Positions 1 to 64,000 of a stretch of 64,000 nt of DNA are shown one piece after another (the stretch's first letter is position 1; each line of letters begins with the position of its first letter). The notes beneath the pieces were generated by a model. That model was not told the origin of the DNA and made no database searches. It worked only from the letters and a program-made list of their open reading frames with translations. The position numbers and the translations under genes are program-made. This DNA is from Nocardia asteroides (GTDB taxonomy: Bacteria; Actinomycetota; Actinomycetes; Mycobacteriales; Mycobacteriaceae): contig CP082844.1 in NCBI GenBank assembly GCA_019930625.1, forward strand, positions 5,890,001 to 5,954,000, read 5' to 3'.

Positions 1-709
1 GCTCGACTCGTTCCGACAGCGCGGCGATGCGGCCGAGTTCGGTGTGCATTCCGGTGGCGAAGACGATGCCGCGTGCCTCGCCCTCGGTGCAGGAGGTGCC
101 GCTGAAGACCAGTTCGCGGGCCTGCGCCAGCGGCACCCCGGCATCGACAGCGTCGGCGCTTCGGTAGACCGGCATCGACTCCCCGGTCAGTTCCGACAGA
201 TCCACCTCGACACCGCCGGTGAGCAGGCGCGCGTCCGCGCAGATTCGGTCGCCTTCGGCGATGACAAGGACATCTCCTGGCACGACACCGGTCGCCTCGA
301 CCTCGGTGACCTGGCTGTCACGCACGACTTGCGCTCGTATCGGCAGATAGGCGGCCAGTGCCTCCACCGCCTGCTCGGCGTGCCGTTCCTGGGCGAACGC
401 AAACGCCGCGTTGATCACGATGACGACGACGATCGCGATCGCGACCGGGACGATGCCGACCACCCCGGCGAGACCGGCCGCGGCCCACAGCAACAGCGCC
501 AGCGGGTGGGTGAGCTGGCGAGCCAGATCCCGTTGCCAGCTCCGCCGGCCTCGCCGCCGCAGCATGTTCGGTCCATAATGGACAAGACGCCGTTCGGCCT
601 CGCGAGCGGTGAGTCCGGAGCGGCTGCCGCGCAGATCGCGTAGCAGCAGATCGATCCGCTCCGTGGGATCGATCCTCAGATCCGATTCCGGCTCGACCAG
701 GTCGGTCAC
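1..709 (-). CDS. P-type cation-transporting ATPase, CtpF-like (N-terminal part, runs off left edge)
   Basis: This is the first 236 residues of an ATP-driven cation pump of the plasma membrane; the rest lies beyond the window edge. It opens with a cation-ATPase N-terminal domain ([16 protein letters not shown]), then two membrane helices (about residues 65-100) and an actuator domain with the TGES dephosphorylation motif (ELTGESMPV). The GTG start at 709 overlaps the TGA of the upstream DUF302 gene (GTGA), so the two are probably translationally coupled. CtpF of M. tuberculosis is a DosR-regulon Ca-type ATPase, and the setting fits that role. The phosphorylation site and ion-binding helices are not visible, so substrate is an inference. 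Confidence 0.85.
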
Positions 710-1590
710 GTGGATGCCGGCGCCGCGTCTCGGAGGCTGTCCAAGGCGCCCAGGAGCCGCCGCCGTACGTCACCGGCGACCGGGGGTAGCTCCCATCCCG
801 CGGTGACGGGAGCCAGCACATCGGGATCGATGGCCTCGACCACGGTGCCGTCGTCGAGCGAGCGCACCACCACACGGCACGAGGTCACCAGGCCGGACTG
901 CCGGTCGGCGGTCAGCGCGCGGAAGGTCAGCCGAGGATCGCAAACGTCCAGAACCAGGTAGTTCTCGATGCGCTCGCCGATCGTCTCGCGCAGTGTTGCC
1001 TGCATGTCCACTTCGGCGGTCACGATGAGCCCGTGGCGCTGCAGCGCCTCCCTGGTGCGTTCGACGGCGATGTCGAACGGCGCGTCGAGGTTGGCCTCGA
1101 TGGTCGTGGCAGGAGCGACCGGCAATCGGATCTCGGTCAGCAGTCGCCGAGCATCCGAGACCTCGTCCGGGCCGATCAGATACGCCTCGGTTGGTGGACC
1201 GATCGGCTGATAATTCGCGTCGCGCAACCACTGTCGTAGCGCCTGATAGGCCGCGCCGAGGTCGCGGTAGCTGCCACGATGGCAGGTGCGGGCGACCAGG
1301 GTGCCGGGCAGGAGGATCACCTGGGCGCCGGAGCTTGGCCCGAGGGTGGGCGCAGGTTCCACCGGGACGCCGAATTCCACCGCGATCGCCTCGTCGATAG
1401 GCAGATCCTGGGAGAACGTGATCGTCGGCGCGCCGCTGGCAGTCAATCCCGCACTCTGCACGATCCGGGTCACCTCCCGCATTCCCTCGGCGATGTCCGC
1501 GCCGAGCAGATTCGGGTTCGGACGGATCTCGCGGGGCACCCGCAGCACTACCTCCGGTGCCGACTCGATCAGGGCCACCTGGTATTCCAT
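706..1590 (-). CDS. GyrI-like plus DUF302 two-domain protein
   Basis: This 294-residue soluble protein has two halves. Residues 1-150 look like a GyrI-like/AraC-effector ligand-binding fold. Residues 170-290 are a DUF302 domain ([16 protein letters not shown], then a conserved DVCDPRL stretch). No enzymatic activity is known for DUF302; such proteins recur near redox and metal genes. The ATG at 1590 is chosen because GGAGG lies six bases upstream; the in-frame ATG further out has no such site. The gene overlaps the start of the ATPase gene, making a two-gene operon. A DosR-like palindrome lies 58 bp upstream, shared with the divergent acyl-CoA synthetase operon. Confidence 0.8.
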
Positions 1591-1647
1591 CGCAGCCTCC
1601 TCGGTTCGCGTCATGCGATGAGCGTCCCTCCGCCAGGCTTCCGCCGC

Positions 1648-1667
1648 ACAGGGGCGAAAGTCCCGCT
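1648..1667. promoter_or_regulatory. DosR-box-like palindrome
   Basis: The sequence is ACAGGGGCGAAAGTCCCGCT, matching about 13 of 20 positions of the M. tuberculosis DosR consensus with a near-complete right half (AAAGTCCC). It lies between the divergent DUF302/ATPase operon and the synthetase/dehydrogenase operon and could serve either. Confidence 0.6.
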
Positions 1668-1782
1668 CTGGGGGTCCTACCGCCATCGGACGCCGGAAAC
1701 GACGGAGGTCACCACCAGGGAAGGTCTTTACGCCCTGCCGGAGAAGTGCACACCCATCGTTGACTGGATCACGGAGGCCGAA

Positions 1783-3593
<1,811 letters not shown>

Positions 3594-3597
<4 letters not shown>

Positions 3598-4601
3598 CCA
3601 CCATCGAGCTGCCGGATCATCTCGGCGACCGCCTGCCTTTGGCTGCCGCGGAACGGATCGAATTGCTGCGGCAGATGATCCGCATCCGGCGATTCGAGGA
3701 GCGCTGCGTGCAGCTCTACAGCGCCGAGAAGATCCGAGGTTTCCTGCACTTGTACGTGGGCGAGGAAGCTGTCGCGGCCGGTCTGCTGCGGCAGATCGGC
3801 GCCGAGGACGCGGTGGTGTCCACTTATCGGGAACACGGGCACGCACTCGCTCGCGGCATTCCGATGGCGGCATTGATGTCCGAGATGTTCGGACGGGTGT
3901 CCGGGTGCAGCGGCGGTCGCGGCGGCTCCATGCATCTGTTCGATGCCGGACGGCGCTTCTTCGGCGGCAACGCGATCGTCGCTGGTGGGCTGCCGCTAGC
4001 GGTCGGGCTGGCCCTGGCCGATGCCATGCGAAACCGTCCAGGGGTGACAGTGTGCCTGTTCGGTGACGGCGCCGCGGCCGAGGGCGAGTTCCACGAATGC
4101 TTGAACCTGGCCGCACTGTGGCGGCTTCCAGTCCTGTTCGCATGTGAGAACAACCGTTACGCGATGGGGACTGCGCTGCACCGTGAGCACGCGGTCACCG
4201 ATCTGGCGCTGCGCGCCTCCAGCTACGGTTTGGCTGCCTGGCCCGTCGACGGCATGGACCCCGAGGCAGTCGCGGCGGCCACCCGACGGGCGGTGGAATC
4301 CATTCGCGGGGGCAGCGGACCCTGCTTCCTGGAATTGCGAACCTATCGGTTCCGCGCCCACTCGCTCTACGACGCCGATCGCTACCGGGACAAAGCTGAG
4401 ATCGAGCTGTGGAAGAAACGCGATCCGATCCCGCGTCTGTCCGCCGAATTGCAGGCGTCGGGAGCGCTCGACGAGCAGGCCCTCTCCGCCCTTCAGGCCG
4501 AGGTCGACGCCGAGTTGGACGACGCGATCGCCGAGGCCGAGGAGGGGCCGCTGGAGGAGGTTGCCGACCTGACCCGGCACGTGTACGCGGAGCGACCATG
4601 A
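3594..4601 (+). CDS. 2-oxoacid dehydrogenase E1 alpha subunit (pyruvate/acetoin type)
   Basis: This 335-residue thiamine-diphosphate enzyme subunit decarboxylates a 2-oxoacid (or acetoin) and passes the acyl unit to the E2 lipoyl group. The ThDP-binding GDG...N motif is seen as [13 protein letters not shown] through ACENN (residues about 149-182), preceded by GRGGSMH near 104. The C-terminal phosphorylation-loop-like segment YRFRAHS is present. The GTG start overlaps the synthetase stop (GTGA), and its own stop overlaps the E1 beta ATG. Similar genes serve in pyruvate, acetoin or branched-chain complexes. The PDH-like reading rests on the split alpha/beta form and the linked acetyl-type synthetase. 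Confidence 0.9.
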
Positions 4602-5566
4602 TCACCTATCGCGAGGCGGTGCGCGAAGCGCTGCGAGAAGCGCTGGATCGCGATGATCGCACCTTCCTGATGGGGGAGGACGTCGGCGCCTACGGCGGCT
4701 GCTTCGGGGTCAGTCGCGGCTTGCTCGAGGAGTATGGACCGAACCGGATCCGCGACACTCCCTTGAGCGAATCCGCGTTCGTCGGCGCGGGCATCGGCGC
4801 GGCGTTGGGTGGTATGCGGCCGATCGTCGAGATCATGACCGGCAATTTCAGCTTGCTCGCGCTGGACCAGATCCTCAACAACGCCGCGACGTTGCGGCAC
4901 ATGTCGGGTGGTCAGCTCGGCGTGCCCTTGGTGATCCGGATGGCGACGGGCGCTGGCCGTCAATTGGCTGCCCAGCATTCGCACAGCCTGGAAGCCTTTT
5001 ACGCGCACATCCCGGGACTTCGCGTGGTTTCACCGGCCACCGTGCCGGACGCTCGCGGGATGCTGTGGACCGCGCTGCAGGATCCGGACCCGGTCGTGAT
5101 CTTCGAACCGATCGCGTTGTACAACAGCGAGGGCGAGTTGCCTCTGGACGCGGAGCCGGTGGACATCGACCATGCGGCGCTGCGGCGGGCGGGGACCGAT
5201 GTCACTGTCGTCGCGTTCGGCGGGACTCTGTCGATCGCCGAGTCAGCCGCCGAACTGCTCGCCGGCGAAGGAGTTTCCGCGGAAGTGATTGATCTGCGCA
5301 GTTTGCGGCCACTGGATCAAACCACGGTGCTCGACTCGGTGGCGCGCACACATCGCCTGGTGATCGTCGACGAGTGCTGGCGCAGTGTCGGTATTGCGGC
5401 GGAAATAGCCGCCCGCGCAGCCGAATACGCTTATTTCGACCTCGACGCCCCGATCGCGCGGGTCTGTACCGCAGAGGTGCCGATTCCGTATGCGCGGCAG
5501 CTGGAGGAGGCGGCGCTGCCGCGGGTGGAGGCTGTCGTCGACGCGGCGCGGACGGCGGTGAGCTGA
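4598..5566 (+). CDS. 2-oxoacid dehydrogenase E1 beta subunit
   Basis: This 322-residue protein is the partner of E1 alpha, forming the alpha2beta2 decarboxylase. It begins [16 protein letters not shown] and carries the family signatures GEDVGAYGG, the [18 protein letters not shown] block and IVEIMTGNF. The transketolase C-terminal domain starts near residue 190 (DVTVVAFGG) and contains the [11 protein letters not shown] element. The ATG at 4598 overlaps the E1 alpha TGA, and the E2 GTG follows its stop directly. This tight packing implies stoichiometric co-translation. Confidence 0.9.
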
Positions 5567-7054
5567 GTGACCGAGTTCCAGATGCCCTCGCTGGGCGCCG
5601 ACATGGTCGAGGGCACACTGCTGCACTGGCTCGTACATCCAGGAGATGTGGTGCACAAGGGAGACGTGGTTGCGGAGGTGGACACCACCAAGGCCGCGAT
5701 CGAGATCGAATGCTTCGATGACGGCGTCGTCGGGACGATCCTGGTACCGGAAGGAAAGACGGTGCCGGTGGGCACCCCGCTGGCCACGATAGAACCCGCA
5801 ATGCGCCAGCCCGGCGAGGCCGGCGGGGCCCGAACCGCTGTACCGGCCGCGAACACACAGCCGGGGACCGAACCGGTGCAACCGGCCCACGGTGAGCAGG
5901 CACCCGGTCCGGATGGCGCACAGGAAGACGGTTCTCGTGCCACACCGCTGATCCGGCGACTGGCACAGGAGGCGGGCATCGATCTGGCGACACTGCACGG
6001 GTCGGGGCCCGGTGGGCGGATCGTGCGCGCGGATGTGGAGGCTGTCATCTCCGCCGGTGAGCGCGCGACGCCGCAACATGTTGCCGCCGGTCTCGACGAG
6101 CAGATGCCGCTCCAGGAGCGAACGAAGCCTCAGGAGGGATTCGACGCACCCGAAGGTCCGTCGCTACGAACCGAGGTGGCGCGAGCGTCCGGCTACGCGC
6201 GTCGGCTGGTCTCCGGATCAGGAGTCGATCTGGCGAACGTCTCGGGCACCGGCCCGGCCGGTGCAGTGCGCGCTCGCGATGTACGAACCGCCGGAGTCGG
6301 CCCCGGAACTGCCTCTCCCGCAGCGGAATCCGCGCCCGCACCGCCCGCTGGACAGACACGTGAGCGCACTGCCGAAGCAGCGCAACATGATCCCGTCGCG
6401 ATACGCAAGGTGATCGCGGCGGCCATGACCAGGTCGAAGCGGACGGTACCGCACTACTACCTGTCCAGCACCATCGATATGGACGCCGCACTGCGCTGGC
6501 TGGAGGACACGAACCGGCGCGCACCCGTCACCGCGCGCATGCTGTCCTCCGCTCTGCTGCTGTGTGCTACGGCGCGGGCGGCGCGCGCGGTGCCGGATCT
6601 CAACGGACACTGGCTCGATGACGAGTTCCGTCCGGCATCCGACGTGCATCTCGGCGTTGTGGTGTCGCTGCGGGGCGGCGGAATCATGGTGCCCACCATC
6701 CCGGACGCCGGCGCACTCGCTCCACCGGCCATGATGGACGCACTGCGTGGCGTGGTCGCCCGTGCTCGCACCGCCCGGCTGCGTTCCGCGGACGCCGTTC
6801 CCGCGACTATTACGGTGACGAACCTCGGTGAGTTAGGGGTGGATTCGGTCTTCGGCGTAATCGCCGCGCCGCAGGTCGCGATAGTCGGCTTCGGCGCTGT
6901 CGCCCAACGTCCCTGCGCGGTGAACGGGCTGCTGGGCGTGCGTCCCCAGTTGACCGCCACGCTCTCGGCGGATCATCGGGCCAGCGACGGCGCGGTCGGA
7001 GCCCGCTTTCTCAACACTGTCGCCGACCTGCTCCAACAGCCAGAGGAGTTGTGA
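5567..7054 (+). CDS. dihydrolipoamide acyltransferase (E2) with one lipoyl and two subunit-binding domains
   Basis: This 495-residue E2 has a lipoyl domain at residues 1-76, with the modified lysine in VDTTKAAIE (Lys42). After a Pro/Ala linker come two separate peripheral subunit-binding-like segments, at about 125-161 (ATPLIRRLAQEAGIDL) and about 205-240 (ASGYARRLVSGSGVDL). A catalytic domain follows from about 270 and ends with the active-site SADHRASDG motif near 467. One binding domain is usual, so the duplication is notable. E3 (lipoamide dehydrogenase) is not encoded nearby and must come from elsewhere. The GTG start abuts the preceding stop with no gap. Confidence 0.9.
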   Translation: MTEFQMPSLGADMVEGTLLHWLVHPGDVVHKGDVVAEVDTTKAAIEIECFDDGVVGTILVPEGKTVPVGTPLATIEPAMRQPGEAGGARTAVPAANTQPGTEPVQPAHGEQAPGPDGAQEDGSRATPLIRRLAQEAGIDLATLHGSGPGGRIVRADVEAVISAGERATPQHVAAGLDEQMPLQERTKPQEGFDAPEGPSLRTEVARASGYARRLVSGSGVDLANVSGTGPAGAVRARDVRTAGVGPGTASPAAESAPAPPAGQTRERTAEAAQHDPVAIRKVIAAAMTRSKRTVPHYYLSSTIDMDAALRWLEDTNRRAPVTARMLSSALLLCATARAARAVPDLNGHWLDDEFRPASDVHLGVVVSLRGGGIMVPTIPDAGALAPPAMMDALRGVVARARTARLRSADAVPATITVTNLGELGVDSVFGVIAAPQVAIVGFGAVAQRPCAVNGLLGVRPQLTATLSADHRASDGAVGARFLNTVADLLQQPEEL

Positions 7055-7057
7055 AGC

Positions 7058-7312
7058 ATGATGCCCGGAACCATGTCCCGCGAGAAGGCCGAAGGCATAG
7101 TGCGCGACGCACTGCGCGGATTCGCCGGCGAGGCCGACATCTCCGCCCTCGGCCAGGACGAACCTTTGCGCAGCGCATTGGAACTCGACTCGATCGACTT
7201 CCTCAGCTTCGTGGAACGGCTCTCCACCGCAGGCGGCCGGATCGAGGAGAGCGACTACCCACGGCTTTCGACGATCCGCTCTTGCGTCGACTTCCTCACC
7301 AGTCCCCGCTGA
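7058..7312 (+). CDS. acyl carrier protein-like phosphopantetheine protein
   Basis: This 84-residue acidic protein has the carrier-protein attachment motif as ELDSIDFLSFVERL, where Ser in DSID would receive 4'-phosphopantetheine. It starts three bases after the E2 stop, with AGGAG nine bases upstream of the ATG at 7058; a second ATG at 7061 and one at 7073 are alternatives. Its place as last gene of the synthetase/dehydrogenase operon suggests that an acyl product is loaded onto this dedicated carrier. That role is inference. Confidence 0.8.
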   Translation: MMPGTMSREKAEGIVRDALRGFAGEADISALGQDEPLRSALELDSIDFLSFVERLSTAGGRIEESDYPRLSTIRSCVDFLTSPR

Positions 7313-7352
7313 ACCCCACCCCGATGGCTCTGCGTACGGAGGGGCGTTGAGC

Positions 7353-7931
7353 TCAGCGGTCTGGGACGATTCTGGCGTCGTCGACCACCTCCACGTGGCG
7401 CACACCGTCAACAGTGCGGACCAGAGCGGCGATGACCCGTTGTTCGCTGGGATCGGCGAACATGCCGCGAACGGTGACCACTCCGTCGGATATCTCGATC
7501 GACCACTGCCGACGGCTGCCTGCGTAGTCGTCCAGCAATGCTCGGATTCTCGCGTCGATGGTTGCGTCATCGCTGATCAAGGCGCGCAGCAGGTCGCGAC
7601 GAGATACGATTCCGACAAGTAGTCCGGCCTCCACGACGGGCATTGATCGAAGGTGCCCGGTGAGCATGCGGGAGGCGATCGTCGCGGTGTCGGTACCGGG
7701 TGTGACGACCTCGACCGGTGCCGACATCACCTGTTCGACCGTGGCGGCTCCTATGCCGGGATCCGCTGCCAGTGCGTCTGATTCGGCCAGCATTCCGACC
7801 ACTCGCCCCTGCTCGTCGACGACCGGCAGCGCGGCGAAGCCGTGCGCGGTCAGCAGTGCGGTCGCCTGACTCAACGGTGTTTCCGGCCGCGCCGTCACGA
7901 CAGGTCGGCTGAGGACATCCCGTGCGTACAT
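7353..7931 (-). CDS. CBS-pair plus BON domain protein
   Basis: This 192-residue cytoplasmic protein has two CBS motifs (residues about 7-55 and 66-115), which usually bind adenine nucleotides. They are followed by a BON domain (about 122-188; RQWSIEISDGVVTVRG) associated with membrane or ligand binding. The ATG at 7931 is preceded by GGAGGT at ideal spacing; the in-frame GTG at 7940 overlaps that ribosome-binding site and is rejected. The gene converges on the carrier-protein gene 40 bp away. A good DosR-like palindrome lies about 180 bp upstream. CBS proteins are common in dormancy regulons, but their ligands are mostly unknown. Confidence 0.85.
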   Translation of the reverse strand: MYARDVLSRPVVTARPETPLSQATALLTAHGFAALPVVDEQGRVVGMLAESDALAADPGIGAATVEQVMSAPVEVVTPGTDTATIASRMLTGHLRSMPVVEAGLLVGIVSRRDLLRALISDDATIDARIRALLDDYAGSRRQWSIEISDGVVTVRGMFADPSEQRVIAALVRTVDGVRHVEVVDDARIVPDR

Positions 7932-8429
7932 CGGTATCACCTCCGGAACGTGGCCGTGGACGTTGTTGTCGTGCCGGGTCGAGAACAGGCCGCGACGCGG
8001 CTCGCGGGCGCCCCGCTCGACGTTCGATGAGCGACAGGCGACTGGTCCGACGACATACGTTCAGCTTGATCGTCCTCCAGCGCTTACGTGAGAGGCGTCC
8101 TGCCCTCTCACTCCGGGACCAACGTCCTCGGGGCGTGGCGATGCCCAGGGTCCTGTGCATGTTCCGAACGGCCACCGGATGGTGACTTTCGTTTCTGTGG
8201 CAGCACGAAAGCGCAGCAGAAGATCGAGGTATAGGACGAGGCGATTCGACAGGCCGGGAGAGGCAGTTGTGACAATCACCAGATATGCGAGGTCAGGGCT
8301 CGGCGCTTCGCCGGTGTTGCCGGCATTGCGGCTGCCCGTCGGGGTGTCGCGGACGATGGGGGAGAGGTTGAGGCGGTTTCTCAAAATGCGTATCCGCGGC
8401 AACACACCGACACGCTCGACCCTTATCCG
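7932..8429. other. intergenic region with one DosR-like site
   Basis: This 500-bp gap lies between the divergent CBS/BON gene and the membrane-protein gene. The only structure I can support is the palindrome at 8112-8131. The short reading frames inside it lack ribosome-binding sites and recognisable motifs. Confidence 0.5.
8112..8131. promoter_or_regulatory. DosR-box-like palindrome
   Basis: The sequence is TCCGGGACCAACGTCCTCGG, with core GGGACCAACGTCC and 13 or more of 20 consensus positions. It lies between the divergent CBS/BON and membrane-protein genes. On the minus strand a TCACGT element lies 20 bp downstream. Confidence 0.65.
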
Positions 8430-9170
8430 GTGATCGACGTGGGAGCAGGCAAGGTCGTGCCGTCACGCCGCGACCTCGGGCGTCGCTGGTTTGTCGCGGT
8501 TACCAGCGGCGAGGCCCTCGGCTTCGTATTGCTCGCCTGTGTCGGTGCGCTCATCGCCGACTCGTCGCCCGGCGTGATCGCTGCCGCGCTATTGATCGCG
8601 GGTGCGGTCGAAGGCAGTGTGCTGGGCTGGTTCCAAGCCCGCGTCCTGCGCAGCCGACTGCGGGGCTTTGCGGCCCGCGACTGGGTCGCGGCCACGGTCG
8701 TCGGCGCTGTCGTCGCATGGACCGTCGGACTGTTACCCCTCCTCTACGGTGACCGAATCGGTGACTGGCCGATCGGTATACAAATGCCGACGGTTTCGGC
8801 AGGTGCGATCGTGATGGTGTTCGCTCTCGGTGTCGCACAGTGGTATGTCTTGCGGCAATGGTCAGACCGAGCGGTTCTGTGGATCTGGGCCAACGCCGTG
8901 GGCTGGATCACCGGGCTGAGCGCTTTCCTGGTGGTCACCGGCCCGCTGTGGCGGCCTGGGCAACCGGCGGTGGTCACTGCGGTGATCGGGGCTCTCGCCG
9001 GTCTGGTGATGGCCGCGGTGATGGCAGCGACCACGGGAGCGTTCCTGGTGCGCATCCTGGAGCCGGGACATCTGAGGGCTTCCTCTCGAACAGGTGAGAA
9101 CACTCGTCGCGGTTGGAAGTCGCGCGGTCGGCTGGATTCGCCGACGACATCACCCCGCACCAAATCGTGA
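8430..9170 (+). CDS. multi-pass membrane protein of unknown function
   Basis: This 246-residue hydrophobic protein has about six predicted transmembrane segments, including GFVLLACVGALIAD, WVAATVVGAVVAWTVGLLPLL, GAIVMVFALGVAQWYVL and GLVMAAVMAATTGAFLV. A basic, Ser/Thr-rich cytoplasmic-like tail of about 35 residues ends it. I recognise no catalytic or transport motif. The first available start is GTG at 8430, with no clear ribosome-binding site, so the true start is uncertain. It follows a DosR-like site in the divergent promoter region and may belong to the dormancy set. Confidence 0.6.
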   Translation: MIDVGAGKVVPSRRDLGRRWFVAVTSGEALGFVLLACVGALIADSSPGVIAAALLIAGAVEGSVLGWFQARVLRSRLRGFAARDWVAATVVGAVVAWTVGLLPLLYGDRIGDWPIGIQMPTVSAGAIVMVFALGVAQWYVLRQWSDRAVLWIWANAVGWITGLSAFLVVTGPLWRPGQPAVVTAVIGALAGLVMAAVMAATTGAFLVRILEPGHLRASSRTGENTRRGWKSRGRLDSPTTSPRTKS

Positions 9171-9272
9171 ACCGATGCAACGGCAGCGACGCGATCGGCC
9201 CCGTCGGCCGCCGCCCTGGTGTGCACGACGGCTCCGGGCGGCGCGCGGTGTACGGCTTGCCTCACGGAATCG

Positions 9273-10685
9273 TTACACCGGCGTTGACCGAGACGCTTCT
9301 TCCGTAGATTCGGCCCCGGATCCCGGTTCGAGCCCCAGCACGGTCGCGAAGCCCGCAGTGAGGCACTCGGTCAGCGTTTCCAGGTCCGGGATCGCGGCGG
9401 TGTCCGCATTGATTCCGATGTAACAGGTCCCGGCGTGCGAGGTCAGCGTCACGTTGACGGCCGTACCGATGGTTGGGGCGAAGGCGTACATCCGCTCGAT
9501 CCGCGCACCGGCGATGTAAAGAGGCACGGGGGAGCCCGGGACGTTGGAGGCGACGAAGTCGACGTGTTTGAGCATTTCGGTCAGCAGCCCGGCAGGCAGC
9601 CGATTCAGCGCGGCCGCGATGGCACCCGACAGCGGTATCGCCGGTTCGCGACGCCAACCCGCGACCGCGGCGCCGACAGCTCGCATCAGGTCCGCGGTCT
9701 CGGCGCCGCTGACCGGCAACGCGAAGCGAGCGAGGGTGATGCGGTTGCCGCCGAGCGGGTCGTCAGCGGTGCGGAGACTGATCGGCATCGTCACCCGCAG
9801 GTGGTCGATCGTCGCTCCGTGCCGGTCGTGATATGTGCGCAGCCCGATCACCACAGCGGTCAGGAAGGCGTCGTTCACGGTGCAACCCGTGGCCCACGCG
9901 GCGCCGCGTAGCCGCTCGAGGGAAATGTCGAGCACCGCCAACCGGCGACCGAGACTTCGTCCGGTCATAACGGGTGACATCGTCGTAGTGATGGGCCTCG
10001 CCAAGTGGACGAGCGAGTTCGCCAGCGCGGCGCTGTCGCGGACCGCCTGCGCGGGATTGGTCAGTGCCCGCCATAAGGTCGGCGGCGTAGAACGGATACC
10101 GCCGCGAAGAAGATCTGAGCCGACCGACCAGTTCCACACCATGATGTCGCGAAGTGAGCTCGTGCGGTCGTCCAGCGGCTCGGGCGGAGGACCATGGTCG
10201 GTGCCCGCGCGGTCGAAATCGAGCAGCGACGTAGCGATCTGGATGCCGCCGATGCCATCGGTGAGACTGTGGTGCACAGTCAGCACCAGCGCGCATCCGC
10301 CCCCCTTCAAACCGCCGAGCAAGGTCGAACGCCACAGCGGGCGGACCGGATCGAATCCGGTCATCGCCTCGGTTCGCGCGAAGTCGAGCACTGCGGACAT
10401 GGTCGCCGGTTCCGGTAGCGCGGATCGACGCACATGCCAAGAGAGGTCGAAATCCGGATCGAGTGCCCACCTCGGAGGGGCGAGGCCGAGCAACGAGTCG
10501 GCGAGCCGATGTCGCAATCTGGGCACGAGACGAGTACCGCGATCCATCGTTCGCGTCAAGCGATCCCAGTCCGGTTCGGTGTCGAGGACGAGGACCGACA
10601 CGATTGTCGAGCGAAGGACCGGATCGCGCTCCATGTTCCACGAGAACAGGTCCGACTGCGACATGTGGGATTCGCGGGAGTCCAT
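9273..10685 (-). CDS. wax ester synthase/diacylglycerol acyltransferase (WS/DGAT)
   Basis: This 470-residue acyltransferase would esterify diacylglycerol or a long-chain alcohol with acyl-CoA, building storage lipid at the membrane. The catalytic HHxxxDG motif is seen as HHSLTDGIGG near residue 125, and the family segment SNVPGSPVPLYIAGARI lies near 395. The ATG at 10685 is chosen over the one at 10664 because GGAAGG precedes it. Triacylglycerol synthesis is a hallmark of the DosR response (Tgs1 in M. tuberculosis), which suits this island. The nearest palindrome resembling a DosR site is about 330 bp upstream. Confidence 0.9.
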   Translation of the reverse strand: MDSRESHMSQSDLFSWNMERDPVLRSTIVSVLVLDTEPDWDRLTRTMDRGTRLVPRLRHRLADSLLGLAPPRWALDPDFDLSWHVRRSALPEPATMSAVLDFARTEAMTGFDPVRPLWRSTLLGGLKGGGCALVLTVHHSLTDGIGGIQIATSLLDFDRAGTDHGPPPEPLDDRTSSLRDIMVWNWSVGSDLLRGGIRSTPPTLWRALTNPAQAVRDSAALANSLVHLARPITTTMSPVMTGRSLGRRLAVLDISLERLRGAAWATGCTVNDAFLTAVVIGLRTYHDRHGATIDHLRVTMPISLRTADDPLGGNRITLARFALPVSGAETADLMRAVGAAVAGWRREPAIPLSGAIAAALNRLPAGLLTEMLKHVDFVASNVPGSPVPLYIAGARIERMYAFAPTIGTAVNVTLTSHAGTCYIGINADTAAIPDLETLTECLTAGFATVLGLEPGSGAESTEEASRSTPV

Positions 10686-11095
10686 TACCTGCTGCCTTCC
10701 TCTACCAGGTGCCCCGTCGAACCGCTGCGTGTTCTCAGCCGTGCGTCCGGCCTTGTTCCACGGGGCGCGCGGTGTGAATGAGGGCCTGCGAACTGACGAT
10801 AGTTGCGTGCAGGGCCGGGCAATCGGCACGCCTCGGATCGCGGACCTCGGCACCGGCGGTGAGGAAGATCGAATCTCGAGGTGGGCAGCAGGTAAGGCAT
10901 CTCACCGGCGAACGGTCCGCGCCCGATCGCGCGGGGCCCCAGGCACACGACGGTTTCCATACCGTTCAGTCTGTTCAGTTGTGGTCGACGGCAAACGATG
11001 ACGAAGACCCTTATCCGAAGGCCTTTTGTCCTATACCCGGAAGCGTATCCGGGAGCAGAGGCCATCGTCTGCCCATCCGATCGGCCGGGTGTTGC
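10686..11095. other. intergenic region upstream of the WS/DGAT gene
   Basis: This 410-bp gap separates two minus-strand genes. It holds a weak DosR-like site at 11016-11035. I see no convincing gene in it. Confidence 0.4.
11016..11035. promoter_or_regulatory. weak DosR-box-like site
   Basis: The sequence is CGAAGGCCTTTTGTCCTATA, with about 11 of 20 consensus matches and an AT-rich centre. It is distant from the downstream WS/DGAT start. Confidence 0.35.
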
Positions 11096-12622
11096 TCATC
11101 CACGCCTGACGGCGGCAGAAGCCGGGACCACCGCACCGCGCCAGGCGTCCAACGCTGTGCCGATCGAGCCCTCGATCGGCTGTGCGGTGTCGAGCACGAG
11201 CGCCTCAGGCCATGGCGTTGCCGCGGCCGCCAACGCGGCCGCGATCGCGGGTGTGGCGTCCGAGTCGCCCTGGGGTCTGGCGCCGATCCGCTCGGCGGCG
11301 AGGGGCCGGGGACAGACGCACCGCAGCGGTACCAGATCACTGCGAGTCTCGTCGGCCAAGGCGGCGGCTCGGGCGCGCTGGTCGGAGTCTGTCCAGCTGG
11401 CGTCGAGAATTACCGAGATTCCGCGCTCGAGCCGCTGCCGAGCCTGGTCCAACATCTGGGTATATACGAGTGCTTTCACGGCAGGCCGATAGACGCCGGC
11501 CCCGAAGATGCCCGCCGCGCCAGTGATGGATCCCGTGGTGCGCAGCTCAGCGCGGACACTATCGCTGGAAATCATGACTGCGCCGGTGGCCGCCGCCAAC
11601 CGGGCTGCCACCGTGGACTTTCCGGTGCCGGGCAGGCCACCCACGAGCACCAGACGGACGGCGCCCTGCTCCAGGTGTTCGACGGCGAGGTCGAGATGCC
11701 GCTCGGCACGCCCGGCCGCTTGCACATCCCCCTGGTCGGCGCGGATATGGTCGGTCTTCGCCCGGACCATCGCCCGGTATGCGATGTAGTGGTGCCGAAG
11801 TGACGGCGGGGGCGAGTCGCCTGCCGCGTGCAAGTAATCTTCGAGAAACGAGTCGGATTCCCCTGGGTGCCCCAAGAATTCGAGGTCCATCGCCAGAAAG
11901 GCGGCGTCATCGACGCCGTCGACATAGCGGAGTTCATCGTCGAAGTCGAGGCAGTCCAGAATTCGGAAGCCGTCCGGCAGGACGAAGATATCCTCGGCTA
12001 GTAGATCGCCGTGACCGTCGACGATGCGGCCGTCGGCAATGCGCTCCGTCAGCAGGGCGTTGCGGCCGTCGATGTAGCGCATGGCCAGATGTTCGGCGCG
12101 AACGAAGAGGTCGGGATCGCTCATCTCGTGCGTATATTGCCGCAGGGGCCGTAGTAGACTGTTCCATCGCCGACGCAACTGCGCAGGTGTACCGGCGCGA
12201 TCGATGTCGGCGCCGCGGCGAGCGCCCGCGTGGAAGCGCGCCAGGGTCTGCGCGAGCGCGGACAGTTCGACGGCTTCGCGAGCCGGGCCGGTGAGCGTGG
12301 TGGACAGTCGTGACGCGTCCGGCATCCGGCGCATCACGATGATCGGTTCGTCGGCGCCGCCTTCCGGGTCTGTCAGATGGGCCAGACCGAGATAGACGTC
12401 GGGTGCGAGGCGCTGATTCAGCTCGAGTTCGCGAGCGCACGCCCGCTCCCGGTTCTCGGGCGTGCCGAAATCGAGGAAGTCGGTGATGACCGGTTTCTTC
12501 GCCTTGTACGCGCGGTCCCCACACAGCACCACCAGCCCGGTATGCGTCTCACGTAATTGCGCGAACGGTTCCTGTGCGTGGGAGGTGCCGGGCACGGTGC
12601 GCAAGGTCGAGACATCGAACAT
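11096..12622 (-). CDS. Rv2004c-like bifunctional kinase/ATPase protein
   Basis: This 508-residue protein has two parts. The N-terminal part resembles aminoglycoside-phosphotransferase-type kinases: a catalytic-loop-like VDGHGDLLAEDI near 225 and an LDCLDFDDELRYVD metal-loop-like segment near 245. The C-terminal part is a P-loop kinase domain with Walker A GGLPGTGKST near 340 and an LDASWTDSDQR segment. The architecture and length match Rv2004c of M. tuberculosis (498 residues), a DosR-regulon protein of unknown substrate. The ATG at 12622 has GGGAG eight bases upstream; an upstream in-frame ATG at 12673 lacks one. Confidence 0.85.
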   Translation of the reverse strand: MFDVSTLRTVPGTSHAQEPFAQLRETHTGLVVLCGDRAYKAKKPVITDFLDFGTPENRERACARELELNQRLAPDVYLGLAHLTDPEGGADEPIIVMRRMPDASRLSTTLTGPAREAVELSALAQTLARFHAGARRGADIDRAGTPAQLRRRWNSLLRPLRQYTHEMSDPDLFVRAEHLAMRYIDGRNALLTERIADGRIVDGHGDLLAEDIFVLPDGFRILDCLDFDDELRYVDGVDDAAFLAMDLEFLGHPGESDSFLEDYLHAAGDSPPPSLRHHYIAYRAMVRAKTDHIRADQGDVQAAGRAERHLDLAVEHLEQGAVRLVLVGGLPGTGKSTVAARLAAATGAVMISSDSVRAELRTTGSITGAAGIFGAGVYRPAVKALVYTQMLDQARQRLERGISVILDASWTDSDQRARAAALADETRSDLVPLRCVCPRPLAAERIGARPQGDSDATPAIAAALAAAATPWPEALVLDTAQPIEGSIGTALDAWRGAVVPASAAVRRG

Positions 12623-12983
12623 GACGGCGCTCCCTCTCGAAGACGAGTCGATCTGCCGGACGATTGGTTCCATCGCGCCAGGCAGGACCTCCCGGCACGA
12701 CCAGTCTCACAGGAAGCACCCGAGATAATCTGGAGGACGAATTCCCCTCTGTCGCGGTACGAATGTCATCGGCGCGCGAGGACTACAGCGTCGCCTGGGG
12801 GCCATCTCCCTGCCGAGCGCTGATGTCGCGGTCCTGCCCGGCCACGCTCGACACCGCCGCGACGAGTTCGAGCTGAGCAAGCATCGAACCGATGTCCGGA
12901 TCGACCCTGCCGGAAAGCGCAACCGACCGGTCCCGCCAGTGACTAGCGACAAACAGTCGCCAGACAGAGACCGGGTGTCGAGG

Positions 12984-13003
12984 GCAGGGACCTTAGTCCC
13001 AGC
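12984..13003. promoter_or_regulatory. DosR box (best match in window)
   Basis: The sequence is GCAGGGACCTTAGTCCCAGC. The 14-bp core GGGACCTTAGTCCC matches the consensus core at 13 of 14 positions. A TACGGC element 23 bp downstream on the plus strand could be the -10 of a pfkB transcript. Confidence 0.8.
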
Positions 13004-13077
13004 GCCTGAGGGGCCGCCGACTCTGCTACGGCCGTGCGCCAGTGGGCAGAGTAATCGGTGCCGGACAGCGATGCGGT

Positions 13078-13185
13078 GTGACGGAGACCGAGGCGTCCGG
13101 TCGTTTCACGGACTTCGTGTGGCGGGACAGCGATCATCTCCACAAGACGACGGGCCAGGGTCCGGAGAACTCGACGCTCGACTAG
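13078..13185 (+). CDS. possible 35-residue protein
   Basis: This GTG-started frame encodes a charged 35-residue peptide (begins MTETEASGRF, ends PENSTLD). It lies 75 bp downstream of the DosR box, the usual distance to a start codon in this island, and upstream of pfkB. Only a weak purine stretch precedes the start, and I recognise no family. It could equally be untranslated leader of pfkB. Confidence 0.2.
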   Translation: MTETEASGRFTDFVWRDSDHLHKTTGQGPENSTLD

Positions 13186-13270
13186 ATCGGCCTGTCGCGA
13201 CATAGGCCCGTCGATGCGCGCGCCCGTCTCCGGCGAGGTCGCTGCGAAAGGACGGAGCGAGGAGGTTCCG

Positions 13271-14257
13271 GTGGGCCGGATCGTGACATTGACGATGAAT
13301 CCCGCGATCGATCTCGCGACTCGGGTCGAGCGAGTCGTACCGACCGACAAGATGCGCTGCGCGAGACCACGCTTCGACCCAGGCGGTGGCGGGATCAATG
13401 TCGCGCGCACGGTGGCCGAGCTGGGCGTCGAGGTGACCGCGGTCTTTCCCACCGGCGGCCCGAGCGGTCGCCTGCTCGAGCAGTTGGTGCGCGATACCGG
13501 AGTGCCGCCGCGGCCGGTGCGGGTAGCCGAATCGACCCGGGAAAGTCTCTCGGTCACCGAAACCATCAGCGGCGAGCAGTACCGATTCGTCTTTCCAGGC
13601 CCGCGGCTCACCGACCCGGAACAGCATCGCTGCCTGGCCGAGGTGGAGCGTGCGGTGCGCCGCGGGAGCTACCTCGTGGCCAGCGGAACTCTGCCACCGG
13701 GTGTGTCCTCGGACTTTTATCAGACCCTCACCGATCTCGCCGGCGAACTCGGTGTGCGTGTGGTGCTGGATACTTCGGGCATCGCGTTGCGCAGTATCCG
13801 CCGCGGCGTCTATCTGATCAAGCCCAGCGTGCGGGAACTCGGCGACTACGTCGGGCATCCGCTGATCGATCGCACGGAACAGTTGTCGCAGGCTCGGCGG
13901 CTCGTCTCCGACGGAATGACCGAGATCGTCCTGCTTTCCCTCGGCGCCGCCGGAGCGCTCATGGTGACTCGTGACCGGCACGAGTGGTTCGCGGCGATCC
14001 CGGCGCGGGTGCGCAGCGGTATCGGTGCAGGCGATGCGATGGTGGGCGGCACCACGGTGGGGCTGACACGGGGATACGAACTCGCCGACGCGGTGCGTCT
14101 GGGTATCGCCGCCGCGACGGCAGCGCTGGCCACGGCGGGTACCGGCCCCGGGCGCTGCGGGCACATCGCGGAGCTGTACCGAGAATCTCTGCTCGACGAC
14201 GGCTCTGGTGGGGAGGCCGATGACCTCGCGCGGCCGACGGCCCCGCCGCTGCGGTAG
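13271..14257 (+). CDS. pfkB: PfkB-family sugar kinase (Rv2029c-like phosphofructokinase)
   Basis: This 328-residue ribokinase-family enzyme would phosphorylate fructose 6-phosphate (or fructose 1-phosphate) in glycolysis. It opens with RIVTLTMNPAIDL, has the substrate-side block RFDPGGGGINVARTV, and ends with the ATP/anion-hole signature SGIGAGDAMVGG, which carries the catalytic Asp. The reading closely follows M. tuberculosis PfkB (Rv2029c, 339 residues) over its whole length. The GTG at 13271 is chosen for GGAGG five bases upstream; an in-frame ATG at 13214 would add 19 residues. In M. tuberculosis this is a DosR-regulon gene. Confidence 0.9.
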   Translation: MGRIVTLTMNPAIDLATRVERVVPTDKMRCARPRFDPGGGGINVARTVAELGVEVTAVFPTGGPSGRLLEQLVRDTGVPPRPVRVAESTRESLSVTETISGEQYRFVFPGPRLTDPEQHRCLAEVERAVRRGSYLVASGTLPPGVSSDFYQTLTDLAGELGVRVVLDTSGIALRSIRRGVYLIKPSVRELGDYVGHPLIDRTEQLSQARRLVSDGMTEIVLLSLGAAGALMVTRDRHEWFAAIPARVRSGIGAGDAMVGGTTVGLTRGYELADAVRLGIAAATAALATAGTGPGRCGHIAELYRESLLDDGSGGEADDLARPTAPPLR

Positions 14258-14452
14258 CCGCCCGACGCGCTCCGAGCCACAGTACGTGGACAGGACAGAG
14301 GTGGACAGATGTCAGCGCGGCCGCCATCCGACGGGTCTGCGGGAAAGTGTGGGACGTTCGACCTCCGCCTTCGAGTCGATGTCCTCCTCCAACGCCCTCC
14401 GCGAAGCCGCACGCTGAGAGTGCAACGACGGCAGCGAGCGAATGGGGAAACC

Positions 14453-15907
14453 GTGCTGGTAAACGAGGACTTGCGACTAGCGGACCGGATCGTACGCGTA
14501 TTCGGTCGGCGTGCCGTGGTGGGCGCCGCGGTCGCCGTGGTGCGTGAGGGTCGAATGGAGTTCGCTGGGCACGGGATGGCCGACCTCGCGGCGAACCGTC
14601 CGGTCACCCAGGACACGATCTTCCGGATCGCGTCCATCACCAAAACATTCACCGCGATCGCGGTGATGCAGCTGTGGGAGCGCGGACTGATCGATCTCGA
14701 TGCCCCGGCGAGCACGTATCTACGCGCTTATCGTCTGGTCCCCGCCGATTCGCGGTTCGGGCCGGTAACGGCGCGCCACCTGCTGACCCACACCTCGGGC
14801 ATCGGTGAGACAGCCCATCCCAGGCGGGTACTGGACCCCGATTTCGGAGAGAGCGTTGCGCCGGGCGAACCCGTACCGCCGCTGAGCCGGTACTACCGGC
14901 GCGGCCTGCGTGTCCACGCCGAACCGGGCAGCCGATGGACCTACACCAACCATGGTTTCGCCACCCTCGGCCAGATCGTCGCCGACGTCACCGGCGTCCC
15001 ATTCGCCGATTATCTGCGCGAGCGGCTCTTCTTGCCGCTGGGCATGCTCGACACGAGTCTCACTCCGCCCGCAGCCGCGGCGCGGCGGGCGGTCGGATAC
15101 CGACTGCGCGCGCACGGGCCGCAAGAGATCACCCATCGCGAGATGATCACCGCCGCGGCGTCCTCGGCCTACTCCACTCCGCGCGATATCGGCCGCTATA
15201 TCGCCGCACTGCTCGGCGGCGGTGGCAACGAATACGGATCCGTGATCGAATCCGCGACGCTGGCGATGATGTTCGCACCGCAGTACCAGCCCGATCCCCG
15301 GGTGCCGGGAATGGGCCTCGGATTCTTCCGCGGTCAAGCCGGAAACCATCGGGTGATCGAGCATCAGGGCATCCTGCCCGGTTTCAACTCCCAGATCTGG
15401 CTCGCCCCCGACGACGGACAGGCCGTCCTGGCCTTCGTCACCGGCGGTCATCGCGCCATGCTCTGGCTTCCGGCCGAATCCTCCGCCCTACTGCACGAGA
15501 TCCTGGGTGTCGCGCAACCGGCGATCCGCGACGACGTCGCGCACCGACCGGAAATCTGGTCCGAGATCTGCGGCTTCTATCCACTGCCCGGAGCGCTCAC
15601 CGATGTCCGCGCCCGATCGATGGTAGGAGCAGGCGCCGAAGTACGGATCAGCGGTGGCCGACCGGTGCTGCGGGTGCTGACCCCGATTCCCGCCCTGGTG
15701 CGCGGACTGCCTCTGCACCCCGACGATCCCGACGATCCCTTGGCCTTCCGCATCGATATGGGTCGGTGGGGCCTAGGCACCGGCAGAATTCTGTTCAGTC
15801 GAGAGTCCGGCACGGGGGCGATGAGGATGCACTTCGACCTGCATCCCATGACGCTGCGAAAGTCGAGAACCTTGCCGGCCCGGCGGGCGGAAAGGATGCC
15901 CAGATGA
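14453..15907 (+). CDS. beta-lactamase-fold serine hydrolase
   Basis: This protein of about 484 residues belongs to the class C beta-lactamase/esterase family. The catalytic SxxK is seen as ASITKTFT about 62 residues in, the YxN element as [10 protein letters not shown], and the third motif position as HQGILPG. A C-terminal beta domain of about 120 residues follows. I see no clear signal peptide, so it may act in the cytoplasm or be exported another way. The GTG at 14453 with GGGG upstream is the likely start; an ATG at 14309 is possible. Its stop overlaps the ABC ATPase ATG, coupling it to the exporter. Confidence 0.8.
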
Positions 15908-16818
15908 CCGAGCCCGCGATTACGATCGCCGGCCTGACGAAATCGTTCGGTCCCGCGAAAGCGCTCGATGGACTGGATCTGACCGTAGGCACCGGTGAGA
16001 TCCATGGGTTCCTGGGTCCGAACGGCTCGGGTAAGACGACGACGATTCGGATTCTGCTGGGACTGCTGCGTGCGGATTCCGGGACGGTGCGCATGCTCGG
16101 CGGTGATCCGTGGTCGGACGCAGTCGCACTGCACGCGCGATTGGCCTATGTGCCCGGTGAGGTCCTCCTCTGGCCCGGAATCACCGGCGGCGAGGTCATC
16201 GACTTGATGGGCCGTCTGCGCGGCGGGATCGACCGGCGCCGCCGCGCCGAATTGCTGGAGCGATTCGATCTCGATCCACACCAGAAGGCCCGTGCTTACT
16301 CGAAGGGCAACCGGCAGAAGGTCGCGCTCGTCGCGGCGTTGGCCTCGGACGCGGAGCTGCTGTTGCTCGACGAGCCGACCGTTGGCCTCGACCCCCTGAA
16401 AGAAGCCGAATTCCAGCGCTGCGTCGCGGAATGGAAGCACGAGGGCAGGACCGTCCTGCTGTCGAGTCACATTCTGGCCGAGGTGGAGGCACTGTGCGAT
16501 CGGGTGAGCATCATCCGGTGCGGGCGCACCGTGGAAAGCGGCACCTTAGCCGAGCTGCGGCATCTGACCCGCACCACGATCACCGTCGAAACCATCCGGC
16601 CGCTGGCGGGGCTGGACGCGGTGGCGGGAGTGCACGACCTCGTCCGCGACGGCACTCGGGCCAGGTTCGATGTCGACACCGCCCACCTCGACGCCGTGAC
16701 GCGCGTACTCGCTGATCTCGGCGTGCGCAGCCTCACCAGCACGCCACCCACACTCGAAGACATCTTCCTTCGGCACTACGGCGCCGCATCGGCCCCTTCA
16801 GGGGAGCAGAACCGGTGA
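15904..16818 (+). CDS. ABC exporter ATP-binding protein
   Basis: This 304-residue nucleotide-binding subunit of an ABC-2-type exporter has Walker [10 protein letters not shown] near 41 and Walker [13 protein letters not shown] near 155. The signature loop is degenerate (YSKGNRQK in place of LSGGQ), as in many DrrA/CcmA-like proteins. A C-terminal regulatory domain of about 80 residues ends with [14 protein letters not shown]. It overlaps both neighbours by ATGA/GTGA junctions, so hydrolase, ATPase and permease form one translationally coupled operon. The substrate is unknown; antibiotic or lipid efflux is typical for the family. Confidence 0.92.
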
Positions 16819-18434
16819 GCACCGCCTTGATTTCGCGGCCGACGCTGCGGCAAGATTTCTCCGGGGCGGGCACGCTGCTGCGCTTCGCGCTGCGACGCGA
16901 GCGGTTCTCGCTGCCGTGCTGGCTGTTCGGCGCCGCCGCGCTGCTGGCGTTCCAGTCGGTCGGTAGTCAACGCTTCTACGACACGCCGCAGAAGCTCGCG
17001 CAGCTGCGCGAGACGATGAGTGCCAGTGCGGCCGCCGTCGCCATGGGAGGGCCGACGCAATTGCTGACGACCATCGGCGGCGAGATCGTTTTCGAGATAC
17101 TCGCGTACCTGGCGGTCGTGGTCGCGTTGATGAATATGTTTCTGGTCGGCAGGCACACTCGCTCGGACGAGGAGACCGGGCGCGCGGAACTGCTCCGCTC
17201 GGCGCGGGTAGGGCGCCGGGCACCCACCGTCGCCGCGCTGACACTGGCGGGGCTGGCCGATACCGCCGTCGTGCTGGTGCTTTTCGTCGCCGCGGTCGGT
17301 ACCGGGCTGCCGACGGGTGGCTCCCTGCTGCTGGGAGCAGTCACCGGGGGCGTGGGTGTCACGTTCGCCGCCGTCACCGCGGTCGCCGCGCAGATCTTCG
17401 AGAATCCGCGCAGCGTCTACGGGGCGGTCGGGCTTGCTCTGGCGGCCGCCTATGTAGCGCGCGCGATCGGCGATGTGGGCAACGGAGCCGCCTCCTGGGC
17501 ATCGCCCATCGGATGGGCCCAGCGCAGCTACCCGTACGCCGGCGACCACTGGTGGACGGTGCTGCTGTTCGCCGCCGCCACCTTCGCTCTGACCGCTTCG
17601 GCCTTCGCTCTGCTGGATCGACGCGACTTCGGCGCCGGACTGCTCCCCTACGGCACGGGGCGCGCGACCGCGTCCTGGGCGCTGGGCTCGCCGCTCGGCC
17701 TTGCCTGGCGGTTGCAGCGCGGTTCGCTGGCCGGGTGGGCCGTGGCCGTTTTCGCGTTAGGCGCCGCGTACGGCTCGTTCGCCGACAGTATCGCGGATTA
17801 TCTCGACGACAATCCCGAGATCGCCGCCTACCTTCCCGGCGGCGCGGCCGACGCGGTGAACTCGTATCTGTCCCTGACGGTGTCGATCGTCGCGCTGCTC
17901 ACCGCCGCGTTCGGCGTCGCCAGTGTGCTGCGCGCGCGTGGGGAGGAAACCGCGGGACGCGCCGAGCCGCTGCTGGCGGCTCCGGTCAGCCGGTATCGCT
18001 GGCTGGCGAGCCATCTCGCCATCGCTGTGGGGGGCGGCGCGTTCGTGCTGACTGTCGGTGGTTTCGGCATCGGTCTGGCGTACGGGTTGACGATCTCCGA
18101 TTCAGGACAGGCACTGCGTATGACCGGTGTGGCGCTGGTGTATCTACCGGCGGTCTGGTCGGTGATCGCGGTTGCGGTGCTCGGCCTCGGCTGGGCTCCG
18201 AGAGCGGCTGTAGCGGTGGCGTGGGCCGCCTTCGCCTACTGCGCCGTGGCGCTGCTCTTCGCGGCCGCATTCGATCTGCCCGACTGGTTCGACGACGCCT
18301 CGCCGTTCACCCACATTCCGAAGGTGCCGCTGCATACCGTCACCGCCACGCCCATACTCGTGATCATCCTGACCGCACTGGCCGGGCTGATACTCGCTGC
18401 CGCCGGTTTTCGCCGCCGCGACGTCGGGTATTGA
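16815..18434 (+). CDS. ABC exporter permease, fused-type
   Basis: This 539-residue integral membrane protein has about 12 hydrophobic segments, the usual layout of two tandem ABC-2 permease halves in one chain. The halves are at about 20-260 and 290-539, with repeated motifs [15 protein letters not shown] in each ([14 protein letters not shown] and [14 protein letters not shown]). It pairs with the preceding ATPase, its GTG overlapping the ATPase stop. Actinobacterial homologues are annotated as polyketide-antibiotic exporters, but nothing here identifies a cargo. Confidence 0.9.
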
Positions 18435-18608
18435 CCAGGACTCCGTCCACTGGCGAACACGTTGTCGCTCGTCGCGCGAGTACTCGGCGAGGCCCGAAGC
18501 GGAATGAGGACTGCCGATGATTCGGGCGTCTGCCTGGTTGGTCGGTGGGCGATCAGCCGTAGCACCACGCCATGCCGGAGGCGCGCGGTGCAGGCGGGGC
18601 GACGAGAA

Positions 18609-19273
18609 TCAATTACCGATTCGCCCGGCTAGTCGTGCTCGGCCAGGGCCGGCTAGTTCGTCGGTGATGCCGCGGCGACCGGCCATTGTCATCAACAGCG
18701 CTTCACCGGTACCGGAGACCAGTGTTCCTTTCCCGGTGGACCAGTCGAGGTCGGTGGCCTCCAGTCGTAGCCCGCGGATGCGCCACGGAACGCCGAGGCG
18801 GGGGTTGGTGCGTATCGCTGTCAGTACCCGGTGCAGGCGCTGCGGTGGGATTTGGCGGGGATGCCGAGTCCGCGGCGGATGTCCTGGTGGTGGATGGTGC
18901 CGTCGACGAGTCCGATCATGCCTCCGAAACCGGCGGTCAGCCCTCGTGGCCGCAGGCGTGTGGTGAACAGTTCGAGCAGCTGATCGGGCGTGTGGGAGGC
19001 GAATTCGTCGACGCCGACCTGGTTGGCCCACAGCAGTCGGCCCTTGACGAACCGCCTGACCAGCCCGGCGGTGCTGAGGTCGTCGTAGCTGATCATGTGG
19101 GCGACCACGTCCTTGACCTGCCACCGCTCACACAGCGTCGGCATCTGCCACTGCTGCGGGGTCAACCCGGTCAGCAGCGCCGCGAGATCCCTGCGTTCGG
19201 CCTCGGCCATATCCATATCGTTCATCTCGGCCTGCCTGCCCTCGGGTCGGTCGTACCGGGTGCGGCCGGTCAT
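18609..19273 (-). pseudogene. DinB/maleylpyruvate-isomerase-like protein, frameshifted
   Basis: The N-terminal part reads as a mycothiol-dependent maleylpyruvate isomerase/DinB-like protein (AEAERRDLAALLTGLTP, then a metal-site VVAHMISYD). Its frame breaks after HHQDIRRGLGIP. The expected continuation (RQIPPQRLHRVLTAIRTNPRL onward, to a stop at 18609) is in another frame, as if one C had been lost from the run at 18857-18860. The ATG at 19273 overlaps the SRPBCC stop; an ATG at 19225 is an alternative. The cause may be genuine inactivation or a base-calling error in the homopolymer. Confidence 0.65.
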
Positions 19274-19755
19274 GCTCGCGCACCGGCGATGTCGGCGAAC
19301 CGCGCGAGCACCGTGCTCCAACCACCGCCGCGTTCGACGATGGTGTCGCGCATGGCCTTACCTTCGATGAGCCGGTCCAGGTGGCGGTGTTCGAGGGTGA
19401 GCGCGGTCTGCTCCGGTGATTCGGCGGTGAAGCGGAACTCGATCTCGCTGGCGCGAGCGGGGTCCGGGTCGTATTGCCAATGGCCGTTGATCTGCCAGGT
19501 CACCACGATCCGGTGCGGCGGTTCCCATACCAGCACGCGCCCCCAATCGCATTCCGAACCGTCCACCCCGCGTTCGAACCAACGCCCGCCCACCCGGGGT
19601 TCGAGGATCGCCTCGGCCATGTCGGCTTCCCCGATGTGATAGGCCGTCGGCCACCAGTCGCCGAACGACTCGGTGAAGAAGGCGAACGCCTTCTCCAGCG
19701 GCAAGCGCACGTTCGCCGTGCCGTGCAGCGCGGCGAAGGGCATGGGTGTGGTCAT
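19270..19755 (-). CDS. SRPBCC (AHSA1-type) domain protein
   Basis: This 161-residue protein of the START/AHSA1 fold begins with the usual LHGTANVRLPLEKAFAFFTE and carries the GGRWFERGVDGSECDWGRVLVWEPPHRIVVTW core. Such proteins bind hydrophobic ligands in a closed cavity and are typically encoded beside an ArsR-family regulator, as here. It overlaps the upstream regulator gene by ATGA and the downstream DinB-like gene by ATGA. The ligand is unknown. Confidence 0.88.
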   Translation of the reverse strand: MTTPMPFAALHGTANVRLPLEKAFAFFTESFGDWWPTAYHIGEADMAEAILEPRVGGRWFERGVDGSECDWGRVLVWEPPHRIVVTWQINGHWQYDPDPARASEIEFRFTAESPEQTALTLEHRHLDRLIEGKAMRDTIVERGGGWSTVLARFADIAGARA

Positions 19756-20090
19756 CGAGGAGGCTCCTGTTCGGTGGTGTCTGTGGCCGCTGCGTCGGCG
19801 GCTTTTTGGAAAGCGGCCAGTGACTCGTCCCAGATCCGCTGGAAATACGCCTGGATTCCGGCCAGGCCGTCGGGGTTGATCCGGTAGATCCGCCGGGTCC
19901 CCTCCGCCCTGGCCACGACCAGGCCGCCGTCGCGCAGCACCCGCAGATGCTGCGAGACCGCCTGGCGGGTGATCGGCAACGACTCGGCCAGCTCACCCAC
20001 CGACGCCGGGTGCCGTGCTACCCGCTCGAAGATCTCTCGCCGCATCGGGTCACCCAGAATCCCCAGGTCCACATCTCTGAAAGAGTTCAC
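19752..20090 (-). CDS. ArsR-family transcriptional regulator
   Basis: This 112-residue winged-helix repressor has the recognition region LPITRQAVSQHLRVLRDGGLV and the wing RAEGTRRIYRI. It has no cysteine, so it is not a classical metal sensor, and it fits the ArsR/SRPBCC regulatory pair class. Translation starts at GTG 20090 with no obvious ribosome-binding site. Symmetric sequence immediately upstream (20083-20110) is a likely autoregulatory operator. Confidence 0.88.
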   Translation of the reverse strand: MNSFRDVDLGILGDPMRREIFERVARHPASVGELAESLPITRQAVSQHLRVLRDGGLVVARAEGTRRIYRINPDGLAGIQAYFQRIWDESLAAFQKAADAAATDTTEQEPPR

Positions 20091-20110
20091 TTTCGTAAGT
20101 GTGCACTTTC
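20083..20110. promoter_or_regulatory. candidate ArsR operator
   Basis: The element AAGTGTGCACTT is an inverted repeat (AAGTG/CACTT with a 2-bp centre) lying 7-18 bp upstream of the regulator GTG. A second imperfect repeat, AGAGTTCACTTT, adjoins it. Position and symmetry fit autorepression. Confidence 0.45.
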
Positions 20111-20270
20111 ATATACTGGTGCGCAAGCCTTCGCGGCGGCGATGACGCCCATCAGCGATCCGACCTCGTGCGGATGCGGTCGATCCGACGGTATCGACGT
20201 GGCAGTGTCGGTGGTGGGTCGGCCGGTGATCACATGTGGCGTTTCGGCGCTGCCCACGCTGGTTGCCGTT

Positions 20271-21452
20271 CTATGACGGGGCCGGTGTCGCTATGACGGC
20301 TGCGACGAGCGCGGTGACCGCCTTCTCGATGTCGTCAGGGGTGGTCCACCGGCCAAGCGACAGCCGTAGCGCGCTCAACTCCCGCGCGGTGTCGAGTCCC
20401 ATTGCCTCGAGTACCGGGGATGGGGCGTGGGTGCCGCTGTGGCAGGCCGAGCCGGTGGAGGCGGCGATGTCTGGTGCGGCAGTGAGGATCTCGTGGCCGC
20501 GCGTGCCGTCGACGCTGACGTTGAGGGTGTTGGGCAGCCGGTGGTCGGGATGACCGTTGAGATGCACCCGCCCCGGTAGTGCCGTGCCGAGCTGCTGGTG
20601 TAGCTGGTCACGCAGCCGCGCGATGCGGGCCGGGACGTTGCGGGCGAGGTCGTCGGCGGCGAGGTCGTCGGCCGCACCGAATGCGGCTGTCAATGCGACG
20701 CTCTCGGTGCCGGCGCGCAGGCCGTGTTCCTGGCCCCCGCAGTAGACGACGGGTTCGAGTTCGACGCCGGTGCGTACGTAGAGGGCACCGATGCCCTTGG
20801 GCGCGTACATCTTGTGCCCGACCACCGTGAGCAGGTCCGCGCCGAGGGCGGCGACGTCGACGGCGATTTTGCCCGCGGCCTGGGCGGCATCGCAATGGAA
20901 CAGCGCGCCGTGGTGGTGGGCAAGGGCAGCCAGTTCCCGGATCGGTTGCAGCACACCGGTTTCGTTGTTGGCAGCCATGACCGAAACCAGCGTCGCCCCG
21001 CTGTCGCGCAGGGCGGCGGCCAGCGTGGCGGGGTCCAGGCGGCCATCAGCACCGACCGGCAGCACCGTGACCCGCACGCCGTGCAGCCGGGCCAGGGCCT
21101 GGCAGGTCTGCAGCACCGCGGGATGTTCGGTGGCCTGGGTGATGATGTGGGCACCGGGCGTGCGCACCATGGCTCCGCGCAAGGCGAGCAGATTCGCTTC
21201 CGATCCCGAGCCGGTGAACACGATCTCCGGGGGCAGGGCACCGATCAGGACGGCGAGCTGCGCTCGGGCCGTGACGAGCGCGGCGGCCGGGTCGGCACCG
21301 TAGGCATGGCTGCTGGAGGGGTTGCCGAAGCAGGTGGTGAGGTAGGGCAGCATCGCGGCGACGACGCGCGGATCGACCGGCGTGGTGGCGTTGTAGTCCA
21401 GATACACCGGCCCATCGGCGGGACCGGGCCGGTCGGGGACGGGTGTGGTCAT
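20271..21452 (-). CDS. cysteine desulfurase (NifS/IscS-like)
   Basis: This 393-residue PLP enzyme takes sulfur from cysteine, leaving alanine and an enzyme persulfide. The cofactor lysine lies in GHKMYAPKG, preceded by HCDAAQAAGKI, and the persulfide cysteine is in TGSACHSGTHAPSPVL near 320. The N-terminal VYLDYNATTPVDPRV is typical. It starts at ATG 21452, overlapping the stop of the ArsR-rhodanese gene, so the two are translationally coupled. That context points to handling or sensing sulfane sulfur more than bulk Fe-S assembly, because no scaffold or SUF genes are adjacent. Confidence 0.9.
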   Translation of the reverse strand: MTTPVPDRPGPADGPVYLDYNATTPVDPRVVAAMLPYLTTCFGNPSSSHAYGADPAAALVTARAQLAVLIGALPPEIVFTGSGSEANLLALRGAMVRTPGAHIITQATEHPAVLQTCQALARLHGVRVTVLPVGADGRLDPATLAAALRDSGATLVSVMAANNETGVLQPIRELAALAHHHGALFHCDAAQAAGKIAVDVAALGADLLTVVGHKMYAPKGIGALYVRTGVELEPVVYCGGQEHGLRAGTESVALTAAFGAADDLAADDLARNVPARIARLRDQLHQQLGTALPGRVHLNGHPDHRLPNTLNVSVDGTRGHEILTAAPDIAASTGSACHSGTHAPSPVLEAMGLDTARELSALRLSLGRWTTPDDIEKAVTALVAAVIATPAPS

Positions 21453-22120
21453 GCCGGAGAGGCGGCTTCGATGGGCAGTCGGGCCAAGCGCCATTCGAGC
21501 ATGCCGTCGTGCAGGCGGATCGCCCGACGGCCGCGGTCGGTGAGTAGCCGCACCGCGTCGTAGGCCAGCACACAGTACTCGCCGCGGCAGTACACCACGA
21601 TCTCGGTGCCGCCGGGCAGCTCCCCGATGCGCTCGGCCAGCTGCTCGACCGGGATGCTCACCGCCCCGGGGATGTGGCCGGCCTCGTATTCGGGCACCGG
21701 CCGCACATCCAGCACGATCACCTCACCGGCCGCAGCGCGGGTGAGCAACTGCTCGCGGTTCATCTCCATACCGCCGTCGGGGCGCAGGTAGTTGTCGCGG
21801 GCGGGGGCCACGGCGGCCTGGTGGGTTTCGGCGACCTTGCGCAGCAGCGCGAACAGCTGCGCTACGTCGTCCCCGGCCAGCCGATAGTGGATCCGCACCC
21901 CCTCGCGGCGAGTGGCGACGAATCCGGCCTGCTTGAGCGTCTGCAGATGCGCAGACGCGGTCGTCAGGTTCAGCCCTGCCGCGGTGGCGAGTGCTTCCAC
22001 GGTGCGCTCGCCTTGGGCCAGCAGGTCCAGCAGTTCCAGGCGCTTGCCGCTGCCCAGGGCCTTGCCGCTGGCTGCGAACGCCTCGTATAGAGCTGCCTTG
22101 GCGGCGGGCTTGTCACTCAT
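21449..22120 (-). CDS. ArsR-type regulator fused to a rhodanese domain
   Basis: This 223-residue fusion has an ArsR winged helix at residues 15-90 (recognition region LNLTTASAHLQTLKQAGFV) and a rhodanese domain at 115-215, with a complete active-site loop VYCRGEYCVLAYDA. The DNA-binding half has no cysteine, so any persulfide signal would have to be read by the rhodanese cysteine; this is inference. It is transcribed divergently from the MBL-rhodanese/MFS operon. The gap between them holds repeated TGGAATA elements that probably form its operators. Confidence 0.9.
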   Translation of the reverse strand: MSDKPAAKAALYEAFAASGKALGSGKRLELLDLLAQGERTVEALATAAGLNLTTASAHLQTLKQAGFVATRREGVRIHYRLAGDDVAQLFALLRKVAETHQAAVAPARDNYLRPDGGMEMNREQLLTRAAAGEVIVLDVRPVPEYEAGHIPGAVSIPVEQLAERIGELPGGTEIVVYCRGEYCVLAYDAVRLLTDRGRRAIRLHDGMLEWRLARLPIEAASPA

Positions 22121-22140
22121 TCACATACTCCAATCATCCG

Positions 22141-22147
22141 TGGAATA
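22141..22147 (+). promoter_or_regulatory. TGGAATA half-site
   Basis: A single TGGAATA lies 21 bp upstream of the ArsR-rhodanese ATG. It repeats the half-site found twice near the divergent operon and may let the regulator repress its own gene. Confidence 0.35.
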
Positions 22148-22249
22148 GCGTATCCCTCCCTCCGTGGCGTGCCATGCGGCGCTCCGCGCCGCCCAGCCTG
22201 GGAAGAGCCTCGACAGTCCGCCTCCTGCGGGCTTGCTCTTCCAAGGAAA

Positions 22250-22292
22250 CATGGAATAGTCTACTCGCAATATTCCATGGTTTATTGGAATA
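22250..22292. promoter_or_regulatory. inverted-repeat operator of the sulfur module
   Basis: CATGGAATA (22250-22258) and TATTCCATG (22271-22279) form a perfect 9-bp inverted repeat. TATTCCA (22271-22277) also pairs with TGGAATA (22286-22292). The cluster lies 38-80 bp upstream of the MBL-rhodanese ATG, as expected for an ArsR-type repressor covering the promoter. Confidence 0.65.
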
Positions 22293-22329
22293 GTGGTCTT
22301 GCCTGCGGGCCAGCGACAGGAGTTCTGCG

Positions 22330-23700
22330 ATGCCGACCGATTTCACGCTTGTTCCCATCATCGATGAGGGGCTGGGCAACTCGACCTACCTGCTGGATCT
22401 GGGTGATGGCCGGGCGCTGGTGCTCGACCCGGAACGCGACCTGCGCCAAGTGCGCTCCGAAGCGCAGCAGCGCGGTCTGCGGATCGCGTTCGCTGTCGAA
22501 ACCCACCTGCACGCCGACTTCATCTCCGGGGCGCGCGAACTCGCCGATATCGACGGCGCGACCGTCCTGGCACCCGAGGTGGGGCCACGCGGATTCGAGG
22601 TGACCGCTCTCGGCGACGGCGACACCATCGCCATCGGCGCGTTCACCCTGCACGCGTGGTTCACCCCGGGCCATTCCCCCGAGCACCTGTCCTACCTGCT
22701 GCATGAGGAGGACAAGCTGCTGGGAGTGTTCACCGGCGGATCGTTGATGGTCGGCACCGCCGGGCGCACCGACCTGGTCAGCCCCGAGCAGACGATCCCG
22801 CTGGCGCGGGACCAATATCGTTCGTTGCAGCGGCTGATGACCCTGCCCGAGGACACCCCGGTGTGGCCGACGCACGGTGCGGGGTCGTTCTGCTCGTCCT
22901 CACTTGGGGGTGAGCGGGTCAGCACCATCGGCAAAGAGCGCGCGACCAACCCGCTGCTGCGGGCCGACGGTGAGGACGCCTTCGTCGAGGCCCTGCTGGG
23001 CTCGATGGGCAGCTTCCCCGACTATTTCCTGCGGCTGGGCGAGATCAACCACAAGGGCCCGGCCGTGCTCGGCTCCACCCCGGAACTGGAGCCGCTGACC
23101 GCCGACGAGGTCACCGATTTGATCGCCGAGGGTGCCCAGGTCGTCGACGTGCGTCACCAGGCCGACTTCGCCGCCGAGCACATCCCCGGCGCACTGGCCA
23201 TCACCCTGCGCCCGGTGTTCGCCACCTGGCTGGGCTGGCTGGCCGATACGAACCGGCCGATCGTCATCGTCCGCGACACCACACAGAATCCCGACGACAT
23301 CGTCTGGGAAGCAGCCAAAGTCGGCTTCGACACCCTCGCCGGAGAATTGCACGGTGGCATGAACGCCTGGACCGGGCCGGTCGAAAGCACCGCGGCGCAG
23401 CTGCTCGCCGCCGATCAGTTGACCGCGCACCCGTCGGCGGCGGTGCTGGATATCCGCCAGCACGGCGAGTACGCCGCCGGGCACGTCCCTGGTGCCCGCA
23501 ACATTGAACTCGCTTCGCTCGCTGAGCATCTGGTCGATGTCCCGGCCGGGCCGGTGGTGGTGATGTGCGGCCACGGTGAGCGCGCCATGACCGCCGCCAG
23601 TCTCCTCGAACGCCACGGCCGCACCGATATCCGGGTGCTCGACGGCGGCCCCGGCGACTATGCCCGCGCCCTCGGCCAGGATCTGCAGGCCGGATCATGA
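22330..23700 (+). CDS. MBL-fold persulfide dioxygenase-rhodanese fusion (CstB-like)
   Basis: This 456-residue protein has the domain order of CstB of Staphylococcus aureus. A metallo-beta-lactamase dioxygenase domain (about 1-245) has iron ligands in THLHADFISG and FTPGHSPEHLSY. A rhodanese-like domain (about 255-350) lacks the catalytic Cys (IVIVRDTTQNP). A second rhodanese (about 357-450) has Cys in VVMCGHGERAM. It would oxidise low-molecular-weight persulfides to sulfite or thiosulfate. Its ribosome-binding site is AGGAG, and its stop overlaps the MFS ATG. Confidence 0.9.
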   Translation: MPTDFTLVPIIDEGLGNSTYLLDLGDGRALVLDPERDLRQVRSEAQQRGLRIAFAVETHLHADFISGARELADIDGATVLAPEVGPRGFEVTALGDGDTIAIGAFTLHAWFTPGHSPEHLSYLLHEEDKLLGVFTGGSLMVGTAGRTDLVSPEQTIPLARDQYRSLQRLMTLPEDTPVWPTHGAGSFCSSSLGGERVSTIGKERATNPLLRADGEDAFVEALLGSMGSFPDYFLRLGEINHKGPAVLGSTPELEPLTADEVTDLIAEGAQVVDVRHQADFAAEHIPGALAITLRPVFATWLGWLADTNRPIVIVRDTTQNPDDIVWEAAKVGFDTLAGELHGGMNAWTGPVESTAAQLLAADQLTAHPSAAVLDIRQHGEYAAGHVPGARNIELASLAEHLVDVPAGPVVVMCGHGERAMTAASLLERHGRTDIRVLDGGPGDYARALGQDLQAGS

Positions 23701-25055
23701 GCCTGCGCGCCGGTGTGCGCCCCCCGGTATTGGGGTTGCGGGAGAACGCAGCCCAGTTCACGCTTCTGGTCGCGGTCAACGCGCTGGTCGGTGGAATGGT
23801 CGGCCAGCAGCAGACCGTGCTGCCGTTGTTGGCCGAATCCGAATTCGGGCTCACCGGCTACACCTTCATCTTCACCTACGTCGCCGCGTTCGGGATCACC
23901 AAAGCCATCGCCAACTATTTCGCCGGCACCTTCTCCGACCGCTACGGCCGCAAACCGGTCCTGCTGGTGGGCTGGCTGTTCGCAGCCCCGGTGCCGCTGA
24001 TGCTCATCACCGCCCCGAACTGGTGGTGGGTCGTGGCGGCCAACGTGCTACTGGGCATCAACCAGGGCCTGACCTGGTCGACCACCGTCGTCATGAAAAT
24101 CGACCTCGTCGGGCCCACCCGCCGCGGACTGGCCATGGGGCTGAACGAAGCCGCCGGCTACGGCGCCGTCGCGATCAGCTCCCTGCTCGCGGGCTACCTC
24201 GCCGAACACTACGGACTACGTCCGGCACCATTCCTGCTCGGGCTGGCCTACACCGCCCTGGCGTTGCTGCTGTCCGGGGTCTTCATCCGAGAAACCCGAG
24301 GCCACGCCCACCTGGAAGCAGGCCAGCACGCCCCCCGCGCCGACGGCCTGCACGACCACCTGCACGCCGAGCTCACCGACCGGCAAATCGCCGTCCAGAC
24401 CAGCCTCAGAGAACCCGCCTTGTCCTCGGCCAGCCTCGCCGGACTGGTCAACAACCTCAACTTCGGCCTGTCCTGGGGACTGTTCCCGCTGCTGTTCGCC
24501 GCCTCCGAGCTGTCCGTCGGCCAGATCGGGCTGCTGTTCGCCCTCTACCCAGGGGTCTGGGGCGCCGGACAACTGGTCACCGGGGCACTGTCGGACCGCA
24601 TCGGCCGCAAACACCTCATCACCACCGGTATGGCGACCCAAGCCGCCGCCCTCGCACTGATCGCCGCCTCCCACGGATTCGCAGGCTGGGCGGTCGGCAC
24701 CATCCTGCTCGGAGCGGGCACCGCCATGGTCTATCCCACCCTGCTCGCGGTGATCGGCGATGTCGCCCACCCCGTCTGGCGCGGCCGCGCCGTCGGCGTC
24801 TACCGCGTCTGGCGCGACCTCGGCTACGCCGTCGGCGCCATCCTCGGCGGCATCGTCGCCGACCTGATGGGCCTGCACGCCGCGGTCTGGGCCGCCGCCG
24901 CAGTCAGCGCAGCCACCGCCGTGGCCGTTGGCATACGCATGTACGAAACCCACCGACCACCCGCCGAATCGGCACCGCCCGAGCGCCGGTCAGAACAGGA
25001 TGTCGCGAACGAAGAAGGAGCGATAACCGCTGCGCCCGAACCAGCTGAGGGGTGA
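23697..25055 (+). CDS. MFS transporter of the sulfur module
   Basis: This 452-residue major facilitator has 12 predicted membrane helices. The loop 2-3 signature is SDRYGRKPVLLVG, repeated in the second half as SDRIGRKHLITTG. A His-rich central loop (HDHLHAE and neighbours) lies near 215-225. The ATG overlaps the MBL-rhodanese stop, so it is co-translated with the persulfide-oxidising enzyme. Export of sulfite/thiosulfate or uptake of a sulfur compound are both possible; sequence alone does not decide. Confidence 0.9.
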   Translation: MSLRAGVRPPVLGLRENAAQFTLLVAVNALVGGMVGQQQTVLPLLAESEFGLTGYTFIFTYVAAFGITKAIANYFAGTFSDRYGRKPVLLVGWLFAAPVPLMLITAPNWWWVVAANVLLGINQGLTWSTTVVMKIDLVGPTRRGLAMGLNEAAGYGAVAISSLLAGYLAEHYGLRPAPFLLGLAYTALALLLSGVFIRETRGHAHLEAGQHAPRADGLHDHLHAELTDRQIAVQTSLREPALSSASLAGLVNNLNFGLSWGLFPLLFAASELSVGQIGLLFALYPGVWGAGQLVTGALSDRIGRKHLITTGMATQAAALALIAASHGFAGWAVGTILLGAGTAMVYPTLLAVIGDVAHPVWRGRAVGVYRVWRDLGYAVGAILGGIVADLMGLHAAVWAAAAVSAATAVAVGIRMYETHRPPAESAPPERRSEQDVANEEGAITAAPEPAEG

Positions 25056-25150
25056 CGGCGATCGGTGTCACCGTCATCATCTATGCACCGCCGCCGTCCT
25101 GACTGATCAACCCACAGTGGCACTGGCGTGAGTTGGCGGGACTGTCTGAT

Positions 25151-25347
25151 CTATCTCCGATCGGCCCCTCCCCGAGGGAACCACCGGCGACCGGGACGTG
25201 GTCCGGAAACGCGGTTCGGAGCGTGGTCGTCGTCGTGTCCAGGGCGCCACTGGTCCGGCGGGATGGCGACGCGAACGGCATCGATGTGCGCGCCGCAGCC
25301 GGTCCAGGTGGTCTTGCCACAGACACGGCACATGATGGAGGAGCACA

Positions 25348-25348
<1 letters not shown>
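25151..25348 (-). CDS. small zinc-ribbon-like protein
   Basis: This 65-residue protein begins with CRVCGKTTWTGCGAHIDAV and continues to a QWRPGH block. The pattern recalls a widespread actinobacterial family of short proteins with CxxCGKTTWxGCG and a terminal CPGH. Here the last Cys position is Arg (RPGH), so a full four-ligand zinc site may be lost. The C-terminal 25 residues look unconserved. It starts at ATG 25348, overlapping the stop of the DsbA-like gene. Confidence 0.7.
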
Positions 25349-26384
<1,036 letters not shown>

Positions 26385-26417
26385 CTCGCAATCGTCCCCT
26401 CACGAAAGGACCGAACC

Positions 26418-26828
26418 ATGAATCTGGGACTGTCCACCACTCTGCACACCAGCTTCGACGACGCCGTCGACCGGACCAGGGCCGCGCTGAACGAGCAAGG
26501 ATTCGGCGTCCTCACCGAGATCGACGTCCGGGCCACCCTGAAAGCCAAGCTCGACGAGAACATGGAGGACTACCTCATCCTCGGCGCCTGCAATCCACCC
26601 TTGGCCCACGAAGCGGTCGAGATCGACCGGCAGATCGGACTCCTGCTGCCCTGCAACGTCGTCGTGCGCCAGAACCCCGGCTCCGATTCCGAGGTCATCG
26701 TCGAAGCAATGAATCCGCAACTCATGGTTCAGGTGACGAACGAACCGGCACTGCAACCCGTAGCCACCCGAGCAGCCGCCAAGCTGCAGGCCGCCATCGA
26801 CTCCCTGAGCACCGCGAATTCCGTGTGA
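26418..26828 (+). CDS. DUF302 protein
   Basis: This 136-residue single-domain DUF302 protein (FDDAVDRTRAALNEQGFGVLTEIDVRATL, with a GACNPPLA loop) begins 33 bp after the CsoR-family gene, with AAGGA before its ATG, so it is probably in the same transcript. It resembles the C-terminal half of the two-domain protein at 706-1590. DUF302 proteins often sit beside sulfur or metal stress genes, but their biochemical role is unknown. Confidence 0.88.
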   Translation: MNLGLSTTLHTSFDDAVDRTRAALNEQGFGVLTEIDVRATLKAKLDENMEDYLILGACNPPLAHEAVEIDRQIGLLLPCNVVVRQNPGSDSEVIVEAMNPQLMVQVTNEPALQPVATRAAAKLQAAIDSLSTANSV

Positions 26829-26861
26829 CATACCCAGCGGGCGTAGTCCATCGGGTGCGAG

Positions 26862-27869
26862 TCAGCGGGAACCTGTGACGGTGAAAATGTCCGTCACCGG
26901 CCGCCGAGGAGTAGGCGGAATCGTGTCCGCGTCGTCGGGCGCGATGCCGACGCGAATCAGCACCTGTGGGGCGGCCGGGCGAGGGACGAGTCCGTTGAGC
27001 ACCCCGCGGGTGGTCGGCAATTCGGTGATGTGGGTCAGCGCGCAGGTCGCCAGTCCCGCGGCGGTGCATTCGAGCAGGACGGCCGATAATGCCTCTCCGG
27101 TACGCAGCCACTGGGTCACCGAGTCCCCTTCGCTGCTGAGCACCACCAGCCGCGCGTGATCATCGAGTCGGGCGCGTCGCTTCGAATGTGGGGCTGGAGG
27201 GAACGCGCGTCCGACTCCGACCCGAGCGTTTTCGGCGTCGGAGACCAGCGCGGAGGCAGGTACGCCCTCGGGGGTATCCGAATGTCCTGCCCACCATTCC
27301 AATTCGGTTTGGTATAGCAAGTCGTGGCGGCGCAGAGCCCCGGCCTGCTCGGAGGCGGTGGCCAGCCGAGGGCGTGCGTTGTCATCCAGGACGGTGAGTT
27401 CCACCTCGTGCGGTGAGGTGAGCATCCGCAGTCGGGGGAGGATATCGGCGAAGCCCTCCGGTTCGGTCATCGGTAGCCGGTCGGTGCGCCGCCGGTCGAT
27501 GGCGAGCGCTCGGGTGTGGATACCCTCGGGTGGGTCCGGCCACGGCCGGAATTCGACTACCGCGAGGTGGTCGGGTCGCTGCCGGTCGGGTACCCGCATC
27601 GTGTCGGTGTGCCAGCCCTGGTCGGCGAAAGCGGTCCGCGCGTGGTGCAGCATGGCCCCGCAGCTGATCACCAGTTGGCGCCCGTGCGGGTCGGTCGAAG
27701 GCAGTACCCGGTCGGCGTCGGTGTAGAGGTGTAGGCGTGTGCCGTCGAACACCCACCGCCACGGCTGGGTATTGTGCACCGAAGGGGCGCGGGTGGCCAG
27801 CCCCAACGCGGCCAGGATCGTCCGATGATCGGGCACCGAAATGGCGGGTGCATCGTCGTTCGCGGTCAT
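26862..27869 (-). CDS. Acg-family nitroreductase-like flavoprotein (1)
   Basis: This 335-residue protein belongs to the mycobacterial Acg family (Rv2032, Rv3127, Rv3131), nitroreductase-fold flavoproteins that are strongly DosR-induced. The family marks are APSVHNTQPWRWVFDG near 30, ISCGAMLHHARTA, EWWAGHSDTPEGVPASALV and PQVLIRVGIAP. Acg proteins are thought to bind and hold FMN, possibly without turnover. ATG 27869 has GAGG close upstream. The promoter has a DosR-like site at 27924-27943 and a TATCCG -10 spaced 19 bp from it. It is paralogous to the next gene upstream, 28120-29115. Confidence 0.88.
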   Translation of the reverse strand: MTANDDAPAISVPDHRTILAALGLATRAPSVHNTQPWRWVFDGTRLHLYTDADRVLPSTDPHGRQLVISCGAMLHHARTAFADQGWHTDTMRVPDRQRPDHLAVVEFRPWPDPPEGIHTRALAIDRRRTDRLPMTEPEGFADILPRLRMLTSPHEVELTVLDDNARPRLATASEQAGALRRHDLLYQTELEWWAGHSDTPEGVPASALVSDAENARVGVGRAFPPAPHSKRRARLDDHARLVVLSSEGDSVTQWLRTGEALSAVLLECTAAGLATCALTHITELPTTRGVLNGLVPRPAAPQVLIRVGIAPDDADTIPPTPRRPVTDIFTVTGSR

Positions 27870-27923
27870 TCCTCGAGTGTTCTCGGTACGCGAAACTGCG
27901 GATACGGGCCATGCGTCCGCAGC

Positions 27924-27943
27924 GTGGGGCCTTTTGTCATCTT
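27924..27943. promoter_or_regulatory. DosR-box-like site
   Basis: The sequence is GTGGGGCCTTTTGTCATCTT, with about 13 of 20 matches. It lies 55 bp upstream of the nitroreductase 1 ATG, with a -10-like TATCCG (minus strand, 27899-27904). Confidence 0.6.
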
Positions 27944-28060
27944 GGATGGCCGGTGATCCCGTCCATGCCTCTCCACGCGCTGTGTGATACCCCGCAGCAT
28001 CTTCCGCTCCATCACCGGACTGCCAGGTTCCATCACGAGGACGGTGAAGACGCGCGTGCT

Positions 28061-28084
28061 GGGACCAGCGAGGGCACTGGTCCC
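28061..28084. repeat. GGGACCAG inverted repeat
   Basis: GGGACCAG and CTGGTCCC form a perfect 8-bp inverted repeat with an 8-bp spacer, downstream of the second nitroreductase stop. Each arm resembles a DosR half-site. It could be a distal DosR element for nitroreductase 1 or a transcript hairpin. Confidence 0.5.
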
Positions 28085-28119
28085 TGCGGGATCGGATGGA
28101 GCGTGGGGTATGGACGAAT

Positions 28120-29115
28120 TCAGTCGGGCTTGCGGGCGGATTCAGGCATTTCGAGGACCTCGCTGAGCGGGCGGCGTGAAGTCGCCGGGGCGTTCGGCGC
28201 CGATTCGGGCGCGATACCAACGCGGATCAAGACCTGGGGGAGCCCGGAGTGTCCGGTCAACTCGCGGACCACGGCACGGCTGCTCGGCACCTCGGTCAGG
28301 TGGGTCAACGGACAGGTCGCTAACCCGGCGAGTGTGCACTCCAGCAACACCGTGGACAGCACCTCACCGCAGTGCACCAGGTCCTCGGGTGTGTCGCGGT
28401 CAGTGGACAGGACGAGGATCACCGAATGGTCCTCGGTGATCTCGCCGCGCCGGTCGCCGGTGGTGGTCGGAAACTTGCGGCCCACGCTCACTCGCTGCCG
28501 TTCCTCCTGGGAGATCAGCGCGTCGCTGGGCACTCCCGCGTCGGCGATCGTGTGCCCGGTCCACCATTGCAGTTCGGCGTGGTAGCCGGCGTCGTAGCGG
28601 CGCAGTGCCGCGCTCATCTCCGAGGCGCGGGCGAGGCTGGGGCGGCTCTCGTCACCCAGCACGTCGAGTGTTGCGTCGAAGGGATCGAAGGTCGATCGTA
28701 GGACCTCTTCGAAGTCGGGCCATCCGGTGGGCGCTTGGAACGGCAGCCGGTCGGTGTGCCGCCGGAGGATGGCGTCGGCGCGAGCACGCTCGGCTTCGGT
28801 GACGATCCGAGCTGGTTCGAAGGTGATGTTGGCCAAGTGCTCGCGGCGGTTGGGATCGGGGAAGCGGGCGACATGGACTCGCCAGCCCGCCGCGGCCATC
28901 GCGGCGCGCAGATGGTCCAGAGCGATACCGCAGCTGATCAGCATCTGTCTGCCGGATGTGTCCGTCGCCGGAAGCATGCGTTCGGGCGCCGCGAACAGGC
29001 GCAGGGTGTGGCCGTCGAAGCTCCAGTGCCAGGGTTGGCTGTTGTGCAGCGACGGCGCCCGGCCGGCGAGCAAAACGGCCTTCTCGATGGTTTCTCCGGA
29101 CGGTAGCTGGTTCAT
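28120..29115 (-). CDS. Acg-family nitroreductase-like flavoprotein (2)
   Basis: This 331-residue paralogue of the previous gene has the same length as M. tuberculosis Acg (Rv2032). It shows APSLHNSQPWHWSFDGHTL, ISCGIALDHLRAAM, WWTGHTIADAGVPSDAL and LPQVLIRVGIAP. The ATG at 29115 has no ribosome-binding site. A TACCGT -10 element ends seven bases before it, so transcription would begin at or next to the A of ATG and the mRNA is probably leaderless. A strong DosR-like box lies 21 bp upstream of that -10. The gene is divergent from otsB1. Confidence 0.9.
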   Translation of the reverse strand: MNQLPSGETIEKAVLLAGRAPSLHNSQPWHWSFDGHTLRLFAAPERMLPATDTSGRQMLISCGIALDHLRAAMAAAGWRVHVARFPDPNRREHLANITFEPARIVTEAERARADAILRRHTDRLPFQAPTGWPDFEEVLRSTFDPFDATLDVLGDESRPSLARASEMSAALRRYDAGYHAELQWWTGHTIADAGVPSDALISQEERQRVSVGRKFPTTTGDRRGEITEDHSVILVLSTDRDTPEDLVHCGEVLSTVLLECTLAGLATCPLTHLTEVPSSRAVVRELTGHSGLPQVLIRVGIAPESAPNAPATSRRPLSEVLEMPESARKPD

Positions 29116-29121
29116 ACCGTC

Positions 29122-29127
29122 ACGGTA
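29122..29127 (-). promoter_or_regulatory. -10 element (TACCGT), leaderless promoter
   Basis: TACCGT on the minus strand lies 21 bp downstream of the DosR-like box at 29149-29168 and six bases before the ATG. The same ATCCCTACCGT string occurs in the promoter of the stress protein gene at 46243-47157. Confidence 0.6.
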
Positions 29128-29148
29128 GGGATCCAGAGGCGATGTCCG

Positions 29149-29168
29149 GAGGAGTCGTAGGTCCCGAA
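29149..29168. promoter_or_regulatory. DosR box for nitroreductase 2
   Basis: On the minus strand this reads TTCGGGACCTACGACTCCTC, matching about 14 of 20 positions, including the full TTCGGGAC half. Confidence 0.75.
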
Positions 29169-29202
29169 TCCCACCGCAGGTGGTCCCCTGTCGGCCGAGT
29201 CT

Positions 29203-29222
29203 CCCGGGACGTCGGCCCCTAG
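29203..29222. promoter_or_regulatory. DosR box for otsB1
   Basis: The sequence is CCCGGGACGTCGGCCCCTAG, with about 12 of 20 matches. It is 20 bp upstream of CAGGCT (29243-29248), whose end is six bases before the GTG at 29255. This is the mirror image of the nitroreductase 2 promoter. Confidence 0.65.
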
Positions 29223-29254
29223 ACGGGAGGCATCGGTCCGTTCAGGCTGTATGT

Positions 29255-32200
29255 GTGGGAAAAGGTGCCACGGCGGTACCGCCGATCGACGCGCGCCGAC
29301 ACGACGCGGTGATCTTCGATATGGACGGGGTGGTCACCGATAGCGCGTCGATACATGCCGCGGCGTGGACGGAATTGTTCGATTCCTTCCTGAACCAACG
29401 CCCCGCGGGTGCCGGGCAGGACCGCTCACCGTTCACCGAGGACGACTATCTACGATACGTGGACGGCAAACCGCGTTATCGGGGCGTTGCGGATTTTCTG
29501 GCCGCACGAGGGGTCGCACTGCCTTGGGGGAGACCGTCCGATTCGGACAGTGCTGAGACGGTATGCGGGCTGGGCAACCGAAAGGATCACCTTTTCCTGG
29601 AGCGAGTCGCGCGCGAGGGGGTAAAGGTATTCGAATCGACCGTCACGCTGGTGCGGCGGCTCGGCGAGGCGGGCATCCGTACGGGGGTGTTCTCAGCCAG
29701 CCGTCACTGTGCGGAGGTGCTCACGGCTGCCGGTGTCGCCGACTTGTTCACCGTGCGGGTGGACGGTATCGATGCCGAGAGGCTGGGCTTGCCGGGTAAG
29801 CCCGATCCGTCGATGCTGCTCGAGGCAGCCCGGCGGCTGGGTGCCGAACCGGATCGAACGGTGGTCGTGGAGGACGCCGAGGCGGGGGTGGCGGCCGGAC
29901 GTAGCGGTGGGTTCGCACTGATCATCGGAGTCGACCGGCACGCGGGCACCGATCGTCTGCTGGCGCAGGGGGCGGACATCGTTGTAGGCGACCTGGAGCA
30001 GGTGCGGTTGTGTGGCGGCTTCCGGCGAATCTCGGAGCTACCCGACGCCATGGAGTGCTGGTCGCGCATCGTGGATCTGCTCGGCACCGAAAAGCGGGCT
30101 GTCCTACTGGATTTCGATGGCACGGTGGCCGAGATCGTCGCCGATCCCGCCGACGCCGAACCTATCGACGGCGTGGCGACAGTGCTGACAACGCTTGCTA
30201 TCCGATGCCCGGTCGCGGTCATCAGCGGACGCGATCTGACCGATCTGCGCGACCGCGTCGGTGTCGATGGCATCTGGTATGCGGGTAGCCACGGCTTCGA
30301 ACTGATGGCCCCGGACGGTACCCGGCACGTCCACGACGCCGTGCCGGGAGCCGAGCGTGCACTCGCCGAGGCCGCGCGCGAACTAGGGCAGAGGTTGGAC
30401 GACATCGCGGGAGTGCTGGTCGAGCACAAGCGCTTCGCGGTCGCGGTTCATCATCGCAATGTCGCGGTAGAGGATGTCGGACGGGTGGTTGCCGCGGTAC
30501 ACCAGGCCGGACATGCGGCTGGCTTACGTGTCACGCACGGCCGTCGCGTCACCGAATTGCGACCGGATGTCGACTGGGACAAGGGCACCGCGCTGCGGTG
30601 GATTCTCGACCATCTAACCGCCCCGGTACTGCCGATCTATCTCGGGGACGATCTGACCGACGAAGACGCCTTCGATGCCGTCGAAGCCGACGGCGTCGCC
30701 ATCGTGGTGCGTGCCGAAGAGTCCGGCGACAGGCACACCGCTGCCCGCTTCTCGGTCGCCGGGCCACGGCAGGTTCACGCTTTCCTCGAGCGGCTGGCGG
30801 AATTGTCGCGCACCGAATCGGGTGCCATCGTGCCGGAGTCGTGGATGCTCATCTTCGATGGGTACGACCCCGCCCAGGAGAAGCTTCGCGAGGCGTTGTG
30901 CACTGTCGGAAACGGCTACTTCGCCACCCGCGGTGCGGCGCCGGAAAGCGTGGCGGGGGCGGTCCATTATCCGGGTACTTATGTCGCCGGGGTGTACAAC
31001 CGGCTCTCCGACGAGATCGCCGGGCACGTCATCGACAACGAGAGCCTGGTGAATCTGCCGAACTGGCTTCCGGTGACCTTCCAGATCGGCGGCGGAGAGT
31101 GGTTCGACGTCGATGCCGCCGAACTGGTTTCCTACCAGCAGCAATTGGATCTGCGCTGCGGCGAACTCGTGCGGCTGTTCCGTTTCCGCGACGTCTCGGG
31201 GCGGATCACTACGATGTCGCAACGCCGTTTCATCGCCATGCACCGCCCGCACCTGGGCGCGTTGGAAGCGACGATCACCGCCGAGAATTGGTCGGGTACT
31301 CTGCGACTCCGGTCGGCGATCGACGGAAGGGTGCGCAATCACCTGGTGGAGCGCTACAGCGCCCTGTCGGGCACGCACCTCACCGCCGAGCACGCGACAG
31401 CCCTGTCCGACGATTCGGTGCTGCTCGCGGTGCGGACCAACACCTCCGGCAGATCAGTGGCTATCGCGACGCGCAGCACCCTGCGGCGCGGCCGGGAACC
31501 GGTCGACCCGCCGCGGGAGTTGATCGATCGAGATGGTCTGATCGGCCACGAGTGCGCCGTCGACATCACAGCCGGAGGGTCGGTGACCCTGGAGAAGATT
31601 GTCGCCGTGTTCACCGGACGTGACAACGCGGCAGCGGGTCCAGAGGAAGAGGCCGCCCGCACGATCGCAGTCGCCGGCGGGTACGCGGATCTGTTCGAAG
31701 GTCATGCCGTGGCGTGGGAGCATCTGTGGGCGCGGCTGCGCATCGACCTGGATGGAGCGCAGGACGCGACGCGGCTCGTGCGCCTGCACCTATTGCATCT
31801 GACGCAGACACTGTCGCCGAATACCACGGATCTCGATGTGGGTGTACCCGCGCGCGGCTTGCACGGTGAGGCCTATCGCGGGCACGTGTTCTGGGACGAG
31901 CTGTTCGTCTTCCCGGTGCTGAATCCGCGTTTCCCCACCTTGACCCGAGCACTGCTGCGGTACCGCTATCGACGGTTGCCCGAGGCGCGCCGGGCGGCCG
32001 CGGCAGTGGGACTGGCCGGGGCGATGTTTCCGTGGCAGTCCGGCAGCGACGGCCGTGAAGAGAGCCAGAAAATGCACCTGAATCCGCTGTCGGGACGGTG
32101 GAAGCCCGATCCCAGCCGCCGTGCGCACCACATCGGGGTCGCCATCGCCTACAACGTCTGGCAGTACTACCAGGCTACCGGCGACCTCGAGTTCCTCGTC

Positions 32201-33229
32201 GAAGGCGGCGCGGAACTGCTGGTGGATATCGCCCGTTTCTGGTCGAGCCTGGCCGGCTACGACGCCGAGCGCGACCGCTACACCATCCGTGGCGTCATCG
32301 GTCCCGACGAGTTCCATTCCGGTTACCCGGACGCGCCTGACGCCGGGATCGACAACAACGCGTACACCAATGTGATGGCGGCCTGGGTGATTCGGCGTGC
32401 GATCGACACGCTGGATCTGCTGGCCCCGCGCGAACGAACGGAATTGCTGGAGACGCTGTCGGTGCGGCCGTCGGACACGGAGCACTGGCGAGATGTGGCC
32501 CGGCGAATGTATGTCCCGTTCCACGACGGAGTCATCAGCCAGTTCGAGGGCTACGAGCGACTGGCCGAACTCGATTGGGACCGCTACCGCAGCCGTTACG
32601 GCAACATTCAGCGGCTGGACCGGATACTCGAGGCCGAAGGCGACGACGTCAACCGTTATCGGGCCGCCAAACAGGCCGATGTGCTGATGCTGTTCTATCT
32701 GCTGTCGGCCGACGAACTCCGGGAATTGCTCGGTCACCTCGGCTACGAGCTGCCCGGCGAGATGATCCCGCGGACCATCGACTACTACCTGTCACGCACC
32801 TCGCACGGCTCCACGCTCAGCGCGCTGGTGCATTCGTGGGTGCTGGCGCGGGCCAACCGTGATCGTGCCGTGGAGTTCTTCGACCTCGTGCTCGGCTCCG
32901 ACGTAGCCGACATCCAGGGTGGCACCACCGCGGAGGGAATTCACATCGCCGCGATGGCCGGCAGCGTCGATCTGCTGCAACGCTGCTTCACCGGCATGGA
33001 ACTGCGCCACGACCGCCTTGTGTTCTGCCCTTACTGGCCGGAAACTCTGGGCGCGCTGTCGTTTCCGATGATCTATCGCGGCCACCGGCTGACCGTACGG
33101 GTCAGCGGGCAGGGCATCGAGATCAGCTCGGATCCTGGCGCGTCGGCGCCGATCGAGATCACCTGCCGGGAGCAAACCGCCCGCCCGAAGCCGGGGGAGA
33201 CGATCCGGCTGGCGAACTCGATACCCTAG
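29255..33229 (+). CDS. otsB1: OtsB1-like fusion: HAD, trehalose-phosphatase-like and GH65 domains
   Basis: This 1324-residue protein follows M. tuberculosis OtsB1 (Rv2006, 1327 residues), a DosR-regulon protein. Domain 1 (about 15-250) is a beta-phosphoglucomutase-like HAD with intact nucleophile motif VIFDMDGVVTD (Asp22/Asp24). Domain 2 (about 270-520) is trehalose-6-phosphatase-like (LDFDGTVAEI near 286; GDDLTDEDAF). Domain 3 (about 530-1324) is a GH65 phosphorylase-type (alpha/alpha)6 barrel with the acid Glu in VIGPDEFHSG near 1018. The likely work is trehalose or related disaccharide turnover. GTG 29255 is preferred because an upstream start at 29180 would lie before the DosR box; the mRNA looks leaderless. 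Confidence 0.9.
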   Translation: MGKGATAVPPIDARRHDAVIFDMDGVVTDSASIHAAAWTELFDSFLNQRPAGAGQDRSPFTEDDYLRYVDGKPRYRGVADFLAARGVALPWGRPSDSDSAETVCGLGNRKDHLFLERVAREGVKVFESTVTLVRRLGEAGIRTGVFSASRHCAEVLTAAGVADLFTVRVDGIDAERLGLPGKPDPSMLLEAARRLGAEPDRTVVVEDAEAGVAAGRSGGFALIIGVDRHAGTDRLLAQGADIVVGDLEQVRLCGGFRRISELPDAMECWSRIVDLLGTEKRAVLLDFDGTVAEIVADPADAEPIDGVATVLTTLAIRCPVAVISGRDLTDLRDRVGVDGIWYAGSHGFELMAPDGTRHVHDAVPGAERALAEAARELGQRLDDIAGVLVEHKRFAVAVHHRNVAVEDVGRVVAAVHQAGHAAGLRVTHGRRVTELRPDVDWDKGTALRWILDHLTAPVLPIYLGDDLTDEDAFDAVEADGVAIVVRAEESGDRHTAARFSVAGPRQVHAFLERLAELSRTESGAIVPESWMLIFDGYDPAQEKLREALCTVGNGYFATRGAAPESVAGAVHYPGTYVAGVYNRLSDEIAGHVIDNESLVNLPNWLPVTFQIGGGEWFDVDAAELVSYQQQLDLRCGELVRLFRFRDVSGRITTMSQRRFIAMHRPHLGALEATITAENWSGTLRLRSAIDGRVRNHLVERYSALSGTHLTAEHATALSDDSVLLAVRTNTSGRSVAIATRSTLRRGREPVDPPRELIDRDGLIGHECAVDITAGGSVTLEKIVAVFTGRDNAAAGPEEEAARTIAVAGGYADLFEGHAVAWEHLWARLRIDLDGAQDATRLVRLHLLHLTQTLSPNTTDLDVGVPARGLHGEAYRGHVFWDELFVFPVLNPRFPTLTRALLRYRYRRLPEARRAAAAVGLAGAMFPWQSGSDGREESQKMHLNPLSGRWKPDPSRRAHHIGVAIAYNVWQYYQATGDLEFLVEGGAELLVDIARFWSSLAGYDAERDRYTIRGVIGPDEFHSGYPDAPDAGIDNNAYTNVMAAWVIRRAIDTLDLLAPRERTELLETLSVRPSDTEHWRDVARRMYVPFHDGVISQFEGYERLAELDWDRYRSRYGNIQRLDRILEAEGDDVNRYRAAKQADVLMLFYLLSADELRELLGHLGYELPGEMIPRTIDYYLSRTSHGSTLSALVHSWVLARANRDRAVEFFDLVLGSDVADIQGGTTAEGIHIAAMAGSVDLLQRCFTGMELRHDRLVFCPYWPETLGALSFPMIYRGHRLTVRVSGQGIEISSDPGASAPIEITCREQTARPKPGETIRLANSIP

Positions 33230-33266
33230 ATCCGCGGGCTGGACCGTTGGTGCGCAGCGGTGCGAG

Positions 33267-34130
33267 TCAGTTTGCCGACCTTGCGATGATCACCGGCGCT
33301 TTCGCACCGTGTAGCACCGCTTGACTGACCGAACCGAGGGTCATGCCGGCGAAGCCGCCGCGCCCGTGACTGCCGACGACGATCAGCTGCGCGTTCTCGC
33401 CCTCGCCGAGCAGTCGCTTGGCGGAGCGATCTTCGACCACGATCCGCCGCACCCGTACCTCTGGATACTTCTCGCCGTAGCCAGCCAAGCTCTGCGACAC
33501 CAGTTCCTCGGCTTCGTTCTGCATTTCCGCGCGCGAGATGTATCGGAAGAACTCCGACCAGGTGTGTACCGCGACCAGCTCGGCGCCGCGGTGGGCGGCC
33601 TCGTCGAAGGCGACCTCGACGGCACGGGCACTGCACGACGAGCCGTCGACGCCGACCACCACCGGGCCTTCCGCGTGCTCGAAGTCGGCGGGGATCACCG
33701 CGACCGGGCATGCGGCGTGCCGGGCCAGCGCCGTGCTCACCGAGCCGAGGATGCTGCGGCTGAAGGCGCCAAGCCCGTGGGTGCCGACGACGAGCAGCCG
33801 CGCGGACTTGGATCGGTCGCGCAGCACCGGGATCGGCGGCGCCTCGACGAGATCGGCGGTGATGTCGAGCTCGCCGATCGAGGAGGCCGCCGCCACGGCG
33901 TTCTTGCGCGCGATCTCCAGAGCCGTCCGTCCCTCCTGCCGGTAGCTGTCATAGTCGATTTGGGGAATGGCGATGCCGGGACCGTAGTCGATCGGCGTGC
34001 TGATCGCGTAGACGATGTTCAGCGGTGCGCGTCGGCGGGCCGCGTCGGCGGCAGCCCAGCGGACCGCGGCCAGTGAGGTCGCAGAGCCGTCGGAACCGAC
34101 GAGAATCGGCGGATTGATGCTGCTGGACAT
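33267..34130 (-). CDS. universal stress protein, tandem Usp domains
   Basis: This 287-residue protein has two Usp domains, at about 8-150 and 155-287. Both have ATP-binding GxxGxGGF/S-type loops: GTHGLGAFSRSILGS in the first and GSHGRGGFAGMTLGS in the second. Tandem Usp proteins of this size (Rv2005c, TB31.7, Rv2623) are typical DosR-regulon members; Rv2623 binds ATP and slows growth. It starts 17 bp after the stop of the damaged Usp gene at 34148-35058 and shares that promoter. The ribosome-binding site is weak (AGAAAG). Confidence 0.9.
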   Translation of the reverse strand: MSSSINPPILVGSDGSATSLAAVRWAAADAARRRAPLNIVYAISTPIDYGPGIAIPQIDYDSYRQEGRTALEIARKNAVAAASSIGELDITADLVEAPPIPVLRDRSKSARLLVVGTHGLGAFSRSILGSVSTALARHAACPVAVIPADFEHAEGPVVVGVDGSSCSARAVEVAFDEAAHRGAELVAVHTWSEFFRYISRAEMQNEAEELVSQSLAGYGEKYPEVRVRRIVVEDRSAKRLLGEGENAQLIVVGSHGRGGFAGMTLGSVSQAVLHGAKAPVIIARSAN

Positions 34131-34147
34131 GTGATTTTCGCTTTCTT

Positions 34148-35058
34148 CTAAGCCCCGTGGGCGACCATGACCGGGCAATGGGCATGTTGGACAGGGAAAA
34201 TGCTGGTAGACCCGAGCAACAGGCCGCGGAACCCGCCGCGGCCCCGGCTACCGACCACGAGCAATTGCGCGGACTTCGACCACGCGGTGAGCAGAGTGCG
34301 TGGCCGGGCGATGGAGCCCTTGTGAGTGACCCGGACCTCGGGATATTTCTCCTGCCAACCGGCGAGTTGCTCGGGTGAGCGTGCGTTGTGCGGCGGTCTC
34401 CAGCTCCCGGACCGGAAGGAGTTCGATGGTGCCGGCTTCCGAATGCAGCGTGAAGCCGCGGCATGTACCGCGACGAGCGAACTGCCACGAATGTCGGCCT
34501 CGATGAACGCCGCGCCCGCCGCGGCTTCGGCGGCGGGGCTACCGTCGAAGCCGACGACGACGGGTCCGTCGGCGCGGGTGCGTTGCTCGCTTCCGGTGTC
34601 GTGGACGACCACGATGTCGCCGTGGCCGTGGGCGGTCACCGCCAACACCGTCGAGCCCAGGTGGGCGCGCCTGCCGCCGTGTCCGACGCCGAGCGTCACC
34701 AGGTGCGCGGAGGCCGATCGTTCGATGAGCACGGTGGCCGGATGAGCGGGCGACAGTTCGGGGTCGACGCGCAGTTCGGGGTCGACGCGGCGGGCCGGCC
34801 GCGCTGCGCGAACCAATCGGGCGGCGCCTTCTTCCCGCAGTTTCTGGGCGACCGCGGGCAACACCAGGTCGTACAGGCCGAAAACAGCCTGGGTAGCAGC
34901 CAGGTCGAGGCCGTGCACGATCAGAAGCCTGCGTCCGCGCTGGGCGGCCGTCTCGGCGGCCAACCGCACGGCCAGATCGGAGGCTTCGGAACCGTCGATC
35001 CGACGACTACGGCAGCGGATGCCAGGTGGTGCGGGCTGTCGAGGAGACTGGCGGACAT
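34148..35058 (-). pseudogene. universal stress protein gene with three frameshifts
   Basis: The start MSASLLDSPHHLASAAVVVGS at ATG 35058 is that of a tandem Usp. After VVVGS the frame changes; DGSEASDLAVRLAAE continues in the next frame, as if one G were missing near 35000. Near 34470 the frame slips again, hiding a normal FTLHSEAGTIELLPVRELETAAQ stretch. An extra C near 34378 restores it before EQLAGWQEKYPEV and the final ATP loop GSRGRGGFRGLLLGS. Either the gene is decaying or the assembly has several indels here. The DosR-type promoter upstream is intact and still serves the next Usp gene. Confidence 0.7.
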
Positions 35059-35419
35059 ACGTGGTGCCCCTTCGAAAGTCGATGCTTGCGTACTCGAAGA
35101 GTAGGGACCGGTGAGCGTGCACACGGCTGGCGTTGGTCCCGAATGCTGAGGTCCTTCGGCAGCATGCCGGTTGGCCCCCTCGGACGGCATGGCTGGACGC
35201 GGCGACATCTCCGGGATCCCCGGGCGGTTCGTCGCCGACGATCTCGGCTGCGACCGGAACAGGCCGCTATGAGCATCCGGCGGACGGACATGGGGCCACT
35301 GGCGCACCGAGCGCAATGCGGCCGGTCATGCGACGGCGGCAGCTTCTTCCAAGTCCGCGACGACCACTTTCCGATGGGCATCCATACTTTTCCGAGCACG
35401 TATCCGCGTCGGTGCGCCG
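35059..35419. other. promoter region between Usp and flavodoxin genes
   Basis: This 360-bp gap between two minus-strand genes holds the DosR-like box and -10 of the Usp operon. The part from 35144 to 35419 shows no gene I can support. Confidence 0.4.
35124..35143. promoter_or_regulatory. DosR box of the Usp operon
   Basis: On the minus strand this reads TTCGGGACCAACGCCAGCCG, with about 12 of 20 matches and a perfect left half. A TACTCT -10 (35098-35103) follows at 20 bp. Confidence 0.7.
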
Positions 35420-35947
35420 TCAGGTGTGGTGCACGATTCGGTCGAGTTCGGTGTGAGCAATCCGGCCCGCCCACACCCGGGCGCGGTCCAGCTCGCCCGG
35501 TATGAGCGGGCCGGTCGTATCGTCGACAAGAAAATCCACGGGCTGATCGGCGAGGGAGTAGCCCAATCGGCACAGTCGTTTCCCGATACCGCGTGCGGCC
35601 GAGCCCGGCAGCCAGGGTGGTTTGGCCACTTTGGTGCCGAAGGCCAACGCGCGGTGGCCCGGCGATACGGGCAGTGCGTCCGCGAGCCATTCCCGTACGC
35701 CGATGTCGGTCGCGATCGGTTCATCGGTGAGCTTGGCGGCGTCGCGGCGCGTCTGGGAGCGGCTGAGCCCGAAGGCGTGGGTGGGGCCGCCGACCACGAG
35801 CAGGTTCAGCGTCGGCCCACACACTTCTGCCGCCGCCACCACATTCACGACTTCGACCTCGGCATGCTCACGCAATCCCTGTGCGATGGCCTCGGCGATC
35901 GCCGCGGTATTGCCGAACATCGATTCGTAGATAATTCGCGCGCGCAT
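35420..35947 (-). CDS. flavodoxin-like protein
   Basis: This 175-residue protein begins MRARIIYESMFGNTAAIAEAIAQGL, the FMN phosphate-binding loop of flavodoxins (T/S-x-T-G-N-T type, here ESMFGNT). It has the second FMN-contact region VVGGPTHAFGLSR near 72. It would carry electrons or act as an FMN-dependent oxidoreductase in the cytoplasm. ATG 35947 has GAGGAGA eight bases upstream. A DosR-like site lies 90 bp upstream, so it may provide low-potential electron transfer in hypoxia; that role is inference. Confidence 0.88.
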   Translation of the reverse strand: MRARIIYESMFGNTAAIAEAIAQGLREHAEVEVVNVVAAAEVCGPTLNLLVVGGPTHAFGLSRSQTRRDAAKLTDEPIATDIGVREWLADALPVSPGHRALAFGTKVAKPPWLPGSAARGIGKRLCRLGYSLADQPVDFLVDDTTGPLIPGELDRARVWAGRIAHTELDRIVHHT

Positions 35948-36036
35948 GACGAATCTCTCCTCTGCGCCGTGCCGGGTAAGGATTCCGACGGTAGGGCGGC
36001 AGAGAGCGGCCGGAACAGAGTCGAACCGACCCTTGC

Positions 36037-36056
36037 CATGGGACCTTCGCCCTGTG
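36037..36056. promoter_or_regulatory. DosR-box-like site
   Basis: The sequence is CATGGGACCTTCGCCCTGTG, with core GGGACCTTCGCCC. It lies between the flavodoxin gene and the divergent SulP remnant. Confidence 0.6.
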
Positions 36057-36116
36057 CTGGGGGTGCCTCTCGTTTGCGAGTCCCATTCCGGCCGACTTTC
36101 TGGCATTGGGTAGACG

Positions 36117-37015
36117 ATGCTGGAACTCCCGGGATTGGGGCAGTTCAAGGGCTACCAGCGGCCGTGGCTGCGGGCGGATCTGCTCGCGGGTGTCACCGTG
36201 ACCGCCTACCTCGTCCCGCAAGTCATGGCCTATGCGACCACCGCGGGGCTGCCGCCTGTGGCCGGCCTGTGGGCGGCCGCCACGGCGACCGCGTGGAGGC
36301 GAACACCGAACTGGCTGCCCTCGGCGCGACCAACCTCACGGCCGGGCTGCTGCACGGATTCCCGGTGAGCTGTTCGGGCAGCAGGACCACCATCGCCGAC
36401 GCCATGGGCGCTCGCACCCAGCTGTATTCACTCGTCACACTCGCCGGTGTGCTGGCCGTGCTTCCGGGGGCACGCGGCATCCTCGCGGCTTTTCCGTCCG
36501 CGGCGTTGGGTGCGCTGGTCGTCTACGCGGCGCTGCGGCGAGGATCGCCCGCACCCACGACGCGATCCTGGGCTTCGTCTCCGGGGTGGTGGGAATGCAC
36601 GACATCGATGACTATCCCACCGCGAAACCCGTTTCAGGGCTGGTGATCTACCGATACGACGTGCCATTGTGTTTCGCCAATGCGGAGGATTTCCGCCGCC
36701 GAGCGCTGGCGGCGGTGGGTTCGAGCGCCGAACGCGGGGAAACGCTGGTGCGCTGGTTTCGTGCTCAACGCCGAGGACAACGTGGAGGTCGACTTGACCG
36801 CATTGGACGCCGTGGAACAACTCAGGGCCGAACTATCGGGCAAGGGGATCGTCTTCGCCATGGCGCGGGTCGAACATGACCTGCGCGAAGCCCTGGACGC
36901 TTCCGGCCTGACATCGAGAATCGGCGAGCGGCACCTGTATCCGACACTATCGACCGCGGTGGCAGCCTTCTGCGAGGACCGGAACACGGGGTCCGACGGC
37001 CCCTCGGGTGGATGA
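36117..37015 (+). pseudogene. SulP-family anion transporter remnant
   Basis: Pieces of a SulP sulfate/anion transporter survive in order. The N-terminal start MLELPGLGQFKGYQRPWLRADLL runs to GLPPVAGLWAA in one frame. VEANTELAALGATNLTAGLL to YAALRR follows in a second. THDAILGFVSGVVGMHDIDDYP and part of the STAS domain are in a third, and LNAEDNVEVDLTALDAVEQL to the end is in a fourth stretch. Full-length SulP proteins have about 560 residues; I estimate about 240 residues lost at the first junction and about 80 at the second. It cannot encode a working transporter. Confidence 0.8.
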
Positions 37016-37028
37016 CCTTTGTCTCTGC
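37009..37028. promoter_or_regulatory. weak DosR-box-like site
   Basis: The sequence is TGGATGACCTTTGTCTCTGC, with about 11 of 20 matches. It lies 68 bp upstream of the Rv1733c-like ATG, with GATCCT 20 bp downstream. Confidence 0.35.
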
Positions 37029-37095
37029 CGATGCCTCGTTCGACGCGCGATCCTCGAAGCTGACGGCACCCGTCGTCGGAAGAGGTGAAACGGCG

Positions 37096-37698
37096 ATGTC
37101 CGAAAGCGTGATCATTCCGCTGGACGGATGGTGGACTCGACTGCTCCGTTTGTGGTCGCTACAACCGTGTAGTTCGAACGAGCTGATGCGCACGTCCGAC
37201 CGCATCGAATCAGCGATCCGCGTGATCGCCACGATCGCGGTGCTGATCGCGGTGCCTGTCGCGGGCGCCCTCGCTACGGACGCGTATGCCGACACCTCCG
37301 CCGAAATCCGCAGCGAAGGCACGACGAAATCCCTGGTTCACGCCGTGATCACCGACCAGCCCGTCCGAACCGCGGCGCATCGTTACGAAGCCCGAGCGCG
37401 ATGGGACGAGTCCGGCCATACGGGCGATGCCGTCGTGCCGGTCCGGGAGAAGACCCAGCTGGGCGATCGTGTCGAGCTGTGGCTCGACGCCGGGGGCACT
37501 CCCACCGCGCGACCACGCCACCCGGACACCGCCGTCGTGGCCGGGATCGGCGTGGGTGTTTCCGTCCTGGTGGGCGTCTGGCTGTGCGGATGGTGCCTGG
37601 CGAACGGTGTCGCCCTGGTGTTGGCGCGGCAGCGTAGCGCGCGATGGGACCGCGAGTGGCGACAGATGTGTCGTCCGGCAAGAGAGGAAAGGCAATGA
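37096..37698 (+). CDS. Rv1733c-like membrane protein
   Basis: This 200-residue protein has two transmembrane helices (AIRVIATIAVLIAVPVAGAL near 40-60 and AVVAGIGVGVSVLVGVWLCG near 150-170). Between them is an extracytoplasmic domain with RYEARARWDESGHTGDAVVP and GDRVELWLDAGGTPT. Length, topology and these blocks match Rv1733c, a DosR-regulon membrane antigen of unknown function. ATG 37096 is preferred for GAGG upstream and fit to the family; the frame is open back to 37012. Its stop overlaps the next ATG. Confidence 0.88.
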   Translation: MSESVIIPLDGWWTRLLRLWSLQPCSSNELMRTSDRIESAIRVIATIAVLIAVPVAGALATDAYADTSAEIRSEGTTKSLVHAVITDQPVRTAAHRYEARARWDESGHTGDAVVPVREKTQLGDRVELWLDAGGTPTARPRHPDTAVVAGIGVGVSVLVGVWLCGWCLANGVALVLARQRSARWDREWRQMCRPAREERQ

Positions 37699-37985
37699 TG
37701 TACTGGTACGGGAGCGGGCCACAGTGGTGGATGTTCGTTATCATGATCTTGTTCGTCGTCCCGCTGTGGATCGCGGTGGCGATCGCGCTCGTAGCCGTGC
37801 GCAGACCTGAGCGCGCGCAGGCACCCCGATTCAGCGGCCCGGCGCGCTTGTCACCGGAAGCGCTGCTCGCCGAACGGTTCGCCAGCGGCGATCTCGACGA
37901 ATCCGGATACCTGCGACGCCTCGCGGTGCTGCATCCCGCTCCCGCGACCCCGGCCGAAGACACCGACCCGCGTACGCGGCAGTGA
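37695..37985 (+). CDS. small SHOCT-domain membrane protein
   Basis: This 96-residue protein has one transmembrane helix (MFVIMILFVVPLWIAVAIALVAV, about 13-35) and a C-terminal SHOCT motif (SPEALLAERFASGDLDESGYLRRLAVL). SHOCT segments are short oligomerisation or targeting motifs without catalytic role. AAAGG precedes the ATG, which overlaps the stop of the Rv1733c-like gene. The stress protein gene follows after 23 bp, so the three form one operon. Confidence 0.85.
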   Translation: MMYWYGSGPQWWMFVIMILFVVPLWIAVAIALVAVRRPERAQAPRFSGPARLSPEALLAERFASGDLDESGYLRRLAVLHPAPATPAEDTDPRTRQ

Positions 37986-38008
37986 ATGCAGTCTGGAAGG
38001 AAGTTGGC

Positions 38009-38911
38009 ATGTCCACCGAAAAGGCTTCGCGCCTCGCACCACCGAACTCGTCGATCCTGGCCGCGGTGGACGGATCGGCCTGTTCGTATCAAGCGGTAGC
38101 GTGGGCGGCCGCCGAAGCAGCCCTGCATCGTTGCGCGCTGCACATCATCACCTCCATGGCTATACCCACCGGTTTCGGGCCGGGCATCTCGATGGGGGAG
38201 GCCGACCTGGAGTGGATGCGCAGGGACGGCGAACGCATCCTCACCGAGGCTGCGCGGGTGGCGCGCACAGCTTCGCCGGGCGACGAGCCCGCGATCACCA
38301 CCGAGGTGAGCTTCGAACTGGTCATCCCGCTACTCATCGAGCGTTCCGCGCAGGCGCGGATGCTTGTGGTCGGTAGCCGCGGGCTCGGCGCGTTCCAGCG
38401 GGGCCTGCTCGGTTCGGTGAGTACCGCGACCACCCACCACGCGCACTGCCCGGTCGCGGTGATCCACGGAATCTCGGCGATCGACGCCGTGTCAGCCCGT
38501 CAGCCGGTGCTCGTCGGCGTCGACGGCACCGCCAACAGCGTGCCCGCCGTCGAGCTCGCGTTCGAGGAGGCGTCGCGGCGGAAAGTGGACCTGGTGGCGC
38601 TGCACGCATGGAGCGACACGAGCGGTCTGGACGTGCCGGCCCGAGGATGGGACGGCGCCCGCGAATCGGCGGAGGCGGTGCTGGCCGAGAATCTCGCGGG
38701 CTGGAGCGAACGCTATCCGGATGTCGCCGTGCGGCGCGTCGTCACCGCGGATCGACCGGCACGGTCCCTGCTGGAAGAGTCGGCGAATACGCAACTGGTG
38801 GTAGTGGGCACGCACGGTCGAGGCGGATTCGTGAGCACGGTGCTGGGGTCGACCAGCAATGCGCTGCTGCACTCGATAGACGTGCCGATGATCGTCGTCC
38901 GTTCGAGGTGA
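38009..38911 (+). CDS. universal stress protein, tandem Usp domains
   Basis: This 300-residue tandem Usp protein has ATP loops GSRGLGAFQRGLLGSVST near 125 and GTHGRGGFVSTVLGSTSN near 275. The DG-type phosphate contact appears as LAAVDGSACS at the start and VGVDGTANSV at the second domain. GGAAGGAAG precedes ATG 38009. It closes the Rv1733c-like/SHOCT operon. Like the other Usp proteins here, it probably binds ATP and acts as a growth or energy signal in hypoxia. Confidence 0.9.
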   Translation: MSTEKASRLAPPNSSILAAVDGSACSYQAVAWAAAEAALHRCALHIITSMAIPTGFGPGISMGEADLEWMRRDGERILTEAARVARTASPGDEPAITTEVSFELVIPLLIERSAQARMLVVGSRGLGAFQRGLLGSVSTATTHHAHCPVAVIHGISAIDAVSARQPVLVGVDGTANSVPAVELAFEEASRRKVDLVALHAWSDTSGLDVPARGWDGARESAEAVLAENLAGWSERYPDVAVRRVVTADRPARSLLEESANTQLVVVGTHGRGGFVSTVLGSTSNALLHSIDVPMIVVRSR

Positions 38912-38972
38912 CGGCGGGACCGACCATCGCCGACCCATGTCACATCCGGCGCCGCGAGAAGCACTGACCTGA

Positions 38973-39455
38973 TTACCTCCGGAGCCGATTCGTCGGCTCG
39001 GCCCTGCGCAATTCCGTGATGACGGTTTCGACCGCGTGTGGAACGGCGGCGGCGACCGGCTCCGACAAGCCGACACCCAGATCGAGGCATGCCGCGTCCA
39101 CGGCGATGACGACGATCCGGCCGGGGACACGGCCGAGTGCGCGGCCCAGGGGTAGCGCGTCCTGGATTCCCAGTGTGTGGGAGGACGACGCGGTGCCGGC
39201 CTGCTGGAGCAGATCGAAGTCGCTGCGGCGGACCCGGCCGGGAATCGATGGCTCGCAGCGCACCGCGTCGATCACCACGGCAAGGTCCATACCGGCCCAG
39301 ATATCGACAACGGTGGTGGGTTCACCGTCTGACAGGGAGACCAGAACTCCCGGAATGCCGAGTTGTTCGATCTGGAGGGCGACGGCCGAACCGACTCCGT
39401 CGTCACTGCGGTAGTCGTTTCCGACGCCGATGACCACGGCCCAGGGCTCGGTCAC
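38973..39455 (-). CDS. hydrogenase maturation endopeptidase
   Basis: This 160-residue nickel-dependent protease of the HyaD/HybD family cleaves the C-terminal tail of the hydrogenase large subunit after nickel insertion. The family's GxGNxxxxDDGxG motif is clear as GVGNDYRSDDGVG, and the second nickel-contact region is VVIDAVRCE. The GTG at 39455 overlaps the large-subunit stop (GTGA), so protease and substrate are translationally coupled. The general Hyp maturation proteins (HypA-F) are not in this window. Confidence 0.9.
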   Translation of the reverse strand: MTEPWAVVIGVGNDYRSDDGVGSAVALQIEQLGIPGVLVSLSDGEPTTVVDIWAGMDLAVVIDAVRCEPSIPGRVRRSDFDLLQQAGTASSSHTLGIQDALPLGRALGRVPGRIVVIAVDAACLDLGVGLSEPVAAAVPHAVETVITELRRAEPTNRLRR

Positions 39456-40741
39456 CGGCGCACCACGTCGACGTCGAGGAAGTGCGCCGAGCAGGAGATA
39501 CACGGATCGTAGTTTCGGATCGCGCGCTCGCACAGCGCGGCGAGCGCGGCATCGTCGAGCTCGAGATTCTCCGAGACCACGCGCCGCAGGTCGTCCTCCA
39601 TAACGGCTTGGTTCTGGGAAGTCGGCGGAATGATCGTGGCCGAGCGGACTATGCCGTTATCATCGACCTCGTAGCGGTGGTAGAGCAGTCCGCGGGGCGC
39701 TTCGCTCACACCGTGGCCGGTCCCCGCGCGGGGCGTTAGGGGTATCGCGGCACGGGAGGGCCGTTCGTAGCCGGCGATGAGACTCAGCGCCTCCTCGATG
39801 GCATAGAGAACTTCGACCACGCGGACCAGGATGCTGCGGAACGGGTTACGACATTCGGTGCCGAGCCCGATCTCGGCCGCGACTTGTCGGGCACTCGGTG
39901 ACAGCTGGTGATAGTTCAGCGTGTATCGGGCCAGCGGCCCGGTCAAGTAGCGTTCGCCGTCGAGCATCGCGTGCAAGGCCGTGGAGTGCGGTACCTGGTA
40001 TTCGCGCACGTGATCGGGAAATTCGGCTGCAGAGAACCGCAGCCCGGTGCTGGTGTGCACAGCACCTGTGTCGACGGCGTATCGGTACGGTTCGGTCGCG
40101 GCGAGAAGTTCGTACTCGAGTTCCAGCTCGGGAAAGTCGAATCCAGCCGCAAAGCGTGCGGTGTTCACCGCGCAATCCCGTGCGCGGCTGAGCGATTCGA
40201 TCACAGGGGCGAAATCGGTGGGTTCGGGAACGGAGTAGAAGCCGCCGAGACGGATATTGACCGGATGGATGGCTCGGCCGCCGAGGAGTTCGAGTAGCGC
40301 GTTGCCCGCCTTCTTCATCGCCAACCCTTGTTCGACAAGTTCGCGGTGGTCGGCGGCGAGCGCGATAGCGTTCGGGTAGCCGAGGAAGTCCGGAAGGTGC
40401 AGCATGTGGATATGCAGGGAGTGACTGGAAATCCATTCCCCGCAATACAACAGCCTGCGCAGTTCGGCCAGTGGCCGTTCCAACTCCACACCGCAGAGTT
40501 GTTCGAGGGCGTTGCATGCGCTGGTTTGGTAGGCCACCGGGCAGATCCCGCAGATTCGAGAGGTGATATCGGGCGGTTCGGTGTAGGCGCGGCCACGCAG
40601 GAATGCCTCGAAGAATCGCGGCGGCTCGTAAATATTCAGTTCCGCGGTTTCGACGTGCCCATCCGCGACGACGATACGCAGCGCGCCCTCGCCTTCGACG
40701 CGAGCCAGCGAGCCGACTTTCAACTGCCTACGGTGACTCAT
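39452..40741 (-). CDS. [NiFe] hydrogenase large (alpha) subunit, group 3b type
   Basis: This 429-residue catalytic subunit holds the NiFe(CN)2CO centre. The L1 ligand motif is [15 protein letters not shown] near 60-75, and the C-terminal L2 motif is [13 protein letters not shown]. The protein ends about 10 residues after the L2 His, leaving a short tail (ending VDVVRR) for the linked protease to remove. The set of partner subunits places it in the bidirectional NAD(P)-coupled group 3b, like M. smegmatis Hyd3, which is DosR-controlled. It overlaps the small-subunit gene by 14 bp. Confidence 0.92.
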
Positions 40742-41501
40742 CGCGGCTCCTGTTCGCGAAGTCCGGCGCGGCGGCGGCATAGGTGGCGAAAACGCGGTCG
40801 ATGTCATCGGTGTCCATGCCGTTGACACGCAGGATGGGAAGCAGCGCATGGATGTTGGGATTCGCCATAGGACCGAAACAACCGAAGCACCCACGGTGAT
40901 ATGCCGGGCAGAGGGCCCCGCATCCTGCCTGTGTGACGGGTCCCAGGCAGGGGATTCCCTCGGCGACCATCACACAAGTGGTGCCGCGGCGTTTGCACTC
41001 GGTGCAGACGCTGGTGTTGGGGATGTCGGGTGCGCGGCCGGCGAGGAACGCGCACAGGGTGTCGAGCAGTTGCCGCCGGTCGATCGGGCAGCCACGCAGC
41101 TCGAAGTCCACCGGTACGTGCGCCGAAATCGGGGTGGAGGTGCTCAGGGTGGCGATGTATTCCGGGCTGGCGTACACCACCGAGGTGAACTCGGCGACGT
41201 CGGCGAAATTGCGCAGCGCCTGGATACCACCGTGGGTGGCGCATGCCCCGATCGCCACCAGAATCTTGGATTGCTCGCGGATCCGGATGATCCGGCGCAG
41301 CTCTTCTTCGGTGGTGATCGAGCCCTCGACCAGGGAGACATCGTAGGGGCCGGGCTCCATAGCGCTGGAAGCTTCCGCGAAGTGGGTGATGCGGACCCGG
41401 CCCGCGAGTGCGAGCAGCTCGTCCTCGCAGTCGAGCAAGGTGAGCTGGCAACCGTCGCAAGACGTGAACTTCCATACCGCGAGTGTCGGTGTCTTCGTCA
41501 T
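40728..41501 (-). CDS. [NiFe] hydrogenase small (delta) subunit
   Basis: This 257-residue Fe-S subunit is rich in cysteine. SCDGCQ is near 14, GACATHGG near 95 and RGCP near 140; [25 protein letters not shown] and GCFGCFGP follow, enough for three [4Fe-4S] clusters. It carries electrons between the NiFe site and the flavin subunits. ATG 41501 overlaps the gamma-subunit stop. Truncation relative to membrane-bound hydrogenases and absence of a Tat signal show a cytoplasmic enzyme. Confidence 0.92.
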
Positions 41502-42352
41502 AGTTCTCGTACCGCCAGTAGTGGTTCGGCCGCCGCGTAGTCGACGACGGGTCCGTCTCGGCACAGCAGCAGCGGGCCGAGCTGGCAGTGACCACAGCGC
41601 GCGACGCCGCACTGCATGTTGCGCTCCAACGACACTTGGATATCGGTGGCCGGAATTCCCTTGCGCAGCAGGCCCTGTGCGCAGAAACGCATCATCGGTT
41701 CCGGCCCGCAGAGGAAGGCGGTGGTGTTGCCGGGCTCCACGGTCAGGTGGGCCAGTGGCTCGGTGACGAAGCCGATTCGGCCGTCCCAGCCCGGTGCGGG
41801 GTGGTCGACGGTCTGATGCAGTTCGATCGAACCCGCGGTTGTCCACCGCTCTTGGTCGTGGCGGAACAGTATGTCCGCAGGGGTGCGGGCTCCGCTGATC
41901 AGCACGATCCGCTGGTAGTCGTCGCGGGCCGCGAGGGCGGCGAGCACCGCTGAGCGCAGCGGCGCCAGTCCGACCCCTCCGCCCACGATGACGAGATCTC
42001 CTCCGACTGCCGACGCCAGATCCCATTCGGTGCCGAACGGCCCACGGACACCGATCAGGCCGCCGATATCGGTGTCGTGCAGCGCCGCGCTGACCGCGCC
42101 GACCGCGCGGATGGTGTGCTCGAGAATGCTGTCACCGGCGGCGGGATCACCGCTGATCGAGATCGCTACCTCGCCCACGCCGAAGCTGTAGAGCATCATG
42201 AACTGCCCGGCCCGAAACCGTTGCGCCGCATCCCGTACCGGTTGCAAGCGTAGTGTCACGGTGTCGGAGGTCTGCGGCGTACGGCCGACGACCCGGTAGG
42301 GCAGCATCGTGTCACCGGACGGAGCCGTGCGCGGCTGCGTGTCTACGCTCAT
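41498..42352 (-). CDS. hydrogenase gamma subunit, FAD/NAD(P)-binding diaphorase
   Basis: This 284-residue ferredoxin-reductase-fold protein has an FAD-binding barrel at residues 17-110 and an NAD(P)-binding domain with [16 protein letters not shown] near 122. A C-terminal [2Fe-2S] cluster has cysteines in [14 protein letters not shown] and LLCRDG. It exchanges hydride with NAD(P)H and electrons with the beta and delta subunits. It overlaps neighbours at both ends by ATGA. Confidence 0.9.
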
Positions 42353-42858
42353 CGGTCACCTTGCCCGGCCGTGATGCGGGGCAGACCCGCGGTGCACGAT
42401 TCAGCGGGGTTGCGGTAGAGGTCGAGCAGCCGGGCCCGGGTGGCCTGCAGTCGTTCCAATAGCGCTTCGAACAGCATCAAAGTCAGGGCGTGGCCGAATC
42501 GCGGGTCCTGGTCGGCGAGTTCGGCCAGGGTTCGGGCGCCGAACTCGATGGCCTCGACCGGTTCGGCTGTCACCGCGCCGAAATGCCACCGGTAGGGCGG
42601 TACCAGCCATGACCATCCGAGTAGATCGCCGCCACTGAGGGTCTGAAGGACGACGGCACCGCGACCTGGCACCTGCGCGTCCAGCAGTATCCGGCCGCGG
42701 CGGATCAGCCAGCATCGGTCGGCCGGCCGGCCTTCCGCGATCACCTGGACCCCGGCGGGGAAGGCCACGTCACGCCCGGCGCCGGCCAGCGTGTGCAACT
42801 CTTCTCGGCTCAGTGCCGCCAGCCGCCCGAACGCGGACAATTCGTCACCCGTTGGCAC
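42349..42858 (-). CDS. cyclic-nucleotide-binding-domain protein within the hydrogenase operon
   Basis: This 169-residue protein has a single cNMP-binding beta-roll (about 10-125: DVAFPAGVQVIAEGRPADRCWLIRRG, then LSGGDLLGWSWLVPP) and a C-terminal helix. It has no helix-turn-helix, so it is not a CRP-type transcription factor. The Arg expected at the phosphate-binding cassette (RxA) is not evident, so ligand binding is uncertain. It is wedged between beta and gamma subunit genes with overlaps on both sides (14 bp and ATGA), which suggests it works with the enzyme, perhaps as a regulatory subunit. Confidence 0.85.
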   Translation of the reverse strand: MPTGDELSAFGRLAALSREELHTLAGAGRDVAFPAGVQVIAEGRPADRCWLIRRGRILLDAQVPGRGAVVLQTLSGGDLLGWSWLVPPYRWHFGAVTAEPVEAIEFGARTLAELADQDPRFGHALTLMLFEALLERLQATRARLLDLYRNPAESCTAGLPRITAGQGDR

Positions 42859-43981
42859 GGTCGGTCTCCTCGGCCAGTTCGGCCAGTTCGGCCAGCCGGG
42901 CGACCTCGGCGGTCAGGTCGATCTCGGCGGGGCACCAGGCGATGCACCGCCCGCAGCCAACGCATCCCGAGCTGCCGAATTGGTCGTACCAGGTGCTGAG
43001 TTTGTGGCTGATCCACTGCCGGTAGCGGCTCTCACCGGATTGCCGCACGCTGCCGCCGTGCAGGTAGGAGAAGTCCAGTTCGAAGCACGACGACCAGTGC
43101 TCCCAGCGCTCGGCATGGTCGCCGGTGAGGTCGGTGACCTCCTCGGTGCTGGTGCAGAAACAAGTGGGGCACACCATGGTGCAATTTCCGCAGGTGAAGC
43201 AGCGGCTGGCAACGTCCTGCCAGTGCGAGGACTCCCGGGAGTCGTGCAGCAGTGCGCGGATGTCGACCTCGGGCATCTCACGGCCCATCCGATCGGCTGC
43301 CGCCGACACCGCTGCCCTGGCGTTCGTGACCTCCTCCGCGTCCGCCGGACGCGCGGTGAGTTCGGCCAGGATCTCCTCGCCGTCTTCGCTGCCCACGTCG
43401 ACCAGGAATCGGTGTCCCTGAGCATCGATGCGCTCGGTGAGCGCGAGGTCGTATCCGGCCGAGACGCCGGGGCCGGTACCCATCGACGCGCAGAAACACA
43501 CGCCGCCCGGTTCCGTGCAGTTCGCGGCGACGACGAAGAGATCTTTCCGCCGGGCGGTGAACGAAGCGTCAGGGTGGGCGCCACCGCCGAGCACTTGCCC
43601 TAGGATCGCGATCGAGGTGAGGTCGCAACCGCGGACGCCGAGAAACGCGGAGCGGACCGGCGTGTCCTCGACGGGTTCCATCTCGAGATCCGGTCCGAGC
43701 TGGGCTATCTTGCGACGTGGGGGATGCAGGAACTGCTTCCAGGATCCTGGACCGGCTGAATGCGCGAATACCGCCTCGTCGTCGCGGCGATGCAGCCGAT
43801 ACCGGCCCGGCGCGGTCTCCACGCCCCATCCGGCAGGCAGCCGCCTACCACCGTCCAGTTCGTCCAGAACGATCGCGCCATCGCGCACCTGCGGACCGAT
43901 GACGCGGTATCCGCGCTCACGCAGCACATCCACTAGACGATCCAGCCCAGCGCGGTCGATTACCACGGTGTCGTCAGGCAT
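42845..43981 (-). CDS. hydrogenase beta subunit, 4Fe-4S ferredoxin-type
   Basis: This 378-residue protein of the HydB/sulfhydrogenase-beta type has two ferredoxin-like CxxCxxC...C clusters, as CFTCGNCTMVCPTCFC near 262 and CVGCGRCIAWCPAEI near 345. Additional cysteines lie near 119 (GVRGCDL) and near 150-165. It wires the flavin subunit to the catalytic dimer. ATG 43981 has AGAGG eight bases upstream. It is first in the operon; a CAGACT -10 (44024-44029) and a DosR-like box 20 bp beyond it give a complete promoter. Confidence 0.9.
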   Translation of the reverse strand: MPDDTVVIDRAGLDRLVDVLRERGYRVIGPQVRDGAIVLDELDGGRRLPAGWGVETAPGRYRLHRRDDEAVFAHSAGPGSWKQFLHPPRRKIAQLGPDLEMEPVEDTPVRSAFLGVRGCDLTSIAILGQVLGGGAHPDASFTARRKDLFVVAANCTEPGGVCFCASMGTGPGVSAGYDLALTERIDAQGHRFLVDVGSEDGEEILAELTARPADAEEVTNARAAVSAAADRMGREMPEVDIRALLHDSRESSHWQDVASRCFTCGNCTMVCPTCFCTSTEEVTDLTGDHAERWEHWSSCFELDFSYLHGGSVRQSGESRYRQWISHKLSTWYDQFGSSGCVGCGRCIAWCPAEIDLTAEVARLAELAELAEETDRANG

Positions 43982-44049
43982 TGTCGAGGCCTCTGTTCGG
44001 TCGGGTCCAGCCGTCCGCTTCCGAGTCTGGTGAACGACGAGACCGGCCG

Positions 44050-44069
44050 CGAGGGACCAAGGTCCCGAA
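44050..44069. promoter_or_regulatory. DosR box between hydrogenase operon and Usp gene
   Basis: The sequence is CGAGGGACCAAGGTCCCGAA, with about 15 of 20 matches and a fully symmetric GGGACC/GGTCCC core. Minus-strand CAGACT lies 20 bp from it. The divergent Usp gene starts 185 bp away on the other side. Confidence 0.8.
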
Positions 44070-44253
44070 TCGCGGTGGCCGACGGCATCGTGCCTGACAG
44101 GGACGTCGCTCTCCAGGCGCGGCCGATGCTCGGCCGATGCGGACTTTCGGCCCTGCCCTCGGGGACGATCAGCCGCATTCAAGCCGCGGCACGGCTCATA
44201 CCGTTGAGTCGGCGCTCGGCTGAGCGCCAAGCGATCACAGGCTCGGGAGGCTC

Positions 44254-45174
44254 ATGACAGAGCAGCGATTCGGCGACCCTCATCACCTCTCGACGGCGAA
44301 GGTGATCGTCGGCGTGGACGGTTCGGACGGGTCGTGGACCGCCCTACGGTGGGCAGCGCTGTTCGCGGCCGAACGCGGACGTGAACTCGAGATCCTGCAC
44401 GGCATGGATCTGGTGGGGGCCGGCTGGGCGCTGGGCGACTACGAGGTCGTGGTTCCATCGGTCGTCGATGCCATCCGCGAACAAGGGCGAGACGTAGTCA
44501 CCCGGGCCGAACGTGTGGCCCGTTCAGTCGCGCCCGAGTTGTCTATCTCGGTTCGCGTGACCACCGACACCGGCAAGCGACTGTTGATCGAGCACAGCGC
44601 CGAGGCGTACGCGGTCGTGATCGGAGCGACCCCCGCCGCCGGGACATTCGCGCACCTCGGCTCGACGCTGCTGGCCGTGACCGCCCACGCGCAGGGCACG
44701 GTGGTCATCGTGCGCAGCGATCCCGACGCCGGCGGCGCGATTCGCACGTCGGGCCCGGTGGTGGTCGGCGTGGACGGCAGCCCGGGCGGTGACGCGGCGA
44801 TCGCGGCTGCCTTCACCGAAGCGGCCGAACGCGGTGTCGAGCTCGTCGCCGTTCATGTCTGGAGCGATTGGGATTCCGGCCGGTTCGCCGGTCACATCAA
44901 CCTGTTCGAGGCCGAACTCGACAATGTCGAGCGGGCGATCCTCGCCGAGCGCATCGCGGGCTGGCAGGAGAAATTCCCGGGTGTTCGCGTCACCCGCAAG
45001 GTCGAGGTGTCCGCGCCGGGTCCCCACCTGCTGGACTGGTCGAAGATCGCGCAGTTGTTGGTCGTAGGCAGTCGTGGGCGCGGCGGATTCGCGGGCATGC
45101 TGCTCGGCTCCACCGCCAACACACTGGTGCAGCACGCTTCCTGCCCGGTCATGGTGGTCCACACCGCACGATGA
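44254..45174 (+). CDS. universal stress protein, tandem Usp domains
   Basis: This 306-residue tandem Usp protein belongs to the subfamily that also includes the proteins at 46243-47157 and 50244-51164. The N-terminal domain has KVIVGVDGSDGSWTALRWA. The C-terminal domain has VVVGVDGSPGGDAAIAAAF and the ATP loop GSRGRGGFAGMLLGSTAN. The first-domain loop is degenerate (GATPAAGTFAHLGSTL), so probably only the second site binds ATP canonically. GGGAGG precedes the ATG. It is divergent from the hydrogenase operon across a shared DosR box. Confidence 0.9.
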   Translation: MTEQRFGDPHHLSTAKVIVGVDGSDGSWTALRWAALFAAERGRELEILHGMDLVGAGWALGDYEVVVPSVVDAIREQGRDVVTRAERVARSVAPELSISVRVTTDTGKRLLIEHSAEAYAVVIGATPAAGTFAHLGSTLLAVTAHAQGTVVIVRSDPDAGGAIRTSGPVVVGVDGSPGGDAAIAAAFTEAAERGVELVAVHVWSDWDSGRFAGHINLFEAELDNVERAILAERIAGWQEKFPGVRVTRKVEVSAPGPHLLDWSKIAQLLVVGSRGRGGFAGMLLGSTANTLVQHASCPVMVVHTAR

Positions 45175-45504
45175 CCCAGACCGAGCCAGCGGACAGCGTC
45201 ACCGATACGTGCGCGGTGGCGGGTGGTCGCCCCCGTCCGCGTCGACGCAATCGAACACCGCGGTGGCAACGCCGGCTCGGGGCGAGTTTCGGTAGCGACC
45301 GTTCGATGGCGTGACCGAGGGCGACCCATCCTCGGTCACGCCGCCGTTCGCTGGCGCCCGCGCCGAGGTTACCGATCCGGCTTCGATCGGCGGGCGGGGA
45401 TCCGCACCATCGGCCGCGTCCCGTCGTTTCTGTGACACCGCTCAGCAGTGCTCCGAGCTTCCATCGCCGGATGCCGATCTGTGGCGCATCGAGGTGACAG
45501 ATCC
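45175..45504. other. convergent intergenic region with a hairpin
   Basis: This 330-bp gap between the converging Usp and CBS genes contains the inverted repeat at 45308-45342 and no supported gene. Confidence 0.5.
45308..45342. terminator. perfect 13-bp inverted repeat, likely bidirectional terminator
   Basis: GGCGTGACCGAGG (45308-45320) and CCTCGGTCACGCC (45330-45342) pair perfectly around a 9-base loop. No T-run follows, as is usual for actinobacterial hairpin terminators. Its position between two converging genes supports termination of both. Confidence 0.7.
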
Positions 45505-45951
45505 TCACGCATTCTCGGTGGTGGGCAGGTTGGCGGCGCAGACCGCTTCTACGAATTCACCGACGGTGTTCTCGGTCAAATGGCGGGCCAGATCGGCTTC
45601 GGTGATGATGCCGACCAGCACGCTGTTGTCGGTGATCGGAAGCCGCCGGATCCGCTGCTGCCGCATGAGCGTCAGCGCGTCGTCCACCTCGGTGTCGATC
45701 TCGACGGTGTGCAGCCGTTCGGCGCCCTGTGCCAATTCTCCGGCGGTAGTGGTCTTCGGATTTGCACCGACACCGACGACCTTCACGACGATATCGCGAT
45801 CGGTGACAATGCCGACGGGATGACCTTCGCCGTCGCAGATCGGCAGCGCGCCGATATCGAGCTGGCGCATCCGCTGGGCGGCTGTTGCGATGGTCTCTCG
45901 AACACTGATGTGTTGTACGTCGGGCCGCATGATGGTCTGCACGGTAGTCAT
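45505..45951 (-). CDS. hrp1: Hrp1-like CBS-pair protein
   Basis: This 148-residue protein consists of two CBS motifs (about 7-60 and 75-128). It follows M. tuberculosis Hrp1 (Rv2626c) closely: RMRQLDIGALPICDG, GIVTDRDIVVK, TAGELAQGAERL and GIITEADLARHL. Hrp1 is among the most strongly DosR-induced proteins, and its ligand is unresolved. AGGAGAT precedes ATG 45951. A weak DosR-like site is 71 bp upstream. Confidence 0.88.
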   Translation of the reverse strand: MTTVQTIMRPDVQHISVRETIATAAQRMRQLDIGALPICDGEGHPVGIVTDRDIVVKVVGVGANPKTTTAGELAQGAERLHTVEIDTEVDDALTLMRQQRIRRLPITDNSVLVGIITEADLARHLTENTVGEFVEAVCAANLPTTENA

Positions 45952-46021
45952 GGGGATCTCCTTTTGCTCCGGGCGGCGTGCTCGTTACCTCGATGATCAT
46001 TGGACGGCGGCGGAAGTATCG

Positions 46022-46041
46022 ACAGGGCAGAAGGTCATCCT
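46022..46041. promoter_or_regulatory. weak DosR-box-like site upstream of hrp1
   Basis: The sequence is ACAGGGCAGAAGGTCATCCT, about 9 of 20 matches. Spacing to an AATGAT -10 (20 bp) fits the pattern of stronger promoters in the window. Confidence 0.35.
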
Positions 46042-46242
46042 GACGTCGGTGCCACCGCGGCGGCGGTCACCGGTGTGCTGAGGACACTGAGGAGATGACG
46101 TGTGCACAGCCGCTGGTACGCGTCGTCGGGTCGCAGATGCAGAGCCGAAATATGCGCCGGTCGACGCCATCGAGTGCACCCGCGTGGTCCACTCGCGTCG
46201 TGGGTCGGTCGTCGCCGCGACCGCCTCCGACAGAGGACACCC

Positions 46243-47157
46243 TCACTTCGGATGTACGACCATGACGGGGCACTCGGCGTGCTGTATGAGCCAATGACTG
46301 GTGGAACCGAGTAGAAGGCCCCGGAATCCGCCCCGGCCGCGGCTGCCGACGACGACGAGTTGCGCGTTCTGCGACCAATCGCCCAGATGTTCACGAGGCT
46401 CGGACAGATAGACTTTGCGGATCACGGTGACGTCGGGGTACTTCTCCTGCCAGCCCGCGAGTCGCTCGGCCAGCAGCGCTCGCTCACCGATCTCCAGGTT
46501 CTCCAGCGGGATCTCGAGGTACTGCGCTCCCGCGAATTCACCGGCGGAGAGGTCGCTCCAAGCGTGGATGGTGACCAGATCGACACCGCGTGCTGCCGCT
46601 TCGGCGAAAGCGGCGGCTATGGCCGCTTCCCCCACTTCGCTGCCGTCGGCGCCTACCACAACCGGTGCGCGGTCGCCGGTCAGCTGCCGGTCGCCTCGCA
46701 CCACCACGACAGCGCCGTCCGCGTGGGCGGTCACCGCGAGCAAGGTCGATCCGAGATGAGCGATCGCGCCCACGCCCGGTGTGGCGCCGAGGACCACGAG
46801 ATGCGCGTGCGCCGACAGTGCGGTGAGCAGCGCTGCGGCGTTCTCTTCGCCGAGCTTCGTGGCCACAGCGAGATCGGGGGCGACACCATGCGCCAGCGCG
46901 CGGGCTTCGGTGAGGATGTTCGAACCGCGTGCGCGCATCGTCTCGCTGACCGGGGGCACCATCACGTCGTAAACGCCGAGCGTGGCGCGAGCCGCGGGAA
47001 GGTTCATTCCGTGCACGATCAGCAGGCGGCGCCCGCGATCCGCTGCCGTCCGGGCCGCCCAGCGGACAGCCGCCGAGGCGTGCTCGGTGCCGTCGGTGCC
47101 GACCACTACCGCAGCGGACGCGAGTTCGTGCGGATTGTCCTCGTGCTGATCAACCAT
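46243..47157 (-). CDS. universal stress protein, tandem Usp domains
   Basis: This 304-residue tandem Usp protein is of the same subfamily as those at 44254 and 50244. It has AAVVVGTDGTEHASAAVRWAA at the start, VVVGADGSEVGEAAIAAAF in domain 2, the conserved LAERLAGWQEKYPDV block and the ATP loop GSRGRGGFRGLLLGS. GAAGGG precedes ATG 47157. The promoter has TACCGT (47193-47198) and a DosR-like site 20 bp further upstream. Confidence 0.9.
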   Translation of the reverse strand: MVDQHEDNPHELASAAVVVGTDGTEHASAAVRWAARTAADRGRRLLIVHGMNLPAARATLGVYDVMVPPVSETMRARGSNILTEARALAHGVAPDLAVATKLGEENAAALLTALSAHAHLVVLGATPGVGAIAHLGSTLLAVTAHADGAVVVVRGDRQLTGDRAPVVVGADGSEVGEAAIAAAFAEAAARGVDLVTIHAWSDLSAGEFAGAQYLEIPLENLEIGERALLAERLAGWQEKYPDVTVIRKVYLSEPREHLGDWSQNAQLVVVGSRGRGGFRGLLLGSTSHWLIQHAECPVMVVHPK

Positions 47158-47592
47158 GTCGGTGCCCTTCGGTGTGCGGATCCGTGATCTGTACGGTAGG
47201 GATCGGCACCTGCGGCGACTGCTGGCGTTGGTCCTCGACTGGAGGGCCGATAGGCAGTTGGGGGTGCCGCGCCGATTCGTCTGTTCGGTGTTGTGCGCAT
47301 CCGTGGCTGCGTCAGGTGCTCGCACGTCACCGTGAGCGAGTTCGTTTCGCCGCGAAGGCGGCGAGCTTACAGCGACCGCATCGCACGCTACTCCGGCGCA
47401 GACGAGACAGCGAACCTGACTCGGTACCGCTCGATCGACCGAAAGTTACTGCGGCGCAGAGGTCGCTCGACGGCGGAGCGCTGAAACGTCGTGGTGCTGC
47501 GGCGTTCGCGTACCGGTTTCGACAGTGCGAGAACGTATCCGTTCCGGGTACTTGTCGCGCCGTGATGGACGTTGTCCAGCCGTCGAACTCGA
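47158..47592. other. promoter region between Usp and devS
   Basis: This 435-bp gap between two minus-strand genes holds the Usp promoter (DosR-like site, -10). Beyond about 47240 I see no gene or repeat. Confidence 0.4.
47219..47238. promoter_or_regulatory. DosR-box-like site
   Basis: On the minus strand this reads TCGAGGACCAACGCCAGCAG. It shares GGACCAACGCCAGC with the Usp promoter at 35124-35143 and has the same 20-bp distance to its -10. Confidence 0.6.
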
Positions 47593-49407
<1,815 letters not shown>

Positions 49408-50055
49408 TCAGGACTGCTTCTCCGGCTGTTTCAGCTTGGTGGCGATTATTGCGGCCTGGGTGCGACGTTCGACGCCCAGCTTGGTCAGCAGGCGCGACAC
49501 GTAGTTTTTGACGGTCTTCTCCGCGAGGAACATCCGACCGGCGATCTGCCGGTTGGTCAAGCCTTCGCCGAGTAGGGCGAGCAGGGCGCGTTCCTGGTCG
49601 GTGAGACTGGCGAGTGGGCCGGTTTTGGCCTCTGCTTCCGATCGGAGTTTGGCCATGAGCGCGGCGGCTGCTCGGTTGTCCAGCAGCGAGTTACCAGCGC
49701 CGACGGTGCGGATGGCGTCGACGAGGGCGAGACTCTTGACATCTTTGACCACGTAACCGCTGGCCCCGGCGAGGATGGCGTCGAGCATGGCCTGCTCGTC
49801 GGTGAAGGAGGTCAGGATCAGGCAGCGCAGGTTCGGATCGGCCGAGAGGAGTTCGCGGCACAGCTCGATGCCGTTGCCGTCGGGTAGTCTCATGTCCAGC
49901 ACGGCAACATCTGGGCGGAGCGCTGGAATGCGGGCCAGTGCTTGGGAGTAGCTGCCCGCTTCGCCGACGACGACCAGGTCCGGCTCCAGTTCGACGAGGT
50001 CGGCGACGCCGCGGCGGACGATCTCGTGGTCGTCGACCAGGAACACCTTGACCAT
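49408..50055 (-). CDS. devR: DevR/DosR response regulator
   Basis: This 215-residue NarL-family regulator is very close to M. tuberculosis DosR (217 residues). The receiver has acidic DD at 8-9, phosphoacceptor Asp54 in [10 protein letters not shown], and Lys104-type lysine in YVVKDVKS. The LuxR-type helix-turn-helix has [29 protein letters not shown], keeping the Lys and Asn that contact DNA in DosR. AAAGGGG precedes ATG 50055. devS follows after 69 bp. A DosR-like site 74 bp upstream supports autoregulation. Confidence 0.94.
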
Positions 50056-50128
50056 GGATAACCCCTTTCATGCTGTTATCTCAGACTACGGAGTGCCAGA
50101 TCGGCTCGGATCGGAGTTCGACCTCGGA

Positions 50129-50148
50129 TCGGTGACCGAGGTCCCTTG
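50129..50148. promoter_or_regulatory. DosR-box-like site upstream of devR
   Basis: The sequence is TCGGTGACCGAGGTCCCTTG, about 11 of 20 matches with an intact GGTCCC half. It lies 74-93 bp upstream of the devR ATG. Confidence 0.55.
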
Positions 50149-50243
50149 ACAGGTCGTGTCCGTACCGGCGTTCGGCTGCCGACATACGGTGCCGCAGCAT
50201 GAGCAAGCGGTCAGCAGGGTGGGCGGACCGGTTGGCGTCGGGT

Positions 50244-51164
50244 TCACGCCGAATGTGCGACCAGGACCGGGCAATGCGCGTGCTGGACGAGAAAATTGCT
50301 GGTCGAGCCGAGCAGCAGGCCGGTGAAGCCGCCGCGGCCGCGGCTGCCCACCACGATCAACTGCGCGGTCTTCGACCAATATTCGAGGCGTTGAGTCGCC
50401 CCGGTCAAGTACACCTTGCGGGTCACGCGGACATCCGGGTATTTCTCCTGCCACCCGGCTAGACGTTCGGCAAGAATGGCGTCCTCCGCCGTCTCCAAAC
50501 CGGAGCCCATGAAACCGGTGTCCGCCTCGCCCGCGAACTCCTCGAAGCGCAAGTCGCTCCACGAATGTACAGCCACCAGCTCGGCGCCGCGCTCTGAAGC
50601 TTCGGCGAAGGCGGCGGCAATGGCTACCTCGCTGACCGGGCTGCCGTCGACGCCGACCACCACCGGGCCTTGCCTTTTGATGTGCGGTTCCCCGCCGGTG
50701 TCGCGTACCACGACGATGGAGCCGCGGCCGTGGCTGGTGACCGCGAGCAGCGTGGAGCCGAGATGGGCGAAGACGCCGACATTGCCGGTGGCGCCGAGCG
50801 CGATGAGGTGCGCGGATTTCGAGAGGTGGATCAGCAGCCTGGACGGGCTCGCCTCGGATATTTCGGTGCTGATCTCCAGGTTCGGCGCGACCTCGCCGGC
50901 CAGCTTGTGTGCGCCGGCGGCGATTCCCATGCCACGCGTTCGTAAGGCTTCGATGATCGATGGGGGAGTGGCCAGGTGGCTGCCCGTAATGGAGCGCAGC
51001 CCGGCAATGTCGAGCCCATGCGCGATGAGCAAAGTGCGGCCACGCCGCGCCGCTGTCTCGGCGGCCCAGCGGACGGCCAGCTCGCTGCCCTCGGAACCGT
51101 CTGCGCCGACCACCACCGGCGCGGACGCCAGAAGATGCGGGTTCTCGCGGTACTGCCGGTCCAT
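50244..51164 (-). CDS. universal stress protein, tandem Usp domains
   Basis: This 306-residue tandem Usp protein has APVVVGADGSEGSELAVRWAAETAARRGRTLLIAHG at its start, VVVGVDGSPVSEVAIAAAF in domain 2, LAERLAGWQEKYPDVRVTRKVYL, and the ATP loop GSRGRGGFTGLLLGS. GGAGGG precedes ATG 51164. It lies upstream of devR in the same orientation, 188 bp apart. A TACGCT -10 (51206-51211) and DosR-like site 20 bp away form the promoter. Confidence 0.9.
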   Translation of the reverse strand: MDRQYRENPHLLASAPVVVGADGSEGSELAVRWAAETAARRGRTLLIAHGLDIAGLRSITGSHLATPPSIIEALRTRGMGIAAGAHKLAGEVAPNLEISTEISEASPSRLLIHLSKSAHLIALGATGNVGVFAHLGSTLLAVTSHGRGSIVVVRDTGGEPHIKRQGPVVVGVDGSPVSEVAIAAAFAEASERGAELVAVHSWSDLRFEEFAGEADTGFMGSGLETAEDAILAERLAGWQEKYPDVRVTRKVYLTGATQRLEYWSKTAQLIVVGSRGRGGFTGLLLGSTSNFLVQHAHCPVLVAHSA

Positions 51165-51231
51165 GTATATCGCCCTCCGGACCTCGGAAATCAGCTGTCC
51201 TTCGTAGCGTAAGAACTCGCAGGTCGATCGG

Positions 51232-51251
51232 CTGCTGCCCTTGGTCCTGGT
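51232..51251. promoter_or_regulatory. DosR-box-like site
   Basis: On the minus strand this reads ACCAGGACCAAGGGCAGCAG, a partial match placed exactly 20 bp from the TACGCT -10 of the Usp gene. Confidence 0.45.
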
Positions 51252-51537
51252 CCCGCAGGCCGAAGGGCCGCAATGTCGCCGCGCCGGATCGCCCGGACGA
51301 CACCGGGTATCTGCCATCCGGACCTTCGCACCTGTCCGCCAGTAAAACCGGGAGGAGTGACGTGGGACGGCCGAATCCTGGGTAGGTGAGAGGTAGAGAC
51401 CGTGAATCTACAGCTTATCGTCCTCTTCGCAAACCGATCCGGCCAAGAGCATGCGGGTCGATGCATCGCCGCGACGACGGTCGCAAAGTGTTGTCGTTGC
51501 CGCGGTCATCGAATGAACGGGTATTCGGTCCCGCCTC

Positions 51538-51557
51538 CCCGGGGCCTTCGACCCTGT
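51538..51557. promoter_or_regulatory. DosR-box-like site upstream of the desaturase
   Basis: The sequence is CCCGGGGCCTTCGACCCTGT, about 11 of 20 matches. Its position argues against GTG 51556 as the desaturase start, because the site would overlap it. Confidence 0.45.
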
Positions 51558-51585
51558 GCGCCAACCGAGGGCGGTGGTGGTGTGT

Positions 51586-52599
51586 ATGCCGACCGATTCG
51601 AAGCATTGCGAAAAAGAGAGGCAGGCAACAGCATTGGCGCGTGACCTGACGCAGCGAGAGATCCTGGCCGAACTGGAGCCGATCGCCGAGGACTGCGTGC
51701 ACCGGCACCTGTCGATGGCCAAGGACTGGCACCCCCACGACTACGTGCCCTGGGAGGAGGGGCGAAACTTCGCCATGCTCGGTGGTGCGGACTGGTCTCC
51801 CGAGCAGTCCACGCTCACCGAGGTGGCGAAAGCCGCGATGGTCACCAATCTGCTCACCGAGGACAATCTGCCTTCCTACCATCGCGAGATCTCCGAGAAC
51901 TTCTCCCGTGACGGTGCATGGGGTACCTGGGTCGGCCGCTGGACAGCCGAGGAGATGCGGCACAGCACCGTGATCCGCGACTATCTAGTGGTCACCCGCG
52001 GCGTGGACCCGGTTGCTCTCGAAGCGGCCCGGATGGCCCACATGACCAACGGATTCTCCTCCGGTGCAAATGAAACCGATGTCGCGAGTGGCGCCGGATT
52101 CCTGCACTCGGTCGCCTACGTCAGCTTCCAGGAACTGGCCACGCGGGTCACCCACCGCAACACCGGCCGAGTGTGCGACGACCCGATCGCCGACCGAATG
52201 TTGCAGCGCATCGCCGCCGACGAGAACTTGCACATGATCTTCTACCGCACCATCTGCGGCGCCGCCCTGGATTTGGTGCCCGATCAGACGATGGAGGCAA
52301 TAGATACCATCGTGGAGAACTTCCGGATGCCGGGCGCGGGCATGCCCGACTTCCGCCGCAACGGCGTGCTGATGGCCAAGCACGGGGTCTACGACCTGCG
52401 TCAGCACTTGGAGGAAGTGCTGCTTCCGGTAGTCAGGCAGTGGAACATCATGGACCGCAACGACTTCGGAGCGCGCGGCGAGCAAGCGCGCGAGCGACTC
52501 GCCGCATTCCTCGATGACCTGCAACAGGTGCGGATCCCACGCTTCGAACAACAGCGCGCCCGCGCCTTGGAACGCGAACGCGCCCGCGCATCGCAGTAG
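51586..52599 (+). CDS. acyl-ACP desaturase-like diiron protein (DesA type)
   Basis: This 337-residue ferritin-like diiron protein resembles the mycobacterial DesA1/DesA2 acyl-carrier desaturases, with YVPWEEGRNFAMLGG near the start. The iron-ligand helices carry LTEDNLPSYHREI, TAEEMRHSTVIRDYLV and ADENLHMIFYRT (E..H pairs). It would insert a double bond into an ACP-bound acyl chain using O2 and electrons. ATG 51586 is likely; GTG 51556 lies in the DosR-like site and TTG 51634 is possible. An O2-using enzyme in a hypoxia island may serve onset or re-aeration. Confidence 0.85.
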   Translation: MPTDSKHCEKERQATALARDLTQREILAELEPIAEDCVHRHLSMAKDWHPHDYVPWEEGRNFAMLGGADWSPEQSTLTEVAKAAMVTNLLTEDNLPSYHREISENFSRDGAWGTWVGRWTAEEMRHSTVIRDYLVVTRGVDPVALEAARMAHMTNGFSSGANETDVASGAGFLHSVAYVSFQELATRVTHRNTGRVCDDPIADRMLQRIAADENLHMIFYRTICGAALDLVPDQTMEAIDTIVENFRMPGAGMPDFRRNGVLMAKHGVYDLRQHLEEVLLPVVRQWNIMDRNDFGARGEQARERLAAFLDDLQQVRIPRFEQQRARALERERARASQ

Positions 52600-53073
52600 C
52601 GCCCGAGGAGAGATCATCACCAGCATGCGGTCGAAGCGGTGCTCGTCGGCGACGAAGTGGCTTATGACCGGAACTGAGCGGCCGGTGCTGCGGCGGTGGT
52701 GTCCCACGCCGCACCCGCTGCCGATCCGGTGCTCCGGATCGGTTGCCGCCGGTCTCTGCACCTGAGTGGTACCACGATCGACGAAACCATTTCGTCCACG
52801 ACACGATGCCGCTCAACCAGAGGGAAACCGTCAGCTGACCACCGCTGCCGCGCGCAACGAAACGCCTGTGTAGCCGATGCCCCCTCATGATCTGTCCGTC
52901 GCGTATGCCGCGAGGGGCCCCGACACGGATACGCTCGCATCCACCGCTCGGACCGCATCGGCACATTGCTCGTCCGGCGAATGATGACTGTCGCGTCGAA
53001 ATGGGCCTATCGTCACGGGAATGGGTGATTTCGACCCTGGCGATGGGCGCCCGGCGACGGCGATCCTGATCTC
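52600..53073. other. intergenic region with a possible DosR site
   Basis: This 474-bp gap holds no gene I can support on either strand. The only signal is the partial palindrome at 53000-53019. Confidence 0.4.
53000..53019. promoter_or_regulatory. DosR-box-like site
   Basis: The sequence is AATGGGCCTATCGTCACGGG, about 12 of 20 matches, 55 bp upstream of the next gene. Confidence 0.5.
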
Positions 53074-53454
53074 ATGACCGAGAACTCCAAGCTTTCGGGG
53101 CCCGAACAGCGGCGCATCGCCGAACAGGCCCTGGATGCGCTGGCGCAACCCGCCGAGCGGGTGCTCCTCCAGGTGCGGTGTGGGCGTGGTCATCATGTGG
53201 CGACCGTCTTCGATACGTCCGCCGGTGCGGTGTACCGGTCGGTGGTCGGTCGGCATGCCCACGGTGATCGCGACTTCGTCGACACCGGTCACGGCGCTCA
53301 CCACCGTGGCACGCGATACGTCGACCTCCTGGCGGCCGACGCGATCGTTGACGACGGCCTACCCGCCTCCTGCGAATGCGGTTCGCACACATTGTCGCGA
53401 GCCGGGCTGATACGGGCCGTCACTAGCAACGAGCACACGCTGCAGTTGCGCTGA
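53074..53454 (+). CDS. hypothetical protein, 126 residues
   Basis: I do not recognise this small soluble protein. It has a CGRGHHVATVFDT segment near 36-48, a His-rich middle (GRHAHGDRDFVDTGHGAHHRG) and a CECGSHTLSR segment near 99-108. Cys and His could form a metal site (CGRGHH with CECGSH), but this is only inference. No good ribosome-binding site precedes ATG 53074. A DosR-like site lies 55 bp upstream. The ATPase gene follows after 84 bp and could be co-transcribed. Confidence 0.65.
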   Translation: MTENSKLSGPEQRRIAEQALDALAQPAERVLLQVRCGRGHHVATVFDTSAGAVYRSVVGRHAHGDRDFVDTGHGAHHRGTRYVDLLAADAIVDDGLPASCECGSHTLSRAGLIRAVTSNEHTLQLR

Positions 53455-53538
53455 GCGCAGTACCGGGCGCGGCCCGGAACACCGGTATCTGCTGTCGGAG
53501 CCGACTGCGGTTCCAGCCGGCCGACCGACGACGGAGGC

Positions 53539-56500
53539 ATGATGTTGGGCGGTTACTTCGATAAAGCGCTGCGTCTCCCGATGGTCGCAGCGAATGCGTT
53601 GCGGGTCCCGACGGCCTACGCGCGGCGTGCTCCGACTGTGGCGGCCTACGCGCTGCGTGCTCCGACTCTCGCGGCGGACGCGCTGCGCACCGTGTTATCG
53701 GACGCAGCGGGACACACCCGCCCCGTATGGTCCGGCGGCGACCGCCTGCACGTCGCGGTGCGCGGACCGGCGTCGGACCGGCTCGAGGCGTTCACCATGG
53801 ACTTGACCGCGCGGGTCGGCCAGTTGCCCGAGGTGGCTTGGGCTGGCCTCGACGCCGGGTGCGGGCGTCTCGTGGTCTCCCGGAAATCTTCGGAGGAGTT
53901 CGACATGGCCGCCATCTTCGCCGCAGTGGCGGAGGCGGAGACCGCCGCGGATGTCGAGGCTTCCTGCGCCGCGGCTGTCGCCACGCATCCCACCGACCGG
54001 ACCGCTATGGCCCGGTATGCCGTGGCAGCGGTCGCCGACGTGGCCGCGATCGGCGTCGCCGCTGTCGGCGCTCTGCTGCGTGTTCCCGGGCGCTTGACGC
54101 CGATCGAACTAGCACCCGTCATCGCGTTCGTGCAGAACCAAGAGCGGCTGCGCGGCCCGCTGGAGCGGCGATTCGGGGTGACCGAGGTGGACTTGGCCCT
54201 TGGCATCGCTGCTGCCACGGCCGGTGCCCTGGAACGACAGGCGCTCAGCCCGGTCGTCGATCTGATACACCGGGTGTCGCTGCTGCGGCAGGAACAGTCA
54301 CGCGCGCAAACCTTCGCGCGAGTGGAGCCCGTGCTGTACGCGACCGCGCCGCCGGCACGGCCGCTGCCGGAGCCCCCGCCGCGGCCCATCCCGTTGCCGC
54401 CGGGTCCGATCGAACGCTACGACGAGCAAGACCTGATGGCGACGATAGCCGCTGCACTGACCACCATCCCGCTTTCTCACCGGGCGCAGGAGGCGATCGA
54501 CGTGGTGAGCGCGGGGGTTGCTAAGGCCGCCCGGCTCGGGCGCGAGGCATTCGCCACCGGAGTAACGGAGTACCTGGGCCGCTGTGACGTACTGGTGGCG
54601 CGTCCGGGACCGTTGCGCATACTCGACCGCGTCGATCGCCTCGTGATCGACGTGGATCTGCTCGGTGACGCGCAACCGCCGGAGCCGGTGACCGGCCAGG
54701 ACATGGAGATTGTCCGGTACGACCCCAAGACCGAGCCCGAGCAAGGTGGGGAGGACCTCACCGAGCTCGTCGCCCGGCTGCAGCGCGAAGGCCACGTCGT
54801 CGCGGTCGTCGCCGGCGGCGACGAGGCCGCGCTCGCCGCCGCGGACTGCGGCGTAGCCGTCGCACCCCACCCGGAGCATCCGGTGCCGTGGCATGCCGAC
54901 CTCATCGCCGTCGACGGGCCGGTCGCCGTCGCGGCCGTGATCGACGCCTGCTGGCTCGCCCGGGACATCAGCCGGCACAGTGTGCTGCTGGCGCTGGCCG
55001 GGTCGGCGGCGAGCGCGCTCGTGCTGCTCGGCGTCCCGATGCCGTGGCGGCGTCGTCAGGTGCTGCCGGTCTCGCTCAGCGTCGACGCGGCGGCTCTGAT
55101 CGCACTGGCACACGGGCGCCTGAGTGCGTTACGGCTCGTCCCGCCGTCCCCGAAGGCACAGACGCATGAAGACTGGCATCGCGTCCCTGCCGCCGAGGTG
55201 CTCACCCGATTGGGCAGTAGCCCGGAAGGGCTCACCGCCGCCGAGGCCGGCGCCCGCCAGCCGCCGCCAGCCGCCATGCCGAGCGCACATCGGCAGTTCC
55301 TGGCCCATGTTCTCAACGAGCTGCGCAATCCCCTCACACCAGTGCTCGCGGCGGGTGCCGCGCTGTCGATGGCCGTCGGATCCATGCTGGACGCGGCCAT
55401 GGTGGCCGCCGTCGTGCTCGCCGACGCCGGGATCGGTGCGCTGCAACAGTTCGAGGCCGACCGTGCCGTCGCCGCGCTCGACCGGGTGGCCGCCCAGCGG
55501 GTGCGAGTGCGCCGCGACGGGACCGAGCGTGGTGTCCTCGCCGGCGAGTTGGTCGTCGGCGACGTCATCCGCCTCGGTCCTGGCGAAGGGGTGCCCGCCG
55601 ACTGCCGCCTGCTTGAGGCCGAGGGCCTGGAGATCGACGAGTCCGCGTTGACCGGCGAGTCACTGCCGGTGCCCAAGGGCCCCGCGCCGATCGACGCCGC
55701 GGCGCTGGCCGACCAGACATGCATGTTGTTCGCGGGCACCGCCGTCGCGACGGGACGAGCCAGCGGGGTCGTGGTAGCGGTCGGGGCGGACACCGCCGCC
55801 GGACGGGCCGCCCATGGCGTCACTTCTCCGCGCACCGGGGTGGAGACCCGCCTCGAGGCGTTGGCGGCGCGCGCCACCCCGGTCGCACTCGGGGCGGGAG
55901 TCGTCACCGTGGCCGCCAACCTCGCCCGGGGCGCCCCGCTGGCCGAGACGCTGGCCACCGGCGTGAGCCTCACCGTCGCGGCCGTCCCCGAGAGCCTGCC
56001 GATCCTCGCCACCGCTGCCCAGCTCGCCGGGGCCAGACGCCTGGCCGAGCGGGGTGTCCTGGTCCGCCACAAGCGAGCCGTGGAGGCGCTCGGACGGGTC
56101 GATGTGCTGTGCGTGGACAAGACCGGCACCCTCACCCATGGAATCCTGCGCGTCACCGCCGTGCACGACGGATTTCAGGGTGCCGATCCCGGTCAGCTCC
56201 CCGGCAGGCACCGGCGGATCCTCGCCACCGCCCATGCAGTGGCAGCGGCCACCCTGCCTGGGCGTCGTCGCACGGGCAGCACCGACGACGCGATCGTCAC
56301 CGCCGCGACAGCGGCCCGGCTCGCGGAGCCTCCGGCCGCATCGACCGAGATGACCTACGAGTCGGGCCGGGCCTACCACGCGGTCATCGTCCCTGCGGAG
56401 GTCGGTGTCCAGCTGAACGTCATCGGCGCTCCGGAAACGATCTCGAGCCGCTGCACTCACTACGAACATCCCGCCTCGGGTCACATCGAGTTGGATCGAC

Positions 56501-57798
56501 ATCGCCGCGTCGAGCTCGATGAACTGGTCGAGGAGTTGGCGGGAGACGGCGGCCGGGTGCTCGCCGTCGCCACCCACCGGCTCGCCGCGGCACCAGACGG
56601 CGAGTTGACCGAAGAAGACGTGATGGGCCTCACCCTGGCCGGGTTCCTGGTCCTCTCCGACCCGCCACGCGGCCACGCCGCGGAGGCTTTGAATCGAATC
56701 GCCCGAGCCGGTGTACGGCCCGTGCTGATCAGCGGCGACCATCCTGCGACGGCCCGCTGGTTGGCCGCCGAGGTAGGAATGCTGCATACGTCCGACGGCA
56801 GCACCGGTATCCTCACCGGCCCAGAGCTCGACCGTCTCGAGGACGACGCCCTCGACGCGAGGCTGCCCGGGGTGTCCGTCTGTGCCCGGGTCACGCCTGC
56901 CCACAAAGTCCGGCTGGTGGCCGCCTACCGCAGAGCCGGGCACTGCGTCGCCATGACCGGCGATGGTGTGAACGACGCGGCCGCGATCCGGCTCGCCGAC
57001 GTCGGTATCGCCCTCGGCAGCGGCCGCAGCACCGAGGCGGCCCGCCACGCCGCCGACGTCGTGCTCGTCGAGGACCACATCGGCAGTATCGTCGACGCAC
57101 TCATCGAAGGACGTGCCCTGTGGGTGGCGGTCCGCGATGCGGTCGCCAACCTGATCGGCCACAACTACGGCGAGATCGCGGTGATCACCGGCTCTAGTCT
57201 GCTGACCGGCACGACCCCGCTCACCGCCCGCCAGCTGCTGCTCTGCAATCTGTTCACCGACACGATCCCGGCACTGGCAATCGCCATGCGCCCAGTGCCC
57301 GACCTCGATCCGGAGCATCTGCTCGCAGAGGGACCGGACCGCTCCGTCGGCCCGTTGCTGACCGAACGCATCACCGTGAACGGCGTCGCCACCGGTCTGG
57401 CTGGCGCGGGCGGCTACCTGGCCGCCCGCCTCACCGGTAGCGTCCAGCGGGCTCGCACCGTCACCCTGCTGAGCATCGTCGGCGCGCAGCTGGACGAAAC
57501 CGCGGTGCTGCGACCGACCGACCCTGTCGTCGTCGGCGCGGCAGTGGTATCCGCGGCGGCGCTGCTGGGCATCGTCGAGACTCCAGGACTGAGTCAGTTG
57601 TTCGGATGCCGACCGATAGGTCCAGGCGGCCTGCTCATTGCCGGAACCGCCGCCACGGCAGGGGCCGTCGGCACACTGCTGTTCGGTCCGCAGACCTCGC
57701 TCCGCCGTGACGAGGAACGGCTGTCTGCCAGCCACACCATACGGCACCTTCCGTGGTCGCGGACCTCGGCTGTGACGCATGGGCACATGATCTTGTAG
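53539..57798 (+). CDS. large P-type cation ATPase, CtpI/CtpH-like
   Basis: This 1419-residue pump has a long N-terminal extension (about 600 residues) before the ATPase core. The extension contains short repeats (about 20-55), an HMA-like fold (LHVAVRGPASDRLEAFTMDL) and hydrophobic helices. The core has TGES near 704, VPESLP in helix 4 near 815, phosphorylation Asp in DKTGTLTHG near 860, and GDGVNDAA near 1140. The PESLP helix resembles P2-type Ca/Mg-like pumps; no CPC copper motif is present. M. tuberculosis CtpH and CtpI share this unusual size. GGAGG immediately precedes ATGATG; the second ATG or TTG 53545 may be used. Confidence 0.88.
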   Translation: MMLGGYFDKALRLPMVAANALRVPTAYARRAPTVAAYALRAPTLAADALRTVLSDAAGHTRPVWSGGDRLHVAVRGPASDRLEAFTMDLTARVGQLPEVAWAGLDAGCGRLVVSRKSSEEFDMAAIFAAVAEAETAADVEASCAAAVATHPTDRTAMARYAVAAVADVAAIGVAAVGALLRVPGRLTPIELAPVIAFVQNQERLRGPLERRFGVTEVDLALGIAAATAGALERQALSPVVDLIHRVSLLRQEQSRAQTFARVEPVLYATAPPARPLPEPPPRPIPLPPGPIERYDEQDLMATIAAALTTIPLSHRAQEAIDVVSAGVAKAARLGREAFATGVTEYLGRCDVLVARPGPLRILDRVDRLVIDVDLLGDAQPPEPVTGQDMEIVRYDPKTEPEQGGEDLTELVARLQREGHVVAVVAGGDEAALAAADCGVAVAPHPEHPVPWHADLIAVDGPVAVAAVIDACWLARDISRHSVLLALAGSAASALVLLGVPMPWRRRQVLPVSLSVDAAALIALAHGRLSALRLVPPSPKAQTHEDWHRVPAAEVLTRLGSSPEGLTAAEAGARQPPPAAMPSAHRQFLAHVLNELRNPLTPVLAAGAALSMAVGSMLDAAMVAAVVLADAGIGALQQFEADRAVAALDRVAAQRVRVRRDGTERGVLAGELVVGDVIRLGPGEGVPADCRLLEAEGLEIDESALTGESLPVPKGPAPIDAAALADQTCMLFAGTAVATGRASGVVVAVGADTAAGRAAHGVTSPRTGVETRLEALAARATPVALGAGVVTVAANLARGAPLAETLATGVSLTVAAVPESLPILATAAQLAGARRLAERGVLVRHKRAVEALGRVDVLCVDKTGTLTHGILRVTAVHDGFQGADPGQLPGRHRRILATAHAVAAATLPGRRRTGSTDDAIVTAATAARLAEPPAASTEMTYESGRAYHAVIVPAEVGVQLNVIGAPETISSRCTHYEHPASGHIELDRHRRVELDELVEELAGDGGRVLAVATHRLAAAPDGELTEEDVMGLTLAGFLVLSDPPRGHAAEALNRIARAGVRPVLISGDHPATARWLAAEVGMLHTSDGSTGILTGPELDRLEDDALDARLPGVSVCARVTPAHKVRLVAAYRRAGHCVAMTGDGVNDAAAIRLADVGIALGSGRSTEAARHAADVVLVEDHIGSIVDALIEGRALWVAVRDAVANLIGHNYGEIAVITGSSLLTGTTPLTARQLLLCNLFTDTIPALAIAMRPVPDLDPEHLLAEGPDRSVGPLLTERITVNGVATGLAGAGGYLAARLTGSVQRARTVTLLSIVGAQLDETAVLRPTDPVVVGAAVVSAAALLGIVETPGLSQLFGCRPIGPGGLLIAGTAATAGAVGTLLFGPQTSLRRDEERLSASHTIRHLPWSRTSAVTHGHMIL
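53614..53673 (+). repeat. 30-bp tandem repeat in the ATPase N terminus
   Basis: Two 30-bp units beginning GCCTACGCGC lie head to tail, with a diverged copy before (53587-53613) and a partial one after. They encode the ten-residue units AYARRAPTVA and AYALRAPTLA, giving an amphipathic Ala/Arg-rich helix. Confidence 0.7.
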
Positions 57799-57850
57799 GG
57801 AATAGGGCTGTTCAGCCTGAAGCTCGAGACCTCTGCCGGTGCGGTGTCGG

Positions 57851-59449
57851 TCATGAGGCCGAATGGGGAGACCTCCGGCCGCGCCGCTCATCGCCTTGGG
57901 TCCCCTCGGAAGGGGAGCCGTCGTGTGCGATGCGGCGCGGCACGAGTAGTAGCGCTGCCACCGCGACGGCGAGCGGCAGGATGCTGACGGTCAGCATCGT
58001 GAGCCGAAGACCGTCCGCGAAGTCCACATCGAGCCGCAGTCCGGCGGCTTGCCGCAGCAGGCTGGGGTCGTACCCCGCGCTGCCCGGGCTGTGCGCAAGC
58101 GCGCCGCGTGCGGCGTCGACGGCCTGCTCCGCGCTGGTGGCCGACAGCGCCCGTGAGTGCGCGTCCGCCAGCCATTCCCGCCGGAAGAAGACATTCAACA
58201 GCAGGAGGTAGACAGTGGGCCCGAGGGCATAGCCGGTCATGCCTGCGGCCAGTTGGACGGAAGCGACGGTACCGGATTGCCCGGGCGGCGCTTCGGACAG
58301 CACCATTTCGGATACCGAGGTGGCGGTGACCAGGGCGCCCAGGTTGCACAGCCAGATGGCCAGCACCAGCAACCACAACGCCATGGTGGGAGCGAGGGTT
58401 CCCGCCATCAGGAGTCCACTGGCCGCGAGCAGCCCCAGGCCTGCGATCAGTACCGGTCGTGGGCTGAAAATGCCCACCAGGCGCCCGGCCAGCGTGACGG
58501 CGCCCGCGATGAGCAGCGTGCCCGGCAAGTACAGCATGCCGATGGCCTCCGGCGACAACGACAGCACCTCGCCCCCGAACTGGCCGAGCGCGATCCCGAG
58601 TCCGGCGGACAGGAAGTTGAGGGTGAGCGCCGCCGCCAAGGCGACACCGAAACTCGCGCTGCGGAACAGCGTCAAATCCAAGGCAGGTGCCGGCGTATGC
58701 CGCTCATGAAGCACGAACAAAGCTGCCGCTGCCGCGCTGAGCACGAGCGGCAGCCAGGTTTGCGGCCGGAAGACGCCTTGTTGTGCGGCGGCGATGCCGA
58801 TGACGAGGCCGAGCAACGCCAGTCCGACCAGCGCCACGCCGATCACGTCCAGCCGCGGGCGCTGCCGAACGGGCGACTCCGGCACGTAGACGGCGGTCAG
58901 CCACAGCGCGAGCAACGACAGAGCTGGGGCGACCGAGAACAGCGACCGCCAGCCCACCGCGGTCACCATCCAGCCCGTGAGCGCCGGGGTCGCGCCGCAC
59001 AGGAGCATCTCTACCGCCATGAACACGCCGATGGCCGCGGGCCGCTTCTTCTCCGGCACCGAGGTCTTCAGCAAGGCCAGCGGCACGCCGAGCAGCGCTG
59101 TCATCCCCAGGCCGGCCAGTACGCGCATCGCGAACAGATAACCGCTGCCAGGTGAGAGCAGCGAAAGCAGGTCAGCGACGGTCACGATGCCCAGGCCCAG
59201 CATCAACAGCCGTTTGAGCCCGAAGGTATCACCCAGATTGCCCGCGGCGAGGACGGCGGCGGCCATCACCAAGGTCGCCGTGCCGCCCAGCAAACCGACC
59301 AGCTGCGGCGGCACACCCAGGTTCCGGCTCACTTGCGGCAGGTTCAGGCTGAGCAGGAGCGGGTCCAGCACTGTGACCGTGAACGCGATGGACAGTCCCA
59401 AAATGGCCGGTAGAGCCATCGCGTCAGTCCGTGACCGAACCGCTGGCAC
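57851..59449 (-). CDS. MFS drug-efflux-type transporter (14 helices)
   Basis: This 532-residue major facilitator of the EmrB/QacA (DHA2) type has about 14 hydrophobic segments, including TVLDPLLLSLNLPQVSRNLGV in the first helix region and GDTFGLKRLLMLGLG in loop 2-3. A long loop near 440-490 and a basic tail complete it. GTG 59449 is chosen for GGGAGG six bases upstream; the frame is open to 59509. It converges on the ATPase gene (52 bp). The substrate is unknown, and no DosR-like site was seen near it. Confidence 0.88.
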   Translation of the reverse strand: MPAVRSRTDAMALPAILGLSIAFTVTVLDPLLLSLNLPQVSRNLGVPPQLVGLLGGTATLVMAAAVLAAGNLGDTFGLKRLLMLGLGIVTVADLLSLLSPGSGYLFAMRVLAGLGMTALLGVPLALLKTSVPEKKRPAAIGVFMAVEMLLCGATPALTGWMVTAVGWRSLFSVAPALSLLALWLTAVYVPESPVRQRPRLDVIGVALVGLALLGLVIGIAAAQQGVFRPQTWLPLVLSAAAAALFVLHERHTPAPALDLTLFRSASFGVALAAALTLNFLSAGLGIALGQFGGEVLSLSPEAIGMLYLPGTLLIAGAVTLAGRLVGIFSPRPVLIAGLGLLAASGLLMAGTLAPTMALWLLVLAIWLCNLGALVTATSVSEMVLSEAPPGQSGTVASVQLAAGMTGYALGPTVYLLLLNVFFRREWLADAHSRALSATSAEQAVDAARGALAHSPGSAGYDPSLLRQAAGLRLDVDFADGLRLTMLTVSILPLAVAVAALLLVPRRIAHDGSPSEGTQGDERRGRRSPHSAS

Positions 59450-59569
59450 TTCGCACCTCCCGTTTTCGAACGTTGATCGGTGATGCCAATCGCCGCGTCC
59501 GGTCGGCACTTAGGGGGGCATTCGAGGGAGGCGGTGTCAGGTGACGGGTCGCTGGTCGCTGTCGCGGAC

Positions 59570-60979
59570 CTACTTCGCGTGCCGTGATCGGGTGGCGGCG
59601 CTGATAGCGCGGCCGAGGACCGGTTGCGGTCGTGGCGACACCGGTCTGCCGCGGGCGTGGCCGAGCAGCACCGCGATCTCGGTCGTGATGCTCCCGGAGA
59701 TCGTGTCGATATCCGGTGTGGTGTCGTAATCACCGGTGATGCCGAAGGTCAGGCGGTCGAGGTAGCTGAGGATCGCGATCGTTGTGCGGACCCGCATGGC
59801 GATCGGGATGCAGGGCCACAACTCGATCACGTTGCGTCCGGCGAGGGTGAGGCGATGCCGGGGTCCGGGAATATTGGTCGCGAACGCGACCACGCCGCGC
59901 TGGGGAAACGACACTGCCAGCCGGAACACTTCCGAAACGATCCCGAACGGCAGCCGCCGAGACAGCGAGAGCAGCGACTTCTCGGCAGCGGGTTCCCCTC
60001 GGGACCGGTGCCTCTGGATCTGCTCGTGGACGGCGAGCAGACGCTCCACGGGATGGTCGACCTCGATCGGCAGATGAGCGATCACCGCGGAGACGCGGTT
60101 GTCGAGTACCTGTCTGGCCTCGGTCGTTCGTGTCGAGACCGGAACAACGACCCGGAGCTCGGTAGGAGTGGGATGTTCGCCGCGGCTGAGCAGCAATCGA
60201 CGGTAGGCAGCGGCGATGGCGGCTACGGCGACATCGTTGACGGTTACGTCGAACGCCGTAGCTATCTCGCGCACTTGCGACAGTTCGGTTCGAGCAACGG
60301 TGTAGCGGCGCTGTCTACCGATGGGGCCGTTGAGCGAGGACTCACTTGCCGGCGCGATCGCCGCGTACAATACGGGCGCCAACGTGCGCACGGTTCCCAC
60401 TGCGGAACGCGGGATGGTCAAGGGTGCCCGAATCGCCTTCTTCAACAGTTCCGGCAAGCCGGTGCTCGCACGTCTTTCGTCCGACCTCCGATGCTCGCCG
60501 ATGTCGCTCGCATCAGGATCGCAGAAGCTTTCGAGCAGCGTGATCTCGGAGATCCCGTCGGCCAAGGTGTGGTGGGCTTTGAGGATCAGCACCCAGCGGT
60601 CCTCGGCCAGCCGGTCGACCACGACCACCTCCCACAGCGGATGGTCTCGATCCAGTCGCTCGGTCAGCTCGGTCGCGATCAGCTCCCGCAGTTCCTTCTC
60701 GCCGCCCGGAGCCGGTAACGCGGTCCACCGGATGTGATGGTTCAGATCGAAATGCGGGTCGTTCTCCCATACCGGCGCTTTCAGGTCCAAGGGGGTGCGC
60801 CGGACCCGCTGCCGCAGCCGTGCGTGCCGCTCCAGGCCGCGATCCAGCCAACCCCGTAGTTCCTCCTTGGCCGGGGGTGGCCCTTCGACGATCGCCACGG
60901 TTCCGATGCCGAGGCTGACCCTGCGGTCGGTGTCTTCCATCTCCATGAAGCCTGTGTCCAACGGGCCCAATTCCGTCAT
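59570..60979 (-). CDS. wax ester synthase/diacylglycerol acyltransferase (second copy)
   Basis: This 469-residue WS/DGAT starts MTELGPLDTGFMEMEDTD, with the catalytic motif as AHHTLADGISE near 135. The C-terminal family segment is SNIPGP-like (ATNIPGPRHRLTLAGRNVIELWPCIPI). It is clearly diverged from the copy at 9273-10685, so the two may prefer different acceptors or chain lengths. ATG 60979 has only a weak purine stretch upstream. A GGGAC half-site lies next to the start, but no full DosR palindrome was found. Confidence 0.9.
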   Translation of the reverse strand: MTELGPLDTGFMEMEDTDRRVSLGIGTVAIVEGPPPAKEELRGWLDRGLERHARLRQRVRRTPLDLKAPVWENDPHFDLNHHIRWTALPAPGGEKELRELIATELTERLDRDHPLWEVVVVDRLAEDRWVLILKAHHTLADGISEITLLESFCDPDASDIGEHRRSDERRASTGLPELLKKAIRAPLTIPRSAVGTVRTLAPVLYAAIAPASESSLNGPIGRQRRYTVARTELSQVREIATAFDVTVNDVAVAAIAAAYRRLLLSRGEHPTPTELRVVVPVSTRTTEARQVLDNRVSAVIAHLPIEVDHPVERLLAVHEQIQRHRSRGEPAAEKSLLSLSRRLPFGIVSEVFRLAVSFPQRGVVAFATNIPGPRHRLTLAGRNVIELWPCIPIAMRVRTTIAILSYLDRLTFGITGDYDTTPDIDTISGSITTEIAVLLGHARGRPVSPRPQPVLGRAISAATRSRHAK

Positions 60980-61141
60980 CGTGAACCTGTCCCGGCAGCG
61001 GTCGCAGGCTGCTGCCTTTGGCTAGAACTGCCACTGCTACGAAAAGAATCGTCGCGCGAACCGGACGTCAGTAGTGAGATGCCAAGGTCACCGGCACAGG
61101 TGACGTTGGGCCCAGGCGGTCGACACGAGCCGGGAGCAGCC

Positions 61142-63154
61142 TCAGAGTCCAGTGGGATACGTTTCCGGAGTGGCGTCGGTGACGCGGTGCTCACCCGGGT
61201 CCAAAGGCTCGACGGCGGTGGTGTTGTCGATATGGACGACCGCGTCGTATCTCTCACCGAGGCGGGTGTGGAAGTAGTGGCTTCTGCGTTCGGTGCCGGG
61301 CTGATAGATGACGCCGATGGCGCGTTCGAGGCGCGGATGCCGAAGCAACTCCGCGGCGCCGGGCGAGTCGGTGCGAAGCATGAAGGACGGGATGCCGGTG
61401 TCGTGCATGAGCTCCTCGGCGCTGCTGGGCAGGGACATGCGTACGAGTTTGTGCTCGGCGGGGCCGTCCCATTCGCTAGCCGCGGTGACCGTGCCGCGGC
61501 AGGTGGTGAATCCGATGATGCGGCATGCGTTCGGATGCCTTTCGCGGACCAACTGCCCGAGGGAGAGCTGGCCCTCGGCGGCCAGTTCGGTCGCACGGGC
61601 GTCTCCGACGTGCGAATTGTGCGCCCATACCACGATTCGTGCCGGAGCGCCCGGACGGTCGAGGTGGTCGGACAGAGCGTCGAGCGTGTCGGCCATGTGC
61701 TCGTCCCGCAGATTCCACGATGAGACGCGGTCGCCGAACATGGCGCGGTAGTACGCCTCCGCGTCCCGCACCGTACAAGCATTGCGCAGAGCGTCGAAGA
61801 GTGCCTCACCATCGTGTGCCTCGAGATGTCCGGCGGCGCTGCGCTGGAGGTCGACGAGTTGGCGTAAGACTTCGGCTTGACAGGACTCGCCCGCGCCGAA
61901 CGCGGCGGCGAAACCGTAGGCTTGGCCGTCGTTTTCCGAGGTGCGGTCGAAACAACTGTAGCGCCGTCGCGCGCGTTCGGCCGCAGCGGGATCCACCGCC
62001 TCGAGGTAGGAGATGACCTGCCGCACGGAGCGATGCATGCTGTACAGGTCGAGGCCGTAGAAGCCGGTGAGCGCTGCACCCCCATGACGTTGTTCGTCGT
62101 TGTGCCGGCGCAGCCAGGAAACGAATTCCTGGACCACTGTGTTTCGCCACATCCATACGGGGAACCGTTCGAAGCCGCTCAGCGCGTGGGCCGCCGATTC
62201 GTCCGTCCCGAGCCCGTGGACGTATCGGTCGACCCGGTGAGCATCGGGCCAGTCCGCTTCGGCCGCGACGCCGGTGAAACCTTTCGCGGTGATGAGCCAG
62301 CGGGTGATCGCTGCTCGGGCGGAGTAGAACTCGTGGGTGCCGTGCGAACTCTCGCCGATGAGCACGAATTGTGCGTCGCCGACGAGATCCTCCAAGGCTT
62401 CTTCGGATGGCACGCCTGCGGGAGCCGCGATCGCTGCCCTGCGTGCCGTCTCGACAGGGTCGGTCATGGTGGTCGAGGCCTCTGCCGGGGAAGTCGCGAG
62501 TAGTTCCCGGACCTGTCCGTCGGTTACCTGGGCGAAGTTCCAGAATGAGTCGCCGACCGCGAGGAAGGGAGAGGGCATGCTCGCGCATACCATTTCGTCG
62601 ACCAACGCCTCGAACTCCCGGCAGGTCGATTCCGGCGCCGCCGGAACGGCTACCACGATGCGCTTCGGCTCGCCCGCGGCGATCGACTGTACCGCGGCGA
62701 ACATACTCGCGCCGGTGGCCAAGCCGTCGTCGACGAGGATCACGGTGCGGCCCGCCACGTCCATCGGTCGGCGGCCGCCGCGGTAGGCGGCCTCCCGCCG
62801 CATCAACTCCCGTGCCTCGTCACGGGCGATGTCACGCACCTGTTCGGCGGTCAGGCGCATACCTCGGATAAGGTCGTCGTTCACCACGATCCGGCCGCCG
62901 CTGGCCAGCGCGCCGATCGCGTATTCGGGATTCCCCGGTGCGCCGAGCTTGCGCACGATCAGCGTGTCGAGCGGGGCGCCGAGTGCGGCGGCGACCTCCC
63001 AGGCGACCGGGACACCGCCGCGAGCGAGACCGAGTACGACGACGTCAGGATTACCCCGGTAATGCTGGAGCAGTCCGGCGAGGACGCGACCGGCCTCGCG
63101 GCGGTCGCGGAAGATCGGTTGGGGTTCGTCACGGGTGATCGGCGCCGATGCCAT
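61142..63154 (-). CDS. phosphoribosyltransferase-erythromycin esterase fusion (Rv2030c-like)
   Basis: This 670-residue fusion matches DosR-regulon Rv2030c (681 residues). The N-terminal phosphoribosyltransferase domain (about 1-215) has the PRPP loop [13 protein letters not shown] near 122. The C-terminal erythromycin-esterase-like domain (about 240-650) has [20 protein letters not shown] with the family His/Glu, [14 protein letters not shown], and [12 protein letters not shown]. No confirmed activity is known for the fusion. GAGGAG precedes ATG 63154. A DosR-like site is 134 bp upstream. Confidence 0.9.
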
Positions 63155-63618
63155 GACGTGCTCCTCTCAGCGGATGGCGTCCGGGGCGCTCCGGGATCGC
63201 GCAGATCGCCAGGACACGTCCCGGGCGCGCATACCCACAAGCTTGCGCGTGAGCAGGCCACTGAGTGAGAGGCATCCTGCCCGCGCCGAATGGACCATGG
63301 TCACCGGTGCGGCGGACGCTCATGCCACAAGCCGGAATCGCAAGACCAACGGCGCTCCACTCGGCGACGATCAGATCTGCCCAGTGCGAGATGGCGAAGA
63401 ACACTGGGGTGTGGAAGGAGGTCTTCGATGATCGCGGCACGCCGGGCGTCCTGGGGAGACGGCTGGAGTCTCTCGGGACGAGGATGCCGCGAGGCACGGA
63501 AACACTTCACGATCCGTTTCGCTGTCCCCACATCCTCTTCCCGACAACTAGCGCGTCCTTGGTTCCTCCGGGTGTGGGAACACCAACGGCGCCGGTGTGC
63601 TGGAGCGGATCGGGGAAC
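63155..63618. other. intergenic region upstream of the Rv2030c-like gene
   Basis: This 464-bp gap lies between two minus-strand genes. It holds the DosR-like site at 63288-63307 and a small inverted repeat (GTTCC/GGAAC near 63560-63580) that may be a hairpin after the SulP gene. No gene is supported. Confidence 0.4.
63288..63307. promoter_or_regulatory. DosR-box-like site
   Basis: The sequence is GAATGGACCATGGTCACCGG, about 11 of 20 matches with a symmetric GGACC/GGTC core, 134 bp upstream of the Rv2030c-like ATG. Confidence 0.5.
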
Positions 63619-64000
63619 TCACGTGGTTTGTCCGGCAGGGTTCGGCGCACATCTGCGGGCGTGGGCGATGGCCTCGGGGGTGTGCTCGAAGATTTGCGCG
63701 TCGCCGCCGGTGGGCAAGGCGCCGATCGTGGCGAGGCGGCGACGATGATCCGCGCGCAGACCGGACATCAGGACGGTGATGTCGCGGTGTTCGAGTTTGC
63801 CGATCGCGTCTTTCAGCACCAGCGCGCCGGTGGTGTCCAAGGCGGTGATTCCGGACATGCGAAGGATGACCACGTGCACGTCGGACACTTCGGCCAGTTC
63901 CAGCAGGAACCGGTGAGCGGCGGCGAAGAACAAAGGCCCCTCGATGCGGTAGGCCACGATATGGTCGTGCAGCAGGTCGTGTTCCTCGGCCAGATGGTCG
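63619..64000 (-). CDS. SulP-family transporter, C-terminal STAS part (runs off right edge)
   Basis: This is the last 126 or so residues of a protein whose start lies beyond the window. The reading VAYRIEGPLFFAAAHRFLLELAEV, then HVVILRMSGITALDTTGALVLKDAI, is the STAS domain that ends SulP anion transporters. The Thr in LDTTGA stands at the position of the anti-sigma-antagonist phosphoserine. The frame stays open to base 64000 (DHLAEEHDLLHDHI precedes). Unlike the SulP remnant at 36117-37015, the visible part is undamaged. Confidence 0.8.
   Translation of the reverse strand, partial: DHLAEEHDLLHDHIVAYRIEGPLFFAAAHRFLLELAEVSDVHVVILRMSGITALDTTGALVLKDAIGKLEHRDITVLMSGLRADHRRRLATIGALPTGGDAQIFEHTPEAIAHARRCAPNPAGQTT

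Follow-up and report, generated by a model that had tools for sequence, protein, structure and literature searches.

Targets of the DosR (DevR) regulator are scattered over several loci in Mycobacterium tuberculosis. Here, we analysed a 64,000-nucleotide stretch (contig CP082844.1, positions 5,890,001 to 5,954,000; hereafter the window) of a Nocardia genome that measures 7.4 Mb and lies close to N. gipuzkoensis/abscessus. An earlier note had described it as a single 60-kb dormancy island, possibly ancestral or transferable, uniting devR, devS and relatives of many such targets. Does this locus hold a DosR regulon, and is it one compact unit? Our literature searches found no paper on a Nocardia DosR regulon. 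Judging from gene content and promoter motifs, the window very probably makes up the largest portion of a chromosomal Nocardia cluster that forms a hypoxia/redox regulon of DevR-DevS (DosR).

Regulator, sensor and candidate target genes

We scanned 59 reading frames of the window with Pfam and 20 of those 59 with NCBIfam models. The following regulatory and candidate target genes were obtained:

49408-50055, minus strand: DevR of a Nocardia-only clade (tree; 325 bits to DevR 3c3w over residues 1-211)
47593-49347, minus: DevS/DosT-like sensor kinase (two GAF, HisKA_3 and HATPase domains; Pfam)
1783-7312, plus: candidate operon for an acetate-CoA-ligase-like protein, 2-oxoacid dehydrogenase E1 alpha, E1 beta and E2, and an acyl-carrier-like protein (Pfam, NCBIfam)
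7353-7940, minus: CBS-BON protein (Pfam)
9273-10853, minus: wax ester/triacylglycerol synthase family protein (Pfam; TIGR02946 284 bits, below the cut-off of 310)
11096-12673, minus: Rv2004c-like AAA_33 (phosphotransferase/ATP-binding) protein (Pfam, homologues)
13214-14257, plus: PfkB-family kinase (Pfam; TIGR03168 273 bits, cut-off 216)
26862-27869 (frame 26862-28220), minus: Acg/Rv3131-family nitroreductase 2 (NF047509 315.8 bits, cut-off 199)
28120-29115, minus: Acg nitroreductase 1 (2ymv, E 3e-93)
29255-33229 (longest frame from 29180), plus: Rv2006-type fusion of HAD, trehalose-phosphatase and GH65 (Pfam; TIGR00685 above cut-off; PDB)
33267-34178, minus: universal stress protein (Usp), Rv2623/TB31.7 type (3cis, E 1.7e-59; 2jax (TB31.7), E 4e-59)
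34148-35122, minus: Usp (Pfam)
35420-36148, minus: flavodoxin-like protein (Pfam)
37012-37698, plus: Rv1733c family protein (NF050032 118 bits, cut-off 80)
37982-38911, plus: Usp (Pfam)
38973-43981, minus: NiFe hydrogenase operon, sulfhydrogenase layout (Pfam; best NCBIfam subunit models below cut-off)
44254-45174, plus: Usp (Pfam)
45505-45951, minus: Rv2626c (Hrp1) counterpart with two CBS domains (1xkf, E 8e-30)
46243-47325, minus: Usp (Pfam)
50244-51317, minus: Usp (Pfam)
51586-52599 (longest frame from 51556), plus: fatty acid desaturase-like protein (Pfam PF03405)
53539-57798, plus: large P-type cation ATPase (Pfam)
59570-60979, minus: second wax ester/triacylglycerol synthase family protein (Pfam)
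61142-63154, minus: Rv2030c-type phosphoribosyltransferase and erythromycin-esterase protein (Pfam)

The GAF-A domain of the window DevS scores 206 bits against DevS structure 2y8h and 229 bits against 2vzw, which we take to be DosT; the protein keeps the HHPPM motif, whose histidine is presumably the haem ligand, and contains the LHDHV kinase motif. DevR carries a receiver with Asp54 in register and a LuxR-type DNA-binding domain, with similarity to 3c3w over its full length. Asp54 is described as the phospho-acceptor of DevR in the part of the M. tuberculosis study drawn on here (PMC3029386). Regulator, sensor and candidate targets are physically linked in one window, just as had been noted from the letters alone, and the announced relatives of Rv1733c and PfkB, the Rv2032-type nitroreductases (two Acg-family proteins) and several Usp genes (six, each encoding a two-domain protein by Pfam) were recovered. 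The proposed relatives of Rv2004c, Rv2006 and Rv2030c are putative counterparts by domain layout; relatives of the 11096-12673 protein are named bifunctional aminoglycoside phosphotransferase/ATP-binding. An Rv2626c (hrp1) relative stood up at 45505-45951 but not for the CBS-BON protein, which matches Rv2626c with just 29 bits and was dropped as its counterpart.

The acetate-CoA-ligase-like gene probably starts at 1783, where the ATG is preceded by GGAGG and the three best outside homologues align from residue 166-187. The hydrogenase operon encodes a maturation protease, large and small subunits, a NAD-binding subunit, a cNMP-binding protein and a Fer4 subunit. Candidates for all four subunit types (alpha, beta, gamma and delta) of a putative Hyd/Shy-type enzyme were found (best models ShyA, ShyD, ShyB and AsrB, with HydG next, all below curated cut-offs), and the four share 61-73% identity with genes that neighbour DevR in Mycobacterium (loci L023 and L031); the operon may belong to group 3b. 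An ArsR-type regulator, a metal-sensing repressor and STAS proteins are also encoded in the window (Pfam).

Extent of the cluster

The clustering claimed for this locus holds, but the single 60-kb unit does not. About 13 kb of the window lack any regulon sign, with ordinary genes at about 14.4-26.9 kb, and the dormancy-type set runs on for 20 kb to the left, where devR and devS occur as a pair for the second time. Further left, at a distance of 154-180 kb (5.710-5.736 Mb), we found a paralogous block in rearranged form, and 31 of the 39 Usp-domain matches of the whole genome fall inside 225 kb. A compact island of 60 kb, with a single regulon under a single DevR-DevS pair, would fit the presence inside the window of one devR-devS pair and of most named candidate targets; set against this leftward extension, the paralogous block, and three more intact DevR (two of them within 230 kb) and three more DevS in the genome, we regard it as very improbable.

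Four DevR of two clades

The other intact DevR, at 5.712, 5.881 and 5.120 Mb, show 76-86% identity, and the 5.881 Mb copy lies only 9 kb outside the window. In the tree, from which M. tuberculosis itself is absent, the window DevR falls not into the mycobacterial DevR clade but inside a Nocardia-only clade (21 rows, support 100/96), while those at 5.881 and 5.120 Mb group with Mycobacterium (58 rows, support 100/94). A 12-residue stretch, presumably the recognition helix, does not differ between the window, 5.712 and 5.881 Mb copies (the three own copies read) and 3c3w. The regulons of these three DevR thus probably overlap.

A DevR piece at 5.719 Mb was considered as a working DNA-binding-only regulator and rejected: its 40 best matches listed were to DevR genes, aligned from about residue 121 onward, with no separate short form recognised among them, and it is therefore more likely a remnant. 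The isolated C-domain of M. tuberculosis DevR, according to the part of PMC3029386 drawn on here, bound the strong site alone and activated feebly.

The doubled regulator, with DevR copies of two clades, is the fresh part of our findings. As a tentative and possible reading, Nocardia may use two DevR-DevS systems side by side, one of the Nocardia-only clade A and one of the mycobacterial-type clade B. Encoded about 58 kb from each other within the regulon neighbourhood, the two would use the same palindrome and share targets, and selection would hold the targets near the regulators despite continual shuffling of gene order and duplication of pieces.

DosR-like sites in promoter DNA

As motif we used GGGAC-N4-GTCCC, counting up to two mismatches. 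Non-genic DNA of the window contains 24 such places, 19 of them with two mismatches; the place at 18715 is not upstream of any gene and the one at 7066 lies at a gene start. The predicted sites discussed here, given without strand, are:

1651-1664: GGGGCGAAAGTCCC, one mismatch, 119-132 bp ahead of the 1783 start
8115-8128: one mismatch (motif scan, as for all following)
12987-13000: no mismatch, divergent Rv2004c-like/pfkB promoter
29152-29165 (two mismatches) and 29206-29219 (one mismatch): divergent nitroreductase/fusion promoter
36040: site of the flavodoxin-like gene
44053-44153: three sites in the gap between hydrogenase operon and usp, at 44053 (no mismatch), 44100 and 44140 (two each)
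50132-50145: GTGACCGAGGTCCC, one mismatch, devR promoter
51471-51554: three sites before the desaturase gene, at 51471, 51519 and 51541, two mismatches each
61100: by the second wax ester/triacylglycerol synthase gene
63291 and 63475: by the Rv2030c-type gene

In the promoter segments of the window (8,910 bp) we counted 21 sites, where the genome itself predicts 5.7, so that about 6 of the 21 are expected by chance; promoter DNA from 60 random stretches held 115 sites in 182,213 bp; the site at 1651 was counted as genic by the gene caller and therefore lies outside these counts. The earlier figure of about 17 sites is fair once this background is subtracted. A de novo palindromic EM search drifted to GC and coding periodicity and was replaced by an exhaustive palindrome ranking, in which the DosR palindrome came first of 11,264 in the window promoters (log10 p -6.2). 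In the cluster core minus the window, with core limits set after genes or outputs were seen, there were 20 sites versus 6.4 expected (rank 3), and the flanks of the cluster showed no enrichment (48 versus 53.6 expected, rank 7013). These p-values are inflated, because ten control draws reached best values of log10 p -4.1 to -9.2, one stronger than the window DosR word (-9.2, a GC-rich word) and one equal to it (-6.2), and the flanks reached -10.2 with other words. Rank alone is thus not decisive, and the argument is carried by a motif named in advance and by the lack of enrichment in the flanks.

The enrichment appears when promoter DNA is compared with promoter DNA of the same genome. Over the whole window, in contrast, the core at up to one mismatch occurs 7 times versus 5.95 in dinucleotide shuffles (39 of 100 shuffles reach 7), with 2.5 expected from the whole-genome count (286 in 7,415,900 bp). 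Likewise over the whole window, a hand-made consensus matrix fell below the simulated mean at scores 6-8 but rose slightly above it at scores 9-12 (e.g. 5 versus 1.65 at 11). The S. coelicolor OsdR matrix at a score of at least 7 gave 11 window matches versus 2.4 expected, and the 20-base M. tuberculosis consensus found none in the window at up to three mismatches.

Stretches of seven other Nocardia were compared, and in all seven the promoters of dormancy homologues carry more sites per kb than other promoters (in total 55 sites in 79 promoters, 2.09 per kb, versus 83 in 291, 0.87 per kb). Among 40 Nocardia devR rows, 22 share a devR-promoter site at -70 to -99, a range set after genes or outputs were seen; it is absent in the other 18, including two copies of the genome studied here (5.712 and 5.120 Mb).

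Could the window instead be a general stress-gene neighbourhood, in which DevR controls few operons and the rest sit there by duplication under other regulators? The many paralogues (six Usp, two nitroreductases), the two mismatches of most sites, the promoters without sites and the ArsR-type, metal-sensing and STAS proteins would suit such a reading. We nevertheless consider it rather unlikely, as no palindrome is more enriched in the window promoter DNA than the DosR word, which is enriched in other Nocardia too and precedes unrelated families such as the hydrogenase, the desaturase and the fusion enzyme.

Transfer or ancestry

Many of these families also lie near devR in other Nocardia, where their order is shuffled. 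With DevR at most 80 kb away, a limit set after genes or outputs were seen, we found there the full-length fusion in 4 of 4 cases, GH65-only proteins in 6 of 10, the hydrogenase in 4 of 5 and Rv2030c-type genes in 3 of 5. The synteny comparison across Nocardia supports linkage of the families to devR but not a shared gene order, and flank synteny (matches in 3 of 7 genomes) is too sparse for one conserved chromosomal site of the cluster.

Horizontal acquisition of a dormancy island, passed on as one block among actinobacteria, could account for the variable content (hydrogenase and Rv2030c-type gene each in 5 of 17 other Nocardia searched), for an IS110 transposase bordering the paralogous block (5737579) and for devS copies at 5.717 and 5.937 Mb that share 85.9% identity over 1,776 bp. 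Yet GC and tetranucleotide composition of the window do not leave the range spanned by 60 random stretches, there is no tRNA in the window and no integrase or transposase family among the 59 frames scanned, the families are shuffled in other Nocardia, and the window DevR sits in a clade of Nocardia rows only. Transfer as a block is therefore improbable, and the suggestion that the arrangement is transferable finds no support. That it is ancestral survives in a weak sense alone: DevR-centred clusters recur across Actinomycetota, but the gene order is not common to them.

Comparison with known DosR systems

The clustered layout is already known from M. smegmatis and Streptomyces. With the M. tuberculosis DosR/DevR-DevS-DosT regulon, the Nocardia cluster shares regulator and sensor homology, target families and the palindrome core; unlike there, the HSP20/HspX family was not found among the 59 window frames scanned and the longer consensus is unmatched. 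In M. smegmatis, the consulted part of one study places 31 hypoxia-induced genes near DevR/DevS (msmeg_3926-3955), including five NiFe hydrogenase genes, a P-type ATPase and PEP synthase, and a smaller second cluster with the other devR copy at msmeg_5241-5246 (PMC2799521). As far as that part reaches, the Nocardia cluster, putatively induced as well, is alike in its hydrogenase, its P-type ATPases and a PPDK/PEP-utilising enzyme gene directly left of the window, and differs in its four DevR of two clades with a partly duplicated block, and in the 2-oxoacid dehydrogenase operon and triacylglycerol synthase genes.

For S. coelicolor, the portion of PMC5069765 used here describes SCO0167-SCO0219 with OsdR-OsdK, eight of the eleven Usp genes that this genome has, a nitroreductase and palindromes predicted as sites (consensus AGGGCCGATCGGCCCT); gel shifts showed OsdR bound to predicted sites. 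Regulator, sensor, Usp genes, nitroreductase and palindromic sites thus share one region in both; on the same partial basis, S. coelicolor differs by its one osdR-osdK operon, a nitrate reductase in the region and a site richer in GGCC. The Rhodococcus equi DosR box (NNNGGGHCNWWNGNCCCBNN) agrees with the core used on Nocardia, and the part of that report available to us mentions DosR-regulon homologues and describes no comparable cluster (PMC2947987).

Proposed mechanism and meaning

Direct support for the DevR-DevS regulon cluster comes from homology, conserved haem-site and kinase motifs, Asp54, promoter motif enrichment, the recurring devR-promoter site and linkage. From these we infer haem binding, phosphorylation, DNA binding and induction. 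The haem-GAF kinase DevS would signal low oxygen (or NO/CO) and phosphorylate DevR at Asp54. DevR would bind palindromes resembling GGGAC-N4-GTCCC, including the one in the devR promoter, and may switch on the linked Usp proteins, Acg nitroreductases and triacylglycerol synthases, trehalose and PfkB metabolism, the 2-oxoacid dehydrogenase operon, and the NAD(P)-linked NiFe hydrogenase together with the P-type pump.

Our results extend the clustered DosR layout to Nocardia, a genus of soil bacteria and opportunistic pathogens, and suggest that the scattered arrangement of M. tuberculosis is just one form taken by a neighbourhood found repeatedly across Actinomycetota. But, why should one cluster hold DevR of two clades with the same DNA-contact stretch? 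This is the question that the doubled regulator poses.

Gene content of the window

The window covers G000:C1:5890001-5954000. The genome (7,415,900 bases, 2 contigs) comes from a Nocardia close to Nocardia gipuzkoensis and N. abscessus, since these species supply the closest named proteins (94% and 91%, respectively). Gene calling yielded 53 genes in the window; 59 reading frames were scanned with Pfam and 20 of these with NCBIfam. The earlier note had described a single dormancy island with relatives of several Mycobacterium tuberculosis genes. Curated NCBIfam models confirmed the Rv1733c and Acg/Rv3131 families, while the Acg relative was matched to the solved structure 2ymv and the TB31.7 relative to 3cis, which we take to be Rv2623. 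DevR is backed by structure 3c3w and DevS by a GAF-A match. The announced Rv2626c counterpart is present at 45505-45951; the gene at 7353-7940 is not one. Assignment of putative Rv2004c, Rv2006 and Rv2030c relatives rests on domain layout and on the known make-up of these M. tuberculosis genes. Between approximately 14.4 and 26.9 kb (a beta-lactamase-fold protein, an ABC transporter, ArsR regulators, an aminotransferase, rhodanese proteins, MFS and others), Pfam indicated no clear dormancy character among the genes, and only two non-genic DosR-like sites (18715 and 20278, each with 2 mismatches) were found.

Further features of the window are:
8430-9170 (+): protein without Pfam or NCBIfam match; every source-named relative among its 34 matches belongs to Nocardia, the names DUF385 / deazaflavin-dependent are attached to two longer relatives, and a 51% paralogue lies at 5.735 Mb.
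42349-42858 (-): cyclic-nucleotide-binding-domain protein encoded within the hydrogenase operon.
21025-22018 (994 bp) and 22540-23561 (1,022 bp): pieces spanning ArsR-rhodanese and metallo-beta-lactamase-rhodanese genes, repeated inverted about 86 kb to the right (G000:C1:5999344-6001358, same contig); judged by its 99.6% identity, this is a very recent copy.

As to a transferable arrangement, which had also been considered, GC content and tetranucleotide distances of window pieces were not atypical (within the range of 60 controls), the window contains no tRNA, and Pfam detected no integrase or transposase families in the 59 reading frames.

Extent and paralogy of the gene set

The genome encodes four intact DevR proteins (window, 5712374, 5119624 and 5880558; identity no lower than 76%), a C-terminal DevR piece (match at 5719382) and four DevS proteins. 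The HHPPM motif is kept in the three DevS for which the GAF-A region was covered; of the fourth (6935640), the analysis covered the later part. Of 39 Usp-domain matches in the genome, 31 fall between 5.716 and 5.941 Mb. Directly left of the window, between 5.870 and 5.890 Mb, lie a second devR-devS pair and genes for three Usp proteins, a nitroreductase, a phosphoribosyltransferase, a PPDK-like enzyme, a flavodoxin and an AMP-binding ligase. A gene that crosses from there into the window and ends inside it encodes a protein with 33% identity to the P-type ATPase of the window. On the right, the window is closely followed by a gene for a P-type ATPase with C-terminal hemerythrin domain (locus L086:3969-6335, + strand), with PEP carboxykinase encoded nearby.

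A paralogous block at 5.710-5.736 Mb resembles the window in its nitroreductases (81 and 86%), DevR (86%), DevS (88%), four Usp proteins (three at 74-80%, the fourth at 51%) and flavodoxin (64%), and is bordered on the right by an IS110 transposase. This block is rearranged, as its devR and devS lie apart and devS adjoins a DevR piece nearest to the mycobacterial-type copies (5.881 and 5.120 Mb). Two features of the block (locus L166) are:
L166:9352-9666 (-), G000:C1:5719352-5719666: 104-residue DevR C-terminal piece beside the second devS, comprising only the DNA-binding end, 86% and 92% identical to the two mycobacterial-type copies; a probable remnant or, possibly, a free-standing DNA-binding domain.
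L166:4101-4877 (+): Ribosom_S30AE_C-domain protein, presumably of ribosome-hibernation type.

The proposed island holds as a DevR-centred neighbourhood, but it is larger and more duplicated than claimed, running left of the window and recurring in part in the paralogous block.

DosR-like sites in promoters

We scanned promoter segments for the palindrome GGGAC-N4-GTCCC with at most 2 mismatches. The window (25 segments, 8,910 bp) contained 21 sites. Control promoters, taken from 60 randomly chosen 20-kb stretches of this genome, contained 115 (525 segments, 182,213 bp), and promoters outside the core in the surrounding 484 kb contained 48 (124 segments, 82,704 bp); the limits of the core (5.709-5.737 and 5.870-5.956 Mb) were set after gene inspection, but before sites were counted. 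In a ranking of 11,264 five-base palindromes (spacers 0-10), the DosR word came first in the window (21 vs 5.68 expected, log10 p -6.2) and in the pooled core (41 vs 12.1, -10.3), and third in the part of the core that lies beyond the window (20 vs 6.4, -4.9); it was not enriched in the flanks (rank 7013, 48 vs 53.6). P-values of this size can arise from other words: when 25 control segments were drawn ten times, the best log10 p values ranged from -4.1 to -9.2, one stronger than the window value and one equal, and other palindromes reached -10.2 in the flanks. What matters is that a word named beforehand leads the ranking, with agreement between two separate sets. A matrix derived from the 26 OsdR sites whose sequences are given in PMC5069765 yielded, at score 7, 11 hits in the window (2.4 expected), 10 in the rest of the core (2.7 expected) and no excess in the flanks (22 vs 22.2). 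Genic sites of the window (32 in 57,870 bp, 0.55 per kb) were close to the density of control promoters (0.63 per kb). Several promoters carry two or three sites (29152/29206; 44053/44100/44140; 51471/51519/51541), which fits the multi-site binding of M. tuberculosis DevR described in passages of PMC3029386.

Conservation in Nocardia and relatives

In a tree of 93 DevR sequences, the window and 5.712-Mb copies fall into an all-Nocardia clade of 21 rows (100/96), and the 5.881- and 5.120-Mb copies into a 58-row clade (100/94) with Mycobacterium and one row each of Rhodococcus, Williamsia and Gordonia; two further Rhodococcus rows lie outside both. Rows were best matches to the window DevR plus fetched stretches, so distant lineages are thinly sampled, and M. 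tuberculosis itself is absent. One contig deposited under the name of a Bifidobacterium breve MAG (L011) carries DevR, DevS, PfkB and Rv2006-type homologues; it groups with Mycobacterium and is probably misbinned.

DevS was detected (E up to 1e-60) in 56 of 59 Nocardia genomes. From the 59, 17 genomes other than the present one, chosen for few contigs or for close or repeated DevS, were searched whole. Here, a full-length homologue of the window's Rv2006-type fusion (HAD, trehalose-phosphatase and GH65) occurred in four, one with an internal stop, always within 34 kb of DevR. Within 80 kb of DevR lay 6 of 10 GH65-only matches, 4 of 5 hydrogenase large subunits and 3 of 5 Rv2030c-type genes; one of the two Rv2030c-type misses sits beside DevS on a contig without DevR. 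One genome (G048) showed neither DevR nor DevS at survey thresholds, and gene order of the cluster varies among species. In Mycobacterium attenuatum and M. persicum (loci L029 and L033), homologues of E1 subunits, ACS, nitroreductase, Rv2030c, PfkB, Usp, DevR-DevS and Rv2004c lie within 20.6 kb, and at two further loci (L023 and L031) hydrogenase adjoins DevR-DevS.

Passages of PMC2799521 describe clustered hypoxia-induced DosR genes, including hydrogenase and a P-type ATPase, in M. smegmatis, and an OsdR region is published for Streptomyces coelicolor (PMC5069765); going by these sources, a DevR-centred neighbourhood of this kind is already known from two relatives. DosR boxes of Rhodococcus equi (PMC2947987) and DosRS of M. 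abscessus (PMC10034137) have also been reported. Among the papers listed in literature searches on Nocardia with DosR, DevR-DevS, hypoxia or dormancy, none appeared to deal with a Nocardia DosR regulon. We regard the gene set described here as a real DevR-centred regulon neighbourhood, with its function inferred.

In stretches of seven other Nocardia, DosR-like sites were likewise denser before dormancy-type genes: promoters of homologues of the window's dormancy genes had 2.09 per kb (55 sites, 79 promoters, 26,368 bp) and the remaining promoters 0.87 per kb (83 sites, 291 promoters, 95,437 bp), a difference with Poisson p 1e-8 and the same direction in 7/7. At least one site was present in 34/79 and 66/291 promoters, respectively (Fisher p 5e-4). 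A DosR-like site lies within 300 bp of 44 of 94 devR-like genes, and between -70 and -99 in 22 of 40 Nocardia rows (counted by hand from scan output), a range chosen post hoc and with some rows from the same or sister species. This recurring site in the devR promoter points towards autoregulation of devR in much of the genus.
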